The translations under genes were made by a program, and so were the position numbers. Source: Branchiostoma floridae (lineage: Eukaryota; Chordata; Leptocardii; Amphioxiformes; Branchiostomatidae). Taken from it: a stretch of DNA of 64,000 nt. Of the stretch, positions 1-64,000 are shown piece after piece (position 1 is the first letter of the stretch; every line of letters begins with the position of its first letter). The stretch is from NCBI RefSeq assembly GCF_000003815.2, contig NC_049979.1:3756520-3820519 (forward strand), in the 5' to 3' direction. The notes under the pieces were generated by a model, which saw only the letters and a list, made by a program, of their open reading frames with translations, was not told the origin of the DNA and made no database searches.

Positions 1-179
1 TTGACGATGGCAAAGGCACCCCTTTCCACGGAAACATTGAATCGTCCGGAAAGCGATGTTTTGAGAAGCGCATATCCTGATATTCATGCCTTTCATTTCC
101 TAGTTACCATCTAATGATCCATCGTGAGCCGCTTCCCTGACCTGTGGACCATACTACTGACATCCCTGATCTGTATAAG
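1..179. other. 5' flank of the FAM111-like gene
   Basis: No open frame or recognisable motif was found here. It lies directly upstream of the proposed first coding exon at 180 and would contain its promoter or 5' UTR if that exon is right. Confidence 0.3.
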
Positions 180-1600
180 ATGGCTGAGGGGACTGACTTC
201 AACTTTGTTGTCAATGGTGATTGATTCCTTTTTTTTTGTATCAATATTCATTGAATGTTTCTTGTATAACTTGTATTACTATTAGTTTGTTATATTTACA
301 ATTCCGTCTACATTTGTCAAAAAGCTCAATAAATTGATAAATAAATTGATAAACACACATAAAACAATCTTGTACTGAGGTGAGGGGGCGATCCCTAACA
401 CCATTGCGATTATCAGGGATTCTGTCGTCAGCACAATACTGTTGTTTTTTATGTAAGTAATGTGTCCAGGGACACCTGAAAAGCAGACTGTAGCCTGAGT
501 GTGATTTTACCCTGGTAAAATAAATGAATGTCCTAATTTCATGATATCTAAGTAGCTAACCACTCATTTGTCCCACCCATTCAGAAGAAGAAGCTCCGCT
601 CACTCCCAAACTGGAGCTGACTGGGGACACTGAATATGCCGCCTGTGCTGCTAGCAACTCGGCTAAGGAGTTTAGCTTTAAAGTAGGTAACAAAATATAT
701 TGTAAGCTTTGCAAAATTCACTTGCACCATAGGAAAAGTACATTAAAAAAATCTACTTGCCCAAAGCAACTTTTTACTGGCCCGAAATTTAAGCGATTTT
801 ACTTGCAGCAAGGAAATCCTTTTATTTTTCAGTTAAAAAGAGCACTTTTAAAGCTTGTTACTGGACCAATATGTACCCAAATCTACCCATGGAAAAATAG
901 CAGGCATGGAAAAATTTGCACTGACTCAATTGGGCAAGTATTTGCATTTGACTCTGCTTGGCACTGTCACATGCCCCTAGCAATTGGGCCAATAGACTTC
1001 CCTGACACTATATCAGCACAAATCCATCTACAAATACATAATGTACTAATTCTTATATGCCAAGATGAGTTAAATGGCACTTTTGCACATACCAAATGTT
1101 GTACCATGCTCTGAGTAACAGTGTCAGATGTATGCCAGCATCATTTTTTTAAGGTATAATGCTAGTTCACCTTTATTCGAGGGGTAACCTATATCCGTCG
1201 TTTTTAAAAATGGGGCATTTTGAAATATTGTGTCGATGTACGGTACTTTCAAACTGCAGTATTTTGAAACTATTTCAATTTTAAACCGACAGTCGACTTG
1301 ATATCCCAAAGTACCCTGTATTTTTTAACAACAAGTATAGGTAACCCCGTTGATGAAGGTGAACTACCATTTAATTGCAATGCAATTTGATGTACCAAGC
1401 CTAAAGTCATTTTGTTGTCATTGACAGTGCAAATGACCATGTATGTATTTTCCACAGTGATTGTTCATTTTCTCCTGATGATAAGGTACAAGTTTTGGAT
1501 GGGAAAGTGACACATGAACTGTTTGTTCCTCTCCAGGCAGCAGGGAAAGACACGCCTTCCACAGCCCAGATACCTGAGGATGGGACAAAGGGCAGCGTGG
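180..1600 (+). CDS. Probable 5' coding exons of the FAM111-like gene (180-216, 585-682 or 686, 1428-1600)
   Basis: Three short open segments with splice signals precede the large protease exon. Exon 180-216 begins with an ATG (reads MAEGTDFNFVVN) and ends in phase 1 at a GT donor. The segment at 585 follows a TTCAG acceptor, takes phase 1 and stays open to AAAGTAGGTAAC, where the donor may be at 683 or 687. The segment 1428-1600 starts after TTGACAG and ends in phase 1 at GGTATG, which matches the phase-1 acceptor at 2005 (joint codon GAG). The junction between the second and third segments does not fit in phase, so an exon is missing or one boundary is wrong. The encoded peptides are not similar enough to a known domain to name them. 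Confidence 0.4.
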
Positions 1601-2004
1601 GTATGTTTGCTGTAGTTAATGTGACAAATGACAGGGCAAGGAACATACAGTTGGCCAGTTGAGACAAATTCCATAGCCATATTCCACTCAGGAATACAGA
1701 TTATAAGAAGTGAGAAAAGATCATATCAGTACCAACCACTGTTGTAACCACCTGCTCAAATATCCTTCCCCACCCAAATTTCTTAGCATACAAGTATTGA
1801 CTTCTTGAAGTTCTTATTTATGTATAATACATTGTATTGAGCATTGACACACAGATATATTGAGCTGACATAATTTGTTGTTTACTGTCCTGTCAGTTGG
1901 ATTCTAAATCTAATCACAATATTTGTGGTTTGTTTTATATATCTTCAAAATCTAGGCATCTTGATTTTTTATCAACTGCGTGATGTATGTCATTATGTTT
2001 TCAG

Positions 2005-3740
2005 AGAAAGTGACGTTTGAGGTGCTGTTTGAAAACTTGAAGCCTTGCGGGAAAAAGAGGTCAATAACAGCACCAGGAAGTCAGCGTATAGTGGATGCAC
2101 TCCAAGCTGTTCAGGGTTTACAGAAAATCAAGAAGGATCTTCAAAAAGTCTTCCTCGACCCACTACCTGATAGTAAGGTCAAAGGAGAACCAAACATCGG
2201 AAGCCCCTGCAGTAGCATCGCAGGGGGTAAGTTTAAAGCTAGGTTCCACAAGAATCTGAAAGATGTTCAAAGCCTTAGTATCTATGATGATGATGGGTTA
2301 AAGTCTAGAAAGAGGTCTAGATTTTATGTGAATGTCAGCGAGCAAAGAAGTCGATCCCAGTGGATCACTAAGATGGAGCCGACGAAGTTCCACTTCCGTA
2401 CTTTGCTTATCGATTGCTTACCCAATGACACACTCCTGTCAGCTCTGCTGAGGGATGGTAGGATTGATAACAGTAAGATGAAGAAGAGCGTACTCTCAGA
2501 ATGTAGTGATCACAGCGTTCCCATCGTGCAAGCCCTTATGGATGATGCTCATTCCCATCATGATAGCACCTTTGTTAGTGAAGTCATTGATGAACCACAA
2601 GTTAGTGAAGACGATTGGCAAGAGTCTCTACGAAAAGTTCAGATTGATTATGGTGTAGACAGGAACCCTACACATAAAGGTAGCATTGGGCCCACTGTGA
2701 CACAGAGTCCTAGTTATGAAGGGAGAACTGATACCAGTGCCAGCAGTGTCCCCAGTACCAGTGGTTCTACACCGAAAGTCGGGAACCCAGGTTCACAGGA
2801 AAACAAGTCTGATGAAAAGATGTATGCTGAGTGGCAGACATTAGCTGCCAAGTTGTTGAAGTTAGACCTCCTACCAAAGGAGTCTGAAATAAAGGAGAAG
2901 AAAAGGAGAAAGAAGTTGGATAAGTTTGCAGAACCTTTTGTGCAGGAATACCATAATGTCAATCAGGGGACCACAGTCCTAATGATGAGCAAACTTATCG
3001 GCCATTCTGTATCTGTAGGGGTCGTTGTCAAAAATGACCATTGTTATGGAACATGTTTCAGAGTAGGCCCAAAGTTTGTTCTGACAAACAAGCATGTCAC
3101 AAAGTTGGCAGATTTGTCAAGTGGCAGTTGCAATGATGCTTTTGTGGAATTTAACTATTTGAAGGCATTTCCTAATGAGGAAGACTTTGTCAGATTCATT
3201 GTTAAAGATGTCAAGCACAGTCAGGATGACTTAGATTACTGTATTCTGGAACTGGACATTCCTACAGGCCAGTTTCAGCTGGTTCAGGAAAGGTTACCTG
3301 GCCTGGAGAGTTTGATCGGGTCCACTAGTGAAGGAAGTACGGTAACAATTATTGGACACCCAGGTGGTCAGCCAAAAAAGCTTGATGTGCGCTGTCCTGT
3401 TCTCAATCCTAACAATAACAAGGTCACACATTATCTGAAGATCCACCCAAGTAAAGCACAGGATGTTTACCACCCTGGCAGGACGATATACAAGAGTACA
3501 TTTGCCCATGGCTCCTCTGGTTCCCCGGGATTTGACCAGTATGGAAACCTTGTGGTCATGCATACCCGTGGCTACCCTTTGCATGCAGGATCCCATAGTG
3601 TACTGGAACAGGGCATTAGACTAACTGCCATCCATGGTGACCTTAGGCGTAATAAGCCTGATTTGTTCCGAGCCATATTTCCCCCTGAATGTTGGGATAC
3701 AGTATGGCCAGGAACAGAGGAGCACATGGATTGCTCATAA
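2005..3740 (+). CDS. FAM111-like trypsin-type serine protease, main 3' exon
   Basis: This long terminal exon encodes about 578 residues and starts after a TTTTCAG acceptor; the ATG at 1980 lies in the intron. The last third is a chymotrypsin-fold protease of the FAM111 kind. The triad, counted from the ATG at 1980, is His372 in LTNKHV, Asp419 in DLDYCILEL and Ser513 in HGSSGSPGF, with the oxyanion-type GxSGxP loop and an IIGHPGG strand before it. All three residues are intact, so an active enzyme is expected. The N-terminal part has two stretches reading KVTFEVLF and TKFHFRTLLID, possibly the ubiquitin-like repeats of FAM111 proteins (inference), then a Ser/Thr-rich linker (residues about 225-280) and a basic coiled segment (KEKKRRKK). 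Vertebrate FAM111A/B are nuclear, act at replication forks against DNA-protein crosslinks and restrict some viruses. Equivalent function here is inference. Confidence 0.75.
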
Positions 3741-4017
3741 GTTTGCTTTTGCATCGTAACAGAGAAGTGGAGGGAGTGATAATTACGAAGGAAGTGACCT
3801 TGGAAAGCCAGACTTCGGGCAAATGCTGTTAATCGTTGGCAGCATTATGGTCACTTCCTGGTACCTCAGGGAATATATAGTGTAGAATAAGAGAGTGGAC
3901 TAGTGGGGGGAAGGGGTCACTGAATGCCTCCACATTTGGTTGATAGCTGGAAGGTCCAAGCATTTCACTGGATTATGCTGCATTACAGGGAAAGATAAGA
4001 ATGATGGATTTCCTTCA

Positions 4018-4023
4018 AATAAA
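4018..4023 (+). terminator. AATAAA poly(A) signal for the FAM111-like gene
   Basis: An AATAAA hexamer lies about 280 bp after the protease stop codon, the first good candidate on this strand. Confidence 0.4.
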
Positions 4024-5783
4024 TTTGCTATAATTGTGCCAAAAATGAAGTTTGCTATTAGAATTTAGATGGATTGTGTGGGTGCAAGTCAGAGAGATTG
4101 AAGAAAGACCATGAGGAAAAAAAAACAAGGAAAGGTCAAAAAAAGATAAAATAATTGTAGAATAGAAAATATTTGAGAACCAGAAATATGGGTACAAACG
4201 TTGTCAAGAATATTGGTTGCCTTAAGTTAATTGTAACTCATTGCTATGTAGAGCACCTTCTTATGTATAACATATTAAACAGTTCCATTTTTATTTATTT
4301 ATTTCATGTCTTTGCAAATGTGACAATACATCACCCTGACTCTCAAGGCAGCATAGCTCATAATATAATAATATAGTAATATTAGAGAGTCAACAGATAA
4401 TGACAGACAGGATACATAGGTAATGGCAAATTATGCATCACTAGTTTGAGTGCAATTTAACTACCTACTATCAGTCTTACAATCCATATTGGATATTGTT
4501 AAGGACCTAGACTACATGCAAAGATACATTATATACACAAGATGAAATAGTTTTTGAACCAGTTCCTTCCGAGCTCGTAGAAATATGACCATTTATGTCC
4601 AAAAAAGATGTCACAGAGGCCACAAACTACCTCAAAAAAGTTATTTCGATAGCAAAGGCATTTTACTGCAATGTATGAGTAAGACATCATGTTATTGTTA
4701 TTGCTTTTCAGTCCGAGCTCATATTTTAGAAGGGAAATGTGTAAGCAGGACTATTTAATCCTTTGCCATACTTTTAAATGTCCTTTAATCCATTCAAGTA
4801 TTCTTAAAATGTGTAAGATAGTTTGAACAAAAATTTAGAACAGAAATATATAGAAGGTATGATTTTGTGGAAAATTTAGTGGGATAATTTAACTGTTTAT
4901 TTCAGTATATGTATTGAATTCAAGCTTTGTATGTAAATGAGACTTACATTCCAACACACCAGTCTACATATCTATATTTTTATCAAATCAGGTGCAGAAG
5001 TCAATAGACAAGAGACCAAAACCTAAGCAGACTAGATGAAATGTGTCATTGTTGATGGAAACATGCATTCTAAAACAGGGACTTTTCTTTGTAATATTGT
5101 TGTGTTTTTTGTGACCGTCCCAATAAATTTGTGCTGCAACAAACATCTCTGAATTGTATGTCTACTATAGTACAGAATTACTTTGACTGCAATTGTAAAA
5201 CACAGGAAATCCTTGTTTTCCACTGCTACCACAAAATAAAACCACTGCAAAAGAAGTTGTTCTAGTCAATACCAGAGTCAATACCAGATATCTAGATATG
5301 TCAGCTTATCATTGAAAGAAACATACATTTTGCTTGTATTACCTGTCATGGACACATATATTGTCTCTTGTGACATAGCCCATTTGTACACGATTCATAA
5401 TTTACTACAACTTTGCCACATATTTTCTAGAAGTTGCATGTATTTAACTACAGATTCACTACAAAAAAAACTGTTGTAAATGTAACCCTTATGCATTTTA
5501 TCAATAAATAAATGTATTGTGTGGTTTTACTTTCTTCAAGACTTTGTCTTTTCTTATTGTGTCTTTATCCAATATCTTAAACCACCAAAGCTCATGTTAC
5601 CCAGGTACATGAACATCCTATAAACACAACAGAATATGTCTTCATACGTAAAAGAAAGGAGAATGGTGAGGATGTGTACTTGTAACATGATATCATCAGA
5701 ACGGCATTTCCTTGGGTGGAGATGTTATTCTGCCCTTATGTTACAAAGCAGGGATGTCACTCCCATGTCATCATTAAAAGCCG
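4024..5783. other. AT-rich intergenic stretch
   Basis: Only short AT-rich open frames occur and none resembles a protein. No transposon ends were recognised. An AATAAA lies near 5508 but no upstream coding exon belongs to it. Confidence 0.4.
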
Positions 5784-6179
5784 TTGAAAATTCATCACTT
5801 TCGGAGAACAAAATTCTCTAGGGTGGTCCTGTCCTTGGTCCTGTCCTGTCTTCAAGCGTATTTACTGCTCATGGAGCTTCTGCAGGAACTAGGTTTACAA
5901 ATTTCGCAACACAAACTAGTTCTTCCTTCGCAATGCATTATTTTTCTGGGAGTTGAAATTGACAGTCGCAGCAAAACTGTGTCACTCCCGTCTGCTAAGC
6001 TTCCCGAATTTCGATCCTTACTGGCCGAATTATTGCATAAAACTCGCGCCACTAAGCGGCAACTGCAGCATCTTCCAGGGAAGCTAAATTGGGCATGTCG
6101 GGTTGTCTACGGCGGGAGAACTTTCTTGTGTAGAATCCTTGACACCCTAAACAAGGGTAATATAGTCTTGCACTTTTGA
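5784..6179 (+). pseudogene. DIRS-type retrotransposon reverse transcriptase fragment
   Basis: The reading frame from about 5855 encodes LGLQISQHK, then FLGVEIDSR, and ends ACRVVYGGRTFLCRILD. This is the end of the palm, the thumb and the start of the connection region of the reverse transcriptase of tyrosine-recombinase (DIRS-like) retrotransposons, where GLxIS..K, TFLGxxxDS and the GRxFLRRLxDL signature are diagnostic. The upstream catalytic YVDD box is absent, and there is no RNase H, methyltransferase or recombinase nearby. It is an isolated about 110-residue remnant with the frame closing at 6179. The first about 20 codons are not part of the homology. Confidence 0.65.
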
Positions 6180-7231
6180 AAAAAGTCCTCAACAACGGTC
6201 AATTCGCACAAACGTATACACATGATCTTGTATTTCGTTTCACCCCTATGCATGCGACTTAGTGACCGAAAAGAGACTATCAATCTTTCCACCATCTATG
6301 GAGACGGTTGTCTTGGATGACTGATGAGAAAATGCTCTAAATCTTTAAATAAATAAGGTTCAAGACAGTTCTAGCTTCATTAACTTGTTTTATTGATGTA
6401 ATCATCTCATACAAATAATTGGCTTTTGCATAGACATTTACAAGTTAAGTTTTATTATTATCTGCAATTGTCCAGTTATATCCTATGTAACGTTAATAGT
6501 ATTTGCTAGTTCTGTCAGTTCATTCGAGTGGCGCTGAAGAAGAGTTCCACTAGAAACATCCAGAAGAATTATATTCAGCCCTAGAGATTTAATTGCTTTC
6601 AACTATTGTTGGGCTTGGAGTCTACACAATCTTCATAAGCAAGCAAGTAATGTTTACATTGTATGTTTTGCAAAACTTATCTTGAAGTCACTCACTACAC
6701 GTCTGAAAATTGACATAATTTGACTCAGCTGAGCTGACACTGAAGGCTTGCTTCATACAAACATACTGTTTGTAGTAATTTCAGTAATACATGGGAGTTG
6801 GTGTCTAATCCATAACCTCACCAGTATTGCAGTTAAGTTGTAGACATAGTGATAAACGCTACTCTGGGCACTATCTTGTGACCTGAATGCAGCAGCACAA
6901 TTGAGCATTCCTAGCTCCAGTTGAGATCTGCACGCCTGGAGATTATTGTTTACTACTACTCGTCAATTGAGTACGTAGTAAGACACTGTTTTGCAATGAT
7001 AAAAGACAAAGATAGCTCTTCATATAATATCGTATTACTGGTGATGTAGATCTACTGTTATGAATAGTGTCTAGAAGATTAGTGCCTAATAGATCATCAG
7101 CATGATTCTCTAGAGCTATATTAATTGTCCAAGGTTGTTTGATATACATATATGTCAAATGTTTACAAAACCTTTGATTCGGACTTAGCTGAATGGTCTC
7201 TTCGGCCATTTCAACAGTTCTCTGATGTTTT
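6180..7231. other. Non-coding stretch
   Basis: No supported gene, tRNA or repeat is seen. The frame at 6943-7335 on the minus strand overlaps the 3' end of the gene at 7232-7987 in another phase and reads as low-information sequence. Confidence 0.4.
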
Positions 7232-7987
7232 TTATGCAACATTCTGCAATTCCCGATCATCAGGATGACAAAAGTAAAAGTTTGTAATCTTCGAATCCGT
7301 GTTGAAGTATCCTCCCATCCAGTAGTCTTTGTCATTTTCTCTGAATTTACCTTCCCAGTGCCAAGTCACATCATTTAACTGTACTGACCTTCCCATACTT
7401 GTTGATTCCTCGTAGGCTCTCTTACAGCAGTCTGCGAGACGTTTGTCTGACCAGACTGCCGGATCGTAGACAGTTTTCACGACCGGCTGAAATTTGAACA
7501 GAACCCCAAGTCTGGTACATCCAGCTTTCGAACTTTGGGCACTGGAATGCGACTTCTTGGACTTGGCGCAGTCACATAGGACCATTTTCCATACCTCACT
7601 GGATACATTTAGTTGCTCTTGGGCGACTTTTTTCTCAGGCTTCTTCTTCCGTGGATAGTTGGTTGGTCCCTCCACGTCGGCCCGCCATGTCAGAAGCACC
7701 GTGTACACACCCTCGGGAAGGTCATCTCCCGGTAGTTTCACAACTGCGGCCACGATCAAACCCTTGGACTGAGCCTCCAACAGGTAACGGAGATCGTGAC
7801 AGCCTTTCACATCGTTGTCCTTAATTTTGAATTCGCGATTGTGGTCGAAAGCTCGAGGATATACAAAACAATTTTCCATTATTGACGTGTTGGCGGCCAT
7901 GGCGAACAGAAGAGCTCCGTTACCAAAACTTCCTCCTCTGGAAGATCCATTAATAGTTCTGTCTATCGTCGCTTCACTATTGATCAC
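7232..7987 (-). CDS. Uncharacterised 251-residue protein
   Basis: An uninterrupted minus-strand frame of 251 codons with balanced, non-repetitive composition. I do not recognise the family. Visible features: a central Lys/Pro-rich basic patch (YPRKKKPEKK, about residues 113-122), a Cys-containing strand (VLCDCAKSK) and an aromatic-rich C-terminus with WHWEGKF, DYWMGGYF and NFYFCHP, which suggests a beta-rich fold. No signal peptide or membrane helix is obvious. It starts about 280 bp from the oppositely oriented gene at 8272, so the two may share a bidirectional promoter. It could be a single-exon gene or the first exon of a longer one; a later in-frame ATG at 7897 is an alternative start. 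Confidence 0.5.
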   Translation of the reverse strand: MINSEATIDRTINGSSRGGSFGNGALLFAMAANTSIMENCFVYPRAFDHNREFKIKDNDVKGCHDLRYLLEAQSKGLIVAAVVKLPGDDLPEGVYTVLLTWRADVEGPTNYPRKKKPEKKVAQEQLNVSSEVWKMVLCDCAKSKKSHSSAQSSKAGCTRLGVLFKFQPVVKTVYDPAVWSDKRLADCCKRAYEESTSMGRSVQLNDVTWHWEGKFRENDKDYWMGGYFNTDSKITNFYFCHPDDRELQNVA

Positions 7988-8271
7988 TGTTGTAAAAGCC
8001 GTGTGCTGAATTGACCATGATCTCTTGTGTATGCAACGGACAGTCCCTTACACACCTGTTTGACGTAGTTGGTCACTAGGCAACATCATGAGTGTGTTGT
8101 GAACAGCTAATGGTGTGCTGTGAACGATGAACTTAAGTCATGTGACGCGTAACCTCACCTGACTTCTCTGTGCTCCAAACAATAGTGCACAGTGGCAGAC
8201 ATGTTTTTTTTCTGGCGTAGGTAAATTTATGGACGAAGCAATAAAGTTCTGTACATGGTTGCTCTTACACC
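7988..8271. promoter_or_regulatory. Shared divergent promoter region
   Basis: This 284-bp gap separates the starts of two opposite reading frames and has no open frame of its own. No TATA box or strong core element is visible. Assignment as a bidirectional promoter rests on geometry only. Confidence 0.35.
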
Positions 8272-8784
8272 ATGGCATCCGATTCCCGGGAAGACAAGTT
8301 AACCTGTAGATGGACCAGCGAAGGACAGCTGGATATCACGGGGTTTCCTGAGGACATGCCCATATGTCTACAGTACTATCTAAGCTCCATTAAGTCAGAA
8401 AAATGGCCACGGGCTTTGCACTTAATCCAGCAGGGTGAAGGGCACTGCTTCCTCAGTGGAACTGGGATCTCGTTTTCACGCGACTACGAGTCGTCCAGCA
8501 GTGAGGAAGACGGTCCAAGCAGAGGACGGCTACCGCAAGATGAAGTTGAATTCTTTAAGGGACGAGCCAAGAACAGAGTAAAACGACTTCTGTTCCTTCG
8601 CACGGTGGCGACGTGTTTGACAGAACGTAGGAAAACTCACGGCCCCTTCGATGGTGAAAAGCAGTTTCGAGATTACATACACCAAGAAGAAAGATGCACA
8701 GACCAAACTACAGAATTAACCGGATGTACAAGTACGCCAAATCATTTGTCTCCAACGCCAAACATTTCTGTCCGCCCTCTTTAA
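8272..8784 (+). CDS. Uncharacterised 170-residue protein or 5' exon
   Basis: The frame begins at an ATG in the context ACACCATGG, close to a Kozak consensus. It encodes a Trp- and Cys-containing N-terminal region (CRWTSEGQLDITG), an acidic serine cluster (ESSSSEEDG, about residues 73-81) and a basic helical region (KNRVKRLLFLRTVATCLTERRK). I do not recognise the family. It may be complete, or it may be the first exon of the coiled-coil/FN3/death-domain gene that follows: internal phase-1 donors (GATGGTGAAA near 8653; GCAGTGAGG near 8503) fit the phase-1 acceptor at 10019. Sequence alone cannot decide. Confidence 0.45.
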   Translation: MASDSREDKLTCRWTSEGQLDITGFPEDMPICLQYYLSSIKSEKWPRALHLIQQGEGHCFLSGTGISFSRDYESSSSEEDGPSRGRLPQDEVEFFKGRAKNRVKRLLFLRTVATCLTERRKTHGPFDGEKQFRDYIHQEERCTDQTTELTGCTSTPNHLSPTPNISVRPL

Positions 8785-10019
8785 CTGTCTAAAGATGTAT
8801 ATTTCTACCTCCATGAAGATGGAGGTACAGTTTTGAGTCTGTATGGCGTATGGGGGTATATGTCAAGAACCTCTGGATGGATTGTGATGGTTTTTGGTAT
8901 GTGGAGTGACCCCGACAGTAAATGTCAATTTTTAGCCCCCTGGTGGTTGACCTTGGTACAGCAGTAGTAACTTTTTGCATATCTTTGGTCCTGGACGTGG
9001 TGTGGTGTTTTAGGTGGAAGATAGGTGTTTGGGCCGTTTTTGTAATTGCATTATCAATGTTATCTCCTGTAAAATATGGAAGGTCAAGTTATGTGTGTGT
9101 GTGTGTGTTTGTGTAAAGTTACCATATACCCAATAGGGAAATCAAATTCATTTGCTGGAGTGTTCTTCTTCTTTCTTCTTCTTGCTCTGCCATGAACAAA
9201 TTAGACCTTAGAACTGAGGATGACATCGGCACTGTAAAGAAACAAGCAGATGTAGGGTGGACAGACACAAAGCAGATGTAGAGTGGCAGCTGTATTAATG
9301 CAGAACATTGTCTATGTTGGTATACTTTATGATGTGGGTCAAAGTTTCTTTAAAATGGCCATATTGCATTTATTTTACAAGAATGCACAAAAAAATTAAT
9401 TTTGTGAAGAACAATTGTGCATGTTTCGTTGTTTGTCATACAGTTTCACAAAACCTGTCTATTATCCAAGTAGTTCAATGAATGACCCCAGTTGCATAGA
9501 TTATGTTAATGACCTGGTAACAAGTCAAGCAGATTTAGGGTGGCCCGTTTTGTTAAACTCCCACACAATGTTGAGCCTAATGGTATAGTTGTGAAAACAA
9601 GCAAAGACCCTTAAACCAAAGCCACATAATTCCTCCTTAGTTGTTATTTGGTATAACTACATGGCACTTTTGACCCAATGAAGAAACAACCACCACATCT
9701 CCTTGCTTCAAACAACAATGACCATGCCAGTGCAGATCATCCAAAAAATTGTCATAATTAATAAATGGAGACCTCATACTTTTAACATGTGTACATGACT
9801 TATGCATAACTTAAAAAAATCTAGATATTCAATGGAGGTGTGAGGTCTTTGAACTCTTGTTTGCTTTGTTTTAGGCTATGTGCTTTATTTGTATCCCATA
9901 AAGGAACATAATGCTTTCTTTGAAACTTCAAACAGCATCAGTTTTCTTAGATGCTGTTTCATTCAGACCAGGAACTGTTAGATCTAACATGCACTGACTT
10001 TGTAATTCATGTTGAACAG
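8785..10019. other. Non-coding stretch
   Basis: A short TG microsatellite lies near 9091-9113. No coding similarity is seen. It is either intergenic or an intron joining 8272-8784 to the coiled-coil exon. Confidence 0.4.
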
Positions 10020-10625
10020 GATTGGACCGTACCAGTTCTGTTGACACCCTGATGACCCTGCCACCCCCCATCAGACATGTGGACCATTCCAACCTGAGAG
10101 GCCTTGATCTGGCCATGGTTGGTAGGAAGGAATGTATAGATGAAGTCGATGATTATGCAGTCTCCACACTGAACTTTACAGTCATACAAGTACAGGCAGC
10201 TCTGCGACAAAGGAGCAAAAAGGCACAACAGCAGCATATGAAGGTATTAAGGACAGCAAGAGAGGATACAGAAGTTATGGTGCGCAGTCAGACAATGGAG
10301 ATAAACAGACTGAAACAGGAGAACGAAGAAGCACAGAAAATCCTCCTGGATCTCAAGATGGAAAACCAGAATTCAAAAGAGACCAACAAGACCTATGAAG
10401 CCGACATAGAGAAACTGACAGCAGAGATAACAAAGCTTCCCAACCTTCGTGATGAAGTCAAAAGTCTGAGTGAGAAAGACAAAACCTCACAGAAAGTTCT
10501 GTCAGAAAAGAATCTTAAGATCCAGCAGTTGCAGGAGACCAACAAAACCCATGAAGCTGAAATAGAAAAACTGACAGCTGAGAACAAAAAATTGACAAGC
10601 CAGCTTCTTAACCTGCAAGCACCAG
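10020..10625 (+). CDS. Coiled-coil exon of the FN3/death-domain gene
   Basis: The exon follows a GAACAG acceptor, enters in phase 1 and leaves in phase 1 at ACCAG|GTATAC. It encodes about 200 residues. After about 60 residues of mixed sequence comes a long charged heptad-rich coiled coil (about residues 65-200; Lys, Glu, Gln, Leu dominate). It contains an internal near-repeat, TNKTYEADIEKLTAE and TNKTHEAEIEKLTAE, about 55 residues apart. Such a segment probably drives oligomerisation. The first coding exon is unresolved because this exon has no suitable ATG at its start. It belongs with the FN3 exons because its exit phase matches theirs and the next acceptor is only 300 bp downstream. Confidence 0.6.
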
Positions 10626-10919
10626 GTATACATAATGGTCTTAGCATTTAACACTTAGAGGTCAAATCAACTTTTTTTACATAATGGAAAATGCTGAGTG
10701 CTATAATTGTTATGCCTACATACTAGTGTCAGTGGTCAACCTGATATGGAGTCTCAGCTGTTGTAATAAGTAATTGTACTTCAACCATGAAGCATGTGTG
10801 CATCTGTCTTTCTTTAATTCAGCATTGAACGAAATAGAATCATACATTATGTAATTACAATCAAATTACAAATGTATCTTACACCCGCAAATGTCATGTT
10901 ATTCCTTTTATCCTCACAG

Positions 10920-11189
10920 TATTGGTCAACTCGCCAATCAACATTGACACTGTAGCATCTGAGAACAGCATCAGCATCAGCTGGGAAAAGCTACCTGGAG
11001 CTGTAGACAGCTACATTGTCAGCATAGAGTCTGCTATTGGTGATAACCGGGCTGCAGCAAGTGTGGATTGTGGAGCCCCATTAATGCACACATTTACTGG
11101 TCTGACACCAGGGAAGATGTACACTATCAGTGTGACGACTTTCAGTAGTGGTGAAAAGAGTGGGACAGTGACAAGGGCACAAAGGACAC
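10920..11189 (+). CDS. FN3 domain exon 1
   Basis: A 270-bp symmetrical phase 1-1 exon encoding one fibronectin type III module. The B-strand ISISWEKLPG with its conserved Trp, the YIVSIES strand and the GLTPGKMYTISVTTF strand with its conserved Tyr are all present. It ends AGGACAC|GTAAGT. FN3 modules are beta sandwiches for protein binding, and 1-1 exons shuffle and duplicate without breaking the frame. This copy differs from the next three (GEKSGTVTRAQRTR end). Confidence 0.75.
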
Positions 11190-11493
11190 GTAAGTACTAT
11201 AATATTATGAACTTGGAGTAGACTCAGATGTTAGAATTATAGTCATAACTGCTGGAGATGTTCAATCTGTTATAGGGACAAAGCAGCGTGCGCACAAATC
11301 ATGATCCAACAGCTATAGAGACTTGCTTGGTAAGGTTAGCATAGTTTAGCATGAGAGACTTAGGGTAGAACTGTAGCTTGAGCCAAAGACACTGCAGTTA
11401 TAATGTCTATATAGATACTTTTTCAACCTGACATTGGTGTCACCAAGCAAAGTGTACAGTTTACATCCACTGCACAACTTTAATTTTGACACC

Positions 11494-11577
11494 AGGAACA
11501 CCATACAACATCAGTGTCACCAAGACGGTTGAAAAAACTCCTTGGTGTCACAGCTGTTAGTGATGAAATCAGAGTGC
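11494..11577 (+). pseudogene. Relic of an FN3 exon 3' end
   Basis: The sequence CCAGGAACACCATACAAC and what follows matches the strand that reads GTLYNISVTTVSGE in the functional FN3 exons, but it lacks an acceptor, the N-terminal half and an intact frame. It looks like a decayed FN3 exon. Confidence 0.5.
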
Positions 11578-11748
11578 AGCAAGCGCTTGAGGAACCATTG
11601 CACATGTTTATTGCATCTTACATAATAATTAATATTCAATGAAGTAGATTTAAGTCCTGCTGAATAAGATTGCCAGGTCACATTTTGCTTTGTATTCAAG
11701 GACACTGATGTATATGAATGACCTTTTATTATTACGAAATACCAACAG

Positions 11749-12012
11749 GTCCCAGCAGGCCCCGACACCTCAGTGTTATAAACGCTACAGAGGGCAGCAT
11801 CAGCATCACCTGGGAAGAAGCAGTTGGACACAAAGACGGCTACAGAGTCAGCATCTCCTCTCACAATATTGAACACATGCATGTTGCAATTGTGAATGCC
11901 CCAACAGAGTACACCTTTACATATCTGGTACCAGGAACCCTGTACAACATCAGTGTGACAACTGTTAGTGGTGAGAAGGAAAGTGACATCGTTGCAGTGC
12001 GTGCAGTGACAA
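11749..12012 (+). CDS. FN3 domain exon 2
   Basis: A 264-bp phase 1-1 exon between ACCAACAG and ACAA|GTAAGT. It encodes SISITWEEAVG (conserved Trp), YRVSISSHN and LVPGTLYNISVTTVSGE, a complete FN3 core. It is about 90% like the exons at 12672 and 13520 by eye, and the about 50 bp of intron before it (including ATGACCTTTTATTATTACG) is also shared, so the exon duplicated together with flanking intron. Confidence 0.75.
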
Positions 12013-12141
12013 GTAAGTACATGTACTAGGCACACTTATTACTTCAGGAAGGAGGGTCACCTTCTGATAGAGTATTGTAGATAGGGTTGATATGCTGTTT
12101 GCAGCTGTATATATATATCTGTTGTCATATGTGTGTATGTG

Positions 12142-12196
12142 GGTTGATAGTGGTGGGCGAAAGTGTGAGACGGTGACAAGGGCACAAAGGACACGT
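12142..12196 (+). pseudogene. Relic of FN3 exon 1 3' end
   Basis: GTGACAAGGGCACAAAGG followed by ACACGTAAGTACTATAA repeats the end of FN3 exon 1 including its donor, but no FN3 body precedes it. A second decayed copy lies at 13921-13974, where the donor is lost. They mark former exon-1 type FN3 modules. Confidence 0.5.
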
Positions 12197-12671
12197 AAGT
12201 ACTATAAAATAAAATCATTATGAACTTGGAGTAGATTCAGATATTAGAATTATAGTCATAACTGCTAGAGACGTTTAATCTGTTTTAGGGACACTGCAGT
12301 GTGTGTAAATGAAAATTATTGATCTTATAGCCTCAGAGAGTTGGGGTAGAATAGCAGCTTGAGCCAAAGACACTGCAGCTACATTTGCAATCTGACAATG
12401 GTCACAGTCACCAAGCAATGTGTACAGGTTGCTTCCGCTGCACAAGTTCAAAACATTGAACACCATACAACATCAGTGTCACAACTGTAAATGGTGAAAT
12501 GAGTGCAACATAAGGACTTGTAAAATCTTTGCATAAAAGCATCTTACATAATACTACATGAAGTTTAGAATTAAAGTCCTGCTGAATAAGATATGATAGA
12601 TCACTTTTTGCTTTGCATTCAAGGACACTGATGTATATGAATGACCTTTTATTATTACGAAATACCAACAG

Positions 12672-12956
12672 GTCCCAGCAGGCCCCGACACCTCAGTGTT
12701 ATAAACGCTACAGAGGATAGCATCAGCATCACCTGGGAAGAAGCATTTGGACGCAAAGACTGCTACAGTGTCAGCATCTCTTCTCACAATGGTGAACACA
12801 CGTGCATGCATGTTGAAACTGTGAATGCTGAAACTGTGAATGCCCCAACAGGGAACACCTTTAAACATCTGATACCAGGAACCCTGTACAACATCAGTGT
12901 GACGACTGTTAGTGGTGAGGAGAACAGTGACATCATTACAGTGCGCGCAAGGACAA
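12672..12956 (+). CDS. FN3 domain exon 3
   Basis: A 285-bp phase 1-1 exon, seven codons longer than its neighbours because of a local duplication reading ETVNAETVNAP in the C'-E loop. The Trp (SITWEEAFG) and Tyr (GTLYNISV) landmarks are conserved. The loop duplication keeps the frame and would lengthen a surface loop. Confidence 0.75.
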
Positions 12957-13519
12957 GTAAGTAGACACACTTTAATATGGCCACTTATTACTTCAGGAAG
13001 TTCCTGGACATAAATGGAAACAGCAATTAGATACTAATCATGCAAAAGTGAGTAACAGTAACAATACATAATTACATACATCATTTGCCAATTACATTTA
13101 TGAGGTCATGGAATTTTAGTTAGATATAAATCATGCAAATCAGGAGTCATCTACATAATACATGTCGAGCAAATGCTATGATAACATTCCTTACTAAGAT
13201 AATGAATTAAAAAAATGTTTTCTTTGGTTGTTGTCTTTGCACATAAAAATCAAAGTAATTTAATAGTTTAGTCTGGCATTATTAAACACCTTTAATAGCT
13301 AGTGTACATCACAAACACCATAATTACTTTACATTGACTCTTGTTTGTTAGAACTTGCTTTGAATAACACTGCTACATGTATTTGAATTGAAACATCATA
13401 AATGAAGTTAAATAGAATAAAAGCCCTGCTGAAAAAGATATGCTAGGTCACTTTTTACTTTGTATTCAAGGACACTGACGTATATGAATGACCTTTTTTT
13501 ATTACAAAAATACCAACAG

Positions 13520-13783
13520 GTCCCAGCAGGCCCCAACACCTCAGGGTTGTAGCCATTAGAGAGAACAGCATCAGCATCGCCTGGGAAGAAGCAGCTGGAC
13601 ACAAAGACGGCTACAGAGTCAGCATCTCTTCTCACAATGGTGAACACATGCATGTTGAAATTGTGAATGCCCCAACAGAGTACACCTTTAAACATCTGAT
13701 ACCAGGAACCCTGTACAACATCAGTGTGACGACTGTTAGTGGTGAGGAGAACAGTGTCATCATTACAGTGTGCGTAAGGACAG
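13520..13783 (+). CDS. FN3 domain exon 4
   Basis: A 264-bp phase 1-1 exon. The start reads PSRPQHLRVVAIRENSISIAWEE in close similarity to exons 2 and 3, and it ends AGGACAG|GTAAGT. One replacement worth noting is a Cys near the end (TVCVRTG). Otherwise it is a normal FN3 module. Confidence 0.72.
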
Positions 13784-14154
13784 GTAAGTGCATGTACTCT
13801 AATTACTTCAGGAAGGAGAGTCACCTTCTGATGGAGTATAATTGTAGTTACGGTTGATATGGTGTTTGCAGCTGTATCTCCTGATCTGTTCTGTCATGTG
13901 CGTATGTATGGAGTTTAAGGGTTCATAGTGGTGGGGGAAAGAGTGAGACAGTAACAAGGGAACAAAGGACACATATTACTAAGTAGTATACAATCATATC
14001 ATTATGAACTTGGAGTAGATCCAGAATTATAGTCATGCAGCTAGAGATGTTTAATCTGTTTAAGGGACAATTTGTTTTGTTTGATCTGTGTCTTAGTCTT
14101 GACATTATTAAATACCTTTAATACGGCCAGTGCACACCGCAAACACCATAATTA

Positions 14155-14232
14155 TATTTCAGCCATACATAGTATGGTGAAATATATTGTTATATTGCAA
14201 TCCATACATAGTATGGGATTGCAATATATTGT
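14155..14232. repeat. Two adjacent short palindromes
   Basis: Two inverted repeats centred on CCATACATAGTATGG lie next to each other, each flanked by complementary AT-rich arms (about 32 and 36 bp). They form the left terminus of the 4.0-kb insertion. Confidence 0.6.
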
Positions 14233-14300
14233 TTTTTCTCGGTTTCTTCTCCTCCTCCTGTCAAATCTTCAAATTGATTCAACTTTTTCATTTTGGGGCC

Positions 14301-15170
14301 AAATGAGCTGAAATTTGGCATGGAGGTAGGGATAGCAAATACCCCCAGGCGTTTTTTTCATTTTCTTGATAGAGGCCTTAGAATTTATGATATTTAGGGT
14401 TTTTGGTCATTTTTAGACAAAATATGTATATTTTGGGCCCATGTGCCCTGGTATTACAAGCTAATGACCTAAAATTTGGTACAGAGGTGCATTGGACATA
14501 TGAGCACAGAAAACCATCAACACTTTGTTCATAGATCACTTCAAAAATGAGTTATTTTAGGGTTTTTGGCTATTTTTGACTAAAACTGTATATTTTTGGC
14601 TCCTATGCCCTTGCATTAAAACCAAATGACCTGAAATTTGGTATATGGATGCGTTTGACATATGACCACAGAACCCCATCAACGCTTCAATCATTGTTTA
14701 CTCCAAAAATGAGTTATTTTAGGGTTTTGGGCCATTTTTGACTAAAATGTATATTTCATGCTCCTATGCCCTTGTATAGAAACCAAATGACCTGAAATTT
14801 GGTACAGAGGTGCATTGAACATATTCTCACAGGGTCCCATTGACACTTTCTTCATAGATCACTTCAAAAATTAGTTATATGGGGGTTTTCAGTCATTTTT
14901 GACTAAAAATGTATATTTTTGGCTTCTATGCCCTTGTATGTAAACCAAATCACCTGAAATTTGGTACAAAGGTAAATTGGACTTATGACAACAGGACCCC
15001 ATCAACACTTTCTTCATAAAGCACTTATAAAATGAGTTATTTTGGGATTTTTAGCCATTCTAAACTAAAAAATGTATATTTTTGGCTCCTATGCCCTTAT
15101 ATTGAAACCAAATGACCTAAAATTCGGCATGAAGGTGTGTAGGACAAGTGCCCACAGTACTTAATTTTCC
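14301..15170. repeat. Tandem array with 161-bp period
   Basis: The motif AATGACCTGAAATTTGG or a close variant starts at 14303, 14463, 14625, 14786, 14948 and 15111, spacings of 160-163 bp. The units also share GGGTTTTTGGCCATTTTTGAC and TTTTGGCTCCTATGCCCTT. Two more diverged copies of the motif are at 15355 and 15513. Non-coding. Confidence 0.8.
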
Positions 15171-15589
15171 CTTTGAGCAAACATTACTTCAAATTGTTGA
15201 ATTTTGGGATTTTTTCAAAGATGAAGATGGATTGCAATATGCTGTATTTGCTCCTAAGCAAATGTCGGCCTGTCTAGTATTCGTAATGTTTCTTTCTTTC
15301 TTTCTTTCTCCTGTCAAATCTTCAAAGTGATTCATCTCCGCCGTTCCTGGACCAAATGACCTGAAATTCGGCACAGGGGTAGAGTGGGCCAATACCTTGA
15401 TGCGTTTTTCCCATTTTTTTCATATCTGCCTCTAAAATGATTTTATTGAGATTTTTTGGTCATGTTTTGACCAAAACGGTATAATTTCCCCCCTGTACCC
15501 TGGTATTACAATTAAATGACCTGAAATTTGGTATAGATAGGCATTAGATACTTGGTAACAAGATTCAAGTAAAATTTTTGACATAAACA

Positions 15590-16860
15590 ACTTTAAAATG
15601 ATTAATTTTGGCACTTTTCTGAGGGGAAATTTGTTTTCTTTTGGCCTCCTGACGTGACCTTCCGTGACCCCGCACAGAGCCACACCTGTGCGCGTCAGCC
15701 GGAGAGTTAATTGAATCAAAGACCTAGCCAATCAGCGAAGAGGGCCAAAGGCTAATTAATATTCATAAACGGGGCCTCATGATCCCGTATAGCAGTGTTC
15801 CCGCCAGGGGGAGCGAAGCCCGCCTAAGGCTCTCGCATTTTAGACTATTCAGAAGGCTTTATATTGTATCAGTTCTTAGGGGCATATCTATGATAATCGC
15901 AGCAGTCACTTAACTTCTCTTCAGGAGTTTAGCGTAACACTATTTCAGGTCAAACCGTCAAAGGCAACCAAAAACAAACTTTAACGTTACTGAGTTCAAC
16001 AGTACTTATACATTGTAACTTGTTATCCGAAGTTGAAACGCTAGAAATGGTATTTTCGCTGCGCTGTTAGCTCCGTGCGACTGTTGTTGACGGTCTTATA
16101 ACTGTATATTTTGCACCCCTGTACCCTGGTATGAGTAGCATTTGGTATAGATAGGCATAAGATAGTTGGTAAAATGATCCAAGTAAAATTTTTGGCATAA
16201 AGTACTGTAAAAGGCTTAATTACAGCACTTTTTTTTAGGGGAAATTGGTTTTCTTTCGTTCTCCATGCCATGACCTTTTGGACGTTCACCCCACAGAGCC
16301 GACATCTGCACCTGCGTCTAGCCGGCAGGAAGAGTTAATTCAATTAATGGTTCAGCCAATCAGCGAAGAGGAAAGCGAAGGCTAATTAATATTCATAAGC
16401 GGGACCACACAATACGTTAACTTGAAGACTCAGGCCGTACAGACTTCTCGCCAGGATTTTTTCAAAGCGTCGGACAGGGGTCCGGGGGCCGCCGAATGTC
16501 CCTGGCGGGGTCCAGGGGCAGGGCCACTGTGGGGGGGACCCAGGTGGGCGAAGCCCCCCGGAAGCTCTTGCATTTTAGACTTAGATTGAGAAGGCTTCTT
16601 TTATCAGTTTTTTTAGGGCCATATCTACGATAATCGTAGCAGTCACTTACTTCTCTTCAGCAGTTTGACTTTAAAATATTTCGGGTCAAAGCTTCAAAGA
16701 CAACTAAAACCTCATAAACAACAAACTTTACTTAGCTCAACAGTATACAAAAATATTGTACGGGTTGCCATCCTTAGTTGGAGCGCTTATTTATAGCGCT
16801 AGTATCTTCGCTGCGCCGTTAGCTGCCGTGCGACTTTTGTTGACGGTCTGATATCCCTAC
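15590..16860. repeat. Direct duplication of about 0.55-0.65 kb (15590-16110 and 16200-16860)
   Basis: Both copies share AGCCAATCAGCGAAGAG, CTAATTAATATTCATAA, GCATTTTAGACT, GATAATCG, TTCGCTGCGC and GTTGACGGTCT in the same order. The second copy carries an extra GC-rich block at about 16440-16560. The CCAAT box and TTAATATTCAT motif look promoter-like, but no coding start follows either copy. They could be degenerate LTRs or transposon internal regions. Confidence 0.6.
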
Positions 16861-18260
16861 GTCGCCGCCTCGCTGATATTCCCACGGACATGTTTCAAGA
16901 AAAATACCCAGCAAAAAACGCTGTTCTGCGTCAAATTCTATTCTATAAAACATGTGGGACTCAGTGTTACAGTCTAAATATTTTGTAGAAGCACCGCTGT
17001 AGGAAAGAAGGTCCAAGCAATGTAAAACATCACGTAGCATTAAGTTCGCTGTCAACTGGCACACAGTACATGACTGTTTGAAACTCTAAGTCTAATCAAC
17101 AGCCGTGTTTGATTGATAGCCGGCGGTCCTTTGATGAAGTCGGCGAAAGGTGCGTTAGTTAGAAAATCTGCGTTTAGTTTTGATACGTAATTATAAGTTA
17201 GACAGTGGCGAGAATGATTATTTTCTCATCAATATTTCTCTTCAGAATTATTCAAATTTAATTGTACATCTAAACAATTGGCTTACCTGTGCAATGTTTA
17301 TATGAGTAATGATCAGTGTACTGAAATCATGTGTAACGTATGGCTCCTAGTCAATAGATCAGCATTTTCTCCATAGTGACCACCTGTCTATAGTGGCCAC
17401 ATTTCTATCACTGGACTGGAACTTGCGAAAACTGCTGTATTTTCTCCAGAGCAAATGTATGTGTTTCTAGTGCTGTTGTTGTTTGACATAAACTTTGAAC
17501 ATTTAAATTGTAAGTAACTTTAAACTGCCAGAGTTTCAGCCCAATAAAACACTCTCAGCGCCAGGGTATGAACAGACTGACCAGGCAGACGAAAATAAAT
17601 CCTCGAACAAAGTTCAATCGTATCTTCCGGGTCTGGCAGGAAGTTGTTAAACTAAAATAAGAATAGGCTCGATGGCTGATTGCATACAAAGTAAAACAGT
17701 TTAACAGTTTTACAGCTTGAAGAAAACAAACGCTCCTACAGTACCTGCACCTGCTTGATAATTATTAAATCGTATGCCCTACTTGAATAAAAAAAGTTCA
17801 CTGCAATAATTAATGTACCAACATCACAAGGAGCTTATACTTTTTTAAATTTACACCTAGTTATCGTACTGAAAATTGTTAATGACATTACATGAAGTCA
17901 TTCAACAATTTTCAGTCATGATGAAAATTTTCTGAATGGAAGGTGTGATTATTGTCATTTTCTGAAAAATAGAAGCAAGCTCTGTTTTTACCTGGAATCA
18001 ATTCACAATACCAGTCCACTTTGGGGGATAATGTACTGTTAAGAGGATGTTCCATTTTTGCGCAGGGGTGATTTGGAACAGTCCAATGTTGCGTGGGAAG
18101 GGGTATGGCTGAAATATGCTGTATTTGCTCTTAAGCAAATGTCGGCCTTTCTAGTTACTTTACATAGTGCTGTGTCCTTTGGACTCTTGTTAGAACTAAT
18201 GCTTTGAATAACACTGCTACATGTATTTGAATTAAAATATCATAATTAATGTTTCCTAGG

Positions 18261-18360
18261 TCCAGCCAGGCCTGCGAACGTGAGTATTGAAGATGTGAGA
18301 CAAACTAGCAATGCATTGACAGTCACCTGGGCAGAAGCAGATGGAGCTGTTCTAATAATG
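18261..18360 (+). pseudogene. Truncated FN3 exon
   Basis: After a CCTAG acceptor the frame reads PARPANVSIEDVRQ then LTVTWAEADGA, the first half of an FN3 module including its Trp, but it stops at TAA about 100 bp in. It may be dead. Alternatively, a strong donor AAC|GTGAGT at 18281 would make a 20-bp exon (phase 1 to 0), which is exactly the phase change needed to enter the exon at 18767. Confidence 0.45.
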
Positions 18361-18766
18361 GGGTTGTTCTAATAATGCAAAAATAGTGTGATTATATACT
18401 AGTCCCAAGGGACTCATTTCTGAATTCTGCATATCTCAGCAGTTTGTCTCAGCCTCGACCACGCAAGTGGAGAGGATACTCTTCTCAACAGGACCGCAGT
18501 ACCATTTGTGCCAGTAAGTTCTTTTACAACTTTCAATATAACATTTGAAGGGAATTCCAACTGACAAAGGGGAAAGGGACATGAGACGGCCTTTGAACAG
18601 AAAAGCTGTAAGATTGGTATTTTTGATCATGAACTTTTATGGTGACAAAAAATCTTTCATATATCCTCTCTTCCAATTTCCCCTTGAAATTGGCCACAGT
18701 ACTCAACTATAAATCAATTAATGTTGATGATCCATGATATAGTTGACAATTTATATTATTTTACAG

Positions 18767-18824
18767 GAGAGAATCCACAGACAGTTTCAAGAAATGATTT
18801 ACAAGGCTTCCGGTTTGCAGACTG
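18767..18824 (+). CDS. Linker exon before the death domain
   Basis: A 58-bp segment between TTTTACAG and GACTG|GTAAGT. In the frame that fits the death-domain exon it reads ERIHRQFQEMIYKASGLQT, a short basic helix. It requires an incoming phase of 0, whereas FN3 exon 4 leaves in phase 1, so one small exon must intervene (see 18261). Confidence 0.4.
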
Positions 18825-19066
18825 GTAAGTTACAATACAAGAGAAAACTAACCTGTCTTACCTTTAACAGTAACATCAGATTTGTGACTCCCAGATCTCT
18901 AATATTAGCCACTCTGAATTGGCACTGAATGGTATAAAACTAACATGTTGATAACTCAAGCATTCATGTTTAACTTTGAAAAAGTATGCTGTACTTTCAT
19001 ACGCAAGAAAATGACAATAGAAAAGTAGTGAATTTCTAAAGAATCAAATGTCATTTTTTTCTCCAG

Positions 19067-19380
19067 GGGTGAAAGTTGAAGAGTTGGACCCTGCCACAAG
19101 AGAGGAACTTGCACTGCTTCTCGACCATGACCTACCTTCTCCCGGCCGCGGTGTCCACAAAAATTGGCGCCACTTTGCCCGCGAGTTCAAAATCGAGGAT
19201 GAACTCATCAGGAACATGCATGGGCTATGTGATGTATTGATGTACCTGGAAATCCATGTGAATATTACAGTCCCTGAAGTTATTCAGGCTCTGTTAGAGA
19301 TTAAAAGGTTTGATGCACTGGACAAACTGTGCAAAAATATCATTGAGCAGAGTGAAGCAAACGCTAGCTCAGGGCAATGA
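19067..19380 (+). CDS. Death-like domain, terminal exon
   Basis: The exon follows a pyrimidine-rich CTCCAG acceptor, enters in phase 1 and ends at TGA. It encodes about 104 residues of the six-helix death-domain type: ELALLLDHDL (helix 1), then NWRHFAREFKIEDELI with the conserved Trp of helix 2-3, and VIQALLEIKRFDALDKL (helices 5-6). Death domains form homotypic complexes in NF-kB, apoptosis and Toll signalling. Placed after a coiled coil and FN3 modules, it suggests a scaffold or receptor-like innate-immunity protein (inference). No transmembrane segment was found in the recognised exons. The exact subfamily (death, death-effector or CARD) was assigned by pattern only. Confidence 0.65.
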
Positions 19381-20114
19381 AACATAGAGATGGACAAACC
19401 AAAAGGGGTGTTGAGGTTTCTGACTTACTCCAGGAGGCTACTGAGCAGGAGAGGACACAGTATTCAGCTGGATTCAGGTACCCTCCTTGTGGTACCAGTC
19501 CTGACAACTTACAAACACGTTGGCATCCCTGAATAAGGCTAATGTCGTTTTTAGTTGTTTTCGGTTATTAGTGAGACCCTCAAAACACCAGATTAACACC
19601 ATATCCTAGTGCTGGAGCTAAAAAATGGCCCATCCCCACAAAGTTTGTACAGGCTCTTGCCATAAGCTGAGTGAGGGAACTCATGTAACTGTTACAGAAA
19701 GTAGTAAAACCAATGGCAGACCAAGATTTTAGTCAAGTCCCTATCACCATGGAAACCAGCTCACTAGCATGTCACTGCTGGATCCAGCCCAGTGGGTAAC
19801 AGTGCATACTAGGGGTGGGTACCGGTACATACGTGGACTGTATACAGTCCAGGTCCAAAGGATCCAGTCCAGGTCCGGACCTGAGCCTGGATCTAATTAT
19901 CTGTTAACTTCTTATACTCAAAACAATGGTCCATTTCACTAACAAAGGATTATCTGTTTGCTGGAGTATCCTACGTCCAATGGCATTTAAAATCCTATTT
20001 TCTAACTGCTTCTGTACAATATAATCAGTAAATTTTCTTTTCTTCAATTGCAAAAGTCAAAAATGGAAGAGAATAAAAGGAAATGGACAGAAAAGAAAAA
20101 ACTGTGGCAATAAA
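19381..20114 (+). other. Probable 3' UTR of the death-domain gene
   Basis: Non-coding sequence after the stop. An AATAAA at 20109-20114 is a candidate poly(A) signal. A dispersed repeat at 19811-20010 interrupts the stretch. Confidence 0.35.
19811..20010. repeat. Dispersed repeat, copy 1
   Basis: Starts GGTGGGTACCGGTAC, contains several CCAGGTCC motifs and continues AATTATCTGTTAAC, then CAATGGTCC and GGAGTATC. A second copy in the same orientation lies at 62468-62680. Confidence 0.65.
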
Positions 20115-20269
20115 AACTATTTTTGTTGTAGGTGTCTTGTATTTGTGTTCTATCGGACTATCCTTTCACCTGCCTGTATGTTTGAAGATTGTTTTACGCG
20201 ATGGATGTTTGTAGGGCATTGCTGTTAACAAGAAAGGTGATCTCTTGTGACGAGTGACCTATCATGAAT

Positions 20270-20990
20270 GTTTCTCATTAATTATACAAATGAGGTCCTC
20301 ATTTATACAAATGAGGTCCTCATTTGCATAAAAGACATCAGTTGATCTCTTCTACCGAAATACCAATGTGTTAAAAGTATGAAAGTCTTAGCAAAGAAAG
20401 CTATTGTAGCATTTTATCATAAATCATGTAAATGAGACCCTAATTTGCATAACTTACATTCACATATTTAACTTAACCTACATGTTGCTACCAAATGTCG
20501 CAAGAATGGAATTTTCGTCATTTAACTATAAGAATTTATCATTAATTATGTAAATTAGGAGACAATTTGCATAATTGATGTCTTTTGATATTTCTCTCTT
20601 TTCTAGTTACATGTCATGTTTAAGTGCCCTAGTAGTAACAAAATACTGTGGCTTAATAAACTGTGCTTATTAATTATGCAAATTAGCCCTCGGTTTGCAT
20701 TAATAGCCCTTATTTATGGAAGGCATCTCCGAAGTTATTTTCATATCAAAAATCACGATCTGTCAACCCCTTCCCAAGTTATTCCCTTTCAAAAGGATGG
20801 TGCAATTGTACATGCACAGACGAATTGCTGTGAAATTTCAGGAATTTTTGCCAATCGGATATATCCTTAACAATTAGCCTAATATTTCTCTCTTTTTGAG
20901 TTACATATGGCAGATTTTTGACATTCTAACATGAAATACAGTGTACTTATAAACTGTCCTCATTAATTATGCAAATTACCCCGATTTTCA
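20270..20990. repeat. Series of ATGCAAAT-like palindromic motifs
   Basis: ATTAATTATGCAAATTAG or a variant recurs near 20275, 20412, 20532, 20662 and 20962, usually followed after about 15 bp by the inverse TTTGCATAA. Spacing is about 120-140 bp for most units. ATGCAAAT is the POU octamer core, but an AT-rich repeat family is the simpler reading. Confidence 0.55.
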
Positions 20991-23080
20991 TGATTAGCAT
21001 TTAATCATGTAAGGCATTTCTATAGCTTACTATAATATATAGCTACATCCCAAATATCATGAAGATCTGTCAACCCTTTCCTGAGTTATCCACCTTCTAA
21101 AGGGATGATGCAACTACACATGCCTGGGGAAAAATTCCCGACATGCCTGTGGAATTTTGGGAATTCTTGTCAATACTATTTGGGTAGCCCCTGAGTCGTC
21201 ACCAAAAAATAGCCAAACACAACGATGCAAGGAGATTTTCTCAACCTGATTGATATGTTTATATGACTCATGAGTGTTTACTATAGGCTGTAATAGTCCA
21301 TTCCAAGTAACCATGAGGGTTTTTAGGTGATATTTGTAATAAGTGAATTATTTTGAATAAAAGAATATCTAAGCCACAATAATTGATTTTTTCCCAAAAA
21401 AATTGACTAAGAAAGTATTCATCTATTTGAATTCCTTTGAATATTTTAGAAACATTTTGAAAGTAACTGTACAAAAAATATATTTATTTAGAATAATTGT
21501 GAAACCTCTGTGAATCGACTCTAAACTTTGCCAAATGGTAAAGTTAGTCTATTTCCCCCATAAAAGTAAGCCCTATTGTTGCCTCTCTATATTTTTAGAT
21601 TTCACTGCTCGGCATTGGTGGGTCCTTTGTGGTGGGCCATTGTTGCATGGTACCCAACCATACTTTGCAAGGATGTGTGAATTGCTATCTTCCCAGCCCA
21701 CTGACCCATTTACAAAATGTTAGAAAAAATGGTAGAAAATGGTAAATAATGGTAGAAAGCTGTTATCATTATTTAGAAACCATTAGAAGTATCCAATTCC
21801 ACACCATGAATATTTCCAAAGTTTTACAGGACCAGGGAAATATTTATAAAGTTGAAACAGCATTAAAAATATTTCTAAAGTATCAAATGTCCTAGACATA
21901 TAATTACAAAACTTTAAAATCTATTCTAAACAATGGCACCAAACATCCGCACGGTGTCTTGGAATGGACTCTATCTTGAAATCCATTGTCACTTGTCTGA
22001 GTTATTTTGTTTCAAAGTCTGCAACAAAATTGGCCCCTGCAGTTCAAAACAAGCCACTAGGGGGCCCAAACCTACACCACTTGTTCCTTACCCCAAGACC
22101 TATCAACCACTTGAAAATCACGAACCTGGCATTTGCAGAAAATTTGACCTCCAACTTTAAAGCACCGCTGCAGAACCACAACTCGCAACTAGGAGGCCCA
22201 TTATTGAAGTTGACCTTCCTTTTTGCCACACCTAGCCATCTACCAAATATCATGGAAATCCATCAACAGCATCTCGAGCTATCCATTGCCAAAGGCACTT
22301 ACATACAAATCTCGCTGCAGCAGTGAGAAAAAGCGGGGGGCTGTACTTACCTTGCCTTGCCTCTAAGCCTAAGGCCATTGATTCCAGAAACCACACAAAG
22401 TTGGTATCTCACCCTGTGGAAAATACCTTCTCTCCTGTCATTTTGTAATTCAGACTCTGATCACAAAGTTGGGTTACCTCAGCAGATGATTACAAGGGGT
22501 ATTAGCTGCATTGATTAAAGGCATTCACTGTGTTATGTTACTGGTGTTTTACTTCTCTGACTTAAAATAATGTTATGCATGTATCAGACTATGAATAGTA
22601 TGATGATTCAATTATTGATGAAAGCAAAGGCATGCTCCTACAGGATCCCAGGGGAGGACAGAAACAAATCTGACTTGTACTATGTAGGTTAACTTTACAA
22701 TCAGGGAGTTTAAAACGTTAATTTCCTAAGTATTATTGAAAACCTTCTTTGACGACATGTCTGATAATTGCACGCCTAACATGTCTGTGCTGCATGCATT
22801 ACGAAGGTATATACTAGTATTGCCCAGACGACACCAGCTCCAGCGAAGTCCGCACGTGCAGACACGCCCCCTACCGTACCTCCACCATCACTCAGGCAGG
22901 ACCTTCGTTCGGTTCAACTCAATGAGCCAAACGCCTTCCTTCCTCACTCTGGTGTACTCAAACTCCCCACGTATCTTGTGGAGACAGGTTCTCCCTCTAG
23001 TAGACACTGTCAAAGGCCAGTCAAGGGGGACAAAGGGCAGTTTTCATCTGCAAACCCCGACAGTTCTGCAAACCTTAACG
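20991..23080. other. Intergenic repeats
   Basis: No supported gene. Short frames near 21933-22326 and 22736-23128 lack recognisable similarity or splice context. Part of 21000-22330 looks like diverged repeat sequence. Confidence 0.35.
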
Positions 23081-23084
23081 AACC

Positions 23085-23142
23085 GCCGCCATTTTGAGCA
23101 ATTTCACTTTCACCCTGGGAACAAGTGACCAGGTCACGTGAC
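23085..23142. promoter_or_regulatory. CCGCCATTTT and TCACGTGAC elements
   Basis: A YY1-like CCGCCATTTTG near 23087 and a palindromic E-box TCACGTGAC at 23134-23142 lie 0.6 kb upstream of the SOCS start codon. They resemble housekeeping promoter elements. Which gene they serve is unknown. Confidence 0.35.
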
Positions 23143-23345
23143 TCCATCATAATAATAATATCGGGTGTATTTTAAGCATGTTTTCATTCCATAAATCACT
23201 ACACACACGTTTTGATGTTATGAAATATACACAGACATCTTAATATGCACTAGATACTCTGTACATCCTAAATTAGTATCGGATTCAAAGTTTTGAGATG
23301 TGTTATTTCACGTTTGTGTAATAAATGCCCTGGGGCCGAGAGCAG

Positions 23346-23360
23346 CCGGAAGTGACGTCG
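23346..23360 (+). promoter_or_regulatory. Overlapping ETS and CRE sites
   Basis: CCGGAAGTGACGTCG combines an ETS core with a CRE-like TGACGTC, a common TATA-less promoter signature. The SOCS transcript probably starts close by, with a 5' UTR exon ending before the acceptor at 23727-23728. Confidence 0.45.
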
Positions 23361-23776
23361 CCAATATTCTCCGGATTATCCGTGAGTGCGGTCACGAGAA
23401 GCAGAAGCAGCTGTGGGAGAATGAGGAACTGAAAACGGCCTCGTCACGTCTTTTCCAGCTGCTACGTTACGACACAGGGCAGGCAGGATCCTCGGGAACG
23501 TCGTCGGGTCCTCCCGAGGGGATCGTGCGCCGCCTTGCCGACCCCGGGACGCTGGGAGGCGGGGTCCGGCGGCTTGCTGCAGGGTGGCCGGAGAGTGGAC
23601 ATGGTGGGTGGCTCGGCGGAATGCACTTGAATTTTACCATTACAAATCCTGACCTTTTCTTCTCCCACTGTCGCGAGTCACTCCCCATTGTTGTTGAGCC
23701 TCACGCCCCTTCTGCTTTCCCCCCACAGTTCTCCGTGTTCAAGCGGAACCGACACAGGAATACTCGGAACCCGACC

Positions 23777-26700
23777 ATGGCCTCAGCCCCCAACTCTAAC
23801 CAGGAGGAACCACCACAGGGCGGCGGGCAGGCAGACCAACCCGCCCCGCAGCCAAGCGAACAGGCGCCCGATACCAGCAAACAGGACGATCCCAGCCCGA
23901 CAGCGGGCAAGGAGGACAAAAAAGAAGCCACCAAACAACCACCAAAGGACTTAGGTGCTCGTCCTAAAACAAATATGCCATTCCGGAGAAAAGGCGCGAA
24001 AGACAAGTCCAAGTCTAAGGAGAAAGACAAGGATAAGGAACGCAAAGGGTCCGACCCAGGCCCCAGTCCCGTAAAGAAGACGTTATCCATCAAGGACAAG
24101 TTCAGGAGAAAGTCTGACCAAGGAGGCGAGGTTCCTTGTGAGGAGGGACCGACCAGACCCAACAGAAATGGGTGCGTCTGTACAAGGTAACATAGAGATT
24201 ATCAAGCACGGTGGGAACATGCTTCCTGTATAAATGTACTTTCACTACTTTCAGTTTCACCAAATCCTGTCCAAACTGGAATAGTCTGGTGCTAGTATTC
24301 TTGTCTGTGCGATGTACTCTCGGAATGTGTTGTTGTTATGTTTATAACAACCATAACACGATAGCTGCAGCATTTTGTAACTTGGTGATCTATTTTTGTT
24401 CTGAAATCACGCTACCATATTGTCCTGGGCTTCCTTTAGAAATCGTTTAGGTTTCTGAGAGCATTACAAGTGCGTGGAATGTGGGGAACAATGTGGAAAC
24501 GGATCTCGTTTCTTCGTGGAATGTGGTGGCAACAAAAAATCTGGGAGCTGCATTATTCTCATAAAATAACTGGGGCAATTTCCTTGTCAGAAAGCAGGAA
24601 ATAGGGAAGAGTTCTCCAAGCAGATGTATGAAAGGATTAGGTTCAGTCTTACTCTTAGTTAGTATTTTAGTATTTGAAACATTTACTTTCTGTTTCTTCA
24701 CCTTTTTAAGCCTTTGTTACTTCTCAGCCCAATGCCACTAGAGATCGATATCATTTTGTGATTATTATCATTTGACCCCTGATACTCGTCCCAACTCGAC
24801 CTCCACGAAAAGCGGCCCGGATGGCCGATTGGAGCATTTTCGAGGATAAAGTAAAGGCAGAAAAAAAAGAGGGATAAATGATGGACCACAGAAAAGGCTG
24901 CAAAAGACTAACACAATGACAACCCCGGCAGGTTTATCTGTTTGGAGATTACAATTAGGTGCTCACAAAGGAGAGATTATTACGTGTGTGCCCCAGTTTC
25001 TTAGATGTCTTACATTACAACAGGCAATGTTGAATCAGTGCATTAGTAGTCTTTAGATGCTAGTCTTCAATTCCACTTCTCTACCAATCATAGCATACTG
25101 TACATACTGAGATGTTCCTAATTGCTTTATTTTCAAGACACCCAGAAAATCATAATGCCGCAAATGTGTATTGTAATTCTACTGTACTGCAGAATGCACT
25201 CTTTCAGCCGAGAACTTAAAACAGCATGAAAAAAATATCTGTCTCCCTCAAAAGAAAACCAATGCAAAAGTAAATGCATCTACAGTACACGCCAGTTGGT
25301 AAAATCTTGCAGCTGCCAATGTTAACCTCACAGGGGGATGTACAAGAGTACTTGGGGTTGGAGGTCTGAGCTAGTGGTGAAAATTGTTATTGTTCTCTGT
25401 TCAGTACATGTGTATTACAAATTTCAAGGATGGTAACTCACTAACTGAACAAAAGGGTCATGCTTCGACTGAGATCAAACAGAAAGAAGACAACATGAAC
25501 ACAACCTATGAATCAGTGGAAAGGTTTTGGCTCCCCAGCAGCTCGCTATGGTTTCTGATACAGCACACTGATATTGTGATTTTTTATCTCGTTTCCAGCA
25601 ACGTTCAGTATGATAACAAAAATCCCCTGAAAACATTTACTTCTGATGAAACAAAACAGCAGCACTTTCTATGTTCCTTCCTGTTATGCGCCCACAGAGA
25701 AGTTTCTAAACCCCAAGCTTGATAAGTAGAGACCACAAAGTTGATCCCTGCCAATACAAGGTGCCCATTTGTGGTTTCTGAACTGTTCCACAAAACCAAC
25801 CCGCCTAAGTGGAAATCCAGCACACTGGCGGATCCAGAAATTTGCTAAGGGGGGGGCGCGCACCATGACGCGGCCGAAGGCCGCGGCCGCGCAGCGCAAG
25901 CTGCGCGGGGGGAGAGCACGAGAGGGGGGTTCCCCCTCTCGTTGGGGGGGTATGGGGGGCCTCCCCCAGAAAAATTTTAAGAAATAGAGGCTCTCTGGTG
26001 CATTTTAGAGCCATCTCTGAGCAAATTTGAGAAGCAAACGAACACTAACTTTTTGTCATGTCTGTGGCTGTCTAGTTCACGTTAGGGACATTTTTTTACT
26101 ATTTTTATCAACTACCTAACAAACCTAACGAAGGCTAGTTCCTCCTTGTCAATATTCATAAATGACGCCACGCTACACAAACAATATCGCAAAATTATTT
26201 GTACCTGGCTGCCAATTTGCCTTTCACCGCGAAGCGGCTCGCGCTCCTATAAAATCGCATAGAAATCTCGTGGGATCTGAGCGGCTTGCCGGAGACGATT
26301 TTGAAAGTGTCTTACGCATTTGAAATTGCATATATTTCGGACTCTTTTTGCTTCTGCGGTGGCAATTGATGACGATTAATCGGGGGAAAATGACAACAAA
26401 AACTTCAGCACGGTCATTGCGGCGACTGATCAGAACTGGAGTGGGGAGGGGGGTGTCGGCGCACGACGCCGATTTTCCCAAGGCGGGGTCGACCGGTTGC
26501 GTCTCTCTGATGACGGACGATAGAAATCCCCAGTTTATCAAAAATAATTAAATTCCGCTGATTTTCTGGAGATCTTACAAAATTTTCACGCTCTTTCTAT
26601 ATCTTTGAGCGCCGATTTTGGCTTACAGCGACCCACCAGTTTCATGGGGAGAAATTAATGCGGTCGCGACCCGGGCCTTTACCGTAAGTTTACGTGACTC

Positions 26701-29700
26701 GAAAGACCCACTAGTAATTGCAAACTGCAAGTTTCTCTAAATAATTACCAGAAAATCTCCTTTCAAATAAGCGAATTAGTTTTATAACGTTGTCAATATT
26801 CCTAGCATAACTTCTGAAGACCCCTAGTAGCCTGGGTTTATCTTGCTAATTTTTTTTTTTGCCAGCTGAAGGGGGAGGCGCGCGCCTGGCGCGCCTCCCC
26901 CTGGATCCGCGCGTGCAACATGCGGAAGTGACGACAACTCCCAACTTCCCAGCCCCACCAGATTTCCCTGTCTAAAAGAGCTACTACTGTTTTGTGTAGT
27001 GTTAAATGTTGAGCGTACATGTACAGTGTATTTGCCTATCACCAGGAACGATAGCAGACTCGTGCTGTGTACATCATGTACTGATGTAGCCTCCACCAGG
27101 CCATCCTACGGATTGTAGAATTCTTGGTTAGGGTGAAAAATTGGCCAGGAGAGTCAATCACATGGGAATGGTAACATGTCTGCTGTAACTGCTCAGGCAA
27201 ATGTTACTCCATGGTGGCCAAACTGTAGTCTCTACCAGACTGACTACGCTGGCTATTATAGGGAGAATTATTTGCCAGGTGAGTTTTGCCACCAGAGGCC
27301 AGGAAATATGAGCCTAAGCGTGGACTGACTCCTTTGGTCAATTTCCCAACTTTTTTTGCCAAATTCTACAATCCCCGTAGGACAGGCCTACTACCAAACT
27401 ACCCTCAGGGTGGTGAATCATTCACTATAGCCAAGGGGGGTTAGGTTCTGGTTCTGGTAAAGACTACATGTAGGACATGTAAGTAAACAGGGTAGGACTT
27501 CCATGTGGTGGGAAGGGTCATGGGGTCACTAGGTCAGGTTTGTTGACATGATAATTTGCTGGGTCAGGGGTCCTGTGACAAAATGTGTGGCTGACAAAAT
27601 CCCTCACCCCTTTCAACATAGATGGGTCAAATTTCTTCTTCTGACAAACAATCGTCCAATACGCGACAATCCAATCTCGTTGGGAGGTCTCGCGAGACTG
27701 TAATCTGGCCGCGCGCGCGCGTGATTTGACAGTCGGACGGTAACAGCCTTCAGCAGCCCAGCGGCTAACAATGGCTTCTCCCAGCATCGACTCGATCGAG
27801 TCAACTTCAGAGATTCGTTGTGCTTTTATTTGGCAACATCCGCCGGTAAATCGGCATGCCATGAGCAGATAATATTGTTGTGAACCTATGGACTCGATAT
27901 CGTGCTGTAAATTTGCAAATTTCTGGTCATTTTGACAATTTTTGACGGGCGGTTTATGCTTGCTTGTCGTGAGAAAAACGTGCATATAGGCGCGTCGCCT
28001 TACTTGTAGTTACTCGGATAAGTTTGGCTCAAGCCGTAAAAATATCCCACAAAAGCGTACAAGTACCATCATTGGATCCTTGTAGATCCAAACTCGTAAG
28101 ACTTTCGGCGATTTTGACCGTAAATTAGTCGATGGCAACATATCGACTTTGGGAGTTTACGCGTACGTGAGTTGGGGAGGGGGGCGTGTTTCCTCGTATA
28201 TGCGTTCGTTTTGATCAAGGCGGAGTCACTTTTCCGACTATGATTTCAGTTTTCGCCAGATGAAACTCCACAAAAACGTGAACATATCGATGTAGGGTCC
28301 TTCTGGGTAGAAATCTAGCATGGTTTCAGCGGCTTTGTGGCCGACTTTTTTGGTTAACGTAATATGTAATGAGTGGGTGTGTCTGCAAATGTATAACGTT
28401 TGGCATTTGCTGTTCTTTTTCAGATCAACGAGTCGCGATCGAAATTCACATCATCAGGGAAATACTGCAAATCATATGGATGCAATAGCCGTCAGTCCAA
28501 GTGTGTCAATGAAGAGAAAGTGCCAACATGCATTATATTTTTCAAGATCCCCCCAAATGTACTTGATGATAACACGTTACTTAAGCACTGGGATTGTCTG
28601 GTAAAAAGACAGCTCGGAAGGGATAATTTCACCATGAACATGAAATTAGAAATGTGCGTTTTTATACTTTTTAACGGGAAATGTGTACATCTACTGCATG
28701 CTAAAATAGGCAGTCCAAAGAACAAAGGTAGACAGCAGTGCAGCACTCAAGACGTCACACAGGTACCACCACCAAGTGCAAGGGAATGTCTATTGCTGTA
28801 ACTTAAATTGGGCGGACTTCGTTGTCTACTTTGGCAGGGATAATTTATTCTGCGAACGAATTAAAGTAGACTCAGAATGGCAGAAGAAGAATATCCCAAA
28901 GCTTGACCACTTTCACAAAACAGCCATACTACCGGAGCTGTTCACTCAAAGAGCCAAAGGAGGTAAGAAACTCTATGGTATGTATGAAGAAAGACTTCGG
29001 AAGTTGTTGATGCAGAGTGTCCAGACCACTGCATCGGCAGAATAGAGTGGACTACTATGTATAGCACAGGGAAGTGGACACCTTACGGCTTACCTGTCTT
29101 AGGTCTGAGTAGGACGATGTCTCATTTGTTGCAAAAATTATGCCACACAAAAACAGTCAGAGATGTTGAAAGTTCACATTTTAATACAATGTACATTTCA
29201 ATGATTATGTGTATGAAACATTACCATTTCCCAAAAGTATTACTTATCGGATGCTTATTTTCGTCAATACTGTAAATGCTGTGAGAACTTGTCTATCATT
29301 TGGAAAAAACACTAATGATATATACATGTAATTATCATTTCTCAAAAGCACGAGTTGCAAAGCTCTACGAGATCGAGTAAGAACATATGTTAAGACATCT
29401 TTTATAAAACATAAAATACGGCTATTGCATCCATATGATTTGCAGTATTTCCCTGATGATGTGAATTTCGATCGCGACGCGTTGATCTGAAAAAGAACAG
29501 CAAATGCCAAACGTTATACATTTGCAGACACACCCACTCATCACGTATGAAGTTAACCAATAAAAAGTTGCCCACAAAGCCGCCGAAACCATGCTAGATT
29601 TCTACCCAGAAGGACCCTACATCGATATGTTCACGCTTTTGTGGAGTTTCATCCGGCGAAAACTGAAATCATAGACATAGTCGGAAAAGTGACCCCGTCT

Positions 29701-32700
29701 TGATCAAAACGAACACGGAAACACGCCCCCCTCCCCATCTCACGTACGCGTAAACTCCCAAAGGCCGATATGTTGCCATCGACTAATTTACGGTCAAAAT
29801 CGCCGAAAGTCTTACGAGTTTGGATCTACAAGGATCCAATGATGGTACTTGTAAGCTTTTGTGGGATATATTTACGGCTTGAGCCAAACTTATCCGAGTA
29901 ACTACAAGTAAGGCGACGCGCCTATATGCACGTTTTTCTCACGACAAGCAAGCATAAACCGCCCGTCAAAAATTGTGAAAAATGACCAGAAATTTGCAAA
30001 TTTACAGCACGATATCGAGTCCCTAGGTTCACAACAATATTATCTGCTCATGGCATGCCGATTTACCGGCGGATGTTGCCAAATAATAGCACAACGATCG
30101 AGTCGATGCTGGGAGAAGCCATTGTTAGCCGCTGGGCTGCTAAAGGCTGTTACCGTCCGACTGTCAAATCACGCGCGCGCGCGGCCAGATTACAGTCTCG
30201 CGAGACCTCCCAACGAGATTGGATTGTCGCGTATTATGTCCGTGAACAAATACTGGGGGCTGAAAGTAATATGTATATATTATTGATTATGCACTTTTTT
30301 CAACCCAAAGTTGGAGCAGTGCACCTAATTTTAATTGGGTACACCATGGTATCTAATAGCAATAGATAGATATTTTGGGTTTTGTTGACTTTATGTTGTG
30401 TCTTGAATTTTTTTTGTGCACCAACATTTTTATTCTAGGCATGTCACAGTAAGGAGCTTTTATCAGGAGGAGAGAGCAAGAATTTTTTTCCATTCAGCTA
30501 TGTTCGTAGCGGGCGACAAAATTTGATTAACACCCACGTGTCAAAAACCCGCATCTGCATACATTTCACCCACGCAAGCTTTTGTTTTCCCTTTGTTTTG
30601 TGGTCATTCATGGTGGGGCGGCCTGGGGATACAAACATTGTGTGTAGCGATCTGATTTTTGCGATTTTGTCGACGATGTTGAACAGAAGAGTAACTTCGG
30701 AATACATACAGCGGCGGCAATATTCTCTCTGACTGAGGGTGAAATTTCAAAGCCATACGGCGACCGGACAGCGCCGCCGCTCGGGTACGGGCTAAGCCTA
30801 AAGGCAAAATTGTCTGAGGCAAAGTCTACGAAAAAAACTGGTAATATTCCTACAATCAAGGATTAATTATGACTGTGAAAAACCTGACTCAATGATCACA
30901 GGAACCAAGTTTTTTTAAGTATGCAACAGATATATTTCATAAATCGATACAAATACAAAGTTCAAAATTATGCCTGGAGAACTCAAGACATTATATACGA
31001 AAACCCGATCGTAACGAAAACCATGAAAACTATGCTCTCCCGCCTTACCTTCACCTTATTCCAGGCCCGATGTATCCTCTAAAAACACGGGTGGTTCGAC
31101 AAAAATGAGCAAGGTTCGACCAACAGTGAACACGCCATTTTACCGAGCACATCATCAACAGTTACGAAAAAATATCAGCTAAATGAAGAAAAACGTCATA
31201 TTTTTTTAGTAGCCATCTGAAAATACATGTGAAAATTCATAATTCTATCGCAAGAAAACAGACCTCGATCCGCGAAAATAGGCCTAAACTGGCCCATGTT
31301 TGTTGTACGGCGAAGAGAAACATATCAAACTGTCCGCCATTGTGCGCTCTACCGCAAGATGACGTAGTCACATGCCTGCCGAGTTTTCCAAATAAGGGAA
31401 TCGTCGGAAACCTGACCCACTTCGCCTCTTGCCGATCGGGCTTCGGGCTGGCTCGAGGGCTATGACGTAATGGCGTGGCTCATTAGCATAGAAACCGGCG
31501 CTACGAACATCAGATCAGACGGGCGCCGCGCAGGGCAGTAAACAAAGCCGGCGCTGCGGGATTTAACGGGCCAAACAAAGCCGCACAGCGGGCGGGTAAC
31601 TTCATACTCTCTCCTCCTGATAAAAGCTCCTTGGTCACAGTCTGTTGCATTAAAAAATGAAATCTTATTTAGTGGGAGTGAGTACTAGTTTGGGAGCCTT
31701 AGAAAAAGACCAGTAGATTTGATGGCAGGCTAATGAACAAAATGGTCAAAACGATTTGTCAATTATGTGTATTCATGTGACATTTCAGGACTGCAGAATT
31801 GAGTGAAAAATTTCAAGACAAGCAGGCTTCCTGTAATCTAGCTAGATATATCTGATACATAATGGGGGACCAAGTGAGAGGAGTCCATTATGGGGCAGTT
31901 TCAATAACATTTGCTTTGTCTTTTCACACCCTGCCTCCAACATGGGGCCATAAAGAGAAGCCATAATTGAATAACAGAAGCCATCAATCACCCCAGGACG
32001 AGGTGGTGTGATAATGGCCCATGTTTTACATCACTAATCACAGGGGGTCCCAGGGAGTGCTATCTGCCTCACCTACATGACAATGGATTTCACACTGGCC
32101 CATTGTTCATGTGTTGTTATGTAAATGCCATGTCCCATGCTAACGAGGGTGTCATGGCTTCCTGACAGAGGGGCCCCCTGATGATTTTCCCACAGTTAAA
32201 CTTGAAGCTCATTTGGGCAACTTCACAACCATATATTTGTCAAAAGCCAACATTATCATGTTTAACCTCATTCAGGTGTCTAAGAAAATATGGAAACCTT
32301 TGTCATATATTGCTTATCTAGAATTGCTTTGCTGTGAATTATGCTTAGCTATTAGATCACATTCCCAAACTGGGCCCTGCCCTGTTGCCAGTGTTGGAAT
32401 GAAAAATAGGAATAGGATGTAAAACACAATATTAATGAAACACGCAAAACATCAAAATAGTTAGTCATATAGTCATAAGCACAGTTTGTGTATCTTTCTT
32501 GAAGTTGAAGTTGATGCAAAATTCTATTTTTCATGGCGTTTGTTTTCTGTGAAAGTCTATTTCATGGCATTCATTCCTCTCCGTGTCCCCCACAGATACG
32601 CCAGGACAGAGGACCACCCCCTGGGCGCTGGAGTCATTTTCATGGCGTTTGTTTACTGTGACAGTCTTTTTCATGGCGTTCATTCCTCTCAATGCCCCCC

Positions 32701-34533
32701 ACAGATACGCCAGGACGGAGGACCATCCCCTGGGCGCGGGAGTCATCTTCAGCAGCGCGGACCCGTCCTCGGAGGCCGCCCGGGAGGAGAGTAAGTACGA
32801 GGAACTCCCGGAGCTCCCGCCCAAGCCGACACAGAAGGAGCCGCCGAAAGACGAGCCAGCGGACGGGAACGCGTACGGGGAGCGGGACTCGTTTCCCGTG
32901 TACGACGAGGAGGAGATGATGCGGGAGGTAACTGAGACACCGTAGTCTTTGTTTGAAATTTGCATTTTCTGTGTCCAAGTCCCCACTATTCTCTGGCTGG
33001 TTACCCCCAAAACGGGGAAGTGTTCATGGCAGGGAACTACGAACAAAGAACATCTACACACAGTTTAGATGCAGATCTTCCAGATTCAAAAATAGCACAC
33101 TACCTTTTATTGTATCATTGTTAAACGACTCTTTATTAATAATGAAGTTTTTAACAAATGTTTTATCATTTTATGTATCATGCACCAATTCAGCCTTGTA
33201 TAGCTGCAATGATATGTACATGTATATGCGCACTTGTTTTGTTGCTAATAAACCAGTCATCCATTCATTCATTCAGGTCCGCAGGCGAGACATCGAGGAG
33301 GGGATCGACCCGCCCCCGGGGTACAACCCGCCCGACATCACCGACGGCATCTGGAAAACCATCGTCCACCACGACCACGATGAGGTCCGTTTGTTTTTCA
33401 AGTTATTTTATTCAATAAACACATAAAAACCATCCAGCAGAAACAAAATATACCAGTTTATTTATAGAAATATATCTGATTCAGCAGAAATGTAACTGCC
33501 TTCAGGCCTAACACACGAGTTTTGTACAGTAGGTACAAACTTGTGTAAAATCTGACTGTAACGTTTGATCCACTCAAACTTTGATGTACCCCCTTACTCT
33601 TTTTAGCAAGGGTGGTGTTCTTCACAAATGTCCCATCCAAGAGGACATCCTTAACGGAAGCTTGGTACACATTTTCACCTGAGATGAGGAGGGAAATAAA
33701 AATTTAGATGTTAAGTGGCCTTCCCAAAAAAACAGCAAAGGTCCTGCTAGGCATTTAAACCCAAAACCCTTAGATTCTAAGTCAACGACCCTAACCACAT
33801 GACTACCTCCCCACCTCAGGTGATCTCTGACTTCATCAACCGTAACCTGCAGAAGCTGACGGTGCCGTGGGAGCGGACCCAGGCGGTTCGCGCCGTGGTC
33901 GGCCAGTTCAAGCCGGCGCTGCACACCTACCAGAACCAGTTCGGGCGTTTCGAGGTGGCGCAGAAGCTCACGCCGCGCCGCATCCACACCCAGATCGACT
34001 ACATCCACTGCCTGGTCCCGGACATGGTGACCATCGTGAACCAGCCGTACTACTGGGGCGTCATGGACCGCTACGAGGCGGAGGACGTGCTCGAGGGCAA
34101 GCCGGAGGGCACGTTCCTCCTCAGAGACTCCGCCCAGGAGGACTTCCTGTTCTCGGTGAGCTTCCGGCGGTACGGTCGCACGCTCCACGCGCGCATCGAG
34201 CAGTGGAACCACCTCTTCAGCTTCGACGTGCACGACCCGGCGGTGTACGCCGCGCCCACCGTCTGCCAGCTGCTCGAGCACTACAAGAACCCCGACTGCT
34301 GCATGTTCTTCGAGCCCATGCTGACCACGCCCCTCCCGCGCCCCTTCACCTTCCCCCTGCAGGCCCTCTGCAGGTCCGTCATCTGCAAGTTCACCTCCTA
34401 CGACGGCATCAACAGCCTCCGGCTGCCGGGGTCGCTCAAGGACTACCTGAAGGTCTACCACTACAAGCAGCGCGTCCGCGTCCGCAGATTCGAGATGGAC
34501 AAGCAGCCTGCCATCAAGATAACCACAGTGTAG
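23777..34533 (+). CDS. SOCS5: SOCS4/5-type suppressor of cytokine signalling
   Basis: Four coding exons give a 484-residue protein: 23777-24186, 32705-32927, 33277-33384 and 33820-34533. Phases are 2, 0, 0 and all junctions are GT-AG. The start is in ACCATGG just after a 3' splice site; the same frame stays open upstream to 23300, so an earlier start is possible. The N-terminal half is disordered, Pro-, Lys- and Glu-rich. Exon 3 carries [16 protein letters not shown], a motif of vertebrate SOCS5. Exon 4 holds the SH2 domain ([24 protein letters not shown], phosphotyrosine-binding Arg in [10 protein letters not shown]) and a SOCS box with BC box ([11 protein letters not shown]) and Cul5-box region ([11 protein letters not shown]). 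SOCS4/5 bind tyrosine-phosphorylated receptors such as EGFR and recruit the elongin-cullin-5 ubiquitin ligase. This single gene looks pro-orthologous to both vertebrate genes. Intron 1 is 8.5 kb and full of transposons. Confidence 0.88.
25825..26915. mobile_element. DNA transposon-like element with GGATCCAG ends
   Basis: The left end CACTGGCGGATCCAG and the right end (reverse complement GCACGCGCGGATCCAG) face each other across about 1.09 kb. Both are followed by G-runs and GGCGCGC blocks. No transposase is visible and no clear target duplication was found. It lies in SOCS intron 1. Confidence 0.5.
27084..27393. mobile_element. Fold-back MITE
   Basis: The left arm GTAGCCTCCACCAGGCC followed by GATTGTAGAATTC is the inverse of the right arm AATTCTACAATCCCCGTAGG and beyond. 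The interior holds TACCAGACTGACTACGCTGG. A related copy is at 58930-59132. Confidence 0.6.
27658..30235. mobile_element. 2.6-kb transposon with 0.8-kb inverted arms and a THAP-like exon
   Basis: The left arm (27658-28492) and right arm (29418-30235) are long, highly similar inverted repeats around a 925-bp spacer. The arms end AATACGCGACAATCCAATC and include a (CG)n tract, a TCTCGCGAGA palindrome and, at the inner end, the start of a coding exon. The spacer encodes about 200 residues on the plus strand. Flanking target duplications are not clear: GTCC occurs close to both sides but not in register. Confidence 0.7.
28424..28801 (+). CDS. THAP-like zinc finger reading frame inside the inverted-arm element
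   Basis: After a TTCTTTTTCAG acceptor inside the left arm, the frame encodes [11 protein letters not shown], then IIFFKIPP and [10 protein letters not shown]. This is the order of a THAP DNA-binding domain (C-x3-C, F-x-K-I-P, central Trp). The second half of the C2CH ligand set is not intact: a Cys follows in LEMC but the expected Cys-x2-His is missing, so the domain may be degenerate or split by an intron. THAP domains occur in P-element and other transposases. A second frame at 28776-29045 ([18 protein letters not shown]) may be the next exon. Confidence 0.5.
   Translation: MNESRSKFTSSGKYCKSYGCNSRQSKCVNEEKVPTCIIFFKIPPNVLDDNTLLKHWDCLVKRQLGRDNFTMNMKLEMCVFILFNGKCVHLLHAKIGSPKNKGRQQCSTQDVTQVPPPSARECLLL
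30451..31633. mobile_element. hAT-like non-autonomous transposon
   Basis: Terminal inverted repeats of about 26 bp (AAGGAGCTTTTATCAGGAGG and its complement) bound 1,183 bp. A perfect 8-bp duplication GTCACAGT lies at 30443-30450 and 31634-31641. An 8-bp target duplication and an A-rich TIR start suit the hAT superfamily. No transposase is present. The inside is CpG-rich. Confidence 0.75.
31642..32527. other. Remainder of SOCS intron 1
   Basis: No coding or transposon signal recognised between the hAT-like element and the duplicated exon-2 segment. Confidence 0.4.
32528..32745 (+). repeat. Tandem duplication of the SOCS exon-2 acceptor and exon start (109-bp period)
   Basis: Unit 1 (32528-32636) and unit 2 (32637-32745) each contain TTTCATGGCGTTTGTTT, a pyrimidine tract, a CCCCCACAG acceptor and the first about 45 bases of exon 2 (ATACGCCAGGACRGAGGACC). 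Only unit 2 continues into the full exon. The period is not a multiple of three, so use of the upstream acceptor at 32595 would shift the frame. Confidence 0.9.
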
Positions 34534-36560
34534 GCCGCGCCATCTTAGTTCCTTGGTTCATGCTGAAAATCATGCAGTTCAAGATGTAAACAGAGTCTGG
34601 GAGGGCTGACCATACCTTGGTACACAGTTTTAGAGAGAAAATAATAGAGTCAAGTTATCCTCCCAGCCCTCTGTTTTCATCTTGACTGCAAGACAATGAT
34701 ATTTCTGAAAACCAAGGAAACAAAATGGTGTGGCCCTTACCTTAGGTCAGAGGTTGAAAATATTTTTCTGCTACCCACCAGATAGCCATAGCTAGGCTAA
34801 AAATTGTACAGTAAAATTCCCCTATGGCTGAATGTGTACTTTTCCGTTATGTTAAAGCTGTGTTATATCATATGTATGGGCTAGATAAGTGTGAAATTGT
34901 AAAATTGCAATCAATAATTTTATGAAAGGAAGTTGTTGAATAGATATATCTATTATGCGCAGGCATATTTTACTTTGCTGTGTCCATCATATCTGTAATG
35001 TATGATATAATAATATATGTAGACGGATTATTTTTATTACTGAATGAAGCACAAGAATTGAGCTACAAGGAATATCTTACAGGTAACTCCCCTTTCCACT
35101 AGATGGCAAGCAATGATTGAAAATTGAAGTTTTGTAACCATTGATATTGTAATTACCAAGAAGGTTACATTTTCGGCAGCGTTTGTGTGTCTGTCTGTCT
35201 GCGGGAACGATAACTCTAGAATGCCTCGATGGATTGTCTTAATTTGATACATGTTATGTGAGTAGGTGTCAATGAGACCTCAAAATGATTTTTTGCCCCT
35301 TAGTTGGAAAATTGTGATACAAGATGTAAAAGTGTGGTGTTAAAGGCAAAAAACTCTTTTATTATCTCCTTGAACTTTGTTAATTGCCCTGACATATCTT
35401 CAGTCAGTCATCAGTCAGAGCCACTAGTGGAAAGGGAGATGTTACAGAAACCAAAGTCAACATGTGCTCTCACCAAGAGGATAAATATTAGATATTTAAT
35501 GTGGAATATCGTCTGAAAGGTTGTACAAATCTTGCCAATTATAAATGATAAGGAAGGTCAGAGGAATTTCTGAAGGTTAGACATCCAGGTGAAGTGATGT
35601 TTACCGACAAAATAATCTCTACAGCTAGATAACAACTGTCAGTAGGAAAGGGGTAGTTTTCAGTTATTCCTGAGAACCTGCGTATGTAGTGTTTTGCTCA
35701 AGATATTCATATGAGTAGATATAGAATCAAACTACCCAGAACTTGGTACTAGTAATCAGTCGTTTGTTGACTTAACTTCATGCTGAAACATCGAATAGTT
35801 GTCTTAGATTTTGCATTGTTACTTAAACATCTGAATCTTAAATCTCCAAAATACTTTGCAAACAGTTATACCATTCCTCTGAATGTTCATATTGTATTTC
35901 ATGTTGATTTAAAACAATGTTACACATGGTTTGATATTTAGATGATTAATCTGTTATTGAGGTCTTTGATCTGATCCTTGTGAACCATGTTATGTATCAT
36001 CTCTAAGCAGATGCGATGCTGCAACATTTTACACATCATTATGCAACAGTTCGTACCTTTCCCAAGAGATGCTTCTTTCTTTATCTCTTCATCTTAAAGT
36101 AAAGCCGGCACAACTTAAGAAATGAAAAAATATGCTGCAGAATATAGAAGTAGAATACATGTATAAACCAAAACTTCCCATCTGCTTGGAGCTTTATTTT
36201 GATGAGGAGGTTTTTTCCAGCTTACTCATTGTAGGTAGCCAAAGGTTGGTCTTCAGAGGTTGCACATTTCAATAGTTTGAATCCTCAAATGTTATGAATA
36301 GCAAAACATAAAATCCTCATGTGGAAAATTGCCAACAAAGTCAGGTGTTGTAGGGAGTGTTCAATTCAATTCATCTCCACACCTCACTCCTTTGCCTCCA
36401 GACAGACTAAGGCCTAGGGAAAAAAATGCTATGTTTCCTGTTTCAGTCCTGAAATTTCGAAAAAGCTTGGAGCAATTGCTGGCAAGCAGTTAAGTTTGTC
36501 AGCCTTTTCTAGGTGATTTCTAGTCCAGCAGTTATTCTGCCCAGACGTTGGAGCCTACCA
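34534..36560. other. SOCS 3' UTR and intergenic DNA
   Basis: AT-rich, no coding similarity. No canonical AATAAA was found close to the stop. Confidence 0.35.
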
Positions 36561-36819
36561 TAAATCCAGTAGCCTCTCTGTGGGCATTGGCATAAGTTGT
36601 TGGGGTGGGTGGGTTGTGTGACAGGGCATGGCGTTGCGCAATTTTCAACCGGGAAGTATCTGATGCCGGGAAAGCAATATATGCCAGGAAGATTCTCCGC
36701 ATATATTCCTTTCCCGGCATTAGAACCTTCCCAGTTGAAAATATTGCTGTCACAGCCCTCCACCCCCTCCCCCAAACAACTTCTGCCAATGCCCACAGAG
36801 AGGCTGGCTAAAATCCAGG
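36561..36819. repeat. Long imperfect hairpin
   Basis: Arms of about 120 bp (CCTCTCTGTGGGCATTGGCA and onward, against TGCCAATGCCCACAGAGAGG) are inverted around a loop near 36690-36700. Inner arms share TTTCAAC-GGGAAG and CCGGGAAAG. It encodes nothing recognisable and may be a MITE or a transcribed hairpin. Confidence 0.75.
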
Positions 36820-39685
36820 ATGTGGGGGTGTGCAGCAGGTTACGTGGGGAGGGATTGTAATCAGGGATCCAAACATCCTGGTATCACCACTTCCAGGAAC
36901 CATGTTGTTTTTCCAGGAAGGGGCCTTGTGTAAACACAGCAGTGTCCTTCCTGAGGCTACTGGGAGTACTGTAAATATCACAGCCAGTGATTTTTAATAG
37001 TGGTCGGGAGGAAAGGTTGTTCACGGCCTTGTTTGGTTTTGGCAGTGGGAACAAGGTTTCAGAGTGATAAAATTTTAGTGGTTGAATGGTGACTGCTAAA
37101 ACCTCAGTAACATGGCATGCTAGGGATAGTCTTTACCTTGTACCAGACCCATTTATTTAGCAGACGGAGAAAAAGAAAATACAGATTTGTCTGTTGGGTA
37201 CAACTTGTTACTCTATGACCAGCTAGCTATTAAACTTAAAGGACCATTTTACTTAAAGTAAACTTCCAGCAACCCTAGCTGGTGATGCCTGGCAGTTTTC
37301 CTGACATGGAATTGTGGGCAGCTTGCTTTGAGTTACGTTAGTATATATACAGGGACACACACTTCTATCTGCAACTCATCATGTTAGCACAGTACTACAT
37401 TTGTTGCTTGAATGTTAGCCACAACTGTGCCTACAGGCCACATGACTGTGAGTTAGAAGTTGAGCTGTTGAATGAGCCCGCTGTATTCCGACCTCAGCTT
37501 GGAGAGTAAGCCTATTGATCGGTGTGTTCAATGAAAAGCAGGCTGATGTGTTACAAAGTTTATCTAGCTAGGACGATTGTTGCAATTGACAGAATAGCCA
37601 CAATTTTGTAAGCAAAAGACCAAGAGCTCATTCAGGGTAGATCTGTTGATGCAACAGAGTAACAAAGCAGCAACTAACCTTTCACTGGAAAATGCATTAA
37701 TGTTGCAATGGGTTGTATACGATGGAAAATGGTGTTTTCACTGTTTTAGAGGTTTGCTTTCAGAATAATTACCACAATGACAGTCCATCTGTGTGGGTAG
37801 AAGTCATTCTGGATAAAGTGGAACTGTAATTTCCAAAACAAAAGTTGGACTAACCCAAATTTTCTACTGAATAGTACAGTACAGCAGTGATAATGCATTG
37901 GAAAGTGCATTTTCTCAGTAGCTAGGGGTACCAAGAAAACTCCAAAAATATAACCACTGCAAACACTCCAAGATGTCAAGTATATATTCCAGTACTACCA
38001 TACATATCCTATGCTTGTATCTGTTTGTTTGATGAAGATGGCCAAACAACTTGATGCAAAATTTGACTTATGACTACTCGTAGAACTGTTATTAGATATG
38101 ATAGAATTGTTACCAGATAGAAAAGTAGATTATACTCCGTGTAGAGATTATTATTCTCTGGTTGAAAAATCTGTGCAAAATCTTCTATAATTCCTCTGGA
38201 AGGAAGGGAGGCGGGAAAAATAAACTACCTGCAAAATATTTGATACAAAATGAAACTTATCGTCTGTCATGATTTGTGTAAGAGTGAAAGGTTGATGGAT
38301 GTGACCACTATTCGAGGGGGGATGTCCTGGCTTTATGTTGCATATTGTTTCATGAAAGGGACAGTTTGAAGTCTGGAAAGGACAGAAAAAGGAAATCAGA
38401 GATGGCAGACTTCACCTCCTAAGACACACTGCTTTGCTACCTTTCTAGTCACGAGACTAGCAGCACTAAGACTGTATGGTAACGCAGCATTGTATATACT
38501 GACGACCAGTTAAAATACAGTACATGGACAAGACAAAATCAACATATCTGTATCAAACTCTGTTCTGTTTTAATGTACGAAGAATATAATTGATTGAATC
38601 ATGATTAGCAGCTGATAATTTTCTAACCTATTTTTGACCAGCACGCTTCCACACGGGTGCAATTATCACTTTTTACAGGCATTATCAACTTACAATACAA
38701 ATGATAGTATAATACCCCTCAGTCAAGACGTGCGTAGGCATGTGTCAGATGTAACTCCCTAATCTGTACATACAGTCATGTCACATAGAGTAAGAAACAG
38801 GCTATGGCCATTCCCATGTTGAGTAGGATGCCTGATGCTGTAGAAACTACTGTACTGCAGTCATGTTTTTTATCATATTCAATGCATGAACATCCAAATG
38901 ACAACATGCTATATCAGACTGATTTCCAAAAGGGTTATTTCAGAAACTCTCTGGGTAGGTTGCAGAGACTGTCCCTTACTGACAATACTTAATCGTAATT
39001 TCTGCCTGCTAACACCCAGACACGAACCCTGACCCCTAACCTTTAACTCTCCCATGCAGCTTTCCTGGTACAGCTCTACGGTTTGATAATAAGTAGTTCC
39101 AACTGTTTCAACATGACACAGACAAGGACAGCTAGAAAAATATGCTCAGTTATCTCTGACCAAGGAGGCCTCCTTGCTCTGACAGAACAAGTTTTTGGTA
39201 ATTTCAACTCTACTACAAGCTCTCAGAAGCGTACATGGTACTTGAGACATACACGTAGCAAATTTCTTCAATCCATATACAGCATCCCTTCTCAAGCATA
39301 ACAACAGTGAGCCTGCAACAGTGGATGATTCTGTAATTGTTAATCTGTTGAAACTTTGTCCGTGGTGGTAGATATCATTCTGAGGCAAAGTTGGACTGCA
39401 GTTCTCCACACAAAGGCTGAAGTTGGAGAGTAAAAAAATTGAATTCTTCTGTTGAAAATCAAAGTTCAATTTTGCTTCAGAAATAGGATGACACACTACT
39501 TTGTATTTCAACTTTGTTTCAGATTCTGTTAATCTATAAATTATTAGGTTTTTGTTCTCTGTAAAAGGTGATTCACAGATGACACGATGTTTCTCTGTGA
39601 GTAAAAGTTCCTTCTAAGATGGCAGAATGGTTGGTACGGGTGAGAGTTACTTCTAAGACGGAAGGATGTTCTGCGCAGGTGAAAG
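36820..39685. other. Intergenic DNA between convergent genes
   Basis: No supported gene. The 3' UTRs of the SOCS gene (+) and ALDH6A1 (-) probably extend in from each side. Confidence 0.35.
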
Positions 39686-42600
39686 TTACTTCTGGACTGG
39701 CATGGCGACGGCCGCCTTGGTGTGCGACACGTCCGACTCTTTCCACAGCGATGTGACTGTTTTTATCTGCGTGTAGAACTGGATACCCTGAAGGAACAAC
39801 AAACCAGAGTGTCTAATCAGAACCCAAATAGAGATGGGCATGATCACCAGTGGTGTACTCTTAGTCTTATTGATATGTTTGGCAGAAGAGGGCCAGTGTG
39901 GATGCTAGATCCATTACTCTTCTGATGTCATCATCACCAAAAGAAAAAAAAGAAAATCTTAACTCAAAGACTCTTATGAGTTTGGTTTCTACTACAGAGG
40001 GAATGACAGCCCATTACAAGTACAAGGAAGACTTACTCAACTACAAATACATGTGAAGTACCCAGCATTTGCAAATAGGTTCAAATTATGACAAGAAATG
40101 TTTTGCATATTAAGAAATATGATCCTAACAGGGTACAAGTTGAATACAACTAGACTTCTAACTTTGTGGCAGGGTTGCTTTGGCTATGATGTTGCTATTG
40201 CTACAATGTTGCCATGGTTACGTACCGCCTTGCCGTAGAAGTTGGTGTCTCCCCTGAAGGATCCGCGTGAGCCGGTGAAGGAGAACATCGGGAGGGGCAC
40301 CGGGATGGGCACGTTCACGCCAACCTGGGGGGGGCAGGGAAAATGGTTAGGTCAAATGTTTTCTATTATCAGTGATTGCATCATCTTCCTTCTCTTTGAA
40401 CAGGAAGGTATGGTTTTTGGTACAACTAGTATTTTTCTGTTTCTGCAGTCAGTTCATATGCCATGAATAGGCATGTCTCACCACAGTGACAAGAAGTGGA
40501 GGCAAAGGTTCATCATATTATATTTGCTGGTGTCAACAGGTGTTTTAGACTAGCCAGTTAATTGCATAACGGATAACTGCACACTTCTGTTTATTGCATG
40601 AAATCCCAAAGTCCAGTAGTGATGCAGCCCAGCTGAATTACTTTATTGCACCATCCGGATAATTGCACAAAATGTGCTGGCAAATGGGGAGTACAATTAA
40701 ACGGCTTCTACTGTATTTCAAATAAATAAACAAACAAAGAAACACACCTGTCCGACGTCCACGGCCTGGGTGAACTTGCGCGCCGTGGCACCGTTGGTCG
40801 TGAAGATGGCGGTGCCGTTACCGTAGGGGTTAGAGTTGATGACCTGCAGGGCGTCATCAAGGGTGTCGACCTCCATGGAGACCAGCACCGGGCCGAAGAT
40901 CTCCTCCTCGTAACATTTCATCTTCGGCTGCAGACAAGACAAGGAGACAAGAGAAAATAAGAGATGCTGCAGAATTTCTTAGAGTAAATACAGGAACCTG
41001 AACTGACCAGACTGCGGCATGAACTCCATTGTCTGTAGGTCCCGTCATCGTCCCAGAATGGAAATTGTCTCCTTGGAATGGAACTATATCTTCCCAAAAA
41101 ACTATTGAAATGTACTTTCATAAGCTTAAATGACATATCTAACCAGAAAAATCAGCAACATGGGCTCCAAAACAATGAGTGGGATGGAAAAAACATTTTT
41201 AGCTGGAGACTGCCCTGCCACACGGTGACCACTGTGTAAAAAAGAAACCTATCTGGCCACTCACGTCGACTTTGTGGAGGATAGTGGGACCCACGAAGTT
41301 GCCTTTCTCGTAGCCGGGGACCTTGACGTCGCGCCCATCCAGCAACAGCTCCGCGCCCTGCTCCACGCCGCTCTGCACCAGGTCGCACACGCGCTGCTTC
41401 GCCTCGGGCGAGATCAGTGGACCCAGGTCTGCTCCCGGCTGGTCACCTGGACACACAGCGTACACAAGATTAGTGAACTGTCTCATGGTATAACACACCA
41501 GCGCTGTGCTTAAAGTTGGTAAATATAAGTTGCATAAGAGATGGTTTTGGTTTGGTTAGACCCACTCACACTGGTGCATATCCTCAAACTTGCACGACTG
41601 TGTCATCTGGATTTGAAATTAAGTTGGTTTAAGAAAGAAGCCTCTATGGGAATTGCCATGCCTTTCAATAATTTTTTGAATGCTTTAGAAAAATTAGAAT
41701 ATACAGATCATTCACTAAAAACGAAAGCCAAAATTGAAATGACTCTTCATACATAATTTTTTTTTTAACTCCTGGTATTCTGTAAGGGACTAAATAAGGA
41801 AGCTTAACTATGTCAGAGAAATGATACAGGTACAAAACTTACCAGCATTGACCTTGAGCTGTTTTGCCCTCTCGATGAGTTCAGGGATCCACTCTCTGGC
41901 CTCACCCACAAACACGGCCGTGGAGAGCGCCATACATCGCTGGCCAGCCGCTCCGAACGCAGCTCCACACAGCTGCAAGGGGAAAACAACATGGTTCACT
42001 AGCCACAATCCTAACCCTAACCCTAACCCGCAAACACGGCCGTGGAGAGCACCATACATCGCTGGCCTGCTGCTCCGAACGCTGCTCCACACAGCTGCAG
42101 GGGGAAACAAAATGGTTCACTTGCCCAAACCCTAGCGCTACCCTACCCCTAACCCTAACACTGACCCTAACCCTAACCCTACTCCTACTCCTAACCCTAA
42201 CCCTTCCCCTTCCCAAAACCCTCACCACAAACACAACCGTGGAGAGCACCATACATTATGTATAAAGTATACTTCATCAATGCTGATTAGTAAGTTCTGT
42301 GTGCTCCAGGCTTGAACACTATCAGACATGGACCAGCCTGAGGTGTGTCACAGTACAGGAGCAGGCTTTGTTCTGCCTGGCTAATACAACATCCCCCGCA
42401 TGGCACAGCAGGGCATGTCGGAAAACCAGGGTCGGGACTCGGGAGGATCATGTTCTGTGTTGTGTTTCACACAGGGTTCGACATATCCCTTCCTAAGGAC
42501 TGCGACCCTTTGCAGTAGTGTGCATGTCTGGTGAGTATGTGATAGTGACATAAAGTAGGCTACATTAAGATGTAAGAGTAAATAATAATGTTCTGTGTGC

Positions 42601-45600
42601 TCCTGATTTAGCCCCAGCCCCAGCCCTATCTCTGCACCCCACCTGATGTTCCTACCTGGTTAAGTGTGTTCTCCTTGTTGGCGTCTGGCATGATCACTCC
42701 GTGGTTTTTCGCTCCCTGTCAAACAAAACATCAACACATTTAAAAGGCTTTCTGGAACAACCTTTTTATACTATAAGGCTTTGCCAAATATTACCAATAC
42801 AAATTTGAAAGTAAGGAGAAAGTTGACTATGTTACTGCTTTCTGCAAGTAAGAATTCTGGCAATAACTTGTAAAAATGTAAAAAGGAAACATTCTAGTAC
42901 TTACCATGTTGGATTGAACTCTCTTCCCGTTTTTGGACCCCCTTTCATAGATGTACTGGCCCTACATAGAAAAACACAATGTTACCCATAAGATCTTTCA
43001 CATTGCTGTAGAATGATATCTAGATTCACCTGATACAAAGTTTGTTTTTCTGAACATTTTCAACTACAATTGTTGCCTTCTTTAGCATCAATACTGATGT
43101 AGAAGTAACTCAACTTTCAATCTGACCAATGCTACCAGAAGCTAACAAAGACAGATCAGAGATTCCATACATGTACTTCTATTGTCTTTCCAGAATTGAA
43201 GTAATCAATTTCAAAGATAAGAGCAGAACTGTGAAGTAAGGAACTCACGGCGGTGTCAGAACCCACGAAGGAGATGGCTTTGATGTCAGGGTTGTCACAG
43301 ATGAAGTTCACAGCTGAAACAAAGAGCACGTCTCTTGATCAGTACTAAATGGTTTTATATGAAAGTTTTGAAAAAAAGTGATACAGGCTTCTTTTCTGTG
43401 AGATACATACCCATAACCTGTGTCACAGTGTAGAAGCAAATCAAGGTCAACAAGTAAGTGCACCACCTAGCAGCTTAGAAATCAACTGCAGACAGGGTGA
43501 GCTTAAATGCTGGTGCTGGTGAAATGAAGAAGGTCACATCAAAACTGATCAAAACTAAGTTCTGTGTGCTCCCTGGTTGAACACCAGCAGGTATGGCACC
43601 AGCCTGAGGTGTGTCACAGTACAGGGGCAGGGTTTGTTCTGCCTGGTTAATACAACATCATGTTAATACAATCATGCCCAACGGCTTATAACATGTAACG
43701 TTACATCATCAACTTCAAATTAAAGTACAGTGGAAGCCGCTTATTTGCACGGCCTATTTGCCAGTGAATTTAGTGCAATTATCCGGCTGGTGCAACAATG
43801 CGAAGTTATCTAGCTGGACCGCACCGGTTTGGGATTCTGGGATTCCGTGCAGTTAACAGAAGTGTGCGTTTATCCGATGTGCAATTAACTGGCTTCCACT
43901 GTACTAGTACTGGAGTACATATTCATCAAGTTACCACAGTGTCTATGGCACTATACTTACTATTGTGCACGTGGGCGAAGACTTAAGCTTCTTCTTTGAA
44001 GGCAGTGGTTAATGAACTGTCCCACGTTCTGCAAAATCAGTGGGTTTCGATATTCCAGAAATAAAGTCTTTTGATTGTATTCTGTATAATAAAAGCTCTG
44101 CAAAATCATGGCAACTGTTTGAAATAATCTGTTTCTTTTGGTCTCACTTTGAATACACCAATCATTTTTCCACCGCTTTGCATAATCTGTCGTGGACAGA
44201 TATAGCTGTTTATATCGGAGCCTTTTATTTATATTTCTATTGGTTTGGCTGTTCAGCACGAGGAGCCAGGGCTGCCCAACTAGCCTGTGGCTATTACAAA
44301 GGGCTAGCCCTGCTGACAGAGACAAAGCAGCCCCTTTCTATCTCAAGTTGATGTGAATTAATCAACATCAAACTTCAGACATCCTTTTTTAACATCCTTG
44401 ATACATCCTTTTCTATTGAAAATAGAAAACACTACGCAAAACATCAAGTTATTTGCTAACCTCTGATCATGACTTCTACTGAGTTACAGCTTTCATGTAC
44501 AATTCAACAAAATGAAAATCAATATGAAGAATGATAACAAAGATGGGGATGCTTTCATTTTATCTGAATTCATCATAATGTGAGGGTCTATAATATAGGT
44601 GTATGTCACCTGTACAAATTGCCCTCAACACAATAAATTGCCGCCAGGCAATATGCTTTCACCCTAGTTAAATAAAGAATAAACAAACACAATATCAACT
44701 GTATATGTAGCACAGAACAAAATCTACAATAGCTACACATGCGCATACCCTACGTCATTATTGAGCTTAAAGAATAAAATCACAGAAAATTGCTTTGTTG
44801 ACATGTGTTGACATATTAACAACGTATTTGCTGTAAAACTACGTTTGTAAAACAAAATTATTCCTCAGTGAGGCTACAGTGTGGAAACGTTTGCTCCACG
44901 CCTGACTCAAGTTCAGTAGGTGTGAAATATGGAGACAGTGTTGTTCTTTGCATCTGTCACTATCATCTGTCCCTGTGGTGCCATGGCAACAACCTGCTGC
45001 TGCCCCGTGAGAGTAGTGATGTGTTTGAGGAATTTTCCTGTCTTGTCAAACATCTCCACACGGCTGTTTCCCCAGTCTGCCACGATGATGTTACCTGCCC
45101 TGTCTGTACAGATCTCACGGGGATGATACAGCTGACCTTCACCACTTCCCTTACCTCCAAACTGGAACAGAAAATGTCCATCCTCGTTGTACACATAGAC
45201 ATAGTTGTTCCAAAAGTCAGACACAAGAATGTTCCCTTCCCCGTCCACAGTGATGTACCGTGGGTACTCCATCCCCTGCTGCAGAAGCACAGTTCTCACA
45301 AGTGTCCCATCTGGCCTGTACACCAAAACTTCACCATGTTGATTGTCCCCTACTCGTGTGGTTTGTGTGGTGAGGATGTGGTTCCTCCTGGTGTCCACAG
45401 CAAATCCACTAGAACTGAACCTCCATGTTATCTGTTGGTCGAGCTTCCTCAGCATACCGCCCTGTTTGTTGTACTGCACAGCAAGTTCGGCACAGTATAT
45501 CTTCCCCACCACCCACAGGTTCCCCTCCCCGTCCATGGCCACATCATATGGCCACATCTTCCTTTCACCTGACCGGACCCGGACTGTTGGAAACTGCCTC

Positions 45601-48600
45601 AGAAATGTTCCCTGTAGGGTGAAGACTTGGATTCTCTGGTTCCCATTGTCTGCTACAAAAATCTCCCCTTCATCTGATACTTTAACACCACGTGGGCTCT
45701 TAAACTGTCCTATTTCTGATCCCTTTCCACCAAATGTTATCCTCTGTGGCTGATTATCATGCGGATTACCTGTGCCCCTTGCTGAATCATTGCTAGACAC
45801 AAGTGATGCTGTGAGTGGTGCAGGTGCTGATGGGATTGGTGTAGGTGATGCTGGTATAGGTACAGGTTCTGCTGGTATTGGTGCAGGTGCTGCTGTGATT
45901 GGTGCAGATGAGAGAGACTGGACCGTCACATGTCCCAATACTGGCACTGGGGTGTCTGTGGGTTGAAATACAGCAGGCTGGGTTTGTACAGAAGTTGGTG
46001 CTGCTTTTCCTCTGTACTTTCCTACCACATCTGTCAAAGCAGTTTGCTGACTGAGAAACTCGACCCATCCCTGCTGCAGTTCTTGTTCTGCTTGATCACA
46101 GGCAGCAGACAGTTTGTTGCTATCTGCCGACACTCTGTCCCTTTCAGTCTGTATCCTGTCCAGGTTTTCTCCGTGACTTTGTTGTGATTCAGACAAGAGG
46201 TGGTCTTTTCTCTCTGTGAGTTTCTGCACCATTTGGTTGTAGGCCTGAATAATGTTGTTGTCTCTCTGCTGTTTCTGGTCATTCAGCGTTTTCTCTTTTT
46301 TCTCAAGATCTCTGATGAAGCTGCAGTAACTTTCCAAAATGTTCCTCCCCTTATTGATTACAGCCTGCACCGTGCATCTCCTTTCCTGTGCAGCTTTTCT
46401 AAGGCCCGTGGTTGGATGTCCGTCATGGTCCTCTTCACAACATTCAATACAAACTGGCACATTACACTGCTTACAGTAGAGCTTGACTTCCTCTGAGGGG
46501 TGAAAGCTGCACCTGTTTCCAGACTGGGGTTGTTCCCTTGTTTCCCCTGACAGTGTAGCCTGGTTTTGCAGCCTCTCACACATATTTGCTGCGATGAGAT
46601 TGTCTGGCAAACCTGGGACCCTCTGGGGTGGCAGCCTGACCTGCTGACGACAGATTGGACACTGGAAGGCCCCTGCCCTCCCTGCAAGGTCCTGTAGACA
46701 GTCCTGACAGAAGGTGTGCTGACAGGGCAGCACCTTGGGCCTGGTGAACAGCTCCAGGCAGATGCCACAGGTCAATTCTTCTGTGAATTGTGTCCCCAAA
46801 TTTGGCGGTGGAGCCGCTTGCCCAACTGCCCATATAGGAGTAGGTGTTTGTCAAGGGCCTCATTTACACAGATCGGGTTTCAGCCTTATTATCATACCTG
46901 ACAAGGCTGACAATGGAGCAAGTCTAGTTAGCACATACCTGTAGAACGTAACTGTAAAATGGAAGATGTCCGTAGTAGTTTAATTAAAGGTTTGTGTTTT
47001 TTCCAATCAATCACGTTACCGTGAACTTATAACCGCCGCGAAATGTTTTGTTCAATCTGTGTCCTGCCTGCTTGCCCATTTGTTTCTTACTGCTAAATTA
47101 AAATCACTTCAAACAGCCCATTTTCTCTTTAGGCCACACCAATTTAATTTCTTGGTTCTCGGATTTTTTCAGAAAAATATTAGGGCAGTCGGTCGAAAAA
47201 AAAAGAAAAAAAAATTTACAAAAAGTATGTGGTGAACTTAAATAACACAAAAAAACAAGGTAAGTAGTCAAGTTTTCAGCTTTTCATGGCATGATTTATC
47301 CAATGAATCTCTTCCTTTGATTTTATACCACTGTTCTGATCATGTGACTGCAAATAAGTGCTCTGATTGGTTTATCAGCAGTATGTGCCCCTGGAATGGG
47401 GTTTTTAAAGGTCTGCAATAGCAAAACCTATGTTATTTTTCTTGGGACAAAATTTTTTTGTACCAGCTAATCATTGATTGGTGAGTTCTTACTAATGATT
47501 TGATTAATGCTTTCTGAAATCACACAACACAACACTGTACAGCTACAGGGTAGCTGACATGGCTGACAAGGAATAAAGTATAAAAATATCCTACACCTTT
47601 GGTAATGTACACTCAATGATAGATGTGCAAAAGCTAGGTGTGACAGTGTAATATAAATCAGCTGCTTCCGCGCCACGTGCCTGCAATGCTGGTGTATTAC
47701 GCCGAAGGGCAGTTATACCACCTATATAGATACAGATACAGAATGACTAACATCTGCTTAACTGCTTGATAGGTTGATAGATTGATTGCCCCTACCATCG
47801 TGCTGTCCGTGGATGACGTTAACGACTCCGTCAGGAAGTCCCGCCTCCTTCGCCATCTCCACCAGCATCATGGTGGCGCCAGGGTCTCGCTCAGACGGCT
47901 TCATCACGCACGTGTTCCCGCAAACAGCTGCCATGGGAAACATCTACAACAAACAGCACACAACAATAAACAACAATCATCACGCAGGTGTTCCCGCAAA
48001 CAACTGCCATAGGAAACATCTACAACAAACAACACACAACAACAACAAACAACAATCATCACGCAGGTGTTCCCGCACACGGTCGTCATGAGAAACATCT
48101 ACAACAAACAACAACAACCCTAAGCTAAAAAAAAATTTAGTCTTCCACAGGCTGTACCAATAAGGACTGTGCATTCAAGTTATCATATACTAGTTGAGTG
48201 TAAAAACTATTTTCTTCTGTGCACAAGAGTTCAAACTTACCCAGAGCGGAATCATGGCAGGGAAGTTGAACCTGGAGAAAACAGACGAAAACTGCAGATG
48301 TAAGACACAAATTAATATCAAGCAGGCAACTCTAAGTATAAGTAAGATCCAAAAAGTTACATCAGTCAAAGATCAGGACATCTGCAGAACCCACTCACGG
48401 TGTAATTCCGGCCGTCACCCCTAGGGGGAGCCGAAACGTGTGGGTGTCCATGTCCTTAGCAATGCCTGCCATGGTCTCCCCCAGCTGTAGCGATGGGATG
48501 CTGCAACAGTGCTCGACCACCTCTGGGAACAGATAGAGCAAACAGACTTTCAAAAACACCACAGTAGAACTGTTTGAAACTGTCTGGTTTATAACCAGTG

Positions 48601-51600
48601 CAATGGCCGAGTGGGTAGAGTGTTTGCCTTGCATTCGGTAGGTCATGAGTTTGATCCCCGGCCGAGTCATACCAAAGACTTTAAAAATGGTACATGCTGC
48701 GTTCTCTGCTTAGTACTCAGCACCAATGAGGAAGAGTATGGAACACACATTACTACCAGCAGACCTGCTGTAGTAGCTTGCTCAAATGTGTGGCCCAGGG
48801 GCTACTTGAAATGGAGATGGGCCCCACCCTAAGCTTTTGCACAGATGTATGGACAACTTTTCTGACAGTAGAACTGGCCATCAATAAGTACTTCTCTTTC
48901 AAATAGACTCCAACTGGGCACTTCTTTTGGAGATTTTCGACTTGTCTCCGTGTCTACCCCTATCTCTGCCTTTGTTCTCATTTGATCAGAGGCCAGATGA
49001 TACTGACACTAGGAACCTTGTCACATTTCAATAAACAAGGAAGGAGCATGTTGTGCAGGTACATGGCCACCTGCATTCCTCATTTGCCAACTTCTGAGAT
49101 GCGGTTGCTAAGCAACTATATGGGAATTTTGGATAAGTTTGGAAGTGAGGCTATCATTGTGACCTATCAGCATGAGTTATCTCCAGGATAGTTTTACAAA
49201 CAGATGAACAGGTCATAACTCTTACAATTGATATCGATCATCTGTGATGTTTCTTGTCAAGCATTCACATAGTTTTACAGAAGAGGCTTCAGAACTCTTC
49301 AGACGCTTGTGTAGCGATCTTTTTAAAGTCTACTTACGCAGTCCTCTGAGCACATCTCCCTCTGCATCCACCAGCGTCTTCCCTTGTTCCATTGTGATGT
49401 TTTTGGCAAGTTCAGACTGTAAGAGAAAACAACAGTACTTAACAATCACAGAAGAGATTTGACAAGTCAGTACGTCTGGCCTCATATGCATCTCATTCAT
49501 TTGCAAAAAGGTGGATGTCAGTTATTGAGAAGCGTCGGGTTGTGGCTCTGGGTGTGAATGGCTCAAATCTGTCAGCCCCACCTCCCTATCAGTCTCGTTT
49601 GCCCCGGTGCCCACAGGTGTGTAGCCCCGACTGGAACCCAAGTCCCGCTGGACTGCCAGATACTGCAGAAGTACCTCTCAGTGTGTCCACAATTAGCTTA
49701 CAGCGTCTAGTTAAAATTTGTTACTTCTGGCTTCTGGGCCAAACACCCTGCAGTTATGCCACATGATCCCACCTTCTGAGTCTAAGAAAGTAAGAACACT
49801 TAAACTGTGTAGATTAATATGGAAGTGAAGAAAATAAAAGACAGAAAGGCGTTCTTCTCTGTCTACTGATGAAGTCTACTGCAATGATTTCCTTCATCCC
49901 AGTTCAATATCCAGTACCCGCCATGTTCTCCTGGATGAGTTGCTGTAACTTCAACATGACCTGTTGATGCATGACAGGGCTCGAAATACCACATGCATAT
50001 GCAAGTTTGTGCATGTAAGATTAGTGTGGTGCAAGTAAGTTTAGACCAAACTTGCACCAGTGCAAGTTACTTTTGTCCTCTAATACCTGACACTGTGACA
50101 TTAGAAAAAGCTTACAAACACCAAGAATATTATCTGTCATTGAAAGGTAAAAGAAAATAACACTTGATAAAAAAGTCTAAGTTTGTCCATGGAGGTTAGA
50201 CATCCATGGAGGTTAGACATCCAGGTAAACAATATTTCAAGACAATTCCATCTCTACAATGCTTAAGATCCCTTTGGTGTTGTCTTACCTTGATTTGCAT
50301 TTAAGTCACATTTGCATACAAGTTAGTGACTTTAATGTTCAACTGGTTTTTCCAGTTATATGTACATGTTATACTTGTAATGAGTTGTTCTACCACTTCA
50401 TTCCAGCGATTAGTGATGGATGTCAATCGCGAGGCATGCAGAAGAAATCTATGGATCTTATCGAGTTGTAGACATTGGATTGATCTTTAATTAAGCCTAA
50501 ATTCATCTTTTTTGAAACTGTACAATTTAAAACTAAAAAAAAATGTGCTATGGAAAAACAAATACTTAAAAGTATCCAAACATGTGGTCTTTATGTATCC
50601 CCGTTTACTCACATACATTTGCAAATTTTCAGAATAGGAGATAAAGAGTTAACAGTTCACTATTTTGGGTTGTGCAAGTAAGTTTCTTTTGGTGCAAGTT
50701 ACCTTTTGCTCAACTTGCACAGGTGCAAGTTAACTGAAAAGTGTATTTCGAGCCCTGCATGAGGATGGTCGTCTCCGACCAGTAACAAACAAATAGATAA
50801 ACAAACAAACACCCCGGTACCCACCATGTTTTCCTTGATGAACTGCTGGAACTTGAACATGACCTGCTGGCGTGTGAGGATGGTTGTCTCCGACCAGGCT
50901 GGGAACGCCGCCTTCGCCGCGTCCACCGCCGCCTGCATCTCCGCCTGGGTCGACTTGGGAACTCTCGTCACCACCTCGTTAGTCGCCTAAAGCAGACAGG
51001 GACAGAATAAAATTCAACTACAACTCAATCTCTACAACTGGTTAGAACACAGAGATCTAATTCCGGACGTGACATCCACTCTTCTTCAGGATCACAGAAT
51101 AAAAGTAAATGATACTTAGCTGGATTTAGTTCAGTATGGACAATGAACTCAACAAACAAAGAGCTGTTTACCTAAACAAATTTTTGGTACAGGTTCACAG
51201 AACTGTGCCGATACTGTACCAGTACAATCAATTAGGTAAAGGTCCAAAATACCAGAACCCTGGTGCACAGGACTGGTATTGTAACTATATTGCCTTTCCT
51301 TTGCCTGCTCCAAAAATCAGGATGTTCCTTAGTACAATGCATTTCTGTTTCCTAACTTTTCTGCTGTAAACATCAGTAGATTAACAAATCTTTTGCATTC
51401 ACAGATATCTTTTCTGAAGCCCCCGGAGAGTGTGGTACTCACAGGGTTGTGTACGTCGATCCATTCTGTGGCCTGTGACTCCACCATCCGACCATTGATG
51501 AAGAGTTTGGTTGTGGGCTGGAGGTAGATATGGAAAGTGCAGTTAGAAACAAGAGTAGGAATGTGTGCGGCGCTTTTCAATCTAAGGGCTTAAAATACCA

Positions 51601-53116
51601 CCAGCTACCGGTAGCATAAGTTAGGAAGCTATCTGATGATATTATTATAAAACTCCTTTGATGAAAAGAAGTCAACCTTGAAATCATAATAACTTCTGTG
51701 TAGGTATCTACAGGTCTGGAAATACCAGTGCAATTTTTCAAGCTTGAAAATTTAAGAAGGTTAAGCAGACATTCTTCTTCAATCTATGTTATGTGCCCAA
51801 AATCTTTCCTGTACACCCAACCTTAAGGTTTGGATGAGCTGACCTCCTTGGTGCACCGATACACATATTAATATAATGAAGTTAGAGCCCTGTCAGCGCT
51901 CGTGTCAGCTGTAACAAACGAGCCAGTCTGCTACTCACCGCAGAACTGGATGCGTACAGGCGAGACCCCGTCAGTCTCAGCACTGCTGCAGTCTGGAGGG
52001 GAAGAGAAACTCTTCCTGTCAGCTTCATTATACAACATTGATTAATGGATGGCATCTGGGTGGGAGGGACAGAATGCATATGGGGGAGGGTCTGAATGGG
52101 GGTTCCAACAGCACTTTATTTTACAATTAGAAGAACCCCATAAGGCCCCTATGTTACATATTAGGCTAAAATCTAGGAGGGTAATTAAGCCAAATTTGGT
52201 TGATTCGCTACAAGTAACGTAAGATGAAAAAAATACAAACTAGTTGTGATGTTAAGATAGGATGCACAACACAACTGCATTTCTCCTACTTATCAGTTCA
52301 ATAATGAATAATACTGTAAATGCAGAAATGTTCGCGGTGGATTTATGTTCGCGGTTTTCGCGTTGGCCATCTCACTGCGAATTTAAAACCACCGCGAACA
52401 TTTCTCCAGGGCATTAAGATACTACAGTGCATGGTGCTACTGCGAAATTAAAACCACCGCAAAAAGTCATTTTTCCTGCTGCTGCGAAATTTAATCCCGG
52501 CGACTTAAATGCATTTACAGTAATTCGACATTGGCATGATAATGATAACATTTACCTAAGGGGGGGGGGGGGTATGACAGGGTAAAATGTATACAATGGG
52601 AGTTGTACAGGACAATGAAAAGGACCTAATCCAATGTGTACAGAAACTTAAGGCTAAACAGAACTGACAATCACAGGATTTCGCAGGTATGATTTTAGCA
52701 TTGCGCAAGGAGGAAAGACAACATTCGTGGGGTGGGTTTGTTTGACCAATCAGCGCGTAGATTGAGGACAAGGCCCCCTGATATCCATGTGACGGGTAAC
52801 TTGATATTGCAGGCCTCATTAGCTTTGTAACAACAGTCTACACAGTACAAGATTACACAAAACAACTTTGGACGTGTTAGAGACGGACTACATTGTGATA
52901 AACTATGTGTCAAGCTCAGGAAGTTTCGGTCCTACATCCCCACCTTTTACGCCCCCCTCCCCATGCTACGCACACATCACCATGCTTCTCACAGCCACAG
53001 ATACCCGCACAGCCTTTTGACACGCCTGTCGTGGACAGAAATCCGTCCATGCAGTACCGAGAGCTCCGTTTACTCACCCTCAACGGCAGTAGCGTTGTTC
53101 TGGCGAGTGAAGCCAT
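39686..53116 (-). CDS. ALDH6A1: Methylmalonate-semialdehyde dehydrogenase, mitochondrial, 16 exons
   Basis: Sixteen exons, all in phase, give 528 residues (human 535): 53078-53116, 51939-51992, 51443-51517, 50825-50986, 49338-49416, 48399-48522, 48241-48271, 47796-47943, 43249-43313, 42905-42961, 42656-42715, 41843-41972, 41265-41446, 40748-40927, 40226-40324, 39686-39787. The start ([13 protein letters not shown]) is an Arg-rich, acid-free presequence typical of matrix import. Landmarks are [33 protein letters not shown] (exons 6-7), [10 protein letters not shown] (exon 8), [15 protein letters not shown] (exons 9-10), catalytic Cys311 in AAGQRCM (exon 12), [11 protein letters not shown] (exon 14) and [11 protein letters not shown] (exon 15). 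The enzyme is the CoA-dependent aldehyde dehydrogenase of valine and pyrimidine catabolism, turning malonate and methylmalonate semialdehydes into acetyl- and propionyl-CoA. It lies head-to-head with LIN52. Intron 8 hosts a TRIM gene. Confidence 0.95.
40551..40714. mobile_element. Decayed TA-type MITE
   Basis: GCCAGTTAATTGCA with AACTGCACACTTCTGTT at one end and CGGCTTCTACTGTA at the other match the family at 43728-43901 in inverse order, with many changes. In ALDH6A1 intron 14. Confidence 0.5.
41909..42255. repeat. Tandem partial copies of ALDH6A1 exon 12 mixed with CCCTAA repeats
   Basis: The 122-bp unit CAAACACGGCCGTGGAGAG and onward begins at 41909 (inside real exon 12), at 42031, and truncated at 42228. 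Copy 2 keeps the splice acceptor (minus strand, exon start at 42094) and would still encode [13 protein letters not shown], with the catalytic Cys. It runs into a TAG in the telomere-like repeat with no good donor. CCCTAA-type runs separate the units at about 42008-42028 and 42120-42215. Confidence 0.9.
42294..42393. repeat. Dispersed repeat with GTTCTGTGTGCTCC start
   Basis: About 100 bp shared with 43559-43659 (CCAGCCTGAGGTGTGTCACAG and TTTGTTCTGCCTGG). The first 14 bases occur again at 42590. Probably a small interspersed element. Confidence 0.6.
43559..43659. repeat. Second copy of the GTTCTGTGTGCTCC repeat
   Basis: Same orientation as the copy at 42294 and about 85% alike by eye. In the large ALDH6A1 intron 8. 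Confidence 0.6.
43728..43901. mobile_element. Tc1/mariner-type MITE with TA target
   Basis: Ends CAGTGGAAGCCGCTTATTTG and (inverse) CAGTGGAAGCCAGTTAATTG bound 174 bp, with TA on both sides. The CAGTGGAA start resembles pogo/Tigger-like mariner relatives. Non-coding. Confidence 0.7.
44913..46799 (-). CDS. TRIM-NHL protein (RING, B-box, coiled coil, NHL), intronless
   Basis: A single 628-codon frame. Residues 11-51 are a C3HC4 RING ([25 protein letters not shown]), predicting E3 ubiquitin ligase activity. Residues about 97-130 are a B-box ([28 protein letters not shown]), followed by a coiled coil to about 265. Residues about 285-335 form a Pro/Ala/Ile linker ([19 protein letters not shown]). 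The C-terminus is a beta-propeller of NHL repeats with the [18 protein letters not shown] and [17 protein letters not shown] units. The layout matches TRIM2/3/71-like proteins without the filamin domain. The gene sits on the same strand inside ALDH6A1 intron 8 and has no introns, which suggests retroposition or the intronless TRIM expansion reported in amphioxus. The closest vertebrate gene cannot be named from motifs alone. Confidence 0.9.
   Translation of the reverse strand: MGTQFTEELTCGICLELFTRPKVLPCQHTFCQDCLQDLAGRAGAFQCPICRQQVRLPPQRVPGLPDNLIAANMCERLQNQATLSGETREQPQSGNRCSFHPSEEVKLYCKQCNVPVCIECCEEDHDGHPTTGLRKAAQERRCTVQAVINKGRNILESYCSFIRDLEKKEKTLNDQKQQRDNNIIQAYNQMVQKLTERKDHLLSESQQSHGENLDRIQTERDRVSADSNKLSAACDQAEQELQQGWVEFLSQQTALTDVVGKYRGKAAPTSVQTQPAVFQPTDTPVPVLGHVTVQSLSSAPITAAPAPIPAEPVPIPASPTPIPSAPAPLTASLVSSNDSARGTGNPHDNQPQRITFGGKGSEIGQFKSPRGVKVSDEGEIFVADNGNQRIQVFTLQGTFLRQFPTVRVRSGERKMWPYDVAMDGEGNLWVVGKIYCAELAVQYNKQGGMLRKLDQQITWRFSSSGFAVDTRRNHILTTQTTRVGDNQHGEVLVYRPDGTLVRTVLLQQGMEYPRYITVDGEGNILVSDFWNNYVYVYNEDGHFLFQFGGKGSGEGQLYHPREICTDRAGNIIVADWGNSRVEMFDKTGKFLKHITTLTGQQQVVAMAPQGQMIVTDAKNNTVSIFHTY
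46800..47795. other. Part of ALDH6A1 intron 8 upstream of the TRIM gene
   Basis: Would contain the TRIM promoter. No TATA box in a convincing position. AT-rich with short A-runs near 47199-47215. Confidence 0.35.
47902..48104. repeat. Three tandem copies of the ALDH6A1 exon-8 acceptor and exon start
   Basis: On the minus strand, three units each carry TTGTTGTAG followed by ATGTTTC: exon starts at 47943 (real), 48019 and 48098, spacing 76 and 79 bp. Copy 2 reads [14 protein letters not shown] and copy 3 [14 protein letters not shown], close to the real [14 protein letters not shown]. Neither period is a multiple of three, so use of an upstream copy would break the frame. Confidence 0.9.
48595..48840 (+). 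mobile_element. tRNA-derived SINE
   Basis: TGGCCGAGTGGGTAGAG resembles a pol III A box and ATGAGTTTGATCCC a B box 35 bp later, as in a tRNA head. The following CGAGTCATACCAAAGAC and AATGGTAC lead into a non-tRNA body. It lies in ALDH6A1 intron 5 and is not a functional tRNA: no acceptor stem pairs. Confidence 0.6.
49915..50787. repeat. Broken partial copy of ALDH6A1 exon 4
   Basis: CCATGTTCTCCTGGATGAG, ACATGACCTGTTG and, past a transposon, GAGGATGGTCGTCTCCGACC together match the donor side and last about 75 bases of exon 4 (real copy 50818-50905). Removing the transposon gives a tandem period of about 115 bp. The copied donor is GC rather than GT. Confidence 0.85.
49975..50757. mobile_element. 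783-bp TIR transposon splitting the exon-4 copy
   Basis: TIRs CAGGGCTCGAAATAC and GTATTTCGAGCCCTG. CATGA at 49970-49974 and 50758-50762 is a 5-bp target duplication (GCATGA, 6 bp, if one base is shared with the TIR). GTGCAAGTAAGTTT and GCAAGTTAC repeats lie near both ends. No transposase. Confidence 0.8.
52314..52520. mobile_element. Tc1/mariner-type MITE with TA target
   Basis: CTGTAAATGC at the left and GCATTTACAG at the right with TA on both sides; 207 bp. The inside is rich in TTCGCGGT and ACCGCGAA, which fold back. In ALDH6A1 intron 1. Confidence 0.75.
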
Positions 53117-53216
53117 CTTTAAGGCGGTTTTTAGGACCTCAGACGCGTTTATAGACGCAGCAGAAAGATCCCAGCTCAGCAACTTGCCAGGGTAGATGAC
53201 CTCAGCTTCACCCCTG

Positions 53217-53229
53217 AACCGACCAATCA
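53217..53229 (-). promoter_or_regulatory. CCAAT box upstream of ALDH6A1
   Basis: GACCAATCA lies about 105 bp upstream of the ALDH6A1 start codon (reversed relative to the gene), a usual NF-Y distance. Confidence 0.35.
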
Positions 53230-53900
53230 GGGAGCTCACGGTCCCCGGAACATGGTTACCGTCTGCAATATGAGTCAAAGTTCTGGACAAGGTTTTTTCA
53301 CAAGGAGTTTTGAGTATTGGCACCAACGAGCTTTTATCCTTGGTTGCACGAAAAAGTTACCATTTGATTTAGTTCGGCAGGTTTCGACTTGTGAAAGAAA
53401 AAAGGTATGAGGACGTTTCCCCGTGCACTTTCTCCGTCGGACTGGACGTTTCCCCGTCGCGTTTGGTTATGGAGGTTTTGGCCTAGGATGATGCTTGTCA
53501 TGCTTCCAAGAAGTTATAAAGTTCACAAACATTTTATTATAGTAAAGTAATGTCTAATACCTTACCTCTCTTATTCCAGGGATCTTCTGTGTCTCTTTAG
53601 TATATGTCTGGTTGTGACCTGTACTTAGCCTGGTGTGGAAAAAATTGCAATCATTGAAAGGTCTTCATTCATTCATTATGATGCCAAATGAGCCACCTTT
53701 CCATGGAATTGATTCACTATGCTTTTTATTAAATCTTAATTGTATTTATATTTTAGCCATGTATTATATGGAATTTTAAATGTGTTTTAATGCAAATAAA
53801 CATTTGTTGTTTCTTTTATTTGATATCATCATGCGGCACTGTAAATGTGTTGAATGTGCATGATACATGTACCCACTGGTGTACTGTGTTGCTGCAATTC

Positions 53901-53914
53901 GAAGAAAGAAAAAG

Positions 53915-53958
<44 letters not shown>

Positions 53959-54099
53959 AAGAAAGAGAATTAGAAAGAAAGATAGAAAGAGGAAGAGAGA
54001 CACTGAAGCAAGAGAGAGAAAGATAGAAAGGAAGAGAGAGAAATAGAAAGAAAGATAGAAAGAGGAAGAGAGAAAGAAAGAAAAAAGAAAGAAAGAAAG
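53901..54099. repeat. GA/GAAA-rich microsatellite
   Basis: About 200 bp of almost pure purine on the plus strand: (GA)n followed by GAAA- and AGAAAGAT-type units. It lies between the ALDH6A1 and LIN52 starts. Confidence 0.95.
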
Positions 54100-54440
54100 T
54101 TTTTATCACATTAAACATTTGTTTTGTCCAAGGAGGTTAAAAAATTGTCTGAGTCTGCTTGTAGGATCTGTTTGGAGACTTTCGCGGCTTTCGCAGCATC
54201 TTCAAAGGCAGAACGGCAGCTCGGTGTCCCGCATGCTCGTTCTGGGGCCGTCCAACAGTACACTGCCTTGCTGGCATCACTTACAATTTTGATTTTGCCG
54301 CCATACGCGACTTCTACTCCCGGTTTAAGACGCTGGGCCCCTGCCCAGACTTAAGACCCCTGCAGAAGTGCGGCAGGTGTGCCATTGTAAGACGCTAGTC
54401 ACCTGTTAGGAACTGAAAGGAACTCAGAACCCCAAAATAG

Positions 54441-54695
54441 AGCACGTCACCGGAACGTACTGCGCCTGCGCAAACCCTGTTAGTTTGGGGCTTGGTTTGG
54501 TCAACGTTGCATTGAAATCCCGCTTGTTGCACAGTATATGTTAGAGACATGGTTTCGTGTAAAACGTACACGGAGTTTTACCCTTATATACGCACGTACT
54601 TTCTTAAATGCGGCCCTTTAGTAAACCGCTAAACGGTAAGGGTTTAGCATGTCTATACTTTTCGCGCAGGCGCAGTACATTCCGGTGACGTGCTC
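54441..54695. mobile_element. 255-bp MITE directly upstream of LIN52
   Basis: TIRs of about 35 bp (AGCACGTCACCGGAACGTAC and inverse) with a perfect 8-bp duplication CAAAATAG at 54433-54440 and 54696-54703. The TIR includes TGCGCCTGCGC, close to an NRF1 site, and GTGACG. The right end is 43 bp from the LIN52 start codon. Confidence 0.8.
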
Positions 54696-54719
54696 CAAAA
54701 TAGGACCCTGCCCCTCTGG

Positions 54720-54745
54720 TCACGTGACCTGACCAAGATGGCGTC
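54720..54745 (+). promoter_or_regulatory. E-box and YY1-like element at the LIN52 start
   Basis: TCACGTGAC at 54720-54728 is followed by AAGATGGCGTC at 54735-54745, in which the LIN52 ATG is embedded. YY1-type AAGATGGCG over the start codon is a common arrangement in housekeeping promoters with short 5' UTRs. Confidence 0.5.
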
Positions 54746-57700
54746 GGCAAGTGCGGGTATTTCCAATTTTGTGTTTGCGTCGTGTTGAATCTTTCTCTTA
54801 ATCCCCGCTCGGGATCTCCGCTAGCGGGGAGATCTCTCATGGACACAGTCGTGTGGACAGGGTAGAGGGATCTGATGCCCCGTTTTCCTAGTATTTCCCA
54901 CTGTGTTTAGTTTTAGAGAAGGACGTAGAACAGCACCGTAGAGTTTTTATAGTGCTCCGGGTTTTGACCTCTGTCTAGTATATAACCAAGGAGGTTGAAT
55001 ATAACCTCCTTGATATAACTGACCACGGCTGGAGTAGATTAGTAGTACATATCATACAGCAGTTTCTGTCGGTCTGTGTCCCTTATCAGACCTGAGAGCC
55101 GTGTGGTCCTTTATCTTGTCCGAAGGATATGATTGTTTACATGTATAATTTGATTGATTTAAATATTTCATATTTGATAACTGACTTGCACCCCTGGCAG
55201 GTAAATTGTAGCTTGGGCACCTGGCGGACAAGTACGGAGAATATCTTAATTTTGAGGACTTGGTCAGCAAATGGTAACTCCTCTGAGAGTCCAGAGTGCA
55301 CTAAAATTCTCTGGCAAAAAATAATTTGCTTTAAGTCAATTTCTATTTTTCAAGCAACCCACATATATATATAGTAAGTTAGAGACTATGGAATTACATG
55401 ATCACAGATCAGCCCTTCGTTGTTCTGACAGAGGCGGGGGCAGCAAATTTCGTATGTCGGGGGGCAAACATTTGCTGACAAAATTTCCATGCACATGGAG
55501 TGCCGAAGGTGCGACAATCCTAGTGGGTCTGGGGGCATACTGTCCAGGGAAAATTGCATCCGAAGGGACAAGCAAAAGGTGTCACAGTGGCCAGATGGCC
55601 CTTCTGTAGAGGTGGTCACTTGCTTGACTACACTGCATGTAATACTACTACCTGCAAAACAGCTCAAAAGACTGTAATTTGAGATATGCTACACCAGGCA
55701 GAACTTCCCTACATGTACTATAATGCTGGTACGTTTCCCAGAAATGATGGAGATTGCCGAAAGCGGTACCGCAAACTCGGCGTCGGACTCGGACGCCCAC
55801 GCAGAGCTGAACCAGTCGGGGGACGTGGACTCTCTGCTGAGCCTGGAGCGGCTGGACAGGGCCTCGCCGGAACTCTGGCCAGAGCAGAGTGAGTAGGGTG
55901 GTGTACGTGTGTGTATGTGTGTGGTGTGTGCGTGTATGTAGTGTGTGTGTATGTGGTGTGTCTGTATGTGTTGTGCTTCCATGCTTGTGTGTAACCTCTC
56001 TGCTGAGCCTGGAGCGGCTGGACCAGGTCTTGCTGGAACTCTGGCCCGAGCAGAGAGGTCAAACTTTTGTAGTGCCCTGTTCTAGCACAGAGGGCAGCAA
56101 GTTTTCTCGCTGTTTCAGTAGCGAGGCATATCATTAGAGAAAATGGTTGCGTGCTCTAGGCAACTCTTCAACCATGGGAGCCCCATTTTATGTCCCTTTC
56201 CTCCCTTCCCAAAGACAGCCTCTACCGAGATGCCCTACCCGGGAATGGGATTGAACTTGATGCTTTTTTGTATTGTAGAAGCCACAAGTCTGTTACCATG
56301 TCATTATAGACTGTCAACCTGACACTTGTCCCCTTCTATTTCAGTACCCGGTGTCTCGGAGTTTGCTTACAAATCTGTAAGTATAAACTTACCAGGCAAG
56401 GCAAGTATCCCTCTCTCCAGTAACATGAGTAATGTTACTTCATACTGTTGACAGTTTCCTAACCTGGGCACCTTCCTGGCTTGCTAACACCCAACTAATG
56501 TAAGCTAACCAGAATGGTCATGGATCAAAGTTAAACTGTGGTTTCCAACACAAAAATTGGACTTACCAAATTTTTCAGACTAACGCTGACCAGTCTTTAG
56601 CAAAGACTTTGATGTCATGTTATGCAGGTAGAACACGTGACTCAGTGAGCAGTGGATCATAAGTTGCCAAGAGTCTATGGCACCCCTGTCTCAGTTAAGA
56701 GATGATTGTAAATAGATTGTAAAGCTCTGATGGAAATAACCTTTGTAAAAGACCAGAACTATATATACCAGTCATATTGTTACCAGACTCACCAGACAAG
56801 CCATTTCTGCTGTGTGACACCACTTCTAGAAAGTGTCCTTGACTAAGATTTTTGAAAATATCTGTTTTGAAGGCCATTGAAGGTAGCAACAGTCCCAGGA
56901 CAGTGTAGTTAACTTGTGTTTCTGTGTTCCATGTCCAGCCCCTGGCAGGAAGTGCCTCAGCCACACCCAAGTGGGTTCAGGAGCTGGAGAAGGACGACAT
57001 CGACATGTTACAGGGTAAGAACAACAAACAAACAAACAAGTAAACAAACATTTCCTGTCAGAGTGCATGCTACAGGGTAAGGACAACAAACAAACAACTT
57101 CAAACTGGGAACAAGCTTATTGTAACAGGTTCTTTAGCAATTTCGTGGTATGGCTTTCCTTAAAAGGAGACCAAAGGCAATTCTCACCTTACATACTGCT
57201 ACCTGTCACTCTAGGCCATTAATGACTTGCCCTTTTTCTTGTTGCAGAGTTCGGCAGCCTGACCACAGCTAACCTGATGGAGAAGGTGCGGGGGCTGCAG
57301 AACCTGGCCTACCAGCTGGGGCTGGACGAGGGTGAGTCGGGCGGACAGTGTAACTCTGTTTCTGTGAGCCTCCGTCACACATGCAGGAACTTTCTACATC
57401 TTTGCTTCTGACAACTCCCAACTGAGCTAGTGCTGGTTGGGTTGTCTTTTGTAACACCAGGTCTCTCCTCTGACATATGTAATAAGAATATGATTTTCCT
57501 GAGTTTGACTTTTCAAAATTTATAGTCGGATGGCACAGGCAATTTTCAAAGACACTTAAGCATCCTCGCCAACCACAGATGACCTTACTCCAAACCATGG
57601 TCTGGAGGTCATGAGGCCGTGGTCTGTGTGATAGGGGCTTTAACCTGTGTAATTTGTATCTGCTTTGGTTATGTTCTGTATAAGAACAATTTGTTTTTGT

Positions 57701-58031
57701 TATTTTGTTTTGGTGTGTGTGGTTTGTTTGATTAATGTGCTTCTCATATTGATTTGTGTTTCTACTTTGTTAACATATACTAGTGATTTAAATCAGGATC
57801 CTTGGTATTTCTTTGTGTTACTTACTTTGCAACAAAACAATGAAGAATACAAAAGGAACAAATCATTCCTGATTGACGTACATTTCTCCACCAGCACGTG
57901 AAATGACCAGAGGAAAGTTCCTGAACATCTTGGAGAAGAATCCGTCGTCATCGTCTCACTCCCACCAACACAGGCCGCTCCAGAAGCCGTCACAACAACC
58001 TCAGACACACACGCAGGCCAAGAGGAAATGA
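54738..58031 (+). CDS. LIN52: LIN52, MuvB/DREAM complex subunit
   Basis: Six exons give 162 residues (human 116): 54738-54750, 55742-55888, 56345-56376, 56939-57014, 57248-57331, 57895-58031, with phases 1, 1, 0, 1, 1. The tiny first exon (MASA) is less certain: ATGs at 55744 and 55747 in exon 2 are in the same frame. The conserved core reads LLSLERLDRASPELWPEQ (an LxSxE pocket-protein motif and the Ser-Pro matching the human DYRK1A-phosphorylated Ser28), then IPGVSEFAYKS, KDDIDMLQEFGSLTTANL, KVRGLQNLAYQLGLDE and REMTRGKFLNILEK. LIN52 bridges MuvB to p130/p107 in quiescence and to B-MYB in proliferation. The protein has an acidic/Ser N-terminal extension and a His/Gln-rich tail (QHRPLQKPSQQPQ) lacking in human. 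It is divergent from ALDH6A1. Confidence 0.95.
55831..56064 (+). repeat. Partial tandem copy of LIN52 exon 2 (166-bp period)
   Basis: TCTCTGCTGAGCCTGGAGCG starts at 55831 in exon 2 and again at 55997. About 60 bases of exon are copied; the donor is lost and the Ser-Pro site is changed. A GT-rich stretch (55893-55990) separates the copies. Confidence 0.9.
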
Positions 58032-58112
58032 TCGGGCCTCACTCAAGATGCTTTTACTTTCTTACACAGGGCCACACCTATTTGATTTGTTAGTTCTCGG
58101 AATCAAGATTTT

Positions 58113-58118
58113 AATAAA
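58113..58118 (+). terminator. AATAAA poly(A) signal for LIN52
   Basis: The hexamer lies 82 bp after the LIN52 stop codon, at a normal distance for a short 3' UTR. Confidence 0.55.
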
Positions 58119-60746
58119 TCCATAAACATAAAGTTTAATCGCAGAGTCAGAAAGACTAAGCATTGGTGCACAAAGTTTCAAGAGATGAATACAGTCAGAC
58201 CTGGTGTTCATCTTAGTCGTCAATTTTTATCTCTGCAGAATATTTTCTAAAAGTATTCCGAGAATAAGAAAAACAAACTGGTTTGGCCCAATGTTCTTCT
58301 GTAACTAACCTCTGTACTTATAACATGTAAAAACAGTTCACAAAATTACTTTTTATCAGCATATAAACCAGTGTGTAAAAACTTACATATGACTAAATAT
58401 TAACACATGTAATCTTGTGTATTTATACTGCAAAGTTGTGCTGTACAAAACTAAGTGTTTTATTCAACCGATGCTTTGGATAACTGTCTGTCATCTTCCA
58501 GCAAATTATTAGTCGTGGTAGTGTTTTGGACACCTAGCAGCTGCAATCAGTATGTCTTCAACTCTCTCCACTTTATCCTGTCCATCAGGAGCTTCATTAG
58601 CTCCTGTAGTTTTCTTCCTACTACAACACTCCTAGTCCTCTGTCTTTCAGTTTAATCCAGGGAATTGCCCTGAGGAAGGTGCAAATATTTCAGTTGCTGC
58701 AACCTGTGTTTAAAATGGTGTTCTGCTGCAAAATTAGCTCTGAATTCATACTTTTGAGTTTTGCATGGCACATTCTTTTTGTTTTTTTTTACAAAAAAAA
58801 AAACCAGTATGCCAGGGACAGAAGCTTTCATTGTCATCCACAGAGCACAGTTGACTTTTTCATTCCATACCGGGTAGACAGACTGCTTGCCTGTACTATG
58901 TGTAAAACCTTGTCTAGGTGTTGCCAGAGTATGTGGTAGTCTCTACCAGACTGACTATGCTGGCCATTATAGGGAGAATAATTTGCCAGGGGAGTTTTGC
59001 TAACAGAGAAGTTGGCTGGCCGAGGGGAAATGCTAACCCTAAGCGTGGACTGACTCCGCTGGCCAATTTCCCTTTTTTTTCTGAATTCTACAAATTCCCA
59101 TACCCTGTAGGAAGGCCTGATGGAGGCTAAGTATGTGGTGCTTTTGTCGTGAAAAAAATGTAAATATCACCTAAAGTAACAGAAATTATAGATAGGTTCT
59201 GGCCTTCAACCCATTGTTTTGGGTGAAACTTCCGGGGCACACCATGTTACAATGTACGACCCTGAATATGAAGTATGAAAATCTGTTGTTCTTGCTTTGT
59301 CTTAATGCTGTGCCTCTTCCCATGTACACAAGAAGTATCTGTAACGTTACTTGATAAGGCAAAAATACTTGATGTGAGAATTTCAACCAGAGATTATTTT
59401 TTACACTCTCAGCAATGTGAATGTGTTGTGGTATTGTAAGAATTTAGTAGGTAGTCAAGTGGCATGTACAAACTTGGTTTCCATCTTGTTGTACTGATAG
59501 AACCTGCATAGCTTAGGCACATACATTTGTATTACTACAACTTAGAAGTCTGACAGCGTCTGGCATATATTTTTACAACACAGCCTTCGATACAATGTAC
59601 TGACTTCATCCACGTGGTTTCCACAGCCAGATTTTATTAAAGAAATGTACAATTATCACAGCTGTGTTTGTTTATACATCAGTCATAATTAGTGTAAAAC
59701 ACCATAGTTTGCAGATAGTGGATTCCCAACACAGAACACAAATTTCCAAGAACTATTTTCACACAGTGTATATATACATCTGTTGTAATAGTAAATCTTT
59801 GCCCCATTTTTGTACACAAAAGATAGATTGAACCTTAACTCTACATGTAGGTATTCACACAAAAGGAAAAGCAGAGACAGCGGCAATCTTTCGCAAAAAT
59901 CAGTAGAAAATATATTCGATAAAAAGAATTGACTTTGTCCAGGCGAGCCTGATGATAATGTGACTATGAAAATGGTCATGTGATCTGCTTATTTTACATT
60001 CATACCTAGCACAAAAGAGTGGACATTTTTGTTATAAAACATTCAATGTGCCATGATATTCATGACTGTGTATAGTGTCCACATAGATCAGCTTTTATAA
60101 TACGGTGGTCCCCTGAGTGGTCTTCTTAGACAAGTTTGACTACAAAGTGGCTTAGTGCTTTCTGACCAGCTTCAGATGCTGACAGTTGTTTGTATTGTAT
60201 ACCCTGTTTGCATAACAAACCAGGTTTGTACTGAAGACTGCAAGTTGGACATATGGACAGATTTAACGATCTGTTGATGAGGGTTAGACATGAAGGTAAT
60301 AAGATATACCGAAAAGCAATACTATAATTCTGGAAATCATATCCAGTTGCTTGTTCTAGATGAGTAACTGCTTTTTAGATTTAATGATCCACTCACACGA
60401 GGAAGGAACCCTACTATTTTCAATAAGTGCTGGGTTTCTTTATGTGCTAGAGGTGGCATGACAACTGGCCAAGAAAGGCCTTTAGCTTGTCTGTAGTGTG
60501 CCAGAACCCACGTGGGCGCCCAAAGAGGAGATGGGTAGACAGTCAATGAAGATTTTAGAAAACTGGATTTGCAAAAAGCCAACCCCCTTGACAGAGGCGG
60601 ATGGAGAGCAGCTATCAGACCCAAACGTCCAACCCTTGCAAGACAGGGAACAACAGATGCTAAACCGAATAGTGAGTGAGTGAGTGAGCTAGAGGAGTGG
60701 CTCTCCTCAAACATAGGACTTCCACTGTTCAGACACTGAGAGATGT
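58119..60746. other. Intergenic DNA between convergent LIN52 and SLC29 genes
   Basis: Contains one repeat (58930-59132). Reverse AATAAA at about 59634 may serve the SLC29 gene. No coding similarity. Confidence 0.4.
58930..59132. repeat. Second copy of the fold-back MITE family
   Basis: Shares AGTCTCTACCAGACTGACTA, CTAAGCGTGGACTGACTCC and AGGCCTGATGGAGGCTA with the element at 27084-27393. The left arm is missing. Confidence 0.6.
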
Positions 60747-63700
60747 TCAGATGCTGGCGGTCAGAGCGAACGAGAAGGCGGCCCCGAGGCCCAGCCCCAG
60801 GGTCAGGAAGGCAGACATGGTGATTCCGGCGGTCTCCGCCTCTTCTGCTGCCACCAACCTGCAGGGGGAGGAACAGTTAACCCCCAGTCTGCTAAGGTAT
60901 CAGTTTGGCACCAACTTTGTTTTGGTTACCAGATTAGGCACCAGGGAAAAGGTTTAACTAAAGCAAAACTGTTTGATGCAATGAACTTCAATTGCTAATC
61001 ATAATGGACAGGACAGATAATGGCAATTGCTTGTGATACAACATCTCATGATCACTTTTTTTCTTAATCTATTCTCAGTCATATGGGTAATCCCAGTCGG
61101 TCGCATAGGGTTGATTTCCAAGGCAGCCTGTAACAAGTTAATCTCTAACTTGAGTGGTAAGTAATACAAAAGTACAAACAAATCATACAAATAAATGAAT
61201 AATGGTCATTGTAAATCATAAATGTCTTAACAGTAAACGAGAAGACAAACGAAAACATCTTGGCCTCACCTGGGTCCGTACATCATACAGAGACTGCCCA
61301 GGTAGCCGTTGGACACCCCCATCAGCACCATGAACACGATGGGGAACGCATCACTGTTGAACACGACAGGAAGGTGTCTGGCCGTCTCCACGGGCTGGGC
61401 GTTACACAACATGAACAGCGGCATGAACCCCGTTCTCAGGAGGACCAGGATCGGCAGGAGGATGCTCTTCTCCTTAGGCTGGGGGGAAGGAATAAGCAAG
61501 ACTTGGAGGCATCTTAGAGGGATGCTTTTGCCCTTTGACAAATCTTCCCAACACCCTAACCTTAACCATAATCCTAACCCTAACACTTACCTTAACCCTA
61601 GCCCAAACCCTAACCCTAACACTAACCCAAACCCTAGCTCAAACCTTAACCCTAACCCAAACCCTAACCCAAGCCCTAACTTAAACCCAAACCCTAACAC
61701 TCAAACTCACTATCCGGTTTAACGTCTGTTTGTCCCCATCCCATGAGGGTTAGACTAACCCTAAACCAAACCCTAACCCAATCCCTAACCCAAACCCTAA
61801 CCCTATAAACCCTAATCCTAACCCTATTAAACCCTAACCCAAGCTTTCAATATTGATGGTAGGTTGGGCAATCAACCCTTTTCAGTAAAGTGCAAGTGAC
61901 ATGAACAAATACAACTGAGATCAGTGTGTACTGCTGAACCCCTTAACCTCCATGGCAGAAGGACCCCCACAAGACATTAGCAAAGAAGCAGAAAGTAAAG
62001 AGGAGACTCACAAACTGCACAGCCCCTGCGATGATCCTCCCGGCCAGGTCCGACAGGTTAAAGAATAGGAAACACGTCACGGGGATGAAAAACTCTCCTG
62101 AAAGCAGGAAAAAAACGGATTAACATGGATCTTATAACTGTGTTTCTCAATCTTTAGTACATAAGTTACTACCCACTAGTTATGTACCAACCGACACTGG
62201 AATTGGACTTCACCACTGCAAACACTCCATTTTCTCCTTACTGCAAAATCAGACTAATCTACAGTACATAGAGCCTGGTATATATGATGAACCCTACCTG
62301 TCCATTTACTGCCATCACTTTTGCTGACTGACTCGATGAGGGAGGACACAGACGGAAAGATGGACAGCGTCACCAGGAAGGTGTACATGACAGACACTGC
62401 AGGAACCCAGATCTGCAGCGGGGAAACAGACATTGGAAAATACAATAAACATCTGACGCATATATCAAGGGTGGGTACCGGTACAGAAAATTCAGGTCCA
62501 GGTGCTGTCCAGGTCCAAAGGGCCAGGTCCAGGTCTGGGCCTGAACCTGGACCTACATGTAATTATCTGTGAAAACTTATTGAATGGGCGGTACTCAATA
62601 CAATGGTCCAATTTTCTACAAAGGTATTTGTTTGGCGGAGTATCTGATTACCGCCGGCATTTGAAAATCCTGTCTCAATGCAAACTCTGTACCTCTGTAC
62701 CTGTACAAACTTGGTAGAAATGACTATGAACTCTACTCTACTTTGCCCTTGTTATGTTTTTGAACTGGTGACAAAACATGTAAACCCCTGCTGATATAAT
62801 TTGGTCATTTTCTAGTCTGTCCAAAACCCAATCCACTGATATTTTTTTTAGGTAATTTTTTTAACGGTACCAAGGACAAATCATTACAACTATAGGACTG
62901 GGCAGTATGAAGAACTTTTGTGGAGGAGTTAACAGCATCATCTAAGAGGATGAAAGAATGAAAGGACACTTGCCTTCCTGAAGATTTGTAGATAAGATGA
63001 GCTGCTGAGGACCTGTATGCCGGGCACACCTGTCTCGGGCACACCTGTCTCAGGTACACCTGTACTGGACTCATCCGCATTTAGGGATGGCAGTTCTAAA
63101 CAAACATAGTTCAATTTTTTAACAAGATATCCATCAAAGGAGAATATGTAATTATATACATTTGTAATCTACTCTGCCTGGATTCCAATCATAAAAATAC
63201 AGCACCTATACACATATTTACAATACACACAACACTACTTACAACTAAAGAACAGCATACTAATTACAAGTACTAAAACTACATACACATGTACATGTAA
63301 CACTTCAGTGGTTCATTTTGATCTCAACTATGGACAATAGGTTTGAAGTGCAACAACACTGCAACAATGTAGCAGACTGAGAATGATGTCAGAACAGATG
63401 CAACACAAAGCATGCTCAGGATTGCACATATTATACTGCTTGTTTATAAACAACATAAGAACTTTTGTGTTAAAGTACTTATATATAGACAAGCATCACA
63501 GGACCTACTGACTTACCTTGGGTACTGTACAGATAAAACCTGGCATATTCCTGCAGAATGGAAACACAACAAGTAAGTTCTTTTTTGAAACTGACCTAAA
63601 ATGTCGTCTGGGTTTTACAAAATGGTAACTATACAATGCCAGAGCGATGCTTTATTTTTTCATGTATCTATGTAACCACAGCACTCCATTTTCAAAAATT

Positions 63701-63902
63701 TTCTACTCTGTTGAATTGTATTTCAAGGGGCCCTGCCTACAAAAATTAATTAGCATTCTTTAATCAAAGTACAGTTTACTAATAATAGTAATGGTAATAC
63801 TCACAAATCTGTTTAGAAGTAGGTAGGAGGCGAGGGCGACCAGAATGGCTGCCACGGCCGTCAGGAAGTAACCAAACCCACTGTGGATGGGATCACCTCC
63901 CG
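60747..63902 (-). CDS. Equilibrative nucleoside transporter (SLC29 family), 3' part
   Basis: Seven exons of the C-terminal half: 63805-63902, 63517-63550, 62974-63095, 62298-62412, 62012-62097, 61270-61478, 60747-60858. Phases agree throughout; the 5' part lies beyond the right edge. The protein shows HSGFGYFLTAVAAILVALASY (a membrane helix), a hydrophilic loop with TGVPETGVPETGVPG, then YLQIFRKIWVPAVSVMYTFLVTLSIFP, FFIPVTCFLFFNLSDLAGR, LLPILVLLRTGFMPLFMLCN and VSNGYLGSLCMMYGPR, the diagnostic ENT helices 7-10, and a last helix after AAEEAETAGITM. ENT proteins carry nucleosides passively across membranes. The intron after 62974 uses a GC donor. Which of ENT1-4 it matches best is not settled by eye; ENT1-3 motifs fit. 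Confidence 0.9.
61553..61850. repeat. Degenerate telomere-like CCCTAA array
   Basis: Runs of AACCCTAACCC with variants (AACCCAAACCC, AACCTTAACC) fill about 250 bp of an SLC29 intron, broken by about 50 bp of other sequence near 61700-61755. Confidence 0.9.
62468..62680. repeat. Dispersed repeat, copy 2
   Basis: GGTGGGTACCGGTAC start, CCAGGTCC motifs, AATTATCTGTG and GGAGTATC in the same order as 19811-20010. In an SLC29 intron. Confidence 0.65.
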
Positions 63903-64000
63903 CTGGAGGGGGGGGGGTGTAACAGCAAAATGTCAGCTCATATAACAACACCAGAAGAGGGAATCGTGCCAACTTGATACTAGCACATTTATGAAGGTTA

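Follow-up and report, generated by a model that had tools for sequence, protein, structure and literature searches.

Tandem duplications at the exon edges of three amphioxus genes are probably mirages

Tandem duplications at five exon edges in three genes of the amphioxus Branchiostoma floridae, a SOCS4-like gene (exon 2), ALDH6A1 (exons 12, 8 and 4) and LIN52 (exon 2), are very probably 'mirages', that is, minisatellite-like duplications of ~75–170 bp that each include an exon edge and may arise by slippage or end joining. The name was given when such repeats were reported in Adh3; B. floridae globin genes also carry them (PMC3087553), and they are described in PGBD5, with troponin C cited as a further case (PMC3902484). 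An earlier note on this DNA knew of no named phenomenon that fits the pattern; these two papers show that a name exists. The kind of repeat is already known, and the loci in SOCS, ALDH6A1 (three in one gene) and LIN52 are, to us, new additions to a short published list. Among the matches listed by a literature search, which had most subscription journals outside its reach, there was no genome-wide survey of mirages. The available part of a huntingtin paper (PMC2206037) offers no more than passing comments on assembly and tandem repeats.

Throughout, the window is the whole analysed stretch of 64,000 nucleotides of contig NC_049979.1 (positions 3,756,520 to 3,820,519, forward strand). Its gene models were built from the sequence, and the genome searched comprised 513 Mb in 431 contigs.

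Results

Copies of exon edges in SOCS4-like, ALDH6A1 and LIN52

Self-BLAST, with the offsets re-measured, recovered all five exon-edge tandem duplications that the earlier note had placed in the three genes (Table 1). Their periods are 109 bp at SOCS exon 2, 122 bp at ALDH6A1 exon 12, 76 and 79 bp at exon 8, 115 bp at exon 4 and 166 bp at LIN52 exon 2; none of these is divisible by three, where the earlier note had called four of five clearly not multiples of three. The copies diverge from each other by roughly 10–16%, are offset by 76–166 bp and break inside exons. Tandem Repeats Finder picks up the SOCS exon 2 and ALDH6A1 exon 8 duplications; for ALDH6A1 exon 12 and LIN52 its rows are simple sequence only. 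It had further been stated that every duplication breaks within an exon and spans a splice site, leaving decoy splice signals with real coding sequence behind them. At the SOCS and ALDH6A1 loci, four in number, the splice site is copied alignably and this description holds, but the LIN52 copy ends at the exon edge and its donor is not kept.

Table 1. Positions in the window of true exons, decoy copies and the inserted transposon
Feature	Position	Strand	Remarks
SOCS4-like gene exon 2, true exon	32705..32927	+	splice edges after cacag and before gtaact; frame open into next exons
SOCS exon 2 mirage, decoy copy	32528..32636	+	intron end, decoy acceptor (exon-like from 32596), ~42 bp exon
SOCS4-like later exons	33277-33384, 33820-34533	+	open frame continuing from exon 2
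ALDH6A1 exon 12, true exon	41843..41972	-	gene model
ALDH6A1 exon 12 mirage	41900..42256	-	acceptor-bearing decoy (edge ~42094), partial decoy, TTAGGG-like spacers
ALDH6A1 exon 8, true exon	47796..47943	-	gene model
ALDH6A1 exon 8 mirage	47901..48118	-	three copies: two decoys (edges 48019 and 48098) and true edge 47943; GTT-rich spacer
ALDH6A1 exon 4, true exon, donor side duplicated	50825..50986	-	gene model
ALDH6A1 exon 4 decoy, donor-side copy, transposon-split	49911..50780	-	parts 50780-50758 and 49974-49911; decoy edge 49922
Inverted-repeat DNA transposon, 783 bp	49975..50757	.	inside exon 4 decoy, flanked by 5-bp direct repeat TCATG
LIN52 exon 2, true exon	55742..55888	+	donor gtgagt
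LIN52 exon 2 decoy (end of exon; donor not kept)	55996..56055	+	90% identity over 60 bp, offset 166

The last exon of the SOCS4-like gene matches SOCS4 (2izv_A, E 4.4e-76) and contains the SH2 and SOCS box domains; an upstream exon of this gene likely lies near 24 kb. The decoy of exon 2 is 90.4% identical to its source over 115 bp aligned at offset 109, with 61/68 intron positions and 39/42 exon positions identical. Little simple sequence lies near this edge, and the SOCS query maps to a single place in the genome (one assembly).

ALDH6A1 runs on the minus strand from 53116 down to 39686 in 16 exons. The protein built without the decoys (494 residues, last exon omitted) scores 830 bits over 467 residues against the human enzyme (PDB 9izv_A) and is gap-free in the printed alignment. 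At exon 12 the decoy, offset by 122 bp, is 86–87% identical to the true edge, and an extra partial copy at 42217-42256 (88–89% identity) can be added to what the earlier note had described. The exon 8 copies follow each other at offsets of 79 and 76 bp (155 in all) with 88% identity. The exon 4 decoy lies at offset 115 in its left part, and its right part is 84–85% identical to the source. The two exon 4 donors are 903 bp apart because the transposon sits in the second copy, and only because of this insertion is the distance divisible by three; the underlying period of 115 is not.

The gene at 54738-58031 on the plus strand (6 exons) we take, from its sequence, to be LIN52. Its copy covers the last 59 bases of exon 2 and the alignment stops 1 nt past the exon; the donor is thus reached and not spanned. 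A GT-rich spacer of ~106 bp separates the two copies.

Mirages at globin and other loci of the same genome

A globin exon search of the same genome returned 9 matches. At locus L007 an exon 3' boundary is copied at offset 157, and at L011 units of 150–158 bp comprise an intron end and an exon start. The published mirage of BflGb9 has a period of 157 bp and that of BflGb6 units of 150–160 bp (PMC3087553), and the structure of the two loci suggests that L007 is BflGb9-like and L011 BflGb6-like. Of the other seven globin loci, six have no mirage at the matched exon and L010 is borderline, its copy holding the donor but only 2–3 exon bases. Inspection by eye also found an acceptor mirage with several copies (L021) and a donor mirage of 96 bp (L022) at ALDH family loci, and acceptor mirages at a random locus (L029) and at an ADH locus (L047). 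The ALDH family sample came from 14 fetched matches, with 13 of 133 candidates scored, and the ADH family sample consisted of 3 loci out of 33 matches.

Since globin repeats of this genome match the published mirages, the SOCS, ALDH6A1 and LIN52 loci belong to the described kind, with the reservation that the identity of the globin genes is inferred from structure. The available texts give unit lengths of 10–72 bp for Adh3, 150–160 bp for the globins and 60 and 108 bp for PGBD5 (PMC3087553, PMC3902484); the units of 76, 79, 109, 115, 122 and 166 bp fit this range, the last lying slightly above it. Known amphioxus mirages (Adh3; globins BflGb6 and BflGb9; PGBD5; troponin C) are tandem units of tens to ~160 bp over an intron-exon boundary, with either 3' or 5' boundaries affected and with imperfect copies. 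SOCS exon 2 and ALDH6A1 exons 12, 8 and 4 likewise span the boundary, whereas LIN52 exon 2 only reaches it. The present loci differ from the published ones in the genes affected, in having only 2–3 copies (one or two extra units, against 3 or 6 extra in BflGb6; PMC3087553), in the one copy that is split by a transposon and in the LIN52 copy that ends at the exon edge. Ordinary intronic minisatellites also form tandem arrays, often adjoining simple sequence, but their unit does not include an exon edge as that of a mirage does. Intron gain by tandem duplication, described for human genes in segmental duplications, similarly involves a duplication that crosses an intron-exon boundary and brings new splice signals; new introns were reported there (PMC2812944), whereas the decoys here are putative splice signals.

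Duplications at exon edges compared with elsewhere

The earlier note had argued that such cases exceed chance and that a local mechanism may favour exon edges. Locally, the excess is present: of the 7 clusters of non-simple local duplications within 32.0–58.2 kb, 5 touch one of the 45 splice edges (that of ALDH6A1 exon 15 was 3 bp off in this count) against a circular-shift null mean of 1.63 (P = 0.008). A stricter score leaves 5 clusters, all of which touch an edge (null 1.26, P = 0.0005). These P values are optimistic because the interval was picked for its duplications. With predicted exons, all 5 clusters in the interval lay at edges (null about 1), and 5/34 edges were covered compared to 549/23,457 non-exonic bases.

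Outside the interval, the excess was not borne out. Once overlapping loci had been merged, the outside sample held 85 predicted exons in 43 separate, non-overlapping stretches with a total of 307,767 bp. It was drawn from 18 random loci of 10 kb each, 10 kb adjoining the window, the loci of the globin, ALDH and ADH families and the part of the window beyond the interval; two of the initial 20 random loci, L038 and L040, were mostly N and were dropped. When clusters were limited to a span of ≤1.5 kb, 7 of 34 lay at the edge of a predicted exon (P = 0.12; the null had a mean of 4.31), and with no span limit 7 of 38 did (null 5.64, P = 0.33). Counted per site, duplications covered 8/170 predicted edges (4.7%) and 9,905/287,526 non-exonic bases (3.4%) with the span limit, and the same 8/170 edges compared to 19,509/287,526 bases (6.8%) without it. 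The edges covered under the span limit were divided among the random loci (4/90), the family loci (4/68) and the rest of the window (0/12).

Exons of this sample came from a small prediction model, for which four genes of the window had served as training data. On 32.0–58.2 kb, which holds 25 known exons, it made 17 predictions, 13 of them exact, 3 partial and 1 false (inside a single-exon gene), and as the start of SOCS exon 2 it chose the decoy acceptor and not the true one. Two automatic edge hits in the outside sample showed no mirage on inspection: at L033 the predicted exon lies inside the array, and at L037 the copies are, in our reading, those of a fibronectin-type coding block. The predictor missed L022, which has a weak donor, and the near case L010; the counts above were left unadjusted for all four loci.

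A mutational process that targets exon edges, by way of the intron-exon GC step, R-loops or splicing-coupled damage, would enrich mirages there and would account for the five of seven clusters inside the interval, as well as for the point estimate slightly above 1 outside it under the span limit. We nevertheless regard such targeting as unlikely: outside the interval P was 0.12–0.33, two of the seven edge matches there were not mirages, and the local excess comes from an interval chosen for its duplications. Recognition bias also acts in the same direction, as a copy of a constrained exon diverges from its source more slowly than two free intron copies diverge from each other. A mild preference for exon edges is possible; the local mechanism suggested in the earlier note finds no support in the outside sample.

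Splice signals and coding content of the decoys

The genes of the window supplied 23 acceptors and 22 donors for position weight matrices of splice sites, with the true sites in the training set, the decoys outside it and the exon 15 donor misplaced by 3 bp in this run. Decoy acceptors scored 12.6 vs 9.3 for the true site at SOCS and 17.7 vs 14.9 at exon 12; at exon 8, the two decoys scored 13.0 and 10.9 vs 11.0. Decoy donors scored lower than true ones, with 6.3 vs 9.7 at exon 4, where GC replaces GT, and –6.7 vs 8.3 at the homologous site of LIN52. Decay of decoy donors as a general rule was rejected, for the donor is lost or weakened in both window cases, yet retained at L007 and L022. Splicing at a decoy acceptor is predicted to extend the exon by 109 nt (SOCS), 122 nt (exon 12) or 76 or 155 nt (exon 8), each of which would shift the frame. 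Exonic differences between decoy and true copies, counted over six copy pairs with the left part of exon 4 left out, fell on codon positions 1/2/3 in the proportion 5/8/18 (n = 31), and the changed codons were 14 synonymous and 14 non-synonymous. This mix is what constraint on the true exon alone, with the decoy free to change, would be expected to produce.

It is conceivable that the decoys are functional, serving as alternative acceptors or as poison extensions that trigger message decay, and are kept by selection. The scores of all four decoy acceptors of the window exceed or roughly equal those of the true sites, every period shifts the frame and the exon 12 extension contains in-frame stops, as such a role would have it. 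The SOCS and exon 8 extensions, however, have no in-frame stop, both decoy donors of the window are degraded, and non-synonymous codon differences are as many as synonymous ones. Published Adh3 data and globin RT-PCR suggest that mirages do not interfere with splicing (PMC3087553, available part), and by analogy normal splicing probably ignores the decoys of these loci as well. With one decoy, in addition, broken by a transposon, we consider selection for decoy function very improbable.

Amphioxus is highly heterozygous, which would favour an assembly artefact in which two haplotypes or misassembled repeats were joined side by side. We also consider this very improbable: the draft did contain an aberrant assembly of one globin mirage (PMC3087553, supplement legend), but offsets of 76–166 bp with ~10–16% divergence and in-exon breaks are unlike haplotype joins, one copy holds its own transposon, and re-sequencing data supported the similar PGBD5 repeats (PMC3902484, available part).

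Discussion

The duplications and their break points, the intact decoy acceptors, the unconstrained decoys and the same structure at globin genes were observed directly, and slippage or end joining at simple tracts, followed by drift, offer the simplest account of them. Where short homology or simple sequence lies close to an exon, replication slippage or end joining may duplicate a segment across the intron-exon edge in either direction. The extra copy would then become intron, drift without coding constraint and be tolerated, because the true exon and its partner splice site stay intact. Judging from the published cases, unequal exchange may later alter the number of copies in an array. In SOCS the aligned stretch is 6 bp longer than the period, and in exon 12 it is 8–13 bp longer, according to which alignment is taken; this is a sign of short homology. 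Simple sequence within 150 intronic bp was more abundant at the 5 mirage edges than at the 40 others (one-sided Mann-Whitney p = 0.037, uncorrected for other looks), a comparison that is partly circular because the spacers belong to the repeats themselves.

By eye, six mirages were seen outside 32.0–58.2 kb, in a sample with 85 predicted exons that was partly drawn around chosen gene families. Because of these six, we tentatively put forward, as a reading that could well turn out either way but to which we do not yet lean, that mirages are pervasive in the amphioxus genome, affect several percent of its exons and continuously supply near-perfect decoy splice acceptors. The ALDH6A1, LIN52 and SOCS loci by themselves reveal no new mechanism; they suggest that mirages are common in amphioxus. 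They also make two ideas testable: that splicing ever uses strong decoy acceptors lying upstream of the true one, and that duplications of the mirage type seed new introns. If mirages are indeed pervasive, the amphioxus genome would be a natural experiment on how splicing ignores strong decoys, and on how new introns begin.

Additional features of the ALDH6A1 region

A 39-bp tandem repeat of 2.3 copies (window 39604-39693) spans the stop codon of ALDH6A1 (39686-39688) and extends into its 3' untranslated region. We regard this array as mirage-like: it resembles a mirage (minisatellite-like tandem copies of an intron-exon boundary), the boundary concerned being the coding end, with no splice site. 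The exon 4 decoy, the second donor-side copy of that exon, is the insertion site of a DNA transposon, and the first of two CCCTAA arrays sits between copies of the exon 12 mirage. Intron 8 contains an uninterrupted TRIM-type open frame.

Repeated blocks elsewhere in the window carry fibronectin type III frames (both of the two frames scanned matched) and are followed by a satellite-like array (162-bp unit, 4.5 copies). The start codons of ALDH6A1 (53116) and LIN52 (54738) lie head to head, ~1.6 kb apart; the human genes are likewise head to head.

Features of the window, and further mirages at sampled loci (L) elsewhere in the genome
Feature	Position	Details
DNA transposon	49975-50757	783 bp; inverted ends CAGGGCTCGAAATAC; 5-bp target repeat
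TRIM-type open frame (RING/B-box/NHL)	44916-46850	minus, as ALDH6A1; 645 residues
Interstitial telomere-like CCCTAA arrays	42124-42226 and 61553-61842	
Fibronectin type III repeated blocks	10966-13789	
Satellite-like array	14393-15124	
Further mirage, ALDH locus	L021:1060-1556	
Further mirage, ALDH locus	L022:1147-1336	
Further mirage, random locus	L029:7362-7638	
Further mirage, ADH-linked locus	L047:3233-3606
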